Positions 1-64,000 of a DNA stretch of 64,000 bases are shown here, one piece after another. The notes beneath the pieces were generated by a model, which did no database searches, was not told where the DNA came from, and was given only the letters and a program-made list of their open reading frames with translations. Both the position numbers and the translations under genes were made by a program. How positions within the stretch are numbered: the first letter of the stretch is position 1; each line of letters starts with the position of its first letter. Origin of the DNA: Tetradesmus obliquus (lineage: Eukaryota > Chlorophyta > Chlorophyceae > Sphaeropleales > Scenedesmaceae); the NCBI GenBank assembly GCA_030272155.1, contig CP126199.1, positions 2,170,001-2,234,000 on the forward strand, read 5' to 3'.

Positions 1-405
1 AGGTACGTGGCCTGCTGATATTTTTGTTTGTGTGTTGCTGTTTCATTCCCTTGGCTGTTCTGTCATTGACATGGTGGTGGGATACCAGATTGGACGCTAC
101 CGCCAAGCTGCCTGCCAGCAAAGGTACAAAAGCATTGGTGGTTTTGCTATGCGCCCTTGTCATTCTGTTGAGTGCTCTTTCATAGACATGCTGCTGGTGG
201 GAGACCAGATCGGCGGCTACCGCCCAAGCTGCCTGCCAGCAGAGGTACGGGGTGTGGCGAATTTGCTGTACATGTGTTGCTTGTTCATTATCTTTGCTGC
301 TCTGTCATTGACATGCTGCTGGTAAGGGACCAGATCGGAGGCTACCGCCCCAGCTGCCTGCCCGCAGAGGTGCGCGGCTCGCTAGAGGCAATGTACCTGG
401 GCTTC
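1..405 (+). repeat. Three tandem copies of an exon junction
   Basis: Three diverged copies of about 140 bp occur near 50-115, 165-250 and 300-405. Each encodes a version of DQIGGYRPSCLPAE and reaches a GT donor-like site. Only the third continues into a longer open stretch (VRGSLEAMYLGFN). The first copy has substitutions, so it is older or less constrained. Confidence 0.7.
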
Positions 406-1582
406 AACAGGTTGTACGGAGAAACTTTGCCATCTTATATTGTGTTGGCTTCACACATAGGTGTGTGGTTTGCTGTTGCCAGAATTCAAACTTCAAACCC
501 AGTTACGTACATCTTGGACCGCCATCAGTTCCTTGACCTGCTGCTGCTGCTGGTGCCGCTGCTGCTGGTGCTGCTGCCGCCGCTTCAGGTCCAGGGCCAG
601 CTGGCTGAGGTGGCTGCGGCCTTCCTGACCAAGGTGCAGACCAAAGGAGCAGGCGCGCTCAGCTTCGGGCTGTCAAAGGGCAAGCTGGTGCTGCTGGGGG
701 CACAGATGGGTGAGGAAGTGCAGACAGCGCATGTTATCTCTCCCTCTCTCTCCAAGTTGTGTGCAAATCAGCTGCGCCTTGCTTGATGCCACAACACAAT
801 GGGTCCTGGTTGTGAGCGTCATTACAGGACGAGTACGCATACTATGTACGCTGCTGTTGCACGTTGCGCTGCATTGCAAGCACATCAAAGCATTCTTCAC
901 ATCAGGTGCAGGCACGTCTGTGGCAGAACACTTCATTGAGATGTTCATGGTGCACTGCACCGGCCATGAGTAACAATGCATTTTCTGATATGCAACCTTG
1001 CAGGCACATTTGTGGCGGAGCACTTCATCAAGATGTTCATGGAGCGCTGGGCGGAGGAGTGCACCTACTTCTGCTGGCAGCACGTGCCGCCACGCGGCCT
1101 GGACGTGTGGCAGTTCTGGGCGCGCCTCATGCAGGCAGGCGCTGCCTTCCAGCCGGGCACGTCAAGCAGCGGTGCGTGCAGCATTCAATCGTATCTTCAG
1201 AAGCGTTGTGTTGATATGTGAAGGTGTATGCAAAGGGCAGTGGCTGTTATTACGATGTGTTGGTCTTCCATTGTGGGTGAGATGATACGGATGGTCGCGA
1301 GCCAGCAGTGTGAGCTTGTCTGTAGGCCTGGACGTGTGGCAGTTCTGGTCGCGCCTCATGCAGGCCGGCGCTGCCTTCCAGCCAGGCACATCAGGCAGCG
1401 GTGCGTGCAGAAACACAACGCATCATGGGAGATGTGCAGATAATCAAGATATGGGTTTTCCTTGTGTTGTACCGTTGTAACTGCGTGTGTTAATGCAGTG
1501 GGTGCTGCAGCAATGCATCCGTGTGAGTCAGTTGGGAGCTGCTCACAAACACAGTGTATGATCCTCATGGCTGATGCACCCA

Positions 1583-1618
<36 letters not shown>

Positions 1619-3532
1619 CTGCTGTGTTGCACCTGCAGGCGTGTACCCCCTCATCTACCTGCCAGGCGTGATGGCTACCTTCATAGCCATCAGCCCCGAG
1701 GAGGCAGACCTGAGCAGCCTCAAAGACACTGCCAACACATTTCTGTATAGGGTCTACCTTACTGCTGCTGCTGCTGCCGTGCTCCTGCAGGTGTGTACCC
1801 GCTCATCTACCTGCCAGGCGTCATGGGCACTTTTATTGCCATCAGCCCTGAGGAATCAGACCTGAACCGCCTCAAAGACGCGGCCAATGCAGCACTGACA
1901 GCAGCAGCGCCATCAAATGCAAGCCCAGAGCTGCTGCTGCAGACCACCGGCTGGTTGGATGCTGAGCGGCGTGTGTTTGTGACTGGCGGCGGCAGGGAGC
2001 AGCGGCAGCAGGCGCTGCATGATGTGCTGCCTGTGCGCAGCCTGGCGCTGCTCAGAAAGTGGGTGGCGTGATGTGTGCTTGAGTACTGACCGCAAGAGAA
2101 GACGTGGCAGAGTGTGATATGATGTCTGCACTGTGCCGGTCCGTGCTGTTTGTTGTCCTGCGCTGGCGCCTGTTTCTAGCCCTTGCGCAGCAAAAAGGCA
2201 TCGGTATGCGAGTGCGTGCCCTTCTGCATGAAAGCAGAAAGTCGTCAACAACAGGAGCAGCTACCTGATAACCCGTCAAGAGCACGTACGGCATACCGCT
2301 GAGTCAAGAGCTCATGCCTCTGGTGCTGCTGCTGCTGCATTGCAGGTCGCTGGATGTGGCAGTAGTGCCAGGCGGCCATGAGCCCACTCAGGAGTTTGTG
2401 GACTGGGCTGTGCAGCAGCTGGGCCTTGCTGCCGGCCAGGTGCTGTTCACTCCGGGCAGCTCAAGCATACTGGATGATGACATCAGCAGCGGTGAGCTAC
2501 ACATGATATGATCGTCCTGTGCCTTGGCAGCAAGCAGATTCAAGACATTGTTTACATGCTGCAACACCAAAGTGCAGCCCCCTTGCAATGGCGTTGGTTC
2601 TGCCTAGTAAAGTGCAAGGGTGGGCTACAGCTGCAGTTTATACTTGTGATTGCTGTCGGCTGCTGCAGGTGATGCGGTTGTGGTTTCACGGCTGAAGGAG
2701 TTGGTGGTGACGAGTGGCAGCAGCTGGGCCTTCGTGCCACTGAAAGCCAGCCCCGGCTTTGAGGCATGGGCAGGTGAGAGGCGCCAGTTGCTGACAAACA
2801 CAGCTGCCGCAAGAAACGATGCTTTGCAATGCATTGCAGTTAATGTGCAGCGCCCTTGCTGCCGCCTCAAACTGACAATCATTTCAACACCAAGTTGAAC
2901 ACACCACATCTGCAAGTGCTGTTTCAGATGTAAACTGGCTGCGGCTGTGTCCGGATTCATGCAAGCAGCACAGCTCATGTTTCATTTATGCTCTTGCAGG
3001 GCCCTTTAACGAGCTGGGCGTGCGCATGGTTGGTGGGCCTCCAGGCTGCCGCTTCAGCAGCAAAGCCTTCCTGCACAGGCACGCAGCGACGCCAGACGTG
3101 CCATCCGTCATTGAGCAGATAGACCCAGACATCCAGGTGAGGCTGGCTGGCAAATTGATAGGAAGATCCAGAAAACCGGGATCGCTGGACAATAAACAGA
3201 TATTACCAGACATCCAGGTGAGGCCTAGTGCTGGGACAGGGTCAACAGCAGTTTATGAACTTTCCAGACTGTGTCTTGCCGGCGGCAGCAGCAGCAGCAG
3301 CAGCAGGTGTTGACTTGTGCACTTGCCTGAGCTGCTCAGTACGATGGGGGAAAGAGAGATGGCACTTGTCCTCATCGTAATCGCTGCTGATGCTGCAGGT
3401 GCCGCGTGGCTACATCTGCAGCAGCGTAGCTGACCTGCTTGCAGCCTACCAGCTGCTCGCATTACACCACACCAGCAGCTCCGCCAGCAGCAGCAGCCAG
3501 CAGCAGGGCACCCACCCCATCTCCAGCCAACC

Positions 3533-3571
<39 letters not shown>

Positions 3572-6500
3572 TATGGCTGTGCTGCTGAAGCCTCTGTGTG
3601 CAGGAGGAGAGGGTGAGGGGCTGCTGGTGGTCAGTGACGAGGACCAGCTGCGGCTGTACGACTTCCATGACGCTGAAGCAGTCGTGCTGCAGGAGCTGCT
3701 GCCACTGGACAGGTGAGCGCCTGGTTTGGGCTTTGAAATTTGTTGTTATTCATTGATTTAGCTGATTGATTTATTTTGAGCAGCAGTGCGGCATGCTGGG
3801 TGCTAATCGCTCGATGTAGCAGCAGTGCCGCATGCAGTGCATGCCCTTTTGTGTGCATTTGCTATGGGTGAATGTAGGCTGTGGCATCTGTCATGAGAGG
3901 GGGCACATACATGTGTTGAGCAGTGCATGTGTTGCTGCTGTTCTGTTGCGACTGCAGGGCTCCTGATGGCATGGTGCTGTCGCTGGCTGTGCCTTTTGCC
4001 AGCGGCAGCCTGCTGGACGACTGCGTGATGGATGAGGTGGGGCAACTGCAGTGTGAATTCAGTGCAACTTCAGTGTAACTACAGTGTAACGTTGGTGTAG
4101 TGTTTGGTTTAGCTTCAGTGTAGCCATGCCTTTTGCCAGCGGCAGCTGCTGGATGACTGCGTGATGGACGAGGTGGGGCTGTGCTGATGTTCTGCTGGAC
4201 AGCTGTCCTTTGGATATATGTGTTGCGTGGCAAGCACTGCCATGCTGCATGCTGTACCTGTGCTGGTTGTTCTGGCGATTGTTCATACTCCATGTACTTG
4301 TTTAGTTGCGGGGATTGCAAGCAATCTGCAGCACGGTTCAGGGGCTGGTGTTGTATGTTGCTTGGTGTACACTTGAGCTCCAGTGGCATAGCAGTGCCAA
4401 GCACATCTGCCTGGTGCATCGCCTAAAATCCCCTGCTGGCACCATGAAACACTGCTAGGTCCAGCAGACAGCACCGTCTCAGCACATCAAGTGCCTGCTG
4501 CTGCTGCTGCCACCGCCGCAGATCATTGTGGACACGAAGCATCTGGGCTTCAGGCCTAGTGAGGCCCCCAGGCGCTTCAAGCAGAAGGCGCTCGGCATCG
4601 CACAGGTGGGCCGCTTTGGTCTTCAACTTGCAGGATGCATGTATTTTTGCACTGCGGCCTCCCTTTTGCTATTGTTTTCCTTGTTCATGACAGCTGGCCT
4701 TCAACTTAATGATGATTTTGGCCGCCACACTTCACCAACGTGCTGGTTCCAAACTATCGTCAAATTTTGGTCAACCCTGGTTAACCTGGGTGAAACTACT
4801 GTACTGTGTCACACCCTTGCAGGAGCTGCTACACCACATGGAGTCCGTTGTGATGGGTGTCTTCTACTTTGTGTCTGTTGAAGGCGAGCCGCAGCTGATG
4901 AGCTTCAGCAGCAGCAATGCCAGCGATCTGCACGTGCTGCGGCTGTTTGTGCAGCAGCACGCGCCACCCCGCAGCTGCTTCTACAGCTGGCGCTTCAAGC
5001 CACCGCCCGGTGTGGGCGTGCAGCGCTTCTGGGACCACCTCAAGGCCAAGGGTGAGTGGAAACAGTAGCCACCGTGGATGGCTTCAAAGTTGTGGGTTGA
5101 TTGTGGGTTAAGCAGATGTACTGACGGCCGTTTGGTTGCAGCACTGTGCAAACCTCGTGCGTGCCGAAGAACAGGTGTTATGAGGGGCTACGGCCACTTG
5201 GTTTGCCAATGAAGTTGATGACGCTGGAAGCGTTGCATGCACAGTTAGCACTTGCTTTAAGGTTAAGCCAGTGGCCCATCTAGCCTATGCTGGCTGTGTT
5301 CTGCGGGGCCCAAAGCTCTGCCCTTGATCCAAGTACACCTGCTCCTGCCACTGCCCGCGCTGCTGGTGTTTCCTGAAACCTCAGGCCTTGCCTTTGAGCC
5401 TGGCAGTGGCAAAGCCAAAGGCGTGTTCCCGCTGTATTACCTGAGGGGCCTTGAGGCGCAGCTGGTGGCTGTGGGCGGCTCAGCGCTGGACTGCTGCCTG
5501 CTGCAGGACAAGGTGGGTCCCCATCTCAAACTCTATTCATGAAATATATGTAATAGTGGCCGTAGCCAGCCGCAAAACCACTTGCTTTTACAAGTTGCAG
5601 GACAAGGTGGGCCAATAGTTTTGTTTTTTGTCAACGTGCCCTGCAAACGTAACTAATGCACGGCTGCTTGTTGTTCTTGTGCATGGCATTGCCCACCAGT
5701 GGACCAGCTTGCTGCCATTTCGCCTGCAGTCAAAGCAATGCAGCAGTTCTCATCGTTCAACTTAATCGTTGATATGCCGCATCTGCTGGATGCAGGCACG
5801 CCGCACCATCGACCGTGCATTCAGGCGGCAGGTGTCCAAGGTAGCAGCAGGAGGCCCCGCAGGGTCTTCACCGCAGCCGCAGCCACCCCTAGATGGCAGC
5901 AACAGCCTGCTGCAGCCGCCAGCACTTGGCTTAGGGCCGCCCGCCACAGCACTTGGCGTTGCAGGAAACAGCAGCAGCAGCAGCGCCGCGCTCGGCTCAG
6001 CCGCAGTCAACAGTCAACGCAGCAGCAGCTTTGCATCCCTTAGCTTGATGAACGGCAGCGTCAATCTGCCAAACGGGCTGCGGGGTTTGCAGAATGGCTT
6101 CTCGCATGGTAGACAGGGATCGCTAGGAGGGGCTAGCCCACCTGGCGGATCAAGCCCATCGGCAGAGTTTGCAGGAAACGGCCGAGCAGCGTTTGCACCT
6201 GAGCCGACAGGCTTTGGCCAAGCCGGCAGCCGCCGCCTGGACCTCACCCTGCTTGCAAATGCAGAGGCAATCTATGGGCCGCTACTATTGGAGCAGCGCA
6301 ATGTACTGCTATCTGGCGGCAAAGTTGTTGGCTTGCTGGATGATGCAGCAGCAGAGGCGCTGAGGGGTGCTGTGCAGGGTCTTGGAGTGCTGGATTGCAG
6401 CGGGAGTATCATTGTACCGGGGTTTGTGGACTGCCATGTGCACATCACAGGCGGAGGCGGCGAGGCAGGGCCGGCATCCAGGTAGGAGCCATAAGCTGAG

Positions 6501-9500
6501 TTTGACTCTGACTATGCAGTATTAGTACATATGTTGTCGATGCTTCGCTTGTTGCTTGATGTGCGATAATCGATGCAGGAGCATGGCTTTTAGGCTGTGG
6601 GCCAGAGCATATGTGATGATGCTAGACCTCGTCTGCAGCCTATGCAAAAATAATTAGCCTGCATTGCTGCTTCGCAGAAGCAAGAGCCCTCTCCAAATGC
6701 ACCAAAAACATTTCGTGCGGCTGAGTCGTGCTGCTGCTGCTCCTGCTGTCCGCGCTGCTGCTGCAGGTGCCCAGCCCCGCGGCTGAGTGAGTTCCTTGAT
6801 GCCGGCGTGACGTGTGTGGTGGGGCTGCTGGGCACTGATGACATCAGCAGGAGCAACGAGGAGCTGGTCATCAAGGTGTGTAACACGTCATGCAGACGTG
6901 ACTGTGCATGATGGCATGTACACCGCCGGATACAAGTTGCTAGCAGTGTGCAGTACAACAAGGTACACACAGCCTACTTGCTGCATGGGGGCTGTGCTGC
7001 TGTTGCAGGCAGGGCTGTTGATGAAGTGCAATATGTGTGCGACCTTAGTCACGCTTCTTTGCGCGCAAACCCCTGCTTAGGACTGTCCGTGTGCTGCTGA
7101 CGTCCACCTTCCACCATACACGGCTACCTGTATGCACATCATGCACATACATGCAATTCAAATCTTTGGCTTTCCTTTCGACTGCAGGCACGTGCACTGA
7201 ATGAGGAGGGCATGACAGCGTACACCTGGATCGGCTCCTACACCTGAACGCACGCCCTGCATGTAATGTACATGCATACTTACGTGCCATTTGTTGTCAA
7301 CTGCAGGCACGTGCGCTCAATGAGGAGGGCATGACAGCGTACACCTGGATCGGCTCCTACCACGCACCACCAGCCACCGTCAGCGGCAGCATCAGGGGAG
7401 ACATGTGCCTGGTAGATAGCGCTCTCGGAGTGGGGGAGCTGGCAGTAGCTGACCACAGGGGCAGCCAGCTGTCACCTGCTGAGCTGGCACGCATTGCAGC
7501 AGAAGCACGGGTCGGCGGCATGCTGTCTGGCAAGGTGAGGCTGCTGGATAAGTTTTTGGTGTACACATGTGTTTTGTTTCCTGCAAACGATTGGTCATGA
7601 AGGGGCAGGGGCGATCAAACTAGGCACTTGCAGCAGAGCAGGGGTCGGCGGCATGCTGTCTGGCAAGGTGCGGCCGCATGGCAAGTGTTTCTTGGTGTTG
7701 CTCAAATGCACTTGGTTTTGTGTGATGGCCAGCTGTCACCTGCTGAGCTGGCACGCATTGCAGCAGGAGCACGGGTTGGTGGCATGCTGTCTGGCAAGGT
7801 GAGGCTGCATGACAAGTGTCCCTTTGGTGGTTTTGTGTGATAGCCAGCTGTCACCTGCTGAGCTGGCACGCATTGCAGCAGAAGCAAGAGTGGGTGGCAT
7901 GCTGTCTGGCAAGGTAAGGCTGCAGGAGGATATTCAATGGTTTGGCGATAGATGACAGCATGTGGTTGTCGCGGACAGCTGGGGGGGCATCGGACCTGGC
8001 AGGCCCACCTGCAACATGGGTGGTTCATCATGCTGCCAAGCAAAGAGGGCTGGACTGCAGCAGCACAGCAGCCAGCACAGGAGAGCTCTGCTGTAAGTCT
8101 TCTCAATGCGCACCATGTGCTGCACCTAGCCCCGCACTGCTGAAGAAACTCCCAGGCATCACTATGCACAAATGCTTCATGCAGGATCTTGTGTTTTCAT
8201 TGTTTTGCCTTGCGACCCCATGCAACTGCCTGCTGCAGGCTGGCCTAGTGCACATCCATGTGGGCCCGGGCGCCTCAGGCCTGCAGGCGCTGCGCAAAGC
8301 AGCTGCACTGTGCCTCCTGCCTGCCGTCTTCATTGAAATATGGCGACCTGATTGCTCCCTAGAGTGAAGCACATTCAAACCCCATGCAATTGCCTGCCGC
8401 AGGCTGGGCTGGTGCACATCCATGTCGGCCCTGGTGCCTCAGGCCTGCAGGCGCTGCGTGAGGCAGTGGCAGTCAGCGACATTCCGCTGAGCCAGTTCCA
8501 CCCCACACACATGGACCGCAGCGAGGGGCTGATCGAGCAGGGCGCGCAGTGGCTGCGCGATGGCGGCTCACTGGACTTCACTGGTGAGGCCGCCTTTGAT
8601 TTGTTTTGTTTTGTAGCGGTAACCATGCAACCCATGTGTATGGACCCGTCATAGAGGTTCTTGCTGATCAAAGCACTGGCTGCGCGACGGCGGCTCGCTA
8701 GGCTTCACCGGTGAGGCCCCGCTGCTGTCTGGAACCAATATAACGTCATGGTTTGCAGCAAGCCTACGCCTCGCCTGGCACGTACAACCCCCTCATGCTG
8801 TGATGCAAGCACCCCTTTGCCTGGAACATGACACCTGCTTGCCCTGTGCTGCATGCGCTCGCACAACCCCGTCTACTGCAAAAACGAGCGCAACATGGCA
8901 TGTGAGCACCTGCGGGTGACTTCATTGTCCTGCTGCTGTACTGCTGCACTGCCATGCTGCTGCAGTGCGCTCAATTCGCGCGCGCCGGGCGCTGCAGCAG
9001 TACCACCAGGCTGGCGTGCCGCTGCAGGGTGTGACTGTCAGCAGCGACGCCTTTGGCAGCCTGCCCACTTATGACAGCGATGGGCGGCTGGTCAAGTACA
9101 CGGTGGCTGATGCACGCGCGCTGCTGCGGTTCCTGCGCAATATGTATTTCCAGGTGGGCTGAGCTGTGGCCGGTGCCTCCGGCGACATACAGCAGATATA
9201 TGGCTTGCGTAGTTACATGGTTACGCGGTTCATGCGCAATATGTAGTTCCAGGTGGGCTCACATGTGGCTGCAAACAGTACAGTAAACGGGTGCGGCTGC
9301 ACCTGTGCGTGTGCAGCTACTGCCATGCTGCAATGCACCATGTGACTCAAACATCACAACACGAACATCTGTACACACGGAACAACAGATCCTGTGTCGC
9401 TGCATCCATAATGTGAACTGCGTTCTTGATGTGACCCAAACAATGCTTCCTTGCAGGACCACTGGCCGCTGGAGCACATCCTGCCGCTGATCATGATGAC

Positions 9501-10723
9501 CTCCAACACCGCGCGCCTGCTCAAGCTATTGTATCCCACCATCTTGTGTTATGTTTGTGTTGCAGGACCACTGGCCGCAGGAGCGCATCCTGCCCCTCAT
9601 GACCTCCAACCCGGCGCGCCTGCTCAAGCTGCGGCACAAGGGCAGCATTGCTGTCGTGATGTGTAACATCAACTATCCTTTGCAGGACCACTGGCCCTTC
9701 AGCACATCCTGCAACTTGGTATTGGTTACACGGAACATCCTGCAACTCTGCTGCCGACTGTGCTGCCAATTTTGTGACAACAGCTGTCTTTTGTTGGACC
9801 GACTGTCATGTGCAGGACCACTGGCCACTGGAGCGCATCCTGCCGCTGATGACGTCCAACCCGGCGCGCCTGCTCAAGCTGCGGCACAAGGGCAGCATCG
9901 CAGTGGGCGGGGACGCAGACCTGCTGGTGCTGAGTCATGACACGCTGCAGCTGCGGTACCTGTACGCCAAGGGCGTGCTGCGCAAGACGCCGCAGTGGAC
10001 GCAGGTAGGGTTTGTGCAGCTCCTTGTTGGTGTTAGATGCTTTACACGAAGACCTGCTGGTGCTGAGCCACGACACGCTGCAGATGCGATACCTGTATGC
10101 CAAGGGCGTGCTGCGCAAGACGCCGCAGTGGACGCAGGTAGGCTTTGTGGGGTTTGAGCAGCTACCTTGTTAGTGATCAGGAGTTGCTGCTGTGTGGCAT
10201 GCGTGCAGGAGGTTAGCTGTTGCAGGTGCTGCTGTCTGGCTGGCGTTGGCGGTAGGGGAAGGGTGCCGCAGCATAGCTTGATATGTGCTTAGTAGCAGTG
10301 AATGGCGTTACTGTACAGCTTCCCAGCATGCTTGATACAAGGTCAGCATCATCGCCCACGGCATGTTTGGTGTCTGTGGTGAAGCAGCTCCTACTAGGAG
10401 CAGCGTGTGCAAGTTGCACACGATGCAAGGTGTGACACACGCTGTGCAGTGCCATACCAGAGGAGAAGGAGAGTGTAGACTGTGACGCACATTGTGCAGG
10501 CTCAACATGTAACCGCATCGCTGTGGCTCAACAGCTGCTGCTGCTGCTGCTGCTGCCGCTGCTGCTGCTGCCGCTGCTGCTGCTGCCGCTGCTGCTGCTG
10601 CCGCTGCTGCTGCTGCCGCTGCTGCTGCTGCTGCTTGTGCACCTGCAGGGTGGCTTCTTTGAGAAGGGCAGCAGGATCAAGCCCTACAGCGCAGCAGAGG
10701 ACGATGAGGACAAGGATTTTTGA
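1..10723 (+). CDS. ATP-grasp-like ligase fused to isoaspartyl dipeptidase (5' partial)
   Basis: The gene enters from the left edge. Exons that join in phase are 589-709, 1004-1171, 1791-2058, 2346-2491, 2669-2773, 3000-3136, 3399-3712, 3958-4036, 4522-4605, 4823-5051, 5334-5512, 5796-6481, 6767-6875, 7307-7534, 8403-8583, 8966-9153, 9816-10004 and 10649-10723 (TGA), giving 1161 visible residues. An exon near 332-407 probably precedes them, but its junction is unclear. The first 610 codons look like a pre-ATP-grasp plus ATP-grasp ligase. The last 390 or so match bacterial IadA, a zinc amidohydrolase that cleaves beta-aspartyl dipeptides. A roughly 150-residue Ser/Gly/Ala-rich linker lies between. 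The joining intron 5513-5795 is phase 0 on both sides and no stop intervenes, so I infer one polypeptide. Two adjacent genes remain possible if an unseen stop or start is used. The ligase substrate is unknown. Many junctions have decayed tandem copies in the introns. Confidence 0.75.
905..1890 (+). repeat. Duplicated exon ends in the ligase half
   Basis: Three separate partial exon duplications lie here. GTSVAEHFIEMFM near 910 precedes the real GTFVAEHFIKMFM exon at 1004. The end of that exon (DVWQFWARLMQAGAAFQPGTS) is repeated at 1325-1402 with its donor. The start of the next exon (GVYPLIYLPGVM) appears at 1640 before the in-phase copy at 1791. The extra copies each carry one splice-site-like end. 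Confidence 0.7.
3000..5512 (+). other. ATP-grasp-like ligase module of the fusion
   Basis: The exon at 3000-3136 reads FNELGVRMVGGPPG followed by SSKAFLHRHA, the usual entry to an ATP-grasp fold where a conserved SK precedes the ATP-binding domain. The next exon starts VPRGYICSSVADLLAAYQLL, resembling the inter-domain segment of carboxylate-amine ligases. It then carries a Ser/Gln-rich insertion followed by LLKPLCAGGEGEGLLVV, a glycine-rich ATP-binding loop, and VVLQELLPL, the hinge-strand pattern. Downstream exons give VDTKHLGFRPSE, VVMGVFYFVSVEG and LLVFPETSGLAFEPGSGKAK. ATP-grasp enzymes join a carboxylate to an amine with ATP hydrolysis. The exact subfamily is not recognised; a PGM1-like peptide ligase is one candidate. 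Confidence 0.6.
4001..4175 (+). repeat. Duplicated exon end VPFASGS..LDDCVMDE
   Basis: The end of exon 3958-4036, including its gtgggg donor, recurs at about 4127-4176. The second copy has lost one leucine codon. Only the first copy joins in phase to the exon at 4522. Confidence 0.7.
7189..7915 (+). repeat. Junction duplications around the third dipeptidase exon
   Basis: The exon start (tgcag acceptor plus ARALNEEGMTAYTWIGSY) occurs at 7189 and again, in the intact form, at 7307. The exon end (LSPAELARIAAEARVGGMLSGK plus gtgagg or gtaagg donor) occurs four times, with the MLSGK segment near 7512, 7647, 7779 and 7893, spacings of roughly 135, 132 and 114 bp. The first of these four keeps the frame with the next exon, and so would any copy that carries the whole exon end. 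Confidence 0.8.
8233..8715 (+). repeat. Duplicated start and end of the fourth dipeptidase exon
   Basis: The exon start AGLVHIHVGPGASGLQALR occurs at 8240 and at 8403. The exon end WLRDGGSLDFTG plus donor occurs at 8583 and again near 8675-8711. The copies differ by several substitutions. Only 8403-8583 forms a complete in-phase exon. Confidence 0.75.
9145..10140 (+). repeat. Multiple junction copies around the DHWPLERILPL exon
   Basis: The acceptor plus DHWPLERILPL exon start is seen near 9455, 9566, 9686 and 9816. The last is the copy that runs on to the real exon end at 10004. The exon end (LVLSHDTLQLRYLYAKGVLR plus KTPQWTQ and donor) is repeated at about 10050-10137. A short copy of the previous exon end (FMRNM.FQ) lies at 9230-9255. 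The copies range from near-identical to truncated. Confidence 0.8.
10535..10634 (+). repeat. CTG/CCG microsatellite in the last intron
   Basis: About 100 bp of CTG triplets with a CCG interruption every fifth triplet form a 15-bp higher-order unit. It ends 14 bp before the last exon of the ligase-dipeptidase gene and may serve as the pyrimidine-poor, repeat-derived 3' intron end common in this window. Confidence 0.85.
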
Positions 10724-11297
10724 ATCCCGTGTGATCATCAGAACAGCGCCAAGGACAAGGATTTCTGAATGTCATGCAGACCTCTCAGACTGGTGGCAGC
10801 AAAGGGGACTATGCTCTCAAAGATTAACAGTAACAATCTGTGACCCAAAGCTGTACGCATGTGCACCTGCAGTTGTTAGGTTCATCTGAAGATATGTTCC
10901 AAGCAACTACCAAATGATTATTCAAAGATCCCGGTCATCGCATGTTCAGATGCAACGGCTTGACAGCTTAGAATCATTGCGTTCACCGAGTGAACATCAT
11001 CTGTGTTTGGCTGGCTGAGTCTGATGACATCACCACATCGATGGCATTTCCCGCCCGGGAAGGTTGAACGTCGCGGTGATGCTGGTCTATGCGAGCACTG
11101 CAGATCGATCCTCATTCAATGCTGAACCTATTGAAATGCAGTCTTTTGGCCGGATTTTCAGCCTCTGCTCTGCCGTCACATCGTCCACACCAGCTTTTCC
11201 ATACTTCCGACACCGGCGTGGCTCAAATGCTTCAGCCCGTGGTTGCCCGCTCTTCGTAATCAGATCAACATACTGAGAGCTGCTTTTGATTCACAGC
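10724..11297. other. Intergenic region between two plus-strand genes
   Basis: 574 bp separate the dipeptidase stop from the next ATG. The terminal-exon tail (caaggacaaggatttctga) is repeated at 10750-10768 just after the real stop. No gene is apparent. The region must hold the 3' end of one gene and the promoter of the next; no TATA box was recognised. Confidence 0.5.
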
Positions 11298-14200
11298 ATG
11301 CCAGGACTTCAGCAGCTAGCTGCTGCTCTGCTGCTGCTGTTAGCAGCAGTCAATGCTGCAGGTGGGATACTTGAATTGAACCAAAAGCTGCCTGCACCAC
11401 AGGAACCAAAAAACGTATGCATATCAGGAGATGCATGCCATGATATGTTCTTGGTGGGATCCAGCTTCAAGGTGCTGATCGCACCAGACTCCGCACAGCC
11501 TGCTGCTGTGCGCTGAGGCTCAGCCCGGCGCGCGTGCCATGCTTGTGCAATGATGCAGCAGCGGCAGCATCAACACTGCTGCTCTCAGCATCATACTAAG
11601 GCTTCACTTGCAGGGTGCTGCTGCACAACTAGCTCGCCTTTTTTGGAAGGATTGGTAGCTGGTCTTGGCTGCAACGGACATGATGCACAAAACATCTGCA
11701 CATCAAACAGCATCAACTCAAGCAGTCGACAACGTTGCTGCATAATGACTTGTGCTGATGCAGGCGCAGAAACCTGTGATACCTCCTCATGTGACAGCAT
11801 CGATGGAGCTGCTGCTGGCGTGGACCTTCAGCCCCCGGATGCCGGCTATGCCTGCAATTGCACTGCTGGCAGGGCCTAGGACAGCAGCACCCTGCTCTGT
11901 GCAGGCGACGCTTCACAGCCGCTTCATCAGTTTCATGCAAGCAAGGATACAGCTGCAACTGCTGTAGCCCTGCATGTATGTGGAGTTGAGTGACCAAGTG
12001 CAACAGCGCAAAGCAACCAACTGCAAAAGGAGCAGGTCTTCTGAGAGTCTGAGGTCATTGCATGTATGGTGCTGGCACACGTATGCACATATACGTGATG
12101 ACAGTGCATATGTTCCTGCTGCAATTGCAGATTTGGATGCTTGCCTATCCAGCCCCTGCAACAGCCTGGCCAATGCTGTCAGTGGATCCTGCATGGATCT
12201 GCCGCCGCCATCTGCTGGGTTTGCTTGCAACTGCACAGACGGCTGGGTGTGGGACAGCAGCAGCTTCACCTGCACAGGTAAACACTGCAAAGCTGCACTC
12301 AAACAACCAATACCTAATGCATGCCTGTATTCACTGATTACAGAACACCCCTGTGCCCCAGAACAGCCCATTGCCCCTGCTGTGCCATCCATTGCCTGCA
12401 GATCTTGACGCCTGCCAGCCGCACAACTGCTCCAGCAACCTGCATGCTATTGGCAGCTCCTGCGTGGACCTGGCAGCGCCCTCCCTGGCTACAAATGCAG
12501 CTGCAGCACCGGCTACAGCTGGAACGCAAGCAGCCTCAATTCAAGTGCTGAAGCATAATTAATTGAAGACAACTGCAGGGGTTGCCAAGTGGACGTGCTG
12601 TTGCTTACTACATTTGCAAACAGTGCAGTCTGACCTACACACTCGTACCGCTGTGTGTTGCTTCTGTTGTGCCTTGCAGACCTGGATGCCTGCATGGGCA
12701 GCCCCTGCAACAACCAGTCCAATGCTGTGAGCGGGTCGTGCACGAACCTGCCGCCACCCTCCCTGGGGTATGCCTGCAACTGCTCCAGTGGCTGGGAATG
12801 GGACAGCAGCAGCGGCAGCTGTGAAGGTGTGCGCTGCAACAAAAAGTTTCCCACATGCATACTGCCAGTTGCTTTCTGTTTTTGCTGGGTTTTGTGTTCT
12901 GCTCACTGTCCTTGCAATCAGGGCCTTGCCACGGCTTGCTGCAAAAGCAGGTTGTATGCTAGTGGTGCAGGATCGTAATGTGACAAACACCAAAGCAATG
13001 TGCATGCACCTGGATGAATGGCTTTGGTCACCTGTACAGCCACACCCGTTTCACATGCGTGCTCACATCAGATGTCTCAGCGCTGACACCGCAGCGTAAC
13101 CGCTGCTCCACCTGCAGACGTCGACGCCTGCCAGCCGCACAACTGCTCCAGCACGCCAAACGCTGTCAACAACTCCTGCGTGGACCAGCGCCCTCCCTGG
13201 GCTACAGCTGCAGCTGCCAAACCGGCTACAGCTGGAACGCAAGCGGCGTCACATGTGACGGTGAGTGGTGCAGTCCAGCACACATCATGGCGGGTCAACA
13301 GCTGCAGCCACACCAGCCAGATGCTGGGCATGTACCAGCCTTCTGCAAGCAATACTTGTAGCAAGCACATGCCTGCGTCGACTAAGGTGCTGCCGCCGCT
13401 GTTGCTGCTGCTCTGCCAGATAACTGCGCGTTCATCAGCAACTACTGCAACGGCCGTGGCAACGGCAGCTGCTCCGGGGCCGTGTGTGGCTGTACACCAG
13501 CTTGGGCCGGCAACGCCTGCCAGTTCGGTGAGTTGGGCAGGTAGCACCACACACAGCACGCGCTGCTGCTTGCACATCCTTCATCCAGGCCCACACAATA
13601 CTGTCTGGGTAGCTGTTCAGCATCCAGTTTGCACATCACTCAACAGCACGACTTGCCATGCGTGTTAAATTAAACAAAATATGCCCCTACGCTTGACAAA
13701 GCACAATGCCACTGCAGTGTCGAGTTGCTGTTGATGTGTGCACATCTGCAGACAGCCTCCTTTGTGTGCGTTAAGGCGCGGTGAATGTCTGATGTTGTTA
13801 CAGATGCCCATGGGTGCGAGCATGAGACCTGCAACAGCACGGCGAATGCTGTCAACGGCAGCTGTGTTGACGTGCCAGCACCAGGGGTCGGCTACACCTG
13901 CAGCTGCAGCCAGGGATACGCCTGGGACAGCAGCACGGCTCAGTGCACTGGTGAGGGCCGGGGCTGAGCTGCATTTGTTGGACATGCTGTTAGAGCTTGT
14001 AGCCTACGCTGTACGGCGGCATTAATGGTGCTGTTCCCATTTTAGCAGCAGCACAAACAGCGTTTTGTGTAGCCTTTATGTATGTGTTTTGTGTGGAGGC
14101 AGGCCCTGACTTCTGACATTCTAGGCATTTGGCTGCTTGTGCACAACATGCCAGTCCAAGCAATGCACTCTAGGCACTTGCAGTTCTACTGTTTACATGC

Positions 14201-17200
14201 CGCTACTTCTACCACCTCAGCTGCTCTGCTGCTTGGTACTGCTGATGAAAGTGGCACGAGAATCGCAGTTCACCCTGGTCTGGTAGGCATGTGCTATCAG
14301 ATGCCTCGTTTAATGTAGCCCAACAGTGCTGTCTGTCACTTTCGCACTGTGTCTGTTGTGTCTTGCAGACCTGGATGCCTGCCTGGCCAGCCCCTGCAAC
14401 AGCCACGCCAATGCTGTCAGCGAGTCGTGCACAGACCTGCCGCCACCCTCCCTGGGGTATGCCTGCAACTGCTCCAGTGGCTGGGAGTGGGACAGCAGCA
14501 GCGGCAGCTGTGAAGGTGTGTCAGTAGTCAAGGGCAATCAGCCTACTTAAATATAATCCAAGTTAGAGCCGAAGTTAGAGCCATTGTCAGACACTGTGGT
14601 TACATACACTTCCAGTCAAGTAGAGTTGCAGCACACTGTGCTGTGACAGCTGGCCTCCCCAAGCAACTGTCACAGCATCAGCAACCACAATCTGATAAAC
14701 ATACTCTGCCTCAGTGGGTGTGGGGGCATTCGAGCAGCAGCAGGCGGCATACTGTGCTGTGTGCTGTTGCAGGGCTTGTTGCGTGGTGCCATCAACAGTC
14801 GTACTGCTGGTGTCAATGATGCTTTGAGACATGCGATGCTTGCTGTAATCATGCGTGACTGCAGACATCAACGCCTGCCAGCTGCACAACTGCTCCAGCA
14901 CGCCAAACGCTGTCAACAACTATTGCGTGGACCTGGCAGCACCCTCCCTGGGCTACAGCTGCAGCTGCGAGCAGGGATACAGTTGGAACTCCAGCAACCT
15001 TGCATGTGAAGGTATGCAGCGTGCTGTGTGGTAGCTGATCAAGGTATACCAGGCTGCTAAACGAAATGGTGATCTGCTACGCTTGTATGGTGACGTCTGG
15101 GCTGTAGATTACTCTGCACAGTCGCATGCATGATGGCAACCAGGTGTGCTACTGCAACATGTCGTACATCCTCAACAGCCAGGTGTGGCCTCTGATGAGA
15201 TCCATGCAGCAGCAGTAGTGTGCGCTGTTGGGCGGCCAAGCACCTGCTCACCAGTGTCGGCGTGCTGTTGCTGGAATGTTGTTGTTTCATGCAGGCAGTC
15301 CAAGCCCTACCAACAGCACGGAAGGCACAGAAACACCTACAATCCACACCATTCATACATGTGATGACACTGGCACCCTACAGACCCTGCAGTGCCCTCC
15401 AAACAGCACCATCAGCATCACATCAGCTCACTGGCAGGCCAGCCTCTACAGTGTGCCCAGGCCCTGGAGGCTACTGTGCTGGTGCTGATTTAACAGCAAT
15501 CTTCACGCAAGAGCTGCAGTCCACGTGTGGCAGTCACTCAAACTGTACTTTCAGGACTGAGGATTTACGGCTGATAGACGTGTGCCCGTACATCAGGAAG
15601 GTTACAGAACTGTCCTACTTCTGCAAGCCAGGTAGGCTGAGTCAGCTACGCTGGCCGCACACTTTCTGAATCCGAGTTCACAGTTCTCGCACACCTGCTG
15701 GTCACTACAAAGCAGCTGCTGCAGTCATCTGCAACTGGGTTGAGTTGCTTGAAACGTATGCAATGTGAACACCTGGACTGCCTTTTGCCTATGCATGGTG
15801 ACGTGTCTGCTTTGGGGCTGGCGCTGCTGCCATGCCCGCAGGCAGAACCATTGCCATAATGCACTTACTCCTTGCAGACTGCGATGCATCATTACATGCA
15901 CCATTGCATATGGTCTGCCACTTGCAGAATCACAACAGGATGACGCTTGTGGATCGGGGCTGGTCAGGAACGACGTTTTCAAAAGCAATCTCAACGGCAG
16001 CTCTCAGCAGGGCTCATGCGGTAAGAACAGCTCAGTGCTGCCACAAGCCGCATCTGCTCAGGGCAGCTCTGCTCAAGCGCCGCTAGTTGAGCTTCAAATG
16101 TGACTGAACCCTGACGCACATAGCAGTGAGCCCCACACGAGTTCAAACAAATGGTGGAGTGGCGTCACGACCACTCACTCCAGCATGCAGCTGCTGCTGC
16201 TGCTGCTGCTGCATGGCTGTTGTGCAGTGACTCTGCCAGGGCACGGCTACAGCTTGACCTTTGACGGGCCAGTGGGCGCGTCATGCCCGCCCGGCTGGTT
16301 CAACCCCGGCAACAACACGCTGCCCTGCATGGAGTGCCCTGCCGGCCTCATAACAGATGACAACAGGACCGCCTGCGGTGAGCGGCTGAGGGCAGAACCA
16401 TGGGTATGTGTGATACATAGCTATGCAGTCTCTCACTTTCAGTTCTCTGGCCTTGTGTTTGTCCTGTTGGTGACGCATACGCATTCTGGTTAGGGTTGTG
16501 CAGGAACCCACGTGTGCCCTCCCTCTCACAATGATATGCGTTGCGCAACGTTACATACTCCACCCAACAAGGGAGTGGGAACCCCAAACGTTGTGATGCG
16601 TGCACTGCAAGGAACAACCCCCAAAGCAACTGATGGTGATCACCCCGTGTGTGCTGTGTAGTTTTATCACTCCTGCACCAACCCCCAGCAGATGTGGTCA
16701 GTGGTGTTACATCAAAATGATGTTCTGTTTGCGCACGCAGGCAACCAGCAACTATCTTATGTTGGCTGCTTGCCGGATACATTCTGCACGTACGATCCAA
16801 ACAACAAGAGAATGCAGCTTCTGGGCCAGCACTCAACAATGACTGTGGAAGCTTGCCTTGAGCTCGCTGCTGCATCTGGCTACGCATACGCAGCAGTGCA
16901 AGGGGGTGATGGGTGCTTTGGGGCGCACAACATAAGCGAATACACAGGCCGTGGCACCTGTGACGCCCGCTGCTCCGGCAACCCTGGTCAGATGTGCGGG
17001 GGGGCATGCACGCATGCAATATACAGAGTGACTGGGTCGGCTGCGGTCAGCCCTCCTGCTCAAGCTGTGGGTAAGTGCAGTTGTAAAGGGAGTGGGTTCA
17101 TCTTACAGTTGTTGACAGCTGTATGCATGGCTGCAAGTTTAGTGCATATGGTGGCGCATTGCATGGCAAGTTTGAGCCATTGCCAGTATTACTCATGCTG

Positions 17201-18850
17201 ACAGCTAACGCGAGCTTCCCGCGTTTGGAAGCTGATTGCATGCCAGCAGCCTGCTGCATGCTCAGGCCCAGCTCACTGAGATGGCATCGCACGTGTTGTG
17301 TGCTACAACTGCAGTCAATGTCACAACAGCACCGCCATTACACGGCTACATTGGCTGCTACCTGGAGCCCACAGCACAGATGCCAGAAGGCGGGCGCTGC
17401 GGCATGCCACAATATAGGCCAATGCCTTACTTCGGAGACTATACGGATTTGACCATAGACAAATGTGTGCAGCTGGCCAGAGCAGCCGGCTATAAGTACG
17501 CGGGAGTGCAATACTCTCGGCAGTGCTTCGGCGGCAATGACATCAGCAGCTTCACACTGCCCGGCACGTGCAACATGACGTGCATGGGGGATCCCCGTTA
17601 GAATTGTAGAGGCATATGTTCAAATGCTATCTACGTGACGGATCCAGGTGCGTCATATTGAGATGTCTCTATGACTGCTGAACACGCGTCAGTTGAGCCT
17701 ACTGTGTGTGGTGTGCACAACAGCTTCACACATCACGTGCTCCTCTGACACATGCTAGCCGGGTAGCCACAACTGATTCAACTAGCCTGTTGGAGGCATA
17801 TTATGCCAAGTGTGGCAAACCATACTCGTCCAGATGTATTGGACAATATGCATGTGTTCATTAGTCATTGAAGCAAACAGGTGTTGCTGGTGGAGGCGAC
17901 GCCTTTGTGTCCCATGCAGTCAGGTTCGCCTGCGTGTGACTAGTCAGTAGGATTTCGTCCTCCCTACGAACCCTGCCAAGAAACGACAGCACGGTACCGG
18001 CGAACCAGACCACTACAAAAAGCCACGCTTTAGATGAGCGCACGCAAGCGATACGCCCCGCTTGTGCCCTGGGGCGCAAGTGGACGGGTAGAGGGTGTGG
18101 AGGCCAGGGCCGCCGCCCCTGGCCACACACACCCTCTTAGCCTTAACTTACCCAGGAGCTGCAGAGCTGCCTGGGTAGTCACTCACTCACTCACTCACGT
18201 CCTCCCTAGTAACATGCCAAGAAAAAGCAACAGACACACGGTCAGATACAAAGCCACAAGCAGCTCAGTTCAGGCTGTCTGTACACCGTCACTCTGATGT
18301 CAATGCTGTCCATGTGTGCCACTGTTGCACTGCAGTTTCAGCTCCAGCAAGTGAGGACTGTCAGGCTGAGACGTACCTGGTGGCGAATGCACTGGGCGTC
18401 AGCTGGAGCATCACTCTGCAGCCCTACCAGCCGCCTGCACTGATGGAGCAATCACAGTTGGAGCTTCCCTTTCTGAGGGTTGGCGTAACAGTGTCACCTG
18501 CAGCAGCGAGTGCCTTACAAGCTGCTAGTGCGCTGTACTGGACACATGCACTGGTGCTAATGCAGCGCATGAGCTTTCCGCCGCCGAATGCGGCTTGGCT
18601 GCCGCCGCCGGCGCCGCTCGATGGTGCAAATGACAGCTGTGCTGTGACTGCTGTCCAGCGGCTGTTGTATGGCAGGCCTTGTGAGCTGTATGCCAGTTTG
18701 TTTCAGGTGCCAGATGGCGCGTATCTGGAGGTGTTGGGCAGATGTGCTGGGCCACCGGTCACGACGTATTCAAGTGCTGGTGCTTGGAACGGCATTGACT
18801 GGGTGCGTGCAGTGTTGAGGCTGGTTGTGGTCAGCAGCAAAAGCACGTGA
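11298..18850 (+). CDS. Secreted mosaic protein: EGF-like, lectin-like and WSC modules
   Basis: ATG 11298 begins a hydrophobic signal peptide (LAAALLLLLAAVNA) whose exon ends in phase 1. Every later module sits on a phase 1-1 exon. Intact EGF-like exons of exactly 147 bp are 12131-12277, 12680-12826, 13804-13950, 14369-14515 and 14865-15011, and a 108-bp EGF-like exon is 13420-13527. They encode repeats of the form DLDACxxxPCNxxxNAVxxSC...GYxCNCxxGW. A Cys-rich exon follows at 16228-16377 (PGWFNPGNNTLPC), then WSC domains at 16741-17070 and 17315-17596 (second one truncated) and a C-terminal exon at 18336-18850. No membrane helix is visible at the end, so a secreted or wall/matrix glycoprotein is likely. 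WSC and EGF modules bind carbohydrate or protein partners. Five further module exons are disrupted and are listed separately. The exact splice path is uncertain, and the gene could be decaying. Confidence 0.65.
11764..11904 (+). other. EGF-like exon with in-frame stop
   Basis: This module reads AETCDTSSCDS to YACNCTAG in the frame set by the signal-peptide exon. It then meets TAG where intact sister exons have TGG (Trp) in the GCC-TGG-GAC-AGC context. The downstream donor would be GC rather than GT. It is probably a decayed exon that must be skipped if the protein is made; skipping it does not alter the frame. Confidence 0.7.
12402..12544 (+). other. Frameshifted EGF-like exon
   Basis: The start DLDACQPHNCSSN is normal. 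One base is missing in ctccctggctac, where sisters have ctccctgggctac, so the second half (KCSCSTGYSWNASS) falls out of frame. The last cysteine codon is also gone. It looks like a decaying copy of the 14865-15011 type. Confidence 0.7.
13118..13260 (+). other. EGF-like exon with 4-bp deletion
   Basis: The exon is 143 bp against 147 bp in intact sisters. Four bases are missing after GTGGAC (sisters read gtggacctggcagc), shifting the GYSCSCQTGYSWNASG half out of frame. Splice sites remain consensus. Confidence 0.7.
15295..15631 (+). other. SUEL-type lectin exon with a frameshift
   Basis: The first part reads TLQCPPNSTISITSAHW and the second, one frame away, reads YCAGADLTAIFTQELQSTC and then CPYIRKVTELSYFC. 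Together these are the halves of a galactose/rhamnose-binding lectin domain (SUEL type). The break falls near 15455. The exon is 337 bp, one base off the multiple of three that a phase 1-1 exon needs. Confidence 0.65.
15878..16020 (+). other. Probable decayed Cys-rich module exon
   Basis: The exon begins DCDASLHAPLHMVC in the expected phase. The coherent second half (DDACGSGLVRNDVFKSN, then GSC) is in another frame and ends in phase 1 as a module should. At 143 bp it is again four bases short of 147. Confidence 0.45.
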
Positions 18851-20074
18851 TGTGGGCGCTGAAGATTTGGGGAAAGGTGTAAGAAGGATGACAAAGAAGG
18901 ATTCAACAATCGATGCCAACAGTCTTCCACGGCAGGCCCTGAAGCTCGTTCACCAAGCATCAAACACTGAGAGATACCCTACAGTTGGGTGAACATCCAC
19001 TATACACACGTGACAGATGAGCAACCGTGTCTGCACTCGTAGCACTAGGCAACACCATTGACAACACCACGTGGTGCACCGGTGCTCCGGTGAAGCACAG
19101 CAAGCTGAGATTCCAGCTATCAACGACTTAAAGGTACACACATGTCAATTAAGCCCACTGTGCGATTTCCTGGACAAACTCTGGGCGGGAAGAGTATTGA
19201 TACAGCAAAAAACTACATGCCAAGCTCTCACCAAAACAAGACAAATACAAACAAAGCACACATCGCATGCGCTACAGCAGCGCCTTGGCGGCTGACTGAA
19301 GCTTCAACATGGGGCACTGGTTCACAACCCCAAGGTAAACACATGAACATGCCCGAAACCAAAGAGCCATGGACACATTCGGCAGACCGCGTCGCTAAAC
19401 TGCTTACACACACCAAACAACAAACCCTCTGTCACAACACGCAAGGGTCAATCATAACACGCATATATTAAGCATATAGCAAAGCAGCGGCCGCCAAGAA
19501 GCCAACCCCTTGCCTGCTGAGCTCTGAATGCAAACAGAGTGGGGATGCACCCGACCCACATTCTTTTAACAATTCATCTGTCATTGGTGGCCATCGCTGC
19601 AGGCAACAGTGCTGTCACAACAGTCCATGTAGCCATGCGCATGGTTCCCCAAGCAGCAGCTACAGCAACAACCAGCCAGCATGGGCCACCACCACCTGCA
19701 GCGTAACACTTGCACAGTCTGCTGCTGCTGCTGCTACTGCTGATGCGGTTGCTGCTCTCACTTTCTCAGCCCAAACGGGCTGCAGTCACTTGCAAGGTGC
19801 TGTCGTTGTTGCTGCCATGTCTGCAACGGATGATCCTTGTTGCAGCCAGCAGCGAGCACTAGCTGCCGCACCCTCACAGAATCAACTCTAGCAGCTACAA
19901 GGCCGACAAGCATATCCCTGCTACCACGCGAGCAGCTAAGGGCACCTCCAACCACTTGCCCTAGCTGCTGCCGCCGCATCACAACTTCCACCAGCTCCAA
20001 CAGCTGCATCACCCACAAGCATACAAAATCCGCCCCTAGCCGCCCCGCATCCAACCCACACGCCGCTGACCCTA
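18851..20074. other. Convergent intergenic region
   Basis: About 1.2 kb lie between the ends of the plus-strand mosaic gene and the minus-strand Cys-rich gene. Apart from the TGTAA signal I see no gene; the short open frames lack exon-like splice context or family resemblance. Confidence 0.5.
18878..18882 (+). other. TGTAA polyadenylation signal
   Basis: TGTAA lies 27 bp after the stop codon of the mosaic gene. TGTAA is the usual green-algal nuclear polyadenylation signal, so this supports 18850 as the true end and a chlorophyte origin. Confidence 0.6.
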
Positions 20075-23000
20075 TCAATGCATCAGCTCCAGCAGTTGGA
20101 TTGCCTGCGAGCGTGTCGCAGCCAGAATCGTCTTCTGGTTGCCGGCTGATCTCAGCACTGCCGTGGTGTGCTCAATGTCCTCGAGGTTGAGCTGGCTGCC
20201 CGGGCCGGTGTCCGGCACCACCACCACCATGTAGCGCAGCGGGAACTCCTTGATGTTTGTGAAGTGGATGGCCTAGCAGCAGCAGCAACAGCAGCGGTGG
20301 CAGCAGCAGAAGCAACAACAAGGACTTTGAAGCTGCATGAGAACATCAAATCTGTAACGATACCCCAAAAGGCGATATCTCTGAGCCTCGATTCCGGCCT
20401 ATAGACCCCGTCACGTTACAAAATCATCACATTAACATCAGACACTGGCTGGTATGATATGCCAGTTCAAGAGGCTGGAATTGCCTGGCCCCCATGTGTA
20501 ACAAACACAAACAAAATCAGACATACCTCTTCCTCAGATCGCTCTAGGGCGATAGCTTGCCCACCCCTGTAACAGACCTCTCTCTCTCAGATTGTGACAA
20601 TCTCTTGCAATACATTCACAGCTCAAGCAACAAGCCATGATAGCAGTTGCAGGGGCCTCGTGCCCACCTGATAGCATAAAGCCCCACGATTAGTAATATA
20701 GATGACATGACCTCATGCCCACCACATAGCATAAAACATGTGGCATCATACTTGCGACAAGCCCATTGCAATGTCACTGCTACAACGTGAAGACATCCTC
20801 TTTTCACATTTTACGGACTCACCTTCACTGCATCCCGGATCACCAACGGTGGGTCGGTGTTCTTCTGCGTGCTCTGGTAGGTAGGGGGCAAGTCCTGCAC
20901 CAGCCCTGCCTCCGCCCAAACCCTGAACTGCTGCGCCAGCTGCGGCGCCGCTATGCGATCACTGTTGCGCACGAATGCCCGGAACAGCGCTGGCCGCGCG
21001 TTATGAAAACGCGCGCGCGCAGCACGCAGGGCGTTGACTAGGGCATCCAGCTCCTGGGGGGAGCTGCCTCGAAGCAGGGTGGAGTCCCACATCAGGTTGA
21101 CGCCTACGGGTTGAAAAGACCAAGGCCGCCGGTGCAGGCATGGCTTCACATGTGCGCATTGGGCTGTTCTAAGTGATAGATGCAAGAGCTTGGCGCATTT
21201 CCTTTCGCGAGCGTGATGAAAAGGAGCACAAAGCATGACTGTTGATGCACTTTGTGCCCATCGGATACGCATCACGATGTTGATGGCTGCCGCTAGCTTG
21301 CATGCATTCCGGGCATGCACGGCTACACATGCGGCACGCATGCATTCTAAACAAACTCCTGCCGCTAAAAATGTTGTGGCGCACGGACGTATTGTTCAAA
21401 TGATCCACGCGGATGTACAACGGATCACTCCGGTATGCCTGCCCAACGTACATCCGTGGTTGTGGTCCACCAGATGTGATGTCACATGCTGAAAACAACA
21501 AACCTCACCTTCAGCGAAGAAATGAGCTCTCTTCATGTCCTCTTCTGTTGTGAGGTGCACCTGCCGCCGCAGCAGCAACAACAATACCGTGGGTCATCGC
21601 GCACTCTGACTGTGAGCTGCTTTGGCCGCCTAGCTGGGATAGAGCGCATCGCCAAGTGGGTGTCTTCCAAGTGCATGTCTTTGAAAGTGCATTCGACACC
21701 TTCGAAGTGCATGTGTTCCAAAGCGCATTCGACAGCTCGCAAGTGCATGTCCTCCAAAACACATTCGACACCTTCCAAGTGCATGTCTTCCACAACAACA
21801 CATTTGACATCTTCCAAGTGCATGTCTTCCACAACAACACATTTGACACCTTCCAAGTACACGTTTTGCACAACACTACATTTGACATCTTCCAAGTGCA
21901 TGTCTTCCACAGCGCACTCGACACCTTCCAAGTGCATGTCTTCCACATCGCATTTGACATCTTCCCAGCGCATGTCTTGCACAGTGCATTAGACACCTTG
22001 CAAGTGCATGTCTTCCACAACGCATTCAACATCTTCCCAGTGCATGCCTGTCTCAGCACATTCGACCTCTTCCAAGTGCACGTCTTCCACGGCGCATCCG
22101 ACACCTTTTGAGTGCATGCCTTACCAATGAGTTTGACGTCTTCCCAATGCGTGTCTTGCACATCGCATCTAACACCTTCCAAGGCATGCATGCCTTTCAC
22201 AACGCATGGACATCTTCCAAGTGCATGTCTGCCTCAGCGCATTCGGCATCTTCCAAGTGCACGCGTTGCACAACGCACTCGACACTTTCCAAGTGCATGC
22301 CTCCTAACTGCATTCGACACCTTCCAAGTGCATGTCTTCCACAGCGCATTCGACACCGTCTAAGTGCATGCGTTCCACATCGCATGGGACATTATTTCAG
22401 TGCATGCCTTTCAGATCGCACTAGACATCTTTCCAGTGCATGCGTCTTGCGCAGCGTTGTCAACTCCTTCCACCTTCCAAGTGCAAAACCCCCACACGGT
22501 AATCGACACCTTCCAGGTGCATGTCTTGCACAGCACATTCAAACGTCTTTGAAGTGCATGCCTTCCATAGCGCATTCGACATCTGCAATGTGCATGTCTG
22601 GCACATCGCATTCGACATCTTCCATGTGCATTTCTTGCACATCGCATTTGAAATCCCTCTCAAGCGCATGCACAACACATTTGACACCTCTCTCAAGCCT
22701 ACATGTTGCCAGGCAAAAAGGCATGCCATTGATCGAACACCTGCACACGTGCCAGCCCAACCAAAATATGCAGCTGGTGACCCAAACAACACAGTCCATC
22801 TCGATTCAGCACAACAAGTGCAGCAACCCCAGCTAGCAACATGGTCTCACCCGCACCCTTGCACCATCCGCCTATGCGCATACATGTACAAATACATAGC
22901 ATGCCCATCGGCCTTACCACAACATAAAGTCCCGAGTAGCTCCTCACCTGTCCCCCGCCAGCCACCAGCTTCGTCATCAGCTCATCCGTCAGCACGTGCA

Positions 23001-26000
23001 TGCCCTCCACCAGGTAGCGGCATAGCCGCAGCTGTGTGTTCTCCAGCCCGTGGCGCAGCATGTAGCTGTGCGCAATGACATGCATGTTCAGGTGTTTCTC
23101 GTCTGGCGGCGGGATACCGTCCTGGAATCGCGTCACGAGCGCGCCACGTTCTACCAGGAACTTCCGAAGCCGCTCGCCCTGACAATTGTGGCAGCAACAA
23201 TTGTGGCAGCAACAATGGCAGTACCAGAAATGGCATAAGTTTGTTGAGTATTGTGTGATAGCAAGGTGGTTGCTTGTTTCTTTTATAAGCATGCGGCGGT
23301 TTCAGCCTGAACACCGACGCAACCGCACATGTGTTCGAACTGAAGAATTCCTCCCCGCCAAGTCAGAAGGCAATCCACAATGGCAACATGTCTGCTTAGT
23401 CAAACAGCCCCATCACACACTGACAGCACATGGACAACTGACACGCTACATGCAAGCAGCAATAGCACAACATGGCGGCTGAACATCCCACCCTGTGACA
23501 TACATCATCGTAACATAGTTCTCACCCTGTCGCCCTTCTCTGCTATAGATGCATCCAGGAAAATCTTGATGCCTGTCAGGCCCTTGCTGTTGATGTGATT
23601 CAGCAGCCCGCCCAGAGATGGAATCAGCTTGCTGCACTTGGTGCGCTTCTGAAGCACCTGTGCCACAACCGAGCCGCCGTGGTGCTGTTGTTGCTGTTGT
23701 TGCTGCTGTGGGGGTGGCGGCGGCGGCGGTTGCTGCTGCTGCACTGGCGGCGTTGGCGGCGGCTGCTGCTGCTCTCCCAGGTCAGCTGGAGATGGCGTGC
23801 AGCCAGAATACCTGCCTGAAACAGCGACACCCGTTGTTGCTGCTGGCGGTGGTGGTGGCGGCCATGTAGCAGCTCCATCATCACTAAACCGCACACCAGG
23901 CCGGTGCCTAGCAAATGCAGCAGCAGCTGCTGCTGCTCCAAGCGGCGCATGAGGTGCAGCTGTTGATGCATCTGTGGGGCTGTACACCAGCGCAGGCACA
24001 TGATGCTGCTGCGGCGGCTGCCGGTGCTGCTCTACAGCCACTGTCGGGCTGTACAACACATCTCCTGACCCGCCAGCGCCTACTAATGGCAAGCCGCCAG
24101 CTGCCTGCTGCAAGCTGCCAGTACTTTGCAAGCTGCCGTTGTACTGCAGCGAGCCATGAGGCATTAGCGCACCCTGTTGTTGTTGCTGTGAGAAGCTCCC
24201 CGGCCCCAGTGGCTGCAGCGGTCCTGTTTGGGGCAGCCCGATGCTATCCTCAAAGCCATCCTCAGCATCGTCATGCATGAAGCTGGGTGGTGCAGTGTCA
24301 GCAGCAGCAGCAGCAGCAACGGCGGCGCCAGCATCCATGCATGCGCCCAGGGCAAGCCCCATGCCTGCCCCGAAGCCGCCGGCAGCCATGCCAGCCCCAA
24401 AACCGCTGCCATTGCCGATGCCTAAGCCCAAGTCGCGAGCCTCGTGGTCATCGCCTGCCAGGAAGTTGTCGTCGTCATCCCAGAGCCCGGTGGCGGCTGG
24501 TGGCGGTGCTGCTGCTGCAAGCGCTGCTGCTGCCTGCAACATAGAAAAATCATAGCATGTAGAGCAGCAACACATCAGAGGCGCAAGCTACCACATGAGT
24601 GCTAAAAGGTCAGTAGTGGAATGCCCCACAGCAGTAACTTAAGGCAGTGTTGTTCTTCCACGTTGCCAGTCTGCCGCTACTGCCTAAGGGCCTCAATCAA
24701 TCAACCTTTGCAAACAGATTGACACTCACCGCGCCTCCTATGCTGCTGTGCTTCAGTGCAGGCTTGGGTGCCGCCTTGCTTGCATCCCACACCTTGCGCG
24801 CAGCAGCGCCACCGCCAAACCCTTCTGCCGCTGCTGCGCCGCCGTCCGCATCTGCGCCATCGGCTGCTGCTGCTGCCACTGTTGCCAGTGCTGAAGCTGG
24901 CGGCTCTCCTGGCCTGAGGAAGTTGATCACTCCCAGCCGGTCCTCATGCACGCTGTCAAACACCTCCTCGGCCGGAGACAGCTTACTGCCAGTATAAAAC
25001 GGCGGGTTGCGCAGAGCACATTACAAACGGAAAAAGCAGGTTAAGCATGCGTAGGGAAAGCAGGAAGAGCCTCAAAGCATCCCTGCACTCAAGAACATGC
25101 GAACCACTTAGCATGGGGTCAAAACTGAGCGCGGCAGGGAGCATGCATGTGTATGCAACAGTGCGGCGTTGTGCCTGCAGCCCACTCACAAGCTGCCGAC
25201 ATACAACGACATGTAAACGTTTCTTTCTGGTTGGGCTCATACTCTTTTTCTGTTACGGCTTTGCCGGAACTCACAAACTAGCATGGTCCACCAGATTTCA
25301 AGCGCTTCCTATGTGTATTAGTCCGTGTGCCAAACATTTGCAATCTGTTACTATGTTATTTTGCCCCAACTCCAGCTTGTGTAGTGCAACAGCTCCACAG
25401 GCTCCGCCCAGTACATGCACACATGTAGCTGTCCCTTGGTGTTTCAAATCATGTTAGTATGTTACTTTTGCCCCCACTCACAAGCTAGCGTAGTCCACCA
25501 GCTCCACAGGTCCGTCTCGGCCGGCCTCTGGCTGCTTCAGCATGGGAGCCAGGTACACCTGCTGCCCACCCTCGTGCACGCGCACGTACTTGCTGCCCTG
25601 CACCATGGCCTGCGGCGAGGCGCAGGGTGAGGCAGGTGACATGTTGCGCGGCAGCAGCAGCAGCAGCAGCAGCAGAGGTGCGCTGTTGATGGTTTGACGG
25701 CTGTGAATGGCCAGGGTTTCTGAAGGTTTGACTGGAGGTTAGACCCCAGTTTGACCAGCACCATAGTGTGCAGCATGACGCCACACAACTTTCTGCCACA
25801 CATATCAGCGCAAGGGCTGTAACACGAAGCCACCTTGACCTACAACAGAGGCCTCAGCTACGTAGCAGGTATACCTTTACAACTAGCGACCACCAGCTGC
25901 ATCCAGATCTCTGCCACACAAACCAAGCAGTGAAGGCAGCGCACATACAGCGCAACACAATTGCATCCACACACACTCACCTGAATCAGGCGCGGCAAGT

Positions 26001-27758
26001 GTTTCGTGAGCTGGCCCACCGCCCGCTCCCGCACGACCACGCACGCAGCACTGAAGTCCGGCGTCACACTTTCGCCCCCCGCGTCCCTCCTGGCTCGGTT
26101 GACCATGGTTTCGCGCGGGTACATGTTGCCCTCCACGTCATCGAGCGAGGCGGCGGCCACCAGAAGCGGCGGCAGTTTGCGGCCCACCTTCAACTCCACC
26201 TTGACGTCAACGTCCTGCAAGCATGTGCCGGCGGGGCCGATCAAAGATATTATCTGATTAGTAAGTGGCAGCGACCGCCTGGGCATGACAGCAGCAACCA
26301 GCCAGCCAATCAAGTATACTATTCTCTGCACACACAACCCCCCCTTGCATGATGTGTAATGATCTGCACATGCGTAACGCGCAACACAGCCGAATGACAA
26401 TCATGACCGTAGCGCAAATGTACACCACAAGAGGCAGCAGCTGCCACTTACAATAATGCCGCTGTCAGTGCTGATGGCAAACTTGCAGGTGGTGCTGGCA
26501 CGCGCTGCTCGCGGCGGCGGCGCTGCTGCTGCTGCTGCTGCTGCCGCTGCCGGCGGCCCCTGCTGCTGCCCAGGCTTGTCCTGCTGGCCTGCCAGGTCAT
26601 CCGCCTCCTGAGACTGCGTGGCGGCCTGCACGCAGGGCGGCGCATTGCAGCGCAGTGCAATGCAGTGCAGTAGGATTCATAAGCCCCATTCGGTGCGTTG
26701 CGGTGTGGTGTTGTGCGGGGTAGGGTGTTAATGAACAAGGTGTGTCTCAGCGGACTCAGCACACAAGCACGGCAGTTCTACAGGCACTGCCAGCAGCCAG
26801 CTAAATCAACTTGACCAGGTCTGACCCAAAACATGTGCTGTCACCTTGTGTGCATGAAACAGCAAGCATGTGATGATGCTGCACATGCTGCGCTGCTCAG
26901 GTAGGCTGCTGCCACACAAAGTACAGTTTTCTCAGATATCTCACCCCTGCCATGTTCATGTTGCCCACTGTCTTTGACAGGCTGAAGCGAGACGCTGCTG
27001 CTGTGCCTGCTCCTGCTGCTGCTGCTGCCGCAGCCGGCAGATGCTGCTGCTGAGGAGCCGCTTTGCCCTTGTCCGCTGGCTTGCTGCGCTGCAGACCTTC
27101 AGCAGATGCCTTGCTGCCCTCCTGCTGCTGCTTGCTGCTAAGGCCACCTGCTGAGCCATGTGCCCGCTGCTGCTGCTGCTGCCGCTGCTTCAGACTGCCC
27201 TGCTCCTTGTTGCTGCTGGCCAGCAGGGCTGCAGAAGCAGCCTGGGCAGCTGCCGCAGGCTTGGCTTCGGCGTGCTTGGCACTGCTGGAGCGCTGCTTGT
27301 CAGTGCTGCTGGTCCCTGCAGCGCTACCCAGCTTCCTGCCAGCTGCTGCTGCAGCAGGCGGCTGCTGCCGCTGCTTTTCTTGCTGCTGCTTCTCCTGCCG
27401 CTGTTTTTCTTGCTGCTGCTTCTCCTGCCGCTGCTTTTCTTGCTGCTGCTTTTCTTGCTGCTGCTTCTCCTGCCGCTGCTTTTCTTGCTTCTGCTTCTCT
27501 TGCCGCTGCTGCTTCTGCCGCTGCCTTTCCTGCTGCTGCTTCTCCTGCCGCTGCTGCTGCTCGAGCTGCTTCTGCTTCTCAGCAGCAGGGACAGAAGGTG
27601 CTGCCGCAGGTTTAGCTGCTCCAGGTGTGGCTGCTGCAGGTTTGGCTGCTTTTGCTGGTGACTTGCTGTCATGCACAGGGAACGCTGCTGCTCTGCAGCC
27701 AGGTGATGCAGGAACAGGTGCCTGCACACCACCCTTGTCTACTGCCAGGCTTGCCGGC

Positions 27759-27792
<34 letters not shown>

Positions 27793-29544
27793 GTTGCTGC
27801 TGCGCGTCCTGTTTGCTTGGGGGCTGCGGCTGCTGCTCCTGGCTGTTGCCTGGTGTTGGGCGCTTCGGCTGCAGCGTGCGCAGGCCGGCATGCTGCTGCT
27901 GCTGCTGCTGCGGGCCGCTCTTGCCTGCTGTGCCTGCACTGCTAGGAACAGCAGCCTGCCGCTGTGCTGCTGCTGCATGGCTGTTGCCGAGCTGATTTGC
28001 AGCCGCAGGCGTCAGCACATGCACATGCCGCTGCTGCTGTGCCAACCCGCCACCTGATCCTGCAGTGTGCGGCTTTGTGCTGTGTGTGAACAAGCCAGTG
28101 CTCGGCCGCTGCTTTGAGCCGCCGCCGCTGCCTGAAGGTGCTGCTGCATTCTTGGCTTGCAGTGCTTCTGCTGCAGCTGCAGTGAGCTCTGCTGCCTTGC
28201 TGCCGCCACTGCCGGCTGCTGCTGAACCGCTGCCTGCAGCAGCAGCAGCAGCACCCTGTCCTGATGCCGTAGCGAACTTGCCCTGCTGCGGCTGCTGCTT
28301 GTGCTCTTTGTGCGGCTGCACGGCTGCTGGTGGATGCATGGGCTGCTGCGGCTGCTGCTTTTTGGTTTCCTGCTGCTGCTTCTGCTGCTCCTGTTGCCGC
28401 TTTGGCTGCTGCTGCTCCTTCTCCTTCTGCGGTTTCTGCTGCTGCTGCTGCTGCTGCTGCTCCTGTTGCGGCTTTGGCGGCTGCCTTGCTGGCGGCTGGT
28501 CTGTTGCCTGCTTCTTTCTCGGCTGCTCATCTTGACCGTCCGGCGGCCGCTTCGCCTTCGCCTGCTGCTGCTGCTTGTCAGCAGCTTTGCCTGCTGCTTC
28601 AGCAGCCGCTGCTGCCTTGGGCTTTGCAGCAGCCGGGCTCGCCTGCCTGGCCGGCTGCGGCTTTTGTGCTGCTGCCTTGGGCGCTGCAGGAGCCAGGCTT
28701 GCCTGCCTAGCTGGCTGCGCCTTTTTGGCTGCAGGCTTGGCTCCTGCTGCTGCTGCTGTTGCTGGTGTTGCTGCTGGTGCAGCAGCTGGAGGTGGAGCTG
28801 GTGAGGCCCTGGCTTTCTTGCTGGCCTTGGCTGGTGCATCTGCAGGAGCAAAGGGCCAAGCAGGCAGGGTTGGAGCAGCAACCGGGGCTCAGAGCTACAC
28901 AAACCTTTGCAGGAATGCGGGTACAGTGCTGCTCTGTTTTGCACTGCACACTCTGCAGCTGCAAGCGTTCTGAAAGGATGCTCTGTTTTGCACTGCACAC
29001 TCTGCAGTGCAAGAGGTCTGAAAGATAGCTTGAGCGGTGTGCAGAGGTGCAGAGGTGCAGGGTGGCAGCTCACCTGCAGAGGCCGGCCGCTTCTCAGGAG
29101 CTGCTGCTTTGCTGACCTGCTTGGCCTTGCCTGCAGCAGGCACGCTGCTTGCAGGAGCAGACTCTCCTGCAGGACAGGTGTTGCAGGAGTGCTGGTGAGC
29201 AGGTTGCAGGCATTGGTGCACTACTGGTAGTGAAACAGCAGCCAGTTGATGACACCAGCATGATGCCAGGTCAGCAGTTGTTAGAGGTTGCAGATGCTGG
29301 TTTGCGCAGACGAACCGGTTGCTTGCTCACCTATATCCACTAAGATGTTGTTGGGTCCATAGCAGCAGCAGCTCTCGCACGTAAACTCCACCTGCCAAAT
29401 CTTGGCATAGTGCTGCTCATTGCCCAAGAATTCAACAAAGCAGACAGGGCACCGGCCAACTCGGCAGGTGTTGCTGTTGCTGCATGGGATGCATTCGCCC
29501 TTCCTTCCGCAGATTTCACACTCGAGGATCGCTCCACGTGGCAT
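20075..29544 (-). CDS. Large Cys-rich N-terminal, Gln/Ala/Lys-rich protein of unknown function
   Basis: Twelve exons join in phase: 29544-29331, 29166-29074, 28839-26945, 26625-26452, 26214-25981, 25609-25482, 24985-24730, 24533-23526, 23178-22948, 21560-21509, 21103-20823 and 20272-20075, giving 1587 residues. ATG 29544 starts MPRGAILECEICGRKGEC. Residues 9-60 contain paired cysteines (CEIC, CPVC, CESC), suggesting a zinc-binding finger. Residues about 105-730 are low complexity, first Ala/Lys-Pro then long KQQQEKQRQ runs likely to be coiled or disordered. A compact region follows (VDVKVELKVGRKLPP, YVRVHEGGQQVYLAP). A second Gln/Pro/Ala-rich exon precedes a C-terminal part with IKIFLDASIAEKGDR, LRKFLVERGALVTRF and HVIAHSYMLRHGL. 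That part has a weak BRCT-like rhythm, which is only a guess. A chromatin or nuclear scaffold role would fit, but I do not recognise the family. See the 52538-60533 gene for a possible paralogue. Confidence 0.7.
21655..22700. repeat. 36-bp minisatellite inside an intron
   Basis: About 29 diverged units of 36 bp (some 33 or 39) are built around the core cttccaagtgcatgtcttcc plus acagcgcattcgaca. They fill most of the intron 21561-22947 of the Cys-rich gene. Because the unit length is a multiple of three and lacks stops in several frames, long open frames appear on both strands. The flanking exons join in phase without the array. Confidence 0.9.
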
Positions 29545-30535
29545 GATTGCCAAGGGAAACCTGCTGCTGTCTGATGGTGCTGCTGCTGCTCAGGCCATGC
29601 TCAGCGCACGGCCATGGCTGCTCATGGCGTTGTGTTCATCTTCATCATGCTGCTGCAGAAAGCTGTAGTGATCCTGACGTATGGTGGCGACGAGCTTAGC
29701 ACAGCACACAGGTTGCCTGATGGCGTACAGTGCCTACACGCTGCTAGGCTGTCTTTGTCTTGTTTTGATCTTTTACCAACATGGTGCGTTTACGATAGGC
29801 GATCATTGCACACAAGACAAGAGTAGTGATGTCTGCGACAAGATTGGCTTGCTTGCCCGGGCTGCCCAGACGCCGAACGGTACTGATCGACGCTGCAATC
29901 ACCAGTTCTGTGGCTCAAGCTTGCCTTGCTGGCGCTACTCAGGGAGTGCAGCAGCAATATTGTCACCAGCAGTGTTGGTACCCGCCCAAGGGCGTAAGGT
30001 TCAATTTCATGACTGTCTGCCGCTTTGAAGAGGGCTTAAGAAAGACGAAAACCATGCCAAAGCCATCCTGCTACATACGCTGCATCCCTTTGGTGCCAAT
30101 CTCGCCCACACCAAGCGACATGCAGAGACAGGCTATGCACAGCCTACCTGACGAGCTGGCACAACTGCCCAACAAAGCGATCAGCGCATAACCTGGCGCC
30201 CGCAAGTGTAAATCGCGAAACCTGCATATTACATACAGCCACACCTGGGCAAATGCACTGACTGCAGGTGGGGTAGCTGTAGTCCAGCCTGACAAGACAA
30301 ATCTCAGAGTCCCTGCCTGCCAAGGGTGTAGGATTCCCAGCAGTACAAGCCAATACCATGCTGATACCAAGAGCCACGACTGCAGCACCCCAGCAACGAC
30401 TGCGGCTGCAGCCAGCCCACTGGCCCTCCCAACACACACCCCATCACGTGCACCAACAGGCACCAACCCTCACCACTGTAATGAGACTGCCAGCCCAAGA
30501 ACTGAATACACACACAAGTGACAACACGTGCATCA
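29545..30535. other. Intergenic region, with candidate polyadenylation signal
   Basis: 991 bp lie between the 5' end of the Cys-rich gene and the 3' end of the G-patch gene, both on the minus strand. A minus-strand TGTAA lies at 30233-30229, about 300 bp past the G-patch stop, and could end its transcript. No further gene was found. Confidence 0.45.
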
Positions 30536-30928
30536 CTATGCTGCAAGCGACAGCAGCTTCCCGTTGACCAGCACTTGGCTGCTGTCCTGCAGCTTCTGCC
30601 AGGCCTGCTCTTTTGCGTCCTCAGTCAGCACCACCCCAGCCTGCTCTGCTGCAGCACGCAGCTGCGGCCACAGCTTCTTCCACTTCTGCACACCACCTGC
30701 ACAGCCCTGCAGCTGCGCCACCGCAAGCTTGGCCCACTTAGCTTTCTTACTCTTCTTGCTGCTGCTGCTGCTGCCCTGCTTAGCCCCCTGGCTATGCTGC
30801 TTGTCTTCCTTGCTGCTGTCCGGCTGGGCATCTACCTGCTGCTGCTGCTGCTTGCTGGACTTCTTCTGCTTCTTTTTCTTGGGCTCGCCATCTGCAGCTG
30901 CCTCTGCTGCTGGCTCATCCGCAGCTGC

Positions 30929-30964
<36 letters not shown>

Positions 30965-31576
30965 GGCTGCCTCCTCATCAAAGATCACCTTCTTGCCCTC
31001 CCAGTTGCCACCTGCAGCAGCAGCCACATGCAGCCGTCAGCCACTGCTCATGCAGCACTCCTTGAAGGTGCGTTGCTAAGCATTTACTGTATAAGACTGT
31101 CCTTTTACATGCATGACAGGCCACATGCAGCTTGCAGCTGCATCTGACAAGCTGTACAAAGCGGCCGGTTGCACGGCCAGGCAATGCAGCATCGTCACAA
31201 CTGCTAAGCCTGCGTCCAGCAGCCCCCTCCAGACAATCCAACCCCTGCATCAACTGCACAACCACAGATGCCCTTGAAAGACATTCAGCATTGTAAACCC
31301 AGCCTTGCAATTTGAGCAACTTGTCTACATGTGTCCGAACCGCCCGCCCACCTGCGATCTTGATCGCGCGCTTGCCAATGCCGCGCTTGCCCTGCCGCTG
31401 CGCGTCGTGTGCCGCCATGTACACCTTGGCCTGCAGGTCTTCATAAAACGTGGTGCGCTGCCGCTGCTTCTGCTCTTGCTCCAGCCCTTCCAGTAGGCCT
31501 GCTGACGCAAACATTTTGGCACCCCACCAGCCGTTGGCAGGGGTGGGTGTGAAGGCCTTGAAGGACTGCAGCAGCA

Positions 31577-31613
<37 letters not shown>

Positions 31614-31724
31614 CAGCAGCAGGCGGGCATTTAAGTTATTGAAGGGCAGCCATGTGTGAGGACGCAAACATCTTGGCACCCCACCAGCTGCTGGCAGGGG
31701 TGGGTGTGAAGGCTTTGAAGGACT

Positions 31725-31759
<35 letters not shown>

Positions 31760-31798
31760 GGCAGCAGCAGCAGAGGCAGCAGCAGCAGCAGCAGCAGA

Positions 31799-31837
<39 letters not shown>

Positions 31838-33739
31838 CATGCAGGCATGCAGGCACGATGGCAGCCATGTGTGGGATTGTATTCTTACCAGCTGCTCGCA
31901 GGAGTGCTTACGAGACAGCGCTTGCAAGGCAAAGCCTGTCAGAACACCCAGGAGCAGCAGGCCGCGCGTAGGGCTCTATGGACCAGGTGAGACAGGCGGC
32001 AAAAAATCAGTAAATTCAAACTGACACACATTGGCACTGTACATTTGATGCATCCTTGCAGCCAGGTCAGACCTTGCCGATGCCCTCCTTCCTTCCTGCT
32101 CACCTCCGCATTTGACGGCCCCTTCATATCAACCACAATCACCACACGAGCCTTCTTTGCAGCAGGCTCCCTCGCAGCAGCTGCTGCTGCAGCAGCCTGC
32201 TCCTGCGCACTGCCAGCCTCTGCTGCCTTGGCCCACTTCTTTGACTGCTTCTTCTGCTTGCCTGCTGCCGCTGCCGCTGCTGCCGCTGCTGCTGCGGATG
32301 TGTCTTCCTCACTGCTGCCTGCAGTGTGGCTTTGCTTCTGCTTCTTCTTTTTGCTGCTGCCGGCTGCCACTGCTGCTGCAGTGTCTTCCGACGAGCTGCT
32401 GGCAGACGCACCTGCACCAGCAGCAGCAACAGCAGCAGCAGCAGCAGCAGCACTGGTGATCAAGATCAGCCTTGGGCAGTGTAAATGCTGCGCGGCTAGT
32501 GCTCTTTGCTGCCAGCAACAGTGAAGTACAGGTTCATTACATACATTGCCAGCGCTGCAGCTCGAGGTCAACATCTGCCGTGCAACTGAATGGAACAGGC
32601 CGCAATGCATAGCTCTCAAGACCACGGTATGCTAGAGGCCCCAGCAGCAACACAGCAGCAACAGCAGCATGCTCGACGTGCTCACATACCTCTGCCGCCA
32701 CGCGCAGCTGCTGCTGCCTGTGGCTGTGCGATGCCCAGCTTAGCAGCCATGGCTGCCGCCTGTTCTGCCTCCTGCTGCCGTATGCGGGCCATCTTCCCTT
32801 CCCTGCCTCCAAACCTGCCGGCTGGGCCCCTGCCGCTGCTTTTTGCAAGCTCTGCAGCCAGCTTGAGTTCTGCTGTAGAAGCAGATGCTGCTGTGCCGTC
32901 CCTGTTGACTGCTGCTGCAACGCGTGCTGCACGCTCATCTGATTCTGAGTCTGTGTCTGACTCAGACTCAGAGTCTGAGGTGGCATTGCCAGCATCAGCA
33001 GCATCTGCGTCAGATGAGGATCCGGATGATGCTTCTGAACCTGACTCGCTGCCGCTGCTGCCGCTGCTTGTGCTAGTGCTGGTGCTGGTGCTGTCGTCAC
33101 TATCGCTGTCGCTGCTGCTGCTGGCGGCTTGCTGCTTTCGCCGCTTCTTTTTGCTGCTGCTGCTCCTCTTGCCGATGGACTGCAGGCCTGTGTTGTAGGC
33201 ATCCTCCCAATACTTCCAATCCCACTTCCAAGTAGGAGCATCAGCGCCCACCTGGCGATATGACAAATAAAGCGTGAACATGCATGGCATACGTGGGTTG
33301 AAATAGAGCGCAAGGTGGCTCTGGGCGTGATGATGTTGCTGCACCTGGCAGCTGCCTTGTGAGGAAGTGAGCAGCATCTGTGAATAATGCAATGTAGCTG
33401 TAGCATGAAGCCTCCAAAACAGGCGTGAACTGCTACAAGTTTGACGAGGGACAATTAAACGTGCAGAGCAGCTGCTGTGCTTGCTGTTGCAGCCCCAGCA
33501 GCGCAAGCCCTAGCTGGAGGCTACAGCAGCCTACTGCTGCCAGGGGTTGCACCGCTCACCCCTAGCGTATCCTCCTTCTTCTTGACCTCTATGGCTTCCT
33601 TCATGCCATCCTTCTCCTTTCCAAGTCCTTGTCCTTTCGCCCAGCCCATCTTTTCCAGCATTTTCTGCCCAAAGCCACCATACGCGGTGGCCTTGTGCTG
33701 CGAGACCAGGCCGGGCACGTGCCCTGGCGGCAGCTTCAT
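30536..33739 (-). CDS. G-patch domain protein, GPATCH4-like (nucleolar)
   Basis: Five exons (33739-33560, 33251-32690, 32411-32104, 31565-31352, 31011-30536) join in phase to 579 residues. The start is the ATG of MKLPPGHVPG. Residues about 20-60 form a G-patch: GFGQKMLEKMGWAKGQGLG, then the basic end KEAIEVKKKEDTLGVG. The following WKWDWKYWEDAYN matches the Trp-rich segment that follows the G-patch in GPATCH4-type proteins better than PINX1. Next come a Ser/Asp/Glu-rich acidic tract, an Ala/Lys-rich tract, the GWWGAKMFASAGLLEGLE motif and KVYMAAHDAQRQGKRGIG. The end is Lys/Gln-rich. G-patch proteins bind RNA and activate DEAH helicases, and this subgroup is nucleolar and linked to ribosome biogenesis. 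Poly-Lys clusters would serve as nuclear or nucleolar localisation signals. Confidence 0.88.
31505..31850. repeat. Duplicated exon start and CAG runs in the G-patch gene
   Basis: The start of the fourth exon with its upstream CAG-rich intron end (31505-31620) is repeated at about 31658-31850 in a slightly diverged copy. It includes the SFKAFTPTPA coding part and a longer CAG/AGG array. The lower-numbered copy, the downstream one on the minus strand, continues into the real exon. Confidence 0.8.
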
Positions 33740-34393
33740 GTTTGAAAGTCACAAGAAATCAGCTTTTGTATTTTTGAGTGTGTCGGTCCTCTACTTGCTT
33801 GAGGATGAGGCGCTGATGGTGGTGTGCCGGACAGTCGCAAGAAGTCTATCTGTTGGTTGATACGTTGGATGCCAGTACTTCGCTTACACACTTACGCTGA
33901 AGCAGGTGCATACTGGCATACAGGCGAGCGGCACTCCTGCTGCATCGCACGGTTGTCTCCACAACTTCCGCTATCCAACAGGGTGACAGCAACTGAACCA
34001 CGGCAGTATTATGAATTGCAGGCACGCTCCCAAACGGAAATGCTTCACGAACACTGAACAGCCAACGACCAGGCAAGCAGCGCACTCAACTCTGCCGCTG
34101 GTGGCAGACGGACGCATGAAGGTCGCCTGGTGAACTTGGTGTCAGAAACAGCCCTAGCGACCAGCCCAACAGGGCTCAAGGTACCAGACTGCCAATCGCG
34201 CAGCGGCCCAGCTACTGTGACAGCACCAAACCACCAGCTTATCACTTTGCAGAAGTAGCTGCCCGCGCACTCATGTGGCTGCCTAGGAGTAGCCTAGTCA
34301 GCTGCATGACGCAGCGTCATCAGTGCCTTGACCCCTCTTACCATCATCATCATGTTACCATTTAAGCCATAGCAACGTCACCATCGACCCCTC
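33740..34393. other. Intergenic region between ARGJ and the G-patch gene
   Basis: 654 bp hold the 3' flank of ARGJ and the 5' flank of the G-patch gene, both minus strand. No gene or clear promoter motif was recognised. Confidence 0.4.
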
Positions 34394-34750
34394 TTATGTA
34401 GTATACTCTGCAAGCGGACAGAACATAGGAGACGTTCAGAGGTTGAAACACAGCTGTGCATATTTGTCAACCTAAGCACATCGTGTATGTCCCTGGACAG
34501 GTGACACAGGTGTGATATGCAGCCTGCGTGCGGCACGCAAATGTATTGGCAATTAGACCACATCAAAATAACAGCAGAACAGGCGGTGACCCACTGCATG
34601 CAGCAGCAGCAGCAGCAGCAGCACAGCAGCAGCCCTGCAGGTACATCGGCAGGTGCTGCCTTTACAATCAGCAGTTGCAGCAACAGCAGCTCACCTGCGT
34701 TGATCTTTACATAGTCGTATGACAGGTCACAGCCCCAGGCCATGCCTGTG

Positions 34751-34817
<67 letters not shown>

Positions 34818-37800
34818 GTTGTTGTTGCTGCTGACAACCAGCTAGTACCCACGTGGTCGCAGCAAAGCAGCATGCCCGTCACCAATGCACAGACATGCAT
34901 CACAGCCCCCACAACCCTGGTCCTGCGTCCTGCAGCTGGGTATCTCTCTCTGCCACCGCACCTTTCCTGGAAACCCTTGCCCACGGTCACCAAGTAACAT
35001 CTTCTTCCACAGTATATACATACTTCCCAGAGCTGTAGCCCACTGTTACAAACAAACAACGTCGCCGCCGCCGCACCTTTCCCGGAGCCATTGCCCACGG
35101 ACACGAATCGCTAGCATACACACAGATCTCTCTCATAGCCTTTGCCCTCAGGTTGATTTGCAGATATTCAACGCATAAACCGCCGCACCTTTCCCGGAGC
35201 CCTTGCCCACAGACACGTAGATGTTCACAGTGCCGTGCACTGCGCAGGTCTCCTTCAGGTAGGTGCTGGCCGCCTTGGCGTCAAAGGCCAGCGGCTGCCC
35301 TGCCTCCATCAGCTGCATGCTGCCCAGCCGCACCGCCAGGTCGGCCTGGTCAAACTGTACGCCTGCAGGGATGCATGTGCGTTTGTAACAGTTTGTTTGT
35401 TTTGTAAAACAGACAATATGTTGGTGGGAGAGGCCGGAAAGGATGAGTTGAGCGCTGGCACCCCGTGCCCAACAGCAGCAGCAGCAGCGGCAGCAGCGGT
35501 GAAGCACATTCAAATGGGTGGATGCACAGCATGCTTCAAACATGAAGGCGAGCGGCTGCCCCGCCTCCATCAGCTGCATGCTGCCCAGCCAGGTCGGCCT
35601 GGTCAAACTGCACGCCTGCAGGGACGCGCATATGTGTGTAACAGTTGTTTGTTTTGTAAAACAGACAATATGTTGGTGGGAGAGGCTGGAAAGGATGAGT
35701 TGAGCGCTGGCACCCCGTGCCCAACAGCAGCAGAAGCAGCAGCAGCACATGATTGCTCAGAACTCAATTGCATGTATTGCCAGCGGCTGGCCCGCCTCCA
35801 TCAGCTGCATGCTGCCCTGCCGCACCGCCAGGTCGGCCTGGTCAAACTGCACGCCTGCAGGGGCGGCATATATTTGCATCAGTGTGACATTAAGACAGCC
35901 GCATTGGGTGATTTAGAAGGGATTGGAATTTTGAGTAGAGTGCATCCAGCAACCCGTGAGCAGCTGCTGCAGCTGTCAAGGAGCCAAGCCCTCCAGCTCT
36001 CACCCGAGTAGCCTGCTGCTGCTGCAATGCGCCCCCAGTTGGGGTCGTGCCCTAAGATGGCAGACTTGGCCAGGCTTAAACCTGCTACTCTAAAAGGCCG
36101 CCACTGCGACACTCACATGCAGATGCTACGCATCTCCTGGCTCTGTCCACAACAAACAGCAGCCGGCTACAGCCAGCTTGGCCGTTCCTGTACAATGCAC
36201 TGAACACCAGTTCCAGCACACCCAACTTCGAAACAGCACTAAACCACTAAACCCCTTACCCGAGTACCCGGCTGCTGCTGCAATGCGGCCCCAGTTGGGG
36301 TCGTGCCCGAAGATGGCAGACTTGGCCAGGCTTAAACCTGCTACTCTAAAAGGCCGCCACTGCGACACTCACATGCAGATGCTACGCATCTCCTGGCTCT
36401 GTCCACAACAAACAGCAGCCGGCTACAGCCAGCTTGGCCGTTCCTGTACAATGCACTGAACACCAGTTCCAGCACACCCAACTTCGAAACAGCACTAAAC
36501 CACTAAACCCCTTACCCGAGTACCCGGCTGCTGCTGCAATGCGGCCCCAGTTGGGGTCGTGCCCGAAGATGGCCGACTTGGCAAGGCTGGACCCAGCGAC
36601 GCTCTTGGCCACGGTGCGTGCGTCAGCATCGTTTGCTGCGCCTGTCACCTCAATCTCCATCAGGCAGGTGGCTCCCTCGCCATCCCAAGCAATGCACTTG
36701 GCCAGGCCCTGAAGACAGCAGCAGGTGACAAAGCAGTACACACTCTCAGCATTTGAACACGCGGCTGTCAGTTGTCAGGCAGCGCAGCTCCTGTGCTTCA
36801 CTCCTCTTGCAAGGCAGTTGGCCAGGCTCTGCAGACGGTCTTGAACCACACCATGACCCTGGCAAATAGCAACAGTAACCCATACACCGGTGCATGTGCG
36901 CAGGCCCCGCTCCAGCAGCAGCTTTACTGCATTGCAAGAGTGTCATGTGATGCCCAGCCCACCTGCAGCAGCGCGGTGAGTGCTGCCTCCAGCGTCTTGC
37001 CATCTGCGCTGCCTGCGTCGCTGATGAGGGGGGCGCCCGACTTGCCGCTGGCCAGGCCGATCACGGTGTCGTTGGTGGAGGTGTCGCCGTCAACGGTGAT
37101 CTGCACGGTAAACAAAGCAGAAGTTGCAGCATTATTGTGTCGGTCTGTCATTTCAAACCTCGCCGCTGGCCAGTCCGATGACGGTGTCATTGGTGGAGGT
37201 GTCTCCGTCGACGGTGATCTGCATACAGCACAGGTGCATAAAAGGGTGATAGCGAGCATGCTCTTGCCGCAGCACCCTGTTTGTCCACAGCTTGCAACAC
37301 CCTTGCCTAGAAAGCGTGCAGCTTGTAATGGTAGGTTGGATGTATACCCACACTATTGCTTGCAATCTTCAGCGCAAACCTTCATCACCCACCGCGTTGA
37401 AGCTGGCGTCGCAGGCGCGCCGCAGCATGCCGCGCCACACCTCGGGCTCCACGTCAGCGTCGCAGGTGACAACCCCAAGCATGGTGGCCATGTTGGGGTG
37501 GATCATGCCGCTGCCCTTGCACATGCCGCCAATGTGCACCGGCACGCCTCCGATGGTGACCTGCGCCGCACAACACAACAGCGAGCACAGTTTCCACTAT
37601 TGCCTGATGGGTTGGCTTCGCACGCACACCTCTGCCAGCAGCAACACAAGTCCCAGGCAGGCTACTGCCTGTGCACACTGTCAGTTGTGTGGAAAAGCTT
37701 GCCGCTGGATATCACCCTGCAATATGCTGTCAGAAAAAAGTATGTGCACAACACTGCTGTTCCTTTTACTCATGCTCTCATGATGTGTGTTTGTCACGCA

Positions 37801-39611
37801 GCCACACCTGCAGTGCCGCCTCCTTGCTGACCAGGTCGGTGGTGGTGATGGCAACTGCCGCCCTGTGTGCATCATCAGCGCCAGACCCCAGGCTCTTAGG
37901 CAGCTCTGGGATGGCCTTGATGTAGGCGTCCATCTTCATGCGGCGGCCAATCACACCTGCAAACATTAGTGCAGAGAATCAGGTTGCCAGAATCAGATAT
38001 GTAAGTTGTAGGGACGATATCCCTGGTCTGGGCATCCATCCTCATGCAGCACCCACACATGTGAAAATGTGCCAGACTGTATCGTCAGGTGTATGTAACA
38101 AAACTTGATGGACAAACTTGGGGAGCCGCATCACAGGATGGCAGGTCAACACCTGCTGCCCGCACTCAACATATGCGTACATATTGCTGTAGCTCGCTGT
38201 GGATAACATCAAGCAGCAGGTGTGAAAACAGCAGCAGACGCTTGCCTGTGCTCATGAGCAGCACGTCGTCAGGCGTCACGCCCAGCGATGCAGCGGTGAT
38301 GGTGGCGCAGTTGACAGCATCCTCGTACCCCTGGTCGCCTGTGGCTGCATTGGCCTGGCCCGCGTTAGTCAGCACCTGCAGCATGAACGAGGCAACACGA
38401 ATTGATATGTCAATGCCCTCGGGCTGGCCTTAGGCATGACTTGTGTAAACGCTGACGGCAATCCTTGTTTACCACCGGGCAGCATACGAACAGTTGAAGC
38501 AACGCCCGGCCAACTGTCGTGCTGAGTGCCCACTTTGCATGATGCCTTGACTGCTGAAGGCAACTGCTGGTGTTTCAGAGCAGTGCAGCGCCGTACACGC
38601 CACTGTGCTAGGCTATAGACATGCTCACCCCCTCGTCATATCATGTCAGTGAACGGTTGCTTGCAACACAACACAGGGCTACTGATTACCCAGGTGTGCA
38701 GGGACATCCCCTCCATAGATGCAAAACATCCATACATCCAGCCACAGCCACAGCCACACGTACCGCCTTGACCTTCTTCTTGCGTGCCAGCACATCCTTG
38801 CAGTACAGCACGGGCGCAGCACACATCACATTCTTTGTGAAGCAGCCGCCAGCCACTGCAGGCTCATCTGCCACGATCAGCGACAGGTCAGCCTTCTTGC
38901 CTGCAGCACGCAGCGATGCGTACACGCCTGCAGAACAACCACAACACAACAGGGAGATGTATTACATGATACGTAAGGCATATCTGTTGGCTTGCAGGAG
39001 TATGCAGGGGTGTTGCAGCACATCTTTGTTATTATACCAGGTATGCCTTCAGCCTGCCAGCCGTGTGGTGTAGGCTGCAGCCCAATGACTGCGCTGCAGA
39101 CAGCTTGCAGCAAGAGACAGAACACCTGCTGGTGGCACAGCAGGTGTGCCTGGTGCGGTTATGTACCTGCTGTTGCTATCTGTGCAGCTGCTGCCTTCGT
39201 TCAACAATACAGCAGCCTCCAACACACTTTACTGATCACAGCTGCAGCTTGTCTATGGGTGTGTGCAAGGTTGCGCACACACCTGTTGCCTTGAATCCCT
39301 TTGCAGCACACACGCCACCCTCCACCTTCTTCCATGCACCATCCGGGATCAGGTCTGGTGCTGCAGGGATCTGGAATGACTCAGCACCAGTTGACACATT
39401 GGCCTGCACACGCACAGTCTGCACAGCAGCACACGCAGGGTGGCTTGAGGGACAGCGCAAGAGTGACACCTTGAGTGCATGACTTGCAGGTGATGTTGTT
39501 GCTGTGGAGCAGAACCACTCAGTGACACGTTCTGCACCTTACTGCTGCAATAACGTCGAGGGCACTTGCTGCTGGCTGCATAGAGCTGCAGGACTGCTGT
39601 TGAAGAAACAT
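34394..39611 (-). CDS. ARGJ: Arginine biosynthesis bifunctional protein ArgJ (glutamate N-acetyltransferase)
   Basis: Eleven exons join in phase: 39611-39543, 39418-39283, 38927-38764, 38375-38246, 37956-37808, 37560-37393, 37100-36963, 36708-36516, 35362-35189, 34745-34695 and 34407-34394, giving 461 residues. The enzyme moves the acetyl group from N-acetylornithine to glutamate (EC 2.3.1.35) and can also make N-acetylglutamate, in the plastid. Family landmarks are [39 protein letters not shown] (the Ala-Thr bond cleaved autocatalytically, Thr becoming the nucleophile), [19 protein letters not shown] and the closing [18 protein letters not shown]. The last five codons sit on a 14-bp exon. 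The first exon, a short transit-peptide-like leader ([13 protein letters not shown]), is my choice by phase and donor quality and is the least certain part. One intron uses a GC donor. Confidence 0.93.
34752..34816 (+). repeat. (CAG) microsatellite, about 21 units
   Basis: An uninterrupted CAG run lies in the ARGJ intron immediately upstream of the 34745-34695 exon. On the transcribed strand it reads (CTG)n ending six bases before the exon, so it abuts the 3' splice site. Confidence 0.95.
35060..35865. repeat. Junction copies around an ARGJ exon
   Basis: The exon start [23 protein letters not shown] is present in the real exon (35362-35189) and in partial copies at about 35624-35550 and 35861-35785, spaced near 240-260 bp. 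The exon end VGKGSGK plus donor is repeated at about 35100-35065. A more decayed copy lies near 34985-34955. Confidence 0.75.
36003..36590. repeat. 256-bp tandem duplication at an ARGJ exon end
   Basis: The unit containing [20 protein letters not shown] plus donor and intron occurs three times, with starts near 36003, 36259 and 36515. Copies one and two share a long stretch that appears identical (36060-36257 against 36316-36513, offset 256). The third copy lies inside the real exon 36708-36516. The near identity suggests the newest duplication in the window. Confidence 0.85.
37060..37225. repeat. Duplicated exon start [19 protein letters not shown]
   Basis: The start of ARGJ exon 37100-36963 is repeated at 37219-37160 with its own acceptor, 119 bp upstream in the gene. 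The extra copy is followed by a donor-like sequence (gaggtt) rather than the exon continuation. Confidence 0.75.
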
Positions 39612-40457
39612 GACAGCATGCTGCTGCAGGTTGCCCCACCCACCTGCTGCCTGTCCATAGCAGGGCGGAAGGCTCCCCGCACGCGCTGCCGGCCTGCAGT
39701 TTATAGCATGTTATCGGCGTCAGCAGTCTGCTATACGTGTCCAGAGAGCGGAACCGCCTGATCACAAACAACCCTGGCACTACTGCTGTGCTGCAGAGGG
39801 TGAAGCGTTTTGTGATATTGGCTTGCATATTAGCTTTTAAGTAGTTGATTTCACACCTGCAGTAAGGCCCTGTGGACCGGCACAGCGCTGCTGAAGCTGC
39901 ATATTGCACGGGGCCAAACAGCTGGCAGCACCACCGGCAAGACGAAACAGACCAAGAAGGCGGGCGTTCGACTAACCAGTCAATGTGCTGTTTGTCATAC
40001 GGATCAGCCGACGTCGCGCCTTGTAAGGTCGAAGCCAGTTTCACGTGGGGTTCGTGCGGGTAACAGAGACGATCCACCAGGCAGCACAGCGAGATCAAGT
40101 GATCCGTGTTATAGGTATAACTGCGCCCCATTAAAAAAAGATATGCTGACGAAACAGGCGAGCACGTAGTGCTGCTGCTGTCACTTCATCAGTGCTGCTG
40201 CTGTTGCTCAGCCCACGTGCCATCCTCAGTCAACCAAGGCAGCTGCGCACTCCTGCCTTTTGATGCAGCCAACGTGATTCAAAAGGTCCGAAACTCAAGC
40301 ACACATATGCCAGTTGCCTCATACTGGCCAAAAGCAGCCACACCAAATCGCCCCAACTGCTGCCACACACACCCAGCTGCAGCAAGGCAGGCCACCACAG
40401 CTGGGGGTCACCAGCTGCATTCCGGAACATGAGCAGCTACAGCTCATTTGCTACTGC
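39612..40457. other. Intergenic region between RPN8 and ARGJ
   Basis: 846 bp hold the 3' flank of RPN8 and the presumed ARGJ promoter. A longer ARGJ leader could start here if my first exon is wrong. Nothing else was recognised. Confidence 0.4.
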
Positions 40458-41482
40458 TCATGCGTTGCCGTTTGATGTCGGCTTTGCCGCGCCGTCTGCC
40501 TGCTTATCCTGGTCCTTGTCTGCTTCTGCCCCCTCCTTGCCGTCTGCTGCTTTGTCCTTCTCTGCCTTTGCTGCCTTGTCAGCAGCAGCCTTGACCTTGT
40601 CAGCACGCTCCTTCTCCTGCAAGCAACAGCAGCAGCAGCAGTGGCAGCAGCAGTCAGTTGATTTACCCGCCCGCCCGCCCCTCTTCTCTGGCTGATGTTG
40701 GTGTTGTTGAGGTTTGGGTGTGTGGTGTGGTTTTGCTGGCGCTGTGTGCTTCTGACGGTGCAACTTTTCAATGTCTGATGCCAAGGCGACGCAACATCAA
40801 CCAGGCATGCCAAGAGCAAAGGGCCGGCCAGCACTGGGCAGGCAGCACAGCCTGCCTCCCTCATCATTCACACTCCACAAACAACAAACTAAAGTTCCGT
40901 ATCCACCCCCACGCACCGCCCATATGCGCGCCGCCTTGTTGTCTATGGAGCTTGTGCAGCCCCAGTGTGCTCGTGCTCCAAGCTCATCATCAACCTAATC
41001 GCAGTGTACTCGCACTATATCCATCGAATAATACTCACCGCCCACATGCACGCCTCCTTGTTGTCTATGAGCTTGTGCAGCCCCAGCGTGCTCACAATCA
41101 AGCTCATCATCAACGCAGTCACAGTGTACCCGCAACATATCCATCAACTAACACGCACCGCCCACGTGCGCGCCTCCTTGTTGCCTATAAGCTTGTGCGC
41201 CAGCGTGCTCATGTTCCAAGCTCACCATCACCCCAGCCACAATGTAACCGCAGAATATCCATCAACACAAACTCACCGCCCACATGCGCGCCTCCTTGTT
41301 GTCTATGAGCTTGTGCAGCGCCAGCGTGGAGCGGATGAGGCTGGCCAGGTAGATGGCGGCCATCATGTCGTTGCCCTTCACGGCAAGGCTGGTGGACAGC
41401 GCCTCCACGTTCATGTTGGGCAGCAGGTTGAAGATGTCCTGCGCAGGGTTATGAAAGGCGGCGGCAGCAGCAGCAGCATGTT

Positions 41483-41516
<34 letters not shown>

Positions 41517-43285
41517 CATGATGTTGGTGGACAGCGCCTCCACGTTCATGTTGGGCAGCAGGTTGAAGATGTCCCGAGCAGTGTTGCAAACGGCAGCAGC
41601 AGCAGCAGCAGCAGCAGGCATCATGTCAGTGACAGCGCCTCCACGTTCGTGTTGGGCAGCAGGTTGAAGATGTCCTGCAGGCCATGACACAAGAGACAAA
41701 AAAGCACGTGAGTTCGCACGGGTGAATGATACTGTTTGCAGGGCGGCAGCCTCTGCATCGAACAGCTGCACCCTCACAGAAACACTTCAAGCACACCTGC
41801 AGGTAGGTCACTGCACAGTCATGATGTCGTCGTTCACAGGCAGCCCCCCTCCAGCACCACCCCAAGCTACCCCCTCTCACACACCCGCTCAACTCACACA
41901 TCAACACATCAAGCTATCATCCACACACCTGCAGGTAAGTCAAGATATCGGTGTTCAAGGGCAACCGCCCCACCAGCAGCACCCCCAGGTACCCTTTCAC
42001 TTTCTCCCTTACAACCAATCATGCGACATTCAAATACAAGTGCAGGTAGGTCATGGACTGGAGGCCGCCCCCTCAGCACAATTTCCAGGTACACTGTCTC
42101 TCTCGCCCACACACTCTTGCAAACAAGTTCAAAAACAGCTCAAAGACAGCTCAAACACACCTGCAGGTAGGTCATGATGTCGTTGTTCACGGGCAGCCTG
42201 CCCTCCAGCACCGCCCCCAGGTACTCCTGCACGTCGCCCAGCCTGCCCTTCAGGCCCTTGAGCGCCTGCAGCTTGGCAGACACGTCGCTGGCCAGCGTGC
42301 TGATGGTGGCGTCCTTCACGTTGCGCAGCAGGTGCTCCACGCCTTTTGATTGTTATGATCAGGATTTCGAAAGCGAGAGCAGCACGAAGAACGCAGCAGT
42401 GAGGCCAGTGCAAATGCAACCAGTGTGCGGTTCAGAGGACATGATGCCAGGTGGCAGCCACAAAAGTTGCTGACAGGGCAGCTGCTGGTACGAACCAGGC
42501 CAGGATGAACGCTGTTGTGCACAGTGCCAGAGTGAAAAGCAATCAGCACTTGTAGGCTTAACTGCCCACACCCTGCAGCAGCTGGTGAGCCAGCTCGCTC
42601 TGCTTGGCCACCAACAGATGCTCCCTCCCACCCCGCCTTTGCCCTGCTGTTGTGGCACCCCAGGTTTATTGGTGATTACTCATTACTTGTTTGTACTTTT
42701 TTCGCCCGCTGCTCACCGATCTCCTCTGCCTCTGTCTGCCCCACTTCTGTGGGGATGGTGATGAAGATCTGCCGGCTCTTCTCAGTGCCGTCCTGCAAGG
42801 CACAGAAGCAGCAGCAGCAGCAGCAGATGAGGATGATGCAGCGTCAGCGCAAAATCAACACATCAAGCCACGCGTGTGGCATGCTGCAGATCTGCCGGCT
42901 CTTCTCAGTGCCATGCTGCAGGGGGTGCCAGCAGCAGCACATGATGCGGCAGTCAGCCAACATTGTCATGGTTGTCCCGGACACAAGCACATGCACCATA
43001 ACAGACTGGATACTCCTGTACTATGCACGCATGTGAGTGAGTGTGTGGCTGCGGGCTGCAGCGCTTCCACACACATGCCATGCCACAAGCGCATGCACAT
43101 GTACAGTGGCAAAGCAGGCTCACAACCACCTCCACTTCTTGCTGTGTGGCTCGCCCAATTCCGCCATACTACTCACAGCATCACACACAGCCACCCAGAG
43201 CCTGCAGCATCAGCTCACCTCCCTCACTTCATCAATGGCCGTGTAGGCTGTGAATGGCAGGCCCACCTCCTTAGGCTGCAGGCAC

Positions 43286-43319
<34 letters not shown>

Positions 43320-43410
43320 ACAGCAGCACAGCCGGACTCAATACAGCGCAACACAGCCCAATGCAGCTACTCATGGTCTACGCACTGTCAGGCCATCGCA
43401 CTTTGCTGAC

Positions 43411-43463
<53 letters not shown>

Positions 43464-45146
43464 TGCTGGTGCCAATGCTGCCACACCTCCTCTCCACATT
43501 GCAGATAACCAGCATAGGGCGACTGCTGCCATGCCTAAGCCGCTGCTGCCATGACCGCTGCAGCTTCTGCTGCTGCTGCTGATCATCAGTGCGCCTCACC
43601 TCCGCCTCACAGATCACCAGCACGGGGTTGCTGCTGCCGCACTTGCTGCTGCTGCTGCTGCTCCCCTACTGCTGCTCCTGCTGCCGCCGCTGCTGCTGCT
43701 GATTATCAGTGCTGCTCACTTCCACCCCGCAGATGACCAGCACGGGATTGCTGCTGCCACACCTGCTGCTGCTGCTGCTGCTCCCCTACTGCTAGTCCTG
43801 CTGCCACCGCTGCTGCTGCTGATCATCAGTGCTGCTCACTTCCATCTCGCAGATTACCAGCACCAGGGGTTGCTGCTGCCACACAGCATGCTGCCGCTGA
43901 TCCTGCTGATCTAGCTGCCGCTGATCCTGCTAATCCTGCTGCCGTTGATCCTGCGAATCCTGCTGCTGCTGCTGATCATCAGTGCTGCTCACCTCCACCT
44001 CGCAGATGACCAGCACGGGATTGCTGCAGTAGTTGGCCATGAGCGCATGCATGCTCAGGTCAGCCTCGCGCAGCCGCGGGCCCGTGCTGTACCAGCCGAT
44101 CACGTGCTCTCGCGCTGCAGCAACACACATGGTTTTGTGTAAGACGTAACACTGCATGCGTGTGCAAACTTGCGCAGTATCATATGTCATGGATGTGTGT
44201 CATGCACTGGTTGAAGCAGTAGCTGCAGCAGATGTTGCAGACGGTTTCAGCACGACTGCTCCTGCTGCTGACCCTGCGGGCAGCTGTTCTGCGTCGACTT
44301 GCCAGCTGGAGGAGCTGGCGCAGCTGCTGCTGTAAACACTGCCAGGTTGCTGCCGCTGAGGCAACCAACGCCACACCGCTGCTGCTGCATCTCACCGTTG
44401 ACCTTCTTGAACATGTGGACATGCAGACCAATCTCTGCTGCCGAGGCAACCAACGCCACACCGCTGCCGGTGATGCTACGCGCTGCTGCTGCTGCTGCTG
44501 GGCCTCACCGTTGACCTTCTTGAACATGCGGAACATAATCTCCAGGTAGCTGTGGTCCAGGAACCAGATGGAGGGGTCCTTGTCATCCTCCTCAAAGGGC
44601 ACTGCAGGGACAGATACAATTGTAATGTAAAGTATCAGTAACATGTTTTTTGGGTTCACGAAGATAAGCAGTATTCAGAGATCACTGCTGCCAATCAGTG
44701 CTGGGCTTGGAGGAGCATGCGAGCGCTGCTGCAGAGTCAACGGCTGCGTGTTGATGCAGAGGTAGTGCATGTGCAGTTGAGATGTTGGTTGGTTAACAAG
44801 AAGAGCAGGCTGCATGGGACCAATTTGCAGTGGATGGTGCAGGACAACAGGTACCATTTGAGCAGGACAAATGCATGTGATGAGAGCAAACAGGTGGTGA
44901 ATCCTGCAGGTGCTGCTGATGTGCTCTGTGTGCAAACTGTACAGCCAGGCAGCAGAGCTGCAGCAGATGAGGCCCCAGTTGCGTACCTGCAAAGCTGTTG
45001 GTGACATCTACTTGCCCCTTATATGTTTCTCCTAGCAGCAGTCCGATTACGCGCTTCTTTGTGTCCTTTGCTACTCTGTTGTAATGATCAACCACACACA
45101 GCAGCACCAAAGGGTGCAGCACAACCTTGTCTGGCACCCCAGGCAT
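40458..45146 (-). CDS. RPN8: 26S proteasome regulatory subunit RPN8 (PSMD7), MPN domain
   Basis: Eight exons join in phase: 45146-44987, 44601-44509, 44114-43993, 43275-43219, 42792-42717, 42342-42161, 41438-41277 and 40616-40458, giving 336 residues. ATG 45146 gives [16 protein letters not shown], the standard start of the MPN domain. [43 protein letters not shown] and [14 protein letters not shown] are diagnostic. The HxHx7Sx2D metal site of the active partner RPN11 is absent (GWYSTGP instead of a His pair), as expected for RPN8, which is structural and pairs with RPN11 in the lid. The C-terminal helix ([15 protein letters not shown]) mediates lid bundling, and the tail is Lys/Asp/Glu-rich. 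The gene is head-to-head with the TM9SF gene. Several introns carry junction duplications. Confidence 0.95.
40918..41300. repeat. Four 120-bp units from an RPN8 exon end
   Basis: Sequence encoding [13 protein letters not shown] plus a donor and about 70 bp of intron recurs at about 40918, 41039, 41159 and 41279, a regular 120-bp step. The copy at 41279 is in the real exon, and the others show increasing substitutions such as Arg to Cys or Thr. Confidence 0.85.
41438..42200. repeat. Copies of two RPN8 junctions in one intron
   Basis: The start of exon 41438-41277 ([16 protein letters not shown]) is repeated at about 41576-41520 and 41680-41637. The end of exon 42342-42161 ([12 protein letters not shown] plus donor) is repeated, more degenerate, near 41794, 41925 and 42040, spacings of roughly 131, 115 and 117 bp. 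The intron therefore carries extra copies of both of its own ends. Confidence 0.8.
43413..43460 (+). repeat. (CTG)16 microsatellite
   Basis: A pure CTG run lies in an RPN8 intron. It produces long poly-Leu and poly-Ala open frames that are not coding. Confidence 0.95.
43570..43995. repeat. Four copies of the [10 protein letters not shown] exon end
   Basis: The end of RPN8 exon 44114-43993 with donor and gatcatcag intron start recurs near 43855, 43735 and 43617, about 120 bp apart. CTG-rich filler separates the copies. They keep the LVICEVE coding sense with a few changes. Confidence 0.8.
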
Positions 45147-45694
45147 GTTTGCAGTGCCGCTGATGCGGCTGTATCAACGGATCACGGCCTTTAGGATAGA
45201 ACAGGCTGCTGTGGCTGCGTGTAGTTGAAAGTCGGGTAGCAAAGCTGTTGTGCTGCAACTGTTCCTCTGTCGGGACTTGATCAGCGCTCACACAAAGTCA
45301 GCAGTAACGTTGAAAAGTACGTTGAACATCTTGGCAAGATCACAGCTGCAACAGCAGCTTGAAAGCTGAACTAACGTAAAGCTCGGGTACAGCGTTGTGT
45401 GCGAATGTAGTTTACCTGTTGTCAATCTGAATGAAGGCGTCGTATGACATTACTTTTTCGAAGCAATTATATTCAAGCTTTTAGCACAGCGGCCTGAAAG
45501 GAGTTTGAATGCGAGTCCGTTGATGCTGCAGTTTACACTGCACTCGTCAGTGGGGAAGGCAGGCTGTTCCTGCAGGACATTCCATAGCGCTGCGTGCAAG
45601 TCGTTTCATAGTCTGACATGCTCTGATTCGTAGCTGGTGGTCTTTGCCAACAACCAGTTTTGCTAGCAGCAGCAACAGCAGAAGGAGCAGCAGC
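45147..45694. promoter_or_regulatory. Divergent promoter region of RPN8 and the TM9SF gene
   Basis: 548 bp separate the two opposing start codons, with no gene between them. A shared bidirectional promoter is the natural inference from this head-to-head layout. No TATA box or proteasome-type element was identified with confidence. Confidence 0.45.
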
Positions 45695-48600
45695 ATGGCA
45701 AGGCTACTCTTGCATGCACAGGTGGCCCTGCTATTCGTCATTTGTACAGCAAGCGTATCATATGGCTTTTATCTGCCTGGAGTGGCTCCGCAGGACTTCA
45801 GGAAAGGAGGTGAGTCACTGGCATATTTCGCCAGATTGCTAGCAGCAGCTGGAGAGCACAGGGCTTGGTTACAGCACACACCATAACAGCACCAGCAGGA
45901 GGCTTGCTGAGCTGCTTGTTGTGTTTGTCTGCAGCCTGCTGCGCATCTGGCTGCAGCCTGTCACCTCTAGTTGTGCATGCCAACCTAGCGCTCCCTGCAG
46001 ACGCCTGCCGCAGCGAGGTGAGCAACTGCCCTGCTCCTCCCCCTATGAGCCTCTGGTTGGCTCCTGAGTGGGGCTTCCACTCCTTGATGAGTGGAGTATG
46101 CAACGTAACATCAATATTGCCGGATCTGCGTCTCCTGTGCCGAGCAGATGCCATGTTCCTCAAGGTCAACAAGCTGTCATCCATCAAGACACAGCTGCCG
46201 TACGACTACTACAGCCTGCCGTACTGCCGCCCTGAGCGCATAGTGAACTTCGCAGAGAACCTGGGTAGGTCCCAAGGCTGCCCTGCCTGCCATATCAGCC
46301 CTGACCTGGATGTACATGAAGTGCCACGGTGCTATGCTATATATGCTTGCAAGGCTTCCTTCCATGAACTTCGCAGAGAACCTGGGTAGGTGGCAGGTTC
46401 TTTTGTCTGAAGAAGAAGCACTGGCAGCCACGACAGGCAGGGTGCTGCCTGCCCTGCTAGGGCCCCCCCCCCCTGGTGTGCATACCCGCATTGTGAACTT
46501 TGCTGAGCACCTGGGTAGGCCCCAAGGCTGCTCTGCCTGCCTGTTAGCCCAGTGCCTCCGAGCTTGCTACCTATAGGCTTCCTTGCGCCGTGCGCTGCCA
46601 GGTAGACAGGCATGCAGAGCAATGTCTAGGTCTTTGTCACATGTGCAGACTGCAGGGATTGCGGCCTGACATCCTGCAAGGAAGAGTAACGGTGCAGCTT
46701 CACAAGTTGCATAGCATTGGACGGCAAGCAACCAGCTCAACCTTTGAACGCCCTGTGACGCGTGCTCAGCTGTGCTGCTGCTGTTGTGTTGCTCCACCCT
46801 GCAGGCGAAGTACTGCGCGGGGACCGCATAGAGAACTCAATGTATGCGATCCGCATGCTCGAAGATGAGCAGTGCAAGGTGCTGTGCAGGATTGAGGCGC
46901 TAAGTGAGGCGCAGGCGCGCGCATTCAGGCTCAAGATTGACGATGAATACAAGGTCAACATGTGAGCGCACAGCAGCAGCAGCAGCAGTGACGGCGAGTA
47001 CAAGGTGGTTGTTTGAGCGCCTGGCAGCAGCAGCAGCAGCTGCGGCAGCAGCAGCAGCAGCGACGACGACACGTACCGGGTCAATGAATGAGCGCCTGGC
47101 AGCAGCAGCAGCAGCCAGTGGCAGCCGTAGTTTGTGTGTGGCATGCTGCCATCATTGCAGTATCAGCCATGCACCAGCTGTTGCTACAGCTTAAGAAGCA
47201 GCTGCAGGTGGCGGTGCACTGTCAGGCATGCGGCTGCTGCTGCTGCTCTGTGTGTTGTGCTGAAGCGATGATGTGCCTGATTGCCACTATGTCCAGTGTT
47301 GTCCAGCATGGCTGTGTTGTTGCTGCTTCTGGCGCCTGCAGGATCCTGGACAACTTGCCTGTTGCTATGGTGCACATGCGACAAGATGAGAAGGGGCAGG
47401 TGCGTGCCGCTGCTGAGCACATCAGTCACGTCTAAAAGAACTGCCAGGCTTGCGGCGGGATGTTAGCTGCAAAGCACCATGCAGTGCACAAACATGCAGT
47501 ATCATGTACTGTCCCTGCTTTGATTGAAACCCTGGCGTGCTCACTAGCGTTGTACATATGCGTCAATCATCAGCGCGGCAGTGCAAGACGCAGTTTATTT
47601 GCATGTGGGTTGCGCATGATCCGTATATTACTGACAATGCAGATTATTGTGCTGTTTCCTGCAGGTGTTGAAGGCCTATGAGCGCGGCTTCTACGTCGGC
47701 TTTGTCCTGCAGGACAGCGACAGCGACGAGCTCGTGCACTACATGTACAACCACCTGCGCTTCAACATTCTGATTCACACGGATGCGGAAACAGACCTTT
47801 CGCGCATCGTGGGGTTCGAAGTGGAGGCCTTCTCAGCAAAGCACAGGTATGACTAGCCCTCTAGTAGGCTTGTGCAGCTGGCGGCTTAGTCAGTGAGCTT
47901 GTTGGGTTGTGGCGCAGCTAGAAATGGGGGAGGCGGCAGTGAGATGTTGCAGAGGGTGGCGTGCATTTGCGCAGGCATGTAGCTGGCACGCAGGTGCAGC
48001 GAGCTGCAGGGTGCTTTGGCAGTGACAGGTGTGCTGTTGGTGGTGGTGTGCATTGCCTGCATTGGCGCCGGCTTCTTTCCACATCATGATTGCTTGGTTG
48101 CATCTCAACAACTCAAATGCACGGCAACCTGATGCTGTATCTTGTTTACGTCAGTGAGCTACTGTTGCTGTGCTTTACACATTGATTTTTGCACCCATCC
48201 AACTGCTGCGCAGCTATGACAATACCTTCAGTGCCGAGAAGCCTGAGCTCAACACCTGCAACCCCGGGAAGAAGATTGCAGTGTCACACACGCTGTCGCC
48301 GCAGCCCGTGGCAGAGGGCAATGAGGTCATCTTCACATACGATGTGAAGTTCACGGTGAGCAAAGTGTGAATTCAAGAAGCACATGGCATGAAGTTCACG
48401 GTGTTCGTGATGCGAAAGTTCATCGTGGGCAAGAGGGGGTCAGGTTCTCCCAACTGATGCGGCAGGTGCTTGCAGCAATACGACGACTTGGCGCGAAACG
48501 GCAGGCGTGCAGTGGGCTTTTGCTCTGTCAGGTTCACTGTTGCTCAACGCATGACAGTCTTCAGGTTGCCACCTTCTGACACATGTGTGCATTTCAAACG

Positions 48601-51060
48601 TGTCTGTTTGTGCTGTGCAGCAAAGTGACATCCGCTGGGCGTCCCGGTGGGACACCTACCTGAAGATGACTGACACGCAGATCCACTGGTTCAGCATCGT
48701 GAACAGCGTGGTCATCGTGCTCTTCCTAAGCGCCATGGTGGCGATGATCATGCTGCGCACGCTGTTCAGGTGGGCAGTTATGACGACATAATAGTGCCTG
48801 CATGTTCTGCTCTTTGATACATGACAGTTCATTGGGATCAACTCAAGCCACCATGATGGGCATGATTATGCTGCGCATGCTGTTCAGGTGGGCGGGTGGG
48901 CAGCTAGAGAGTGCATGTGTTTCTCCCACTGTACAACGGTGACTCTGCCTGACCATACGCAGTCGACGACCGTCAAAGCCAGGGCCACAGACTGAGTTAC
49001 CCGTGAAGCTCAACCACAAGTGCTGAACACCAACCTGCTGGTACCCACTAGCAGCATTGCTGGCGGCTGTCCCTCACAAGGCTGCGGTGGCGGCTGCGGT
49101 GGCGGCTGCAGTGGCGGCTGCGGTGGCGGCGGCTGCTGCAGCCTTACAACAATACGATACATCACGTCACACCTTGCCGCACGTCTGTGTCCCCGTGTGC
49201 TGCTGCGGCCTGCAGGGACATTGCAAAGTACAATTCCCTTGAATCCCAGGAGGAGGCTGCCGAAGAATACGGCTGGAAGCTCGTGCACGGCTGCTGCAGC
49301 CTGACAACACATCCAACACTTCATCACACACTGTGCCGCATGCCTGTTCCCGTGCGCTGCAGGGACATCGCAAAGTACAATTCCCTTGAAGCCCAGGAGG
49401 AGGCTGCCGAAGAATACGGCTGGAAGCTCGTGCACGGCGATGTGCTGCGCCCGCCACAGCACGCCTCGCTGCTCTCTACTTATGTCGGCACCGGCGTGCA
49501 GCTCTTCGGTATGCTGCTGGTCACAACCTTCTTCGCACTGCTTGGCTTTCTATCGCCTTCAAACCGCGGAGGCTTGATGACTGCAATGCTGCTGCTGTTT
49601 GCGGGCAACGGCCTGCTCGCCGGGTATGCGTCGGCTCGGCTGTACAAGACGTTCCGAGGCGAGCAATGGAAGGCCATGACGGCTCGCACCGCGCTGCTGT
49701 TCCCCGGCATCGTTTTCGCGGTCTTTTTCGTTCTGGATCTATTCGTATGGCACCAGGACAGCAGCGGGGCGGTTCCATTTGGCACGCTTGCAGCACTCGC
49801 CTTCTTGTGGTTTGGCATATCAGTGCCCTTGGTCTTTGTGGGCTCTTTCTATGGCTTCAAGAAACTGGCTCCTGAGGACCCTGTGAGGACGAACAAGGTG
49901 CTGCGGCAGGTCCCAATACAGCCCTGGTACATGCACCCCGCGGTGTGCTGCCTGATCGGAGGCGTGCTGCCTTTTGGGGCAGTGTTCATCGAGCTGTTCT
50001 TCATCCTGAGCAGCGTGTGGCTGCACCAGTTCTACTACCTGTTTGGCTTCCTGGCGCTGGTGTTTGTCATCCTGTGCATCACCTGCGCGGAGATCAGCAT
50101 CGTGCTGTGCTACTTCCAGCTGTGCAGGTGGGGTTTATCTGGTGGTGGTTTAGGGTTTTGGGCCAGAAGGCTACTAGGGTTCAGTGACGGCAGGGAGTTG
50201 TGCCTTTGCATGCTGTGATGTTGTGGCGTCAGCACGGCCAGCAACATGTACAAACGTGCTTTGCTCACCTATGGTTGTCAGGAGTATTGCAGCCGCCGGG
50301 TGTGTTGTTGAGCTCTGAAGGTCCAGGCAGCTGAGGTGGCATGGCCGCGCAAGGATGCGTATGTATACATGCTGCATTTTGGCGTTTTTTGCTCTGGAGG
50401 AGCAGCACACCTTGCTCTGCAACAACAAAACTCACCATCCTTACTTGTTTGAATAACATACATCTTTTTTTGCACGGTATGGCTGCTGCGGCTGCTGCTG
50501 CTGCTGCTGACCGCCTGCAGCGAGGACTACAACTGGTGGTGGCGCGCCTACTTCACAAGTGGCTCCTCCGCACTGTACCTGTTTGCGTACAGCGCCTTCT
50601 ACTTCTACAGCAAGCTGAACATCAGCAAGCTGCTGCCACAGGTGGGTTTTTTTTTAGTTAAATGCCTAGATGCGTTTGACCTGGTATGCCTCGAGCATGT
50701 TCAGGCTGAGTGGTGGGAGGCCAGGGTATTGCAGCCCACACCATCGCACTGGCTGTCATTTGCAAGGCATTGGGCATCTTTTTTAGCCCGGTTGTGTGTG
50801 GACACCCTCTACTCGGTATAACGCCTACATGGTAGTGCATGTGACACTGTTGTGTGCTGCTGCAGGTGCTGTACCTCTGCTACAGTGCAGTCGCTCACCA
50901 TATGCTGCCACACTTCTGCTGTTGCGTGCTGCTGCAGGTGCTGTATTTCACGTACATGGCCATGGTTAGCTACGGCTTCTTCTGCCTGACTGGCACCATC
51001 GGTTTTGTGGCCTGCTACTGGTTCGTGAGGCAGATCTACGGCGCCCTCAAGATCGACTGA
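45695..51060 (+). CDS. Transmembrane 9 superfamily protein (nonaspanin/EMP70)
   Basis: Ten exons (45695-45809, 46148-46264, 46805-46961, 47342-47399, 47665-47846, 48214-48355, 48621-48769, 49363-50127, 50521-50641, 50938-51060) join in phase to 642 residues, the normal family length. A signal peptide ([21 protein letters not shown]) precedes [11 protein letters not shown], the invariant mature N-terminus. The lumenal domain has [11 protein letters not shown] and [17 protein letters not shown]. Nine hydrophobic helices begin with [19 protein letters not shown]. Family motifs include [29 protein letters not shown] and [15 protein letters not shown]. The tail KID fits the KxD/E Golgi-retention signal. 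TM9SF proteins act in endosome/Golgi trafficking and sorting of membrane proteins. Confidence 0.95.
46240..47095 (+). repeat. Duplicated exon ends in the TM9SF gene
   Basis: The exon end FAENLG plus gtaggt donor (46264) is repeated at about 46370-46388 and 46492-46515. The end of the next exon (DDEYKVNM) is repeated twice, at about 46990 and 47068, within CAG-rich sequence. Only the first copy of each joins in phase. Confidence 0.75.
48745..48895 (+). repeat. Duplicated exon end MIMLRTLFR
   Basis: The end of exon 48621-48769 and its gtgggc donor recur at 48852-48890 as [11 protein letters not shown]. The copy is short and lies wholly in the intron. Confidence 0.7.
49205..49450 (+). repeat. 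148-bp tandem copy of an exon start
   Basis: Acceptor plus [20 protein letters not shown] at 49215 is followed 148 bp later by the real exon start at 49363 ([20 protein letters not shown]). Nearly all bases match, so the duplication is recent. The first copy is followed by intron-like sequence after KLVHG. Confidence 0.85.
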
Positions 51061-52537
51061 TCAGCTCATGAGCTGGCAGCCTTGCAGCTGCACTGCTGCA
51101 GCACAGTGAAGCAGGGAGCAGCCTCCTTTTGGTGGCACAATCAAGCGCTAGCTCTGTGTCTGTTTGCATGACATTAACTGAGGGGAGCAGGGCCATGAAG
51201 GGTTGCAACAAAAACATGTCATGGAGGGTGTTTGGGGTAACGCATCTGCTGCGAAACATCAACCGAAGATTGTGACGTTTGATATGGGTTGGGTTTGTGA
51301 TTCCAGCCAGTACGACTTGACTGCTGAATGGCTTATGAGACGTTTCTAGCTGTGTCTGCCCCTGTTGCTTGCAGTAGACATGCTCTGAAACAAGGATATG
51401 GGAAGCAGGCTCCTTACTTGGCCACTGTGAACGGGTGCCGGTGACAGCCCTGAGTGCCCTCTAGGGGCTCACTGCAGGTAGCAGTAACCTGGCGGTCCCA
51501 ACCTAGAATGTGCGTCACGCGGTTGCATGCTTGTTGTTGACAGTGAATTGCATTCGTGCTGCATTACACTCTGCAGCAGTCCTGTGCGGATTGACCTGGC
51601 ATGTGCCAGGCGTCATATGCTTGGGCTGCAGGCTAGCCAGCCGGCTCGTGTTTTGTGCCCAGCTTTGTGAGCGCCGGTTGGCCAGTGGATGGCTGCAGGC
51701 ACAAGCACACTGTACTGGCACGTGGCACGTGCACGCAAAGGGTAAACAAAACTCTCTGTCAACTTGTGCATGATCATGTCTTCAATGAAGCCGTACGCGT
51801 TCAAGCTCACTTGAACGGTACTAGTACGCAACCAATTGGCTTGCAAGCTGCTGCGGCGCCGCCCATCATGTTACCATCAGCTTGACCACCAACCTCAACG
51901 GCTGCTGCTGATCAGCCAGAGCGCTGATTCCGGCCGGTGCCGTCCACACTGATGAACTACCACTGCCGGTAAAGAGTTAGCACTAGAATTCTATACTGCA
52001 GCGAGAACCAGCCAGCGCAGTGGCCGCGTCGCAGCGAGGCTGCAGCTGACCCACCATGGCCGGCAGCAGCTAGCTGCACCGGGTGGCGTTGCAGCAGCTG
52101 CAGCAGATTACTCAACAACACATGGTGTCAACAGCACGCCAACGCGACGCTGTGGCAGCCTTCTGGGCAGCCAGCCATCATTCCAGTGGTGTCGCAAGTA
52201 GGCGGCACAAATAATCATAGCTAGCACTGCCAGCAGGCCGCCGGCAGCTGCAGCACGCAGCAGCTAGTGCATGACCGCGCTGCTGCCGGGCTGCAGCCGC
52301 CCCACCATCGCCTCCAGCAGCTGCACCGGGTCCTGCAGGACTGCCTGCCTGACCCGGCTGCAGCAGCCGCCACAGACTACTCAAAACCAGATGATATCAA
52401 CATCCTCCTCAACACAACGCTGTGGCAGCAATCTGCGCAGCCTGCCACCACCTCAGCGGTGTCACAAGCCAGCTGCCAGCTTGAATCACCACAGTTAGAA
52501 CTGCCAGCAGGCCGCCGGCAGCTACAGCAAGCAGCAG
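51061..52537. other. Convergent intergenic region
   Basis: 1.5 kb lie between the ends of the TM9SF gene and the minus-strand PHD-like gene. The part up to about 52000 shows no gene. From about 52010 it holds decayed copies of the neighbouring gene's last exon (separate entry). Confidence 0.45.
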
Positions 52538-52620
52538 CTAGTGCATGACCGCACTGCTGCCGGGCTGCAGCCGGCCCACCATCGCCTCCAGCAGCTGCAG
52601 CACCTGCTGCATCGTGCCAG
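52010..52620. repeat. Three tandem copies of a terminal exon end
   Basis: The stop-containing end of the PHD-like gene (52538 onward, coding QLLEAMVGRLQPGSSAVMH) is repeated at about 52264-52350, and a more decayed version lies near 52020-52090, a step of roughly 270 bp. The intervening 3' flank is duplicated too. The copies retain a tag stop codon, so 3' ends as well as introns gain copies. Confidence 0.75.
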
Positions 52621-55600
52621 CCAGCACCGTGCTCTGCTCATTCGCCTGCTCCAGCTGCTCCCGCAGCGTGCGCACCAGCATGGCTGGAATGCGCTTCAGC
52701 CGCTGCTGCTGCGCTGCTGCTGCCGCTGCTGCTGCAGCTGCTGCAGCGCTGGGCTCGTCGCCTGTCATAGCTGAGGCCGGCCTGTAGCTGCCGCGGCCGC
52801 CAGCAGCAGCAGCAGCAGCGGCGCCGCCGCTGCAGCCCTCACTGGCGCTAGTGGTCACACTCACGCTGCCGCCGCCGCCATAGCCAACCGACATGCCGCC
52901 GGCGCTCTGCACGCGCTGCTGCTGCTGCTGCTGCACTGCGAGGTCGATGTCCGGCAGCAGCAGGATGATGAGGCGCAGCTGCCCGCAGCGCTGCTGCGCC
53001 AGGCTGAGCGCATTCTGCAGCAGCGCGTTGTCGACATCAGTCTCGTCTGCCAGTGTGTCTGGCGCCAGCACCTCATCCAGCAGCAGCACCCTGCGGCAGC
53101 ACACGCAGCAGCACACATACAGCTCAGTGCCACTTGCCAAACACCGCACAGCTGAGCAGCGTAGTTTGGTGTCCCCTGTATAGCTTGGCCTGGCAGTTTT
53201 CAGAGCAGCAGCAGTGAGCGCTGACATGTCGGTGCCGCATGACATCAAACCAGCCCACAGTATGCAGCATTGGACGCCATTCAGGTAGTGTGCTGCGCCC
53301 CTGATGCAGAGCACCAGAGCAGGATGCAGCTGCAGGCAAAACTCTCCACAGGACACGCCTCAACAAGCTGCATATTAGTGCAACAGCACACCAACCAACT
53401 CAGAGACCCCTAGCCCCTTCTTCACCCCCTCACCTGCCCTCTGGCAGCTGCGGCCACAGCATCCCCTGGCGGCTCGCGCTTATACATTTACTGTGCTGCG
53501 CCCGGCTGCGCACCAAGCAGGATGCAGCTGCAGGCAAAAAATTTCACATCAGCGCTGCAGCACACACATGAAGTTTTACCCCTAGACGCTTCTCTCTCCC
53601 CTCACCTGCCCTCCGGCAGCTGCGGCCACAGCATGGCCTGCCGGCTCGCGCTCAGCTCCTGCTCCAGCGTGCGCCGCGCCAAGCACAGCGCCCACTCGCC
53701 GCCGCCGTCCAGCGTCCCCCACTGCTCCTCAGCCGCCGCCTGCCCAGCTGCCAGCAGCGCCAGCAGCTGCTGCAGCTGGCCCTTGCTGGCGCTGCTGAGC
53801 CCAGTGCTCTCCATCAGCACCGCCACGCCGCTGCGGAACAGCTGGTACTCCCGCAGCTTGCCCGGCAGCCGCACCAGCGCACCGCTGCTGCTGCTGCCGC
53901 CCTCATCACCCTCTAGCCCCGGCTGCATCTCGCCCTCCTCGCCGCCCCACTCCTGCCAGCCGCCGTTGCACTGCCGCCGCCGCCGCCGCGCCGCGCTGCC
54001 GGCCGCGCCGCCGCGCGCGCGCTTGCTGCCTACTGCGCCTGAGCCGTCCGCACCCTGCTGGGCCGCATCCCGCTGCTGCAGCTGCCGCTGCTTGCGCCAC
54101 AGCCAGCGCAGCGGGCCCCTGCAGGTGGACTGCGCAAAGAAGGCCACATTGCAGGCCAGCAGCCGCCACAGCGGCAGGCCTGGGCCCAGCAGCTCCTGCA
54201 GCCGTTCAGGGCTGGTGTGCTCAGGCAGCAGCACCACAGCCCTGCAAAAAGCCTCGCCCGCATCTGGCGCTGTCAGATCTACTACGTCATCATCCTCAGC
54301 AGCAGCCGCATCTGCTGCTGCCGGGCGAGCAGCCGCCGCAGCCGCCGCAGCTGCAGCTGCTGCCGCTGCTGCTGCTGCGTCTGCCGGCAGCCCCAGGTCC
54401 TGGCGCAGCGCCTGCAGCACCTGCTCCTGTGACTTGTAGTGCACGGTGGCGCCCAGCGCCTCTGCTGCTGCAATGCTGTCCATGAGGCCGGGGCTGTCCA
54501 GGCTGAAGCCCAGCAAGTAGAACCTGGCAGAGTGTTTGTCAGAGGCGTACAGCCAGCAAAACATAGCATTATGTCAGGTGGCAGCAACAACAGGGGGGAG
54601 CACATCAGGGAGACCAGCATGTAGAACCTGGCAGAGTAAGTATACAGATGTGCAGAAGTGAAGCACCACAGGTGGGCACAGCAGGAACAGCATGTCAGCA
54701 GATGGAAGATTATTGACTGAGCATACATGTCGGTGAGCCCTTGCTGCCAGCAATCAAAACACGGGCAATAAGGGCAGCACAACAGAACAAGTGGACCCTT
54801 TCTCACGCACACAGGCGCATTACATCCCTGCAGTACAATCACACGCAACTGCCCACCATGAGCCCCGCCCACCACCCACCTGAGCTGCGGCACTGCCACC
54901 AGGTCCTCCAGCTGAGGCGTGATCAGCCTGCGCGACAGCTCCACACCAGCAGCAGCAGCAGCAGCACCGCCAGCAGCAGCAGCACCGCCAGCTGCAGCAG
55001 CTGCTGCACTGCTGGCAGCAGCCGCACTGCTGGCAGTAGCAGCAGGCGCAGCAGCAGCGCTGTGCAGCAGCCGCGCCACGCTGGAGCTGTGCACAGCCTC
55101 CAGCACTGCAGCAGAGCCGCCAGAGCCGCCTGAGCGTGCGCTGCTGCGCGCACCGCTGCGCGCGCCTGCAGCTGACCTAGCCACTGTGCTGGTGGGAGCT
55201 GCAGCAGCTGCCCTGTCTGCTGCTGCTGGTGCTGCTGCTGCAGCAGCAGGCTGGCTAGGTCCTGCTGCTGCTGCTGCCGCTATTAAGGGTGACACGGCGG
55301 GTACCCGCGTCTGCGCACCCTCCTGCTGCTGCTGGCCCACGTGACCTGCAGCTTGCTGCTGCTGCTGGTCCTGCCGCTGCTCATCCTGCGCCTCCAGCTG
55401 CTGTGTTGGCTCCCGCGATGATGACGGCTCAGCCGCTGCTGCCGCAGCTGGCTGCTGCTGCTGCTGCTGCTGCTGGCGTGCAGCAACTGTCATGCCTGTT
55501 GGCAGCTGCTGTACTGGCTGACAGCTGGCCGCTGGCTGCTGCTGCTGCTGCACTATCGGCGCCTGTTGCTGCTGCTGCTGCTGCTGCTGTTGCTGCACAG

Positions 55601-55631
55601 CCGGTGCCTGCTGCTGCTGCACTGCCGCCAC

Positions 55632-55683
<52 letters not shown>

Positions 55684-58491
55684 ACAGCCGGCACCTGCTG
55701 CTGCTGCACAGCCGGCACCTGCTGCTGCTGCACAGCTGGCACCTGCTGCTGCCACTGCACTGCCGGCACCAGCTGCTGCTGTGCCAGCGGCACCTGCTGC
55801 TGCCGCCGCCGCTGCTGCTGCTGCTGCTGCTGCTGCTTGTCTGGCTGCACACATGGCCGCCCAACTGAGCCCTGCGGCTCCAGCTGCAGCTGCGGCTCCT
55901 GCTGCTGCTGCTTCTGCTGCTGCTGGCCCGCGCCTGCTGCCTGCGCTGCCAGCCGCTGCTGCACCTCATCCATCACGCCCTCCTTGTTGTCTGGGTCCTT
56001 GTCGCGCGCCCCCTCTGCAGAGTCGCTCTTCTGCTGCTTCTGCTCGCGCTCCTGCTCTGCGCGCGCCTCCAGCTGCGAGGGAGTGGCGCCCAGGTTGCGG
56101 TCCTGCGGCAGAAGCAAGGTGCAGCAGCAGCAGCCGCAGCAGCAGCAGCAGCAGCATCAGCAGCAGCACGGCGCAGCAAGAAGCACACAAGGGTGAGCTG
56201 GCCAGCATACACAGCATACACATGCTGTGCCGCATGCATGACTGCAACGTGTTGATGGTGGAGCAGTCCTGCAGCAGCAGCAAGGGGCAGCAGCACGGCG
56301 CGCAAGAGAGCTGTGAATGCTGAGCCAGCCTACGCTATTGTCCCACACAACTGCAGCGCCCATGCGGACCTGCCCAGGGTGAGTGCAGTAGCTGCGCCCC
56401 TACCGTGGACGTGCATCAACGTGCGCACATCATACCCCTCGCCACAACACCCGACAGCACGCCTTTGTGCAGACACACGGCTGCGCACCAGTGCACCACA
56501 ACACGCGCACACATCCCCACCAGTTGCCATGTTGCACCTCTGCAGGCCTCACTGCTATATCAACAGCACCACCGCAGCACAACACATGCGCATTCCTACT
56601 GCTATGCACCCAATGCACCACGCAACACTCTCGCCGCAGCATGCTCTGCACCACCGCTTGCACTCGGCCGTCTGTGAGAACACGGACGACCTGGTGCAGG
56701 CAGTGGTGCAGCACATGCTGCAAGAACGTGTTGGGGCGCACAAGTGCACAGCCAGGGCTAATGATGTGCTGATGTATGCCTGAACGTGCGTATACGATGC
56801 ATGTAGTCACCCACGCGACACTCACCCGCATCACGCTCTGCACCACCTCCTGCACTAGGTCATCGGTGTTCTCCTCGTCGCGCGGCAGCAGCAGCAGCAG
56901 CTCGCCCGCGGGCGTGGGCAGGAACACCAGCAGCCGCTGGCCCAGAGACACCACAATGAAGCGCGCACGGTCCTTCAGCTGCTCCCTGCAGGTCGTCAAG
57001 TTTGCGACAACATTGTGTTAGCAGCCACAGCACACGTGCAGCACAGCAGGGTGAGCCATCACCGCGCGGTCCGTCAGCTGCTCCCTGCACGCAAGCCGCG
57101 GCACCAGCACAGCACAGCGCAGCGCAGCAGGGTGCGTTGTTGATGTACATGCAGGAAGACGACAGGCAGGATGAAGCGCGCGCGGTCCTTCAGCTGCTCC
57201 CTGCAGGACGGACTTGCAGCCGCACAACACACGTGCAGCACAGCACAGCGCAGCAGGGTTTGTCGTTCGTGAACAGGCAGTGCGACGGCAGGCAAGATGA
57301 AGCGTGTGCGGTCCCTCAGCTGCTCCCTGCAGGCGTTGAGGCAGCAGCACAGCGCACGTGGAGCACAGCAGGGTCAGCCGCGTCCGCACCGGCGCTCTGG
57401 AGGCACAACATGCGCACAGGCAGCTGGCAGACCAGCCGCCCGCTAACACTGGCAGCAGCAAGCTCGCAGCTCACGCTCTTGCATGCAGTACAGACGCAGC
57501 ACCGCACACCGACCCAGGCAGCCATGCAGGCAAACATACAATGTGCAGGCAAGCAGGCAGCATGCATTCCGGACGCAGGCAGCCAGACCGCGCGGCCACT
57601 CACTGCACGCTGATGCGCGCGTTCTGCACGGGCACAAACTTGAGCGGCTTGTAGGACAGCTCCGCGCAGTCCGCATAGCGGGAGATGCTGGGGTGCAGCT
57701 CCAGGTCAAACACGCCGCCCACCAGCTGCTTGCGGTCCTCGCCAGGGTTGGGGGTCTGCAGCTCTGCAGATACGAATGCCCGCAGGCAAAGGGGCAGCAG
57801 GAGGTGCGGCAGCGGCAGCGGTAGCAAGGAGGGATGTCAAAGGGGTTGCCAGTATAGTCATATGTAACCCACATGCAGCCACTCTCTGTCAAAGGCAAAG
57901 GCATTGGAAAGGCGGCAACAGCAGCAATAGATACAGATGCAGCATACATGGTTAACGGTTAAGCGCACCATGTTGTGCGCCAAGAGCTGCAGGTGTCCCT
58001 GCAAGCCCCTGACAGCAGTGTGTATCTATGTGCACCGCAGCCAACAAGCTCAGGGCTCGGCACAATGCAGCGCCGCAATGCAGCAGCCCAGCGCATCGCA
58101 GCTGCGCCGGCGCCTGGGATCATCTCGTCCCTGAAGATTTGGCGCAACTGTGCAGCAAGCATCATGCCCAGCGCAGCAACAACCAAACTTGCAGCACACG
58201 CCGCAGCGCAGGCGAGGCCCCGCCCACCTGGGGTCATCTCATTCCTGAAGATGTGTTCGCAACTGTACAGCAAGCATTAAGCCCAGCCCAGCCACCCACC
58301 TGGGATCATTTCGAGCCCAGCCCAACCACCAAGCTTGCAGCCACACGCCGCAGCACAGGCGAGGCCCCACCCACCACCCACCTGGGATCATTTCGTCCCT
58401 GAAGATGTGGCGCTGCTGCTCGCTGGCCAGTGCCTCCATGGGGTGGCACAGCTTGAGGTGGCCCTTCAGGTCCAGCATGATGTGCAGCTGC

Positions 58492-58525
<34 letters not shown>

Positions 58526-59071
58526 CGATAGATGCATACATATGTGTAGATACAGGACACAATGTTCCGTGCGCAGGTATGCGTAATGGCGTGATGTGCA
58601 TTTGCAGTCGCATGCCAAGCGCAGGCGTGCCAAGCTACACCAACTGCCAGCTGCAAGCTGGTGCGTGCGGATGCCAGAAGCACAGGGCAAGCTGTACTGC
58701 TACTGCTACTGCTACTGCTGCAGCTGGATGGATGGATGACACAATGCCGCACCTCTGCTTCATCATCTGTTGCCCGCACGCCTGCCTGCACTATCTGGCA
58801 GCTGATCTGCACCAGCTGCCCTATGGTCACTGTATACTCGGCGTCGGTATCTGCAGACAGCGTCTGCTGCTGCTGCCGCGCACGCCGCCCTGCTGCTAAC
58901 GCTGCTGCTGTTGCCTCCTTCTGCTGCCGGTAGCGCTCCCGCTGCTGCTGCTCCTGCTGCGCGCGCTCCGCTGCAGCCTTGTTGCTGCACTGCGCGGCCT
59001 TCACCTTTCCTGGCTTGCCTTGGTTCACGCCCTTGACAAATGCAGTGGCTGCTGTGCGGGGCTGCTCCTTG

Positions 59072-59105
<34 letters not shown>

Positions 59106-59257
59106 GTAGCGGTCCCCGCAGCTTTGGAGGCTCTATAGCTCCTGGGCCCCTGCCTTTGAATGGCTGCCCCCTTCCTGCAAGCGCCTTGCCACCGCCCCTG
59201 CCAGCCGCTGCAACTCGCTGTTCTGCTCTGGCTGGCGCAGCCGCTGCTGCTGCTCTC

Positions 59258-59289
<32 letters not shown>

Positions 59290-60533
59290 GTTTGCCGGCT
59301 CAGATGTGCCTTCCGCTGCTGCAGCGGCTGCCCTGTCAATCTTCATCTGCGCTGTCGGCTGCATGGTGACTGCTGCTGCGTGGCGCGCCCGCACTGGCGC
59401 GTGGATTGGCGGCAGCGCTGGCATCTCTGCATGCATAACGCAACAGACAAAGGAGCACAACTGGCGGCACAGCTCATGCCTGGGAGGTCGCTCTGCAGAT
59501 GCATGGCTGTTCTACTGTACTAGAGTGATCTACTGCCAACAACTCTTTGGCGTGCAAAGGAGCTGAACACCTGCAAGTCAAGCGTCAAACGGTGCTACCC
59601 CGCAGCAACAAGCATTCCAAGTGTGTGCATGAGTGCATTGCTGGTGGCAAGTTCCTGCAAGCAACGCAGCGCTGTGCTTGCCGCACTGCTGGAGCAGCAG
59701 CACACACCTTCCAGTGGCTTGCCCTTGCGGTGGGCCACGCCGCCGCCCTGCAGCGCCCGCTGCTCCTCCATGTCGCGCTGCGCCTTGCTCCAAACTGCAG
59801 GGACAGCAGGTGCCGCGTATATGTGCAATAGGATTGCTGGTCAGCGATGTTGCTGTGGGCCAATCGCGTCGTAGCTATGGCTTACACGGTGACATGATGA
59901 TGGTCGCTGGTCAGCGGTATCGGCAGGCAAGCATGCATGGTGCTGTGCTGCTGCTGTGCATGCAGGCAGGCAGCCGGTATGCAGCTGTGCAGGGTCTTGT
60001 GTGCTGCCCTTGAATTTGTGTGTGCACGCAACATAACAAGAACCATACTGAGCTATATTGTCAGCGTGTGACGCCAGGTTGTGCTCACGCTTGTTGAACT
60101 CGCTGCATGCTGTGCAGAAGTAGTCCAGCTTCAGCCCTGCAGTCTGCCAACGGTCTCCAGCCATGCAGAACGTGTGGCATCCAATCCGGTGGCTGCAGTC
60201 ACAGACACAAATAATAGCAGGAACTCGTCAGCTGCTGAACTTGGCTGCCAAGGCGCTTCAGACAGCAAATCAACGCGATGCAGTTACAGCAGCAATAGAC
60301 CAGGTGGCTGGTGTCCTGGTTGTGCAAAGCAGAAGCAGCCTTCTGCCTGCTGAGCTCAAAGGTGATACTCACTCAGGGCCGTAATTCTTGCAGAGCACCA
60401 GCACCTTCCTAGCAAGGCCGGTGGCACACACTTCGCAGACGACACCAAGGTCCTCATCATGCTGCTCTTCCTCCTCGTCCTCCTCCTCCGCTTCAACCTC
60501 CACCATATCGCTGTCGCTGCTGTAGTCAGACAT
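52538..60533 (-). CDS. PHD-like-finger, Gln/Ala-rich protein of unknown function
   Basis: Ten exons join in phase: 60533-60373, 60192-60044, 59794-59708, 59426-58753, 58487-58382, 57763-57604, 56985-56826, 56102-54880, 54523-53606 and 53090-52538, giving 1396 residues. ATG 60533 starts MSDYSSDSDMVEVEAEE, an acidic leader. A PHD-like finger follows: CEVC, LVLCKNYGPDHRIGCHTFC, then YFCTACSEFNKREH. An Ala/Gln/Arg-rich exon comes next. The central part is folded (LHIMLDLKGHLKLCHP, LKFVPVQNARISVQ, RARFIVVSLGQRLLVFLPTP). A 407-codon exon of long Gln and Ala runs follows, then a C-terminal part starting RFYLLGFSLDSPGLMD. PHD fingers usually read histone tails, so a nuclear chromatin role is a reasonable inference; the family is not recognised. 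Layout and some short motifs resemble the 20075-29544 protein. Confidence 0.72.
53440..53650. repeat. Duplicated exon end ASRQAMLWPQLPEG
   Basis: The end of exon 54523-53606 with its donor is repeated at about 53480-53435 (SRQGMLWPQLPEG-like), 160 bp further along the minus-strand gene. The copy sits in the intron before the last exon. Confidence 0.7.
55560..55850. repeat. CTG-rich array coding long Gln runs
   Basis: Inside exon 56102-54880, CTG triplets (CAG on the coding strand) give Gln runs of up to about 17, interleaved with VPAVQQQQ-type 24-bp units. Unlike the intronic runs elsewhere, this one is translated and stays in frame. Confidence 0.85.
56975..57335. repeat. Four copies of the EQLKDRARF exon start
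   Basis: Acceptor plus EQLKDRARF (exon 56985-56826) recurs near 57090, 57205 and 57333, about 105-130 bp apart, with LTDRA and RDRTRF variants. The copies lie in the preceding intron. The copy nearest the exon body is the in-phase one. Confidence 0.8.
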
Positions 60534-60915
60534 CTGCTTCTAATGGAAGCGAGTCTGTGCGTGCTGTTGACGGGTTGCGGCCTGACGAGCCATGTAGCAC
60601 TGTGTACACAGCACGTTTAGCACCGTTGATGTTGACCGATGCATGCCCCTCAACGCACGCCCTGACTCGTTGATTTAGCTTTTCTGCACCCCCGCAACGA
60701 GCAGATCCGTCACGTCCGCGATGTAGTGATTTGCTGCAGCTGCAGCTGCTGTCCAGCACAACTTAAATGCACAACAGGTATGCGTGTACCTTCCGCTGCA
60801 TTTGCTTATGTAAGAGCAATAACAAGCAGCATCTCCTGCTGGGCAGTGTCCTGCATTGCACTGAAGCTTAGCTACATACTCAAAGAGCAGCTGCCAGTTG
60901 TCATGAGTCATGCAT
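60534..60915. promoter_or_regulatory. 5' flank of the PHD-like gene
   Basis: The region upstream of ATG 60533 contains no recognisable gene. It must hold the promoter and 5' UTR. No clear core promoter motif was seen. Confidence 0.3.
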
Positions 60916-60949
60916 GAACCGTGTCATATGACACAGCATGACACGGTTC
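60916..60949. other. 12-bp perfect inverted repeat
   Basis: gaaccgtgtcat (60916-60927) and atgacacggttc (60938-60949) are exact reverse complements separated by a 10-bp spacer that itself begins atgacac. A palindromic protein-binding site or a cruciform-prone element is possible. It lies about 380 bp upstream of the PHD-like gene. Confidence 0.8.
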
Positions 60950-61296
60950 AAAGTTTACTTTGACGATGTCAGACGCCTGATGCGATTGCATCCCTGAGAC
61001 GCAGCCATTGTGGTGCAAGTTCAACCTGTCAACAAGTTCACCACCTCAGCTAAGCCAAAGTAGACAGTAGCACCACTCACGCCGTGCACAAATCCGGGCT
61101 TGCATGCGTAGGGGGGCTGACGGCCCACATCCCGTCAACCTCATTTTAAAACCAACCAAAGCAACAATACAATACAGTGCACTTTCGGGACTGAACCCGC
61201 CCCCAGGCACTAGCCCAGCGAGCCGCTAATCCGCTCATGGGGGGTAGTAAAAAGCGCTGCGCTCTTTTATTTTTGCCTTAAAATTTTTATAGTAAA

Positions 61297-61386
61297 AACG
61301 AACGTGGCGGAATTGGTAGACGCGATGGCTTCAGGTGCTATTTGGGTTCTCTCGGTGCAAGTTCGTACCCAGTCTTTCCTTCGTTG
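61297..61386 (+). tRNA. tRNA-Leu(CAG)-like sequence, bacterial/plastid type
   Basis: tggcggaattggtagacgcg is the D-arm of bacterial and plastid leucine tRNAs. The anticodon arm ATGGC-TTCAGGT-GCTAT pairs over five positions and places CAG at the anticodon. The acceptor halves AACGAAC and CTTCGTT pair at six of seven positions. The T-arm is not convincing, since the usual GTTCRA loop has no matching stem. It may be a degraded or altered gene. Confidence 0.45.
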
Positions 61387-61485
61387 TTTGGGCGATCGAA
61401 ACCACCCGCGCAAGTCCGTCAATTCCAGTTGCTTTTTATCCCCAGCCGCGGGCCATAGTCGCAAGCTTTTTGGCCCAGCCACGGG

Positions 61486-61580
61486 CGGTTGGACCAGGAT
61501 TCGAACCTGGCCAGGACCCATGGGTCTCCAGCATACCATGCATGGCATATGCCGGTGTTCTACCACTAAACTACCCAACC
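61486..61580 (-). tRNA. tRNA-Gly(GCC)-like gene with extra loop sequence
   Basis: On the minus strand the acceptor arms GGTTGGG/TCCAACC, D-arm GTTT..GAAC and T-arm CCAGG-TTCGAAT-CCTGG are all well formed. The D-arm and anticodon stem (TAGTTTAGTGGTAGAACACC, then GGC) resemble organelle/cyanobacterial tRNA-Gly. The anticodon loop is 18 nt instead of 7 and contains GCC. The variable region is enlarged by a GACCC-AT-GGGTC hairpin. The loop excess could be an intron. Anticodon assignment is tentative. Confidence 0.55.
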
Positions 61581-61842
61581 AAAGCTAAGCTGGCTGCCAG
61601 CGCTCATCGCTTGCCAGGCTTGCAAGCACATAGCAACAGGTCAATACATTGACTGTCAATAAAATACTGCCATGTAATACTGCACACTGCGACGCATACA
61701 TTCACAGGCGGTATTGTCGGCCGCCGATGAGCTGCGGCAGTTCCAGCGTTGTGCACAGCTGTTCTGCGCATGCACTCAGCAACGCTGCACCACTCCGCCA
61801 GCGAAGCATTTGAGCCGTTCTACAGTCATGCCGCAGCTCTGC

Positions 61843-62818
61843 TCAATCCTCCTCCTCTGCGCCGCCAGCTCCCTTCTCCCCTTTCACCTTGGAGGACTTC
61901 TTGGGCAGCAGGTGCGTGTGAATATTTGGCATCACACCGCCGCTGGCAATCGTCACCTGCCCCAGCAGCTTGCTCAGCTCCTCATCGTTGCGGATGGCGA
62001 GCTGGATGTGGCGAGGGATGATGCGGTTCTTCTTGTTGTCGCGCGCAGCGTTTCCTGCAAGCTCCAGCACCTCAGCACTCAGGTACTCCAGCACAGCAGC
62101 GAGGTACACGGGGGCACCTGCGCCAATGCGCTCCGCGTACCTGCAAAGCACAGCAGCGTACAGCAGCAGCCTCAGGCTCAAGACTTAAGGCTTGAGTGCC
62201 ATGGACAGCCACTGAGCAATGCACATGAGGCGTCCTGCCAGCTGTGCGGCATCATGCTGGGTTCATGGCTGTGCAGCTCATGGCACATAATGTACATTAC
62301 ACTTGTCTCAGCATGATGCAGCGCCAACGTCACACAGGGTCTGCTGCACCAGGTGAGCTGGGCCTTCACAGCTGCAACATAGGCAGTGGTTAAACCTCAG
62401 GCAGTGCCTGGCACACTCTGAGGATGCAGTGCTGCCTGCTCACCTGCCTTTCTTCAGGTAGCGTGCCAGCCTGCCAACAGGGAACTGCAGGCCAGCTTTG
62501 CTGGAGCGGGACACTGACTTGCCCTTGGGCCCACCAGACTGCAGTGTCAAAAGGGCAGCAGTGCAGAAGTGTTTGCCGCGTAGCACCACTCTCCAGCACC
62601 ATCATGTTCGACCTAAGGAAACGTTGTTCAAGTTCAGCCTGCCAGGAATGTCATAATTGCAGCTAAGCCATGCATGCAAGCCATCTGGCTGTGCAATATC
62701 AGCCAAGCAGGGCTATGTCCACAAGCTTTGAAGCTGACAGCAGCATAGTACTGCAGCCATTGCACCTTGCTGCATAAGGAGACTGTGTGCGCACCTTGCC
62801 CTTTCCTCTGCCGGACAT
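61843..62818 (-). CDS. H2A: Histone H2A
   Basis: Three exons (62818-62795, 62538-62444, 62140-61843) join in phase to 138 residues. The start is MSGRGKGK, followed by [20 protein letters not shown], then [19 protein letters not shown]. The acidic-patch and docking parts ([44 protein letters not shown]) match canonical H2A. The C-terminal tail ends [12 protein letters not shown] with no SQ motif, so it is not H2A.X, and the L1/docking residues do not suggest H2A.Z. It forms the H2A-H2B dimer of the nucleosome. Two introns, one after only eight codons, are unusual for replication-dependent algal histones and suggest a polyadenylated, constitutively expressed copy. No H2B, H3 or H4 partner lies in the window. 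Confidence 0.95.
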
Positions 62819-63600
62819 GTTTACTAGAACAAGGAAGCTGCTGTTTGACGCTGTGGCTGGCACAGGTTGCGGGGCAATGTAGGCAACGTGCAAACCAGGC
62901 TGAAGCCCGTCAATATAGAAATCTTCTGCGAATGGTGCGCTGCGCCCACCAATACGACTGCTTTTGGCAGTTTCAGTGTGTTTGGTTTGGGAAGGGCCGT
63001 CTTGTGGGAGCCCAATCTGATGGTCGAGGCGAGGTTAACCAGCTCGTCCAATGAAACAGGAAATATTCCCGGAGCCATCTGGCTAAGCAGCGTGTGTGAT
63101 GTCGACTGCACAATAATGTAAATGAAGAGAGTTCCACTCCATTCCAGCAGCACACGCACTGTACGTGATCCATATAGCCCACACCACCGACAAACCACAA
63201 TGGTACTGGCCTGATTTGCAGTGGCAGTCATGGCTGATCACACATCACAACCACACATCACAACCATGCGTATCAAGGGAGCAGTGGCCTTGCATCAGTG
63301 CACATGGTCAACAACGCCCAATGTACGCAATGCATGCTGGTAGCACAGCTACACCACCAACACCAGCAGACACGCAGGTCCCAGTGTACACAATGACGAT
63401 TCGCTGTGCTGGACATGACTCAATTTGGAATTGCCGATGCACTCTTTCTGAACAGATAGACTGCCTTCTGGATAATCCAGCGTATGCCCAAACAGCCACG
63501 GCATGCTATGCTTGCTTGATGGGTCTAAGTCATAGATGCTGCGCCAATGCATATGCTGCTGATGTCACCGCACTGACACCTGCGTGTCCCCGACTAAATG
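62819..63600. other. Region between histone H2A and the next minus-strand gene
   Basis: 782 bp hold the H2A promoter side and the 3' flank of the gene ending at 63601. No divergent histone partner and no coding exon was found. Confidence 0.4.
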
Positions 63601-64000
63601 TCAGATCTGGTCCACCAGGCGCTCCATCATCCTCAAGCTAGTGTTGTAGTAGCCGCCTGCAGCAGCAGCAGCAGCAGCAATAGCAGATCTTAGGCCTGGG
63701 ACGTGCTGGTATATCATAAATATCTTACCCAGTGGGCGCTGATCAGCATGCCAAGCTGAAACCGGCACAACACAGCAATGTCGTCACCGCCGCACAAGTC
63801 GGGTGTAGGTGAGGCAGCGATTGAGCAGGTACACAGCATGCTGCGCATCCCCAAACCCTTACATCCAAAGAGATTGGTGTGGTTGAGGTAGTAATGCAGC
63901 AGGTACAGCTCGCCGCGCTTGTCAAACATTTGTGCACACACAACTTGTACAGTCAAACATAAGCATTGTAACCCAAGTCCTTACCGCCGAAGAGGTTGGT
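63601..64000 (-). CDS. 3' end of an unrecognised gene (partial)
   Basis: Exons read leftwards from the window edge. One ends at 63863 and codes FDKRGELYLLHYYLNHTNLFG. A 27-bp exon follows at 63755-63729 (WHADQRPL), then the last exon at 63656-63601 (GGYYNTSLRMMERLVDQI, TGA). The phases fit (1-1-1). A second copy of TNLFGG plus donor lies at the very edge (63988-64000), so the exon end is duplicated here too and the real copy may lie outside. An alternative is a longer middle exon reaching 63815 (LCGGDDIAVLCRFQLGM), but its phase does not fit. Family not recognised. Confidence 0.5.

Follow-up and report, generated by a model that had tools for sequence, protein, structure and literature searches.

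Direct copies of exon edges and splice sites within introns of the green alga Tetradesmus obliquus

Related systems

Introners likewise bring extra DNA into genes in the form of introns, and in mutually exclusive or duplicated exons, copies of an exon lie in neighbouring introns with their protein sense conserved. Unlike introners, the spacers tested in the alga are not a repeated family. The algal copies mostly comprise one exon edge, the second splice site being absent from most of the 17 pairs read but present in the ArgJ array and at 1325-1410. In intron gain by tandem genomic duplication, an exonic segment containing AGGT is duplicated and the new intron arises between the copies (PMC3443670). 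The alga resembles that system in the direct duplication around an AGGT-like splice site; however, its junctions pre-exist and its copies are mostly parted by unrelated spacer. The decoys (extra copies) of the Rpn8 and dipeptidase genes sit within introns whose true ends lie elsewhere, which excludes them as cases of this route, and no newly made intron was observed, leaving the original prediction's link to intron gain without support. A repeat-filler-repeat layout, common to the algal copies, is known from another case of intron gain, but there short repeats flank the new intron, whereas the algal blocks of ~30-120 bp straddle an old junction. A model for the joining step proposed below comes from mouse germ cells, where, according to PMC12918824 (citing Lukaszewicz 2021), end joining between nearby meiotic breaks produces both deletions and tandem duplications locally, mainly upon loss of ATM; the inter-homologue origin is one that we infer for the alga. 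Our literature search, judged by titles and abstract openings and with subscription journals mostly outside its coverage, retrieved no description of the phenomenon.

Copies at splice junctions in the window and beyond

The window is the whole 64,000-bp stretch analysed (C9:2170001-2234000) of a genome of 104.66 Mb in 17 contigs; the sequence is eukaryotic, and chlorophyll a/b-binding genes are present in the genome. It was surveyed together with 18 of 20 sampled 10-kb stretches (labelled L0xx), L018 and L019 being left out of the counts as satellite- or transposon-like, and the counted stretches contain no N. Genes, frames and junctions were predicted from the sequence alone by an HMM gene finder, and this junction set contains some decoys taken as exons and a few wrong-strand calls. 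Each query consisted of 50 bp on a predicted junction, in an exon or intron interior, or in intergenic DNA, and was scored as positive when a direct copy lay at most 400 bp away. CAG/CTG-rich queries were excluded before counting, and introns shorter than 90 bp were excluded from the junction-versus-interior comparison.

Nearby direct copies were found for 138 of 545 splice-junction queries, for 12 of 309 exon-interior queries and for 7 of 157 intergenic queries, all seven of the latter from one array. Intron-interior queries were positive in 42 of 395 cases, 35 of which belonged to junction families, leaving 7/395 unrelated to any. Exon interiors, unlinked intron interiors and intergenic DNA, the comparison by which the original prediction was to be judged, were thus far below junctions. 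Inverted copies numbered two across all four kinds of query. The observation is confirmed and reaches beyond the window.

Within the window (Table 1), 77 direct self-matches lay less than 2 kb apart. The five series of repeated junction copies originally listed all aligned, with scores of 23-44 to the first member versus 5.0-11.3 at controls 2 kb off. According to the gene finder, 32 window junctions are outermost copies and carry 51 copies, a tally that includes a few double counts or wrong-strand calls (e.g. 4139/4142 and 35824/35825), so that the earlier minimum of 25 junctions is a reasonable one. When the search was anchored on exon sequence alone, it gave 47 copies at 38 predicted window junctions. 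Donors and acceptors each carried copies, as had been claimed. When the six true exon pieces of Rpn8 are spliced together, the resulting 230 residues (protein ends not included) align without a gap over 225 residues with a solved Rpn8-like protein, indicating that the extra copies are outside the product. The claims that one copy keeps the frame and that the others are intronic were supported.

Table 1. Genes, true splice sites and decoys in the window
Feature	Position	Strand	Basis and remarks
Isoaspartyl-dipeptidase-like gene (amidohydrolase)	6767..10137	+	HMM model; spliced product Pfam Amidohydro_1 E 2.2e-15; copies at at least 6 junctions
Decoy of acceptor 7306	7178..7241	+	covers 10 bp of the intron end and 54 bp of the exon start; identity 95%, the two differences in the exon part being at third codon positions
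True exon end + donor (7534)	7464..7553	+	gene model
Donor decoy 1 (site 7667)	7628..7678	+	self-match
Donor decoy 2 (site 7798)	7728..7817	+	self-match
Donor decoy 3 (site 7913)	7842..7927	+	four exon-part substitutions, in three codons, all synonymous
Decoy of acceptor 8402	8215..8302	+	exon part: 1, 0, 7 differences at codon positions 1, 2, 3
Decoy of donor 8583	8673..8718	+	self-match
Decoy of donor 9153	9225..9269	+	contains in-frame stop
Acceptor decoy 3, exon starting 9816	9451..9527	+	self-match
Acceptor decoy 2, exon starting 9816	9560..9654	+	self-match
Acceptor decoy 1 (short), exon starting 9816	9680..9712	+	self-match
Decoy of donor 10004	10046..10149	+	self-match, exon-anchored search
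Decoy of ArgJ donor 35188	35068..35105	-	self-match
Two copies of ArgJ exon start, true acceptor 35362	35545..35883	-	self-match
256-bp array, 2.3 units, 98%: ArgJ exon end + intron	36002..36588	-	true donor 36515; full-unit class; ArgJ by homology
Rpn8/PSMD7 gene	40458..45450	-	true exons by homology; MitMem_reg 5.2e-36, JAB 9e-15, 8amz_U 1e-90
True donor (41276) + three decoys (41158, 41038, 40916)	40911..41328	-	full-unit array
Two decoys upstream of acceptor of exon DIFNLLPN	41525..41678	-	self-match
Decoys of donor 42160	41787..42000	-	self-match
Decoy of acceptor 42792	42882..42939	-	self-match
True donor (43992) + decoy series downstream	43411..44027	-	self-match
Decoy of donor near 44508	44378..44419	-	self-match
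TM9SF/EMP70 gene	45762..51060	+	EMP70 1.6e-202; decoys at 46385, 46514, 48887, 49215
True acceptor 56985 (gene model) + three decoys (57084, 57200, 57326)	56956..57379	-	self-match
True donor 58381 (gene model) + decoys (58299, 58227, 58113)	58113..58413	-	self-match

Copies were unevenly spread: L004, L009 and L020-L022, with 7-14 predicted introns each, contained no direct pair under 1 kb. A difference between centres and arms was considered and rejected, since C1-C3 at 4.0 Mb had none, yet the likewise mid-contig L031 had three pairs; L033 had none, and L032 has no predicted coding sequence.

Block structure and silent differences

What recurs is a block made up of an exon edge and its splice site, and most copies are not plain head-to-tail. 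The spacer lacked homology to either flank in 55 of 56 two-copy pairs, one pair reaching z>3, and was thus rejected as an eroded copy of the flank. As a general rule, plain tandem duplication was rejected on the same count; "tandem", as originally proposed, applies to the full-unit arrays (e.g. 36002-36588 and 40914-41328), the intron side matching too in 30 of 172 copies. Block and spacer lengths were independent over 87 pairs, which rules out a minisatellite or fixed 120-bp unit and the 110- to 135-bp period previously suggested. Distances between successive copies had a main peak at 80-160 bp and a second at 220-280 bp. Collectively, the original interpretation stands as to wide occurrence and existing junctions, and lacks support as to a fixed unit, a plain tandem rule and intron gain.

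Each of eight chosen young spacers was single-copy genome-wide, and a repeat-family search matched 17 of 58 fillers versus 17 of 57 controls, arguing against a mobile element or introner. Among 17 pairs chosen as young or clear, 13 concern donors, and in nine of these the block includes 6-10 bp of intron (0, 12, 17 and 18 bp in the rest); three of the four acceptor pairs include 3-10 bp of it. Over all junction copies, arrays included, the intronic part of the block was shorter than 20 bp for 34 of 69 donors and 15 of 46 acceptors. Similarity showed no trend with distance from the true site (16 vs 16), and the idea that the newest copy lies closest to it was rejected. Decoy splice dinucleotides were intact in 65 of 88 donors and 73 of 84 acceptors, a neutral-like decay in which they are not specially kept; selection on decoy splice sites was therefore rejected.

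Codon positions were compared in 122 copies, reduced to 108 non-overlapping ones by taking out 14 overlapping pairs. In 29 of the 108, no difference was found at 1,066 sites of codon positions 1 and 2, compared with 73 differences at 531 third positions; a shifted-frame control gave four such copies. Many young decoys thus differ from their true exon by synonymous changes only, and the remaining 79 have changes at position 1 or 2. An age-independent position-3 divergence of 0.12-0.15 was preferred over zero by 43 log units, and the fitted rise with decoy age was low (k was 0.41 with s set to 0.12, and 0.07 with s set to 0.15). Among copies of the 122-copy set with no position 1 or 2 change, third-position differences favoured neither the true exon nor the decoy, whether scored by base (31 vs 36) or by preferred codon (44 vs 42), a balance like that between two working genes. 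It does not look as if the copies arose from the true exon by simple decay. Where the introns of young copies could not be aligned, third-position differences extended up to the junction (0.17, 0.17, 0.16, 0.13 and 0.10 outward). In array units with alignable introns, decoy-decoy differences had little codon bias (0.047 vs 0.062, 12 pairs), and 19 true-decoy pairs with alignable introns gave a position-3 divergence of 45/331 versus 22/657. In the L017 array at 5781-6119, two silent versions, read by eye, occur in the order a-b-b-a.

Possible origins of the copies

The reading that we tentatively favour, without calling it probable, is that many decoys may derive from a diverged version (another allele or lineage) of the gene in which they lie, as fragments left by error-prone joining; diverged homologues would be the source, end joining the step, and recombination, perhaps meiotic, the occasion. 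Exons of different versions would align, while introns would often have diverged past recognition. A broken end in one version's intron would be joined ~30-100 bp upstream in the other version's exon (with the mirror case at acceptors), giving the full exon, a truncated piece of one intron, a further exon edge that carries its own splice site, and then the other intron, of which only the exon edge and splice site would appear repeated. The same event within introns or between genes would leave no visible repeat, and events within exons would be purged by selection. Decoys would then decay neutrally and sometimes grow into arrays by slippage between blocks.

Several results argue for a diverged-version origin. 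The 29 silent-only copies and the age-independent position-3 divergence suggest copies that differed like two alleles from birth. Flank-unrelated, single-copy young spacers, the block ends near the splice motif in the picked young pairs, third-position differences up to the junction beside unalignable introns, the little codon bias among array decoys and the a-b-b-a mixture all point the same way. Homologues with matched exons and unmatched introns do exist in this genome: a chlorophyll a/b-binding (LHC) paralogue pair differs at 6 of 225 third positions, and its intron 1 similarity is 0.65, compared with 0.654 for unrelated introns. However, this pair scores 0.71 at intron 2 and 0.82 at intron 3, showing that introns are not always beyond alignment, which counts against this origin. 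The low age slope also counts against it, since divergence should rise with age, although a ceiling on detectable divergence may be the cause; so do the copy-free intron-rich stretches and the block edges, which do not always lie at the splice motif. Given the 45/331 despite alignable introns, later exon replacement must be added. In such a variant, the true exon might have been replaced by a diverged version through within-exon recombination, and diverged homologues would be needed too. The third-position diversity required, near 0.15, is very high for one species. If source introns are unalignable, intron-only events would leave no visible repeat, so the centring on junctions would be an effect of detectability, and splice junctions need not be the target of the mutation.

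More doubtful is the wider statement that about one quarter of the tested junctions in the sampled sequence hold fossil pieces of other gene versions, scars left by error-prone exchange, the species being hyperdiverse and exons its sole islands of homology. If true, faulty recombination between diverged alleles could lengthen introns, and in this alga their growth would mostly be a side effect of such exchange. Silent alleles of vanished haplotypes would be readable from a single reference genome, and past allelic diversity and misjoined recombination measurable from one assembly. Near-identical decoy splice sites would be tolerated at a large share of junctions, and the alga would offer a natural test of spliceosomal choice among them.

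It seems unlikely that the decoys are working alternative exon ends or exons, under coding constraint now or until recently and then broken. Such constraint would account for the synonymous-only divergence, for the 88 of 122 copies free of frame-breaking indel and stop, and for block edges often coinciding with the splice motif; an acceptor-like AG and a donor are both present in the ArgJ array copies, as are an AG before and a donor after the copy at 1325-1410, and several of the exons called by the gene finder are copies. Yet most of the 17 pairs read have no partner splice site at the exon-side end, frame-breaking indels make up 44 of 61, 13 of which lie in copies without a position 1 or 2 change, and splice dinucleotides are not specially preserved.

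Recurrent plain tandem duplication of a ~120-bp segment in one genome, with only junction-spanning copies surviving and staying visible as the true exon is conserved and the intron erodes, is improbable. It fits the direct and local nature of the copies (at distances under 1 kb, 209 matches are direct and 6 inverted), the full-unit arrays with matching intron sides, the neutral-like decay, and a gain in intron length per decoy of 106 bp among introns under 1 kb and of 66 bp among all introns, a relation confounded by longer introns holding more decoys. Spacers are nevertheless unrelated to flanks even at 95-100% block identity, the detection-corrected expectation of ~63 intron-only copies is about nine times the 7 seen, and many young decoys differ at third positions only.

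Ancient tandem duplication, with gene conversion keeping decoy and true exon similar, is a very improbable source. In its favour, at a TM9SF junction shared by two paralogues each decoy resembles its own gene, and similarity has no near-to-far gradient, but conversion would reset silent sites, and a 14% third-position difference with none elsewhere is unexpected after a recent event. An assembly artefact placing two haplotypes of a heterozygous alga end to end has just as little likelihood; it would, we infer, give the same layout of true exon, spacer, decoy and flank with silent differences, but the 79 copies changed at position 1 or 2 exceed what a working haplotype should show, some copies carry stops or frame-breaks, arrays of at least three copies occur, and the 17-contig assembly has no N in the counted stretches. 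Least likely is junction-targeted mutation via RNA or the spliceosome, which would suit the strong centring on junctions and the block edges at splice motifs but leaves the synonymous-only divergence unexplained and, like expression as a driver, which we rejected, sits poorly with one weak pair in 10.5 kb of three LHC genes, members of a highly expressed family.

The HMM finder's calling of several decoys as exons is a warning for gene predictors.

Extent and placement of the copies

Self-comparison of the window (contig C9, bases 2,170,001-2,234,000, in a genome of 104,662,953 bases and 17 contigs) gave 77 direct matches at less than 2 kb, and all five junction-copy series named in the original prediction were borne out. 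The wider sample added to the window twenty stretches of 10 kb, taken at 1.0 Mb on 17 contigs and at 4.0 Mb on three, and picked by position rather than randomly; matches at less than 1 kb numbered 209 direct versus 6 inverted. At that distance, zero direct pairs were found in five of the stretches (L004, L009 and L020-L022), each with 7-14 predicted introns, and the copies are thus absent from some genes. One gene in these many-intron stretches looked MAP-kinase-like by eye.

Gene models were predicted, without RNA evidence, by a small hidden Markov gene finder trained on the sample, which fuses genes and takes some decoys (extra copies of an exon edge and its splice site inside an intron) as exons. 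In the main examples the true copy was set by homology. Splicing six exon pieces gave an Rpn8 product of 230 residues, of which residues 1-225 formed a gap-free alignment with a solved Rpn8-like protein. Pfam matches were significant for Rpn8, the dipeptidase, TM9SF and H2A, and ArgJ matched solved ArgJ and ornithine acetyltransferase. The presence of chlorophyll a/b-binding genes, together with general knowledge, indicates a green alga; the G+C content of the window is 57%, and the Tetradesmus obliquus report gives 109 Mbp, 57% G+C and a mean intron of 462 bp (PMC5966456).

Copies centred on predicted splice junctions beyond chance, a check that the original prediction had called for: 78 of 100 repeat clusters lay across a predicted junction versus 39.7 expected from random placement in the same stretches, and 6 lay entirely within introns versus 27.4 expected. 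When 50-base queries were searched 400 bp to each side (copy, score of at least 22), direct copies were found for 82 of 285 donors and 56 of 260 acceptors, versus 12 of 309 exon-interior, 42 of 395 intron-interior and 7 of 157 intergenic queries, both location tests resting on predicted junctions that include decoys taken as exons. Inverted copies were confined to two exon-interior queries, with none for donors, acceptors, intron interiors or intergenic DNA. Thirty-five of the 42 intron-interior hits were part of a junction family, and all seven intergenic hits came from a single array. Since simulated detection of intron-only copies was 0.69 of that for junction copies, about 63 would be expected at equal birth rates by our own arithmetic; 7 were seen. 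No published account of these junction copies was recognised in the literature searched. We rate the phenomenon as a variant of known local duplication, unusual in its scale and divergence signature.

Anatomy and divergence of the copies

Block identity averaged 88% in 56 two-copy pairs, and the spacers matched neither flank (means 0.57 upstream and 0.58 downstream versus 0.57 in the control), similarity exceeding z 3 in one pair. Each of eight young spacers was single in the genome. The block, the repeated exon edge with its splice site, was long on the exon side and shorter on the intron side. In 29 young copies whose introns did not match, identity held at 0.98 as far as 30 bp into the exon; on the intron side, counted from +7, it dropped through 0.55, 0.47 and 0.35 (control, 0.26). 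Over all junction copies, arrays included, the block covered fewer than 20 bp of intron in 34 of 69 donors and 15 of 46 acceptors; in 17 hand-picked pairs it ended 6-10 bp inside the intron in 9 of 13 donors and 3-10 bp inside in 3 of 4 acceptors. Full-unit arrays, with tandem units of exon plus intron, occur too. Because block and spacer lengths varied independently (87 pairs), the 110-135 bp period originally described is a mode rather than a unit.

Divergence from the true exon was determined for 108 non-overlapping copies at 65 junctions, and was 0.061 at each of codon positions 1 and 2 but 0.149 at position 3. In 29 of these copies, positions 1 and 2 showed no difference (1,066 sites) and position 3 showed 73 in 531; a shifted-frame control gave only 4 copies with such a position-3-only pattern. 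The best fit had a position-3 divergence of 0.12-0.15, independent of decoy age and 43 log units better than none; with the neutral slope fixed at 1.7, 0.08 was favoured, 34 log units over zero. In a 122-copy set, the differences in copies unchanged at positions 1 and 2 were symmetric in base and codon preference. With differences that are silent, age-independent and symmetric, a young decoy resembles a fragment of a different, functional version of the same gene. Other decoys had changes at all three codon positions. Indels in exon blocks were frame-breaking in 44 of 61 cases and splice dinucleotides were intact in 65 of 88 donor and 73 of 84 acceptor decoys; decoy decay therefore shows no visible selection.

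Possible source of the decoys

Read from one genome of a single strain, these patterns suggest diverged homologues as the source. The copy and the true exon would derive from gene versions with alignable exons and unalignable introns, which would account together for blocks that reach only a short way into the intron, for spacers unrelated to the flanks and for the apparent lack of copies confined to introns. An exon-matched, intron-unmatched state exists in this genome: two light-harvesting chlorophyll a/b-binding paralogues differ at 6 of 225 third positions, and their intron 1 similarity is that of unrelated introns, introns 2 and 3 being more alike (0.71 and 0.82). Counting against diverged homologues are the low slope of the position-3 fit, the differences at 45 of 331 third positions seen even in 19 pairs whose introns do align, and some copies whose block extends far into the intron. 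The strongest rival holds that decoys are former working exon pieces, and some copies, in ArgJ and at 1325-1410, do carry both an upstream AG and a downstream donor. If diverged homologues are the source, end joining between breaks on the two homologues would be a plausible joining step, and may act in this alga by analogy; in mouse, meiotic breaks lying close together are described as sites of tandem duplication (PMC12918824).

Other features of the window and sampled stretches

Each tRNA call in the table was made by one program and unreported by the other.

Repeats, tRNA calls and a paralogue in the window and sampled stretches
Feature	Location	Strand	Description
74-bp stretch	window 46035-46108		at least 26 genome matches at 86-90%, most sharing end points; within predicted TM9SF gene, close to gene start; no tRNA or Rfam family call
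Dispersed element, ~155 bp	window 40643-40800		at least 9 further matches at 75-83%; in Rpn8 intron, past last decoy
Minisatellite	window 21664-22648		36-bp units, ~27 copies, 71% matches
tRNA-Leu	window 61298-61382	+	ARAGORN
tRNA	window 61486-61580	-	Rfam
TM9SF paralogue	C10:1913482-1918750 (stretch L025)		paralogue of window 48715-48893

The RTL(F/Y)R donor has decoys in both TM9SF paralogues, each similar to its own gene. The light-harvesting paralogues of stretches L029 and L030 have exons 98-100% identical and an intron 1 like unrelated introns, which may reflect either homogenisation confined to the exons or very rapid change in the intron. Stretch L019 contains a coding unit, transposase-like by eye, in a repeat of ~4.28 kb (exons at 640, 4922 and 9204).
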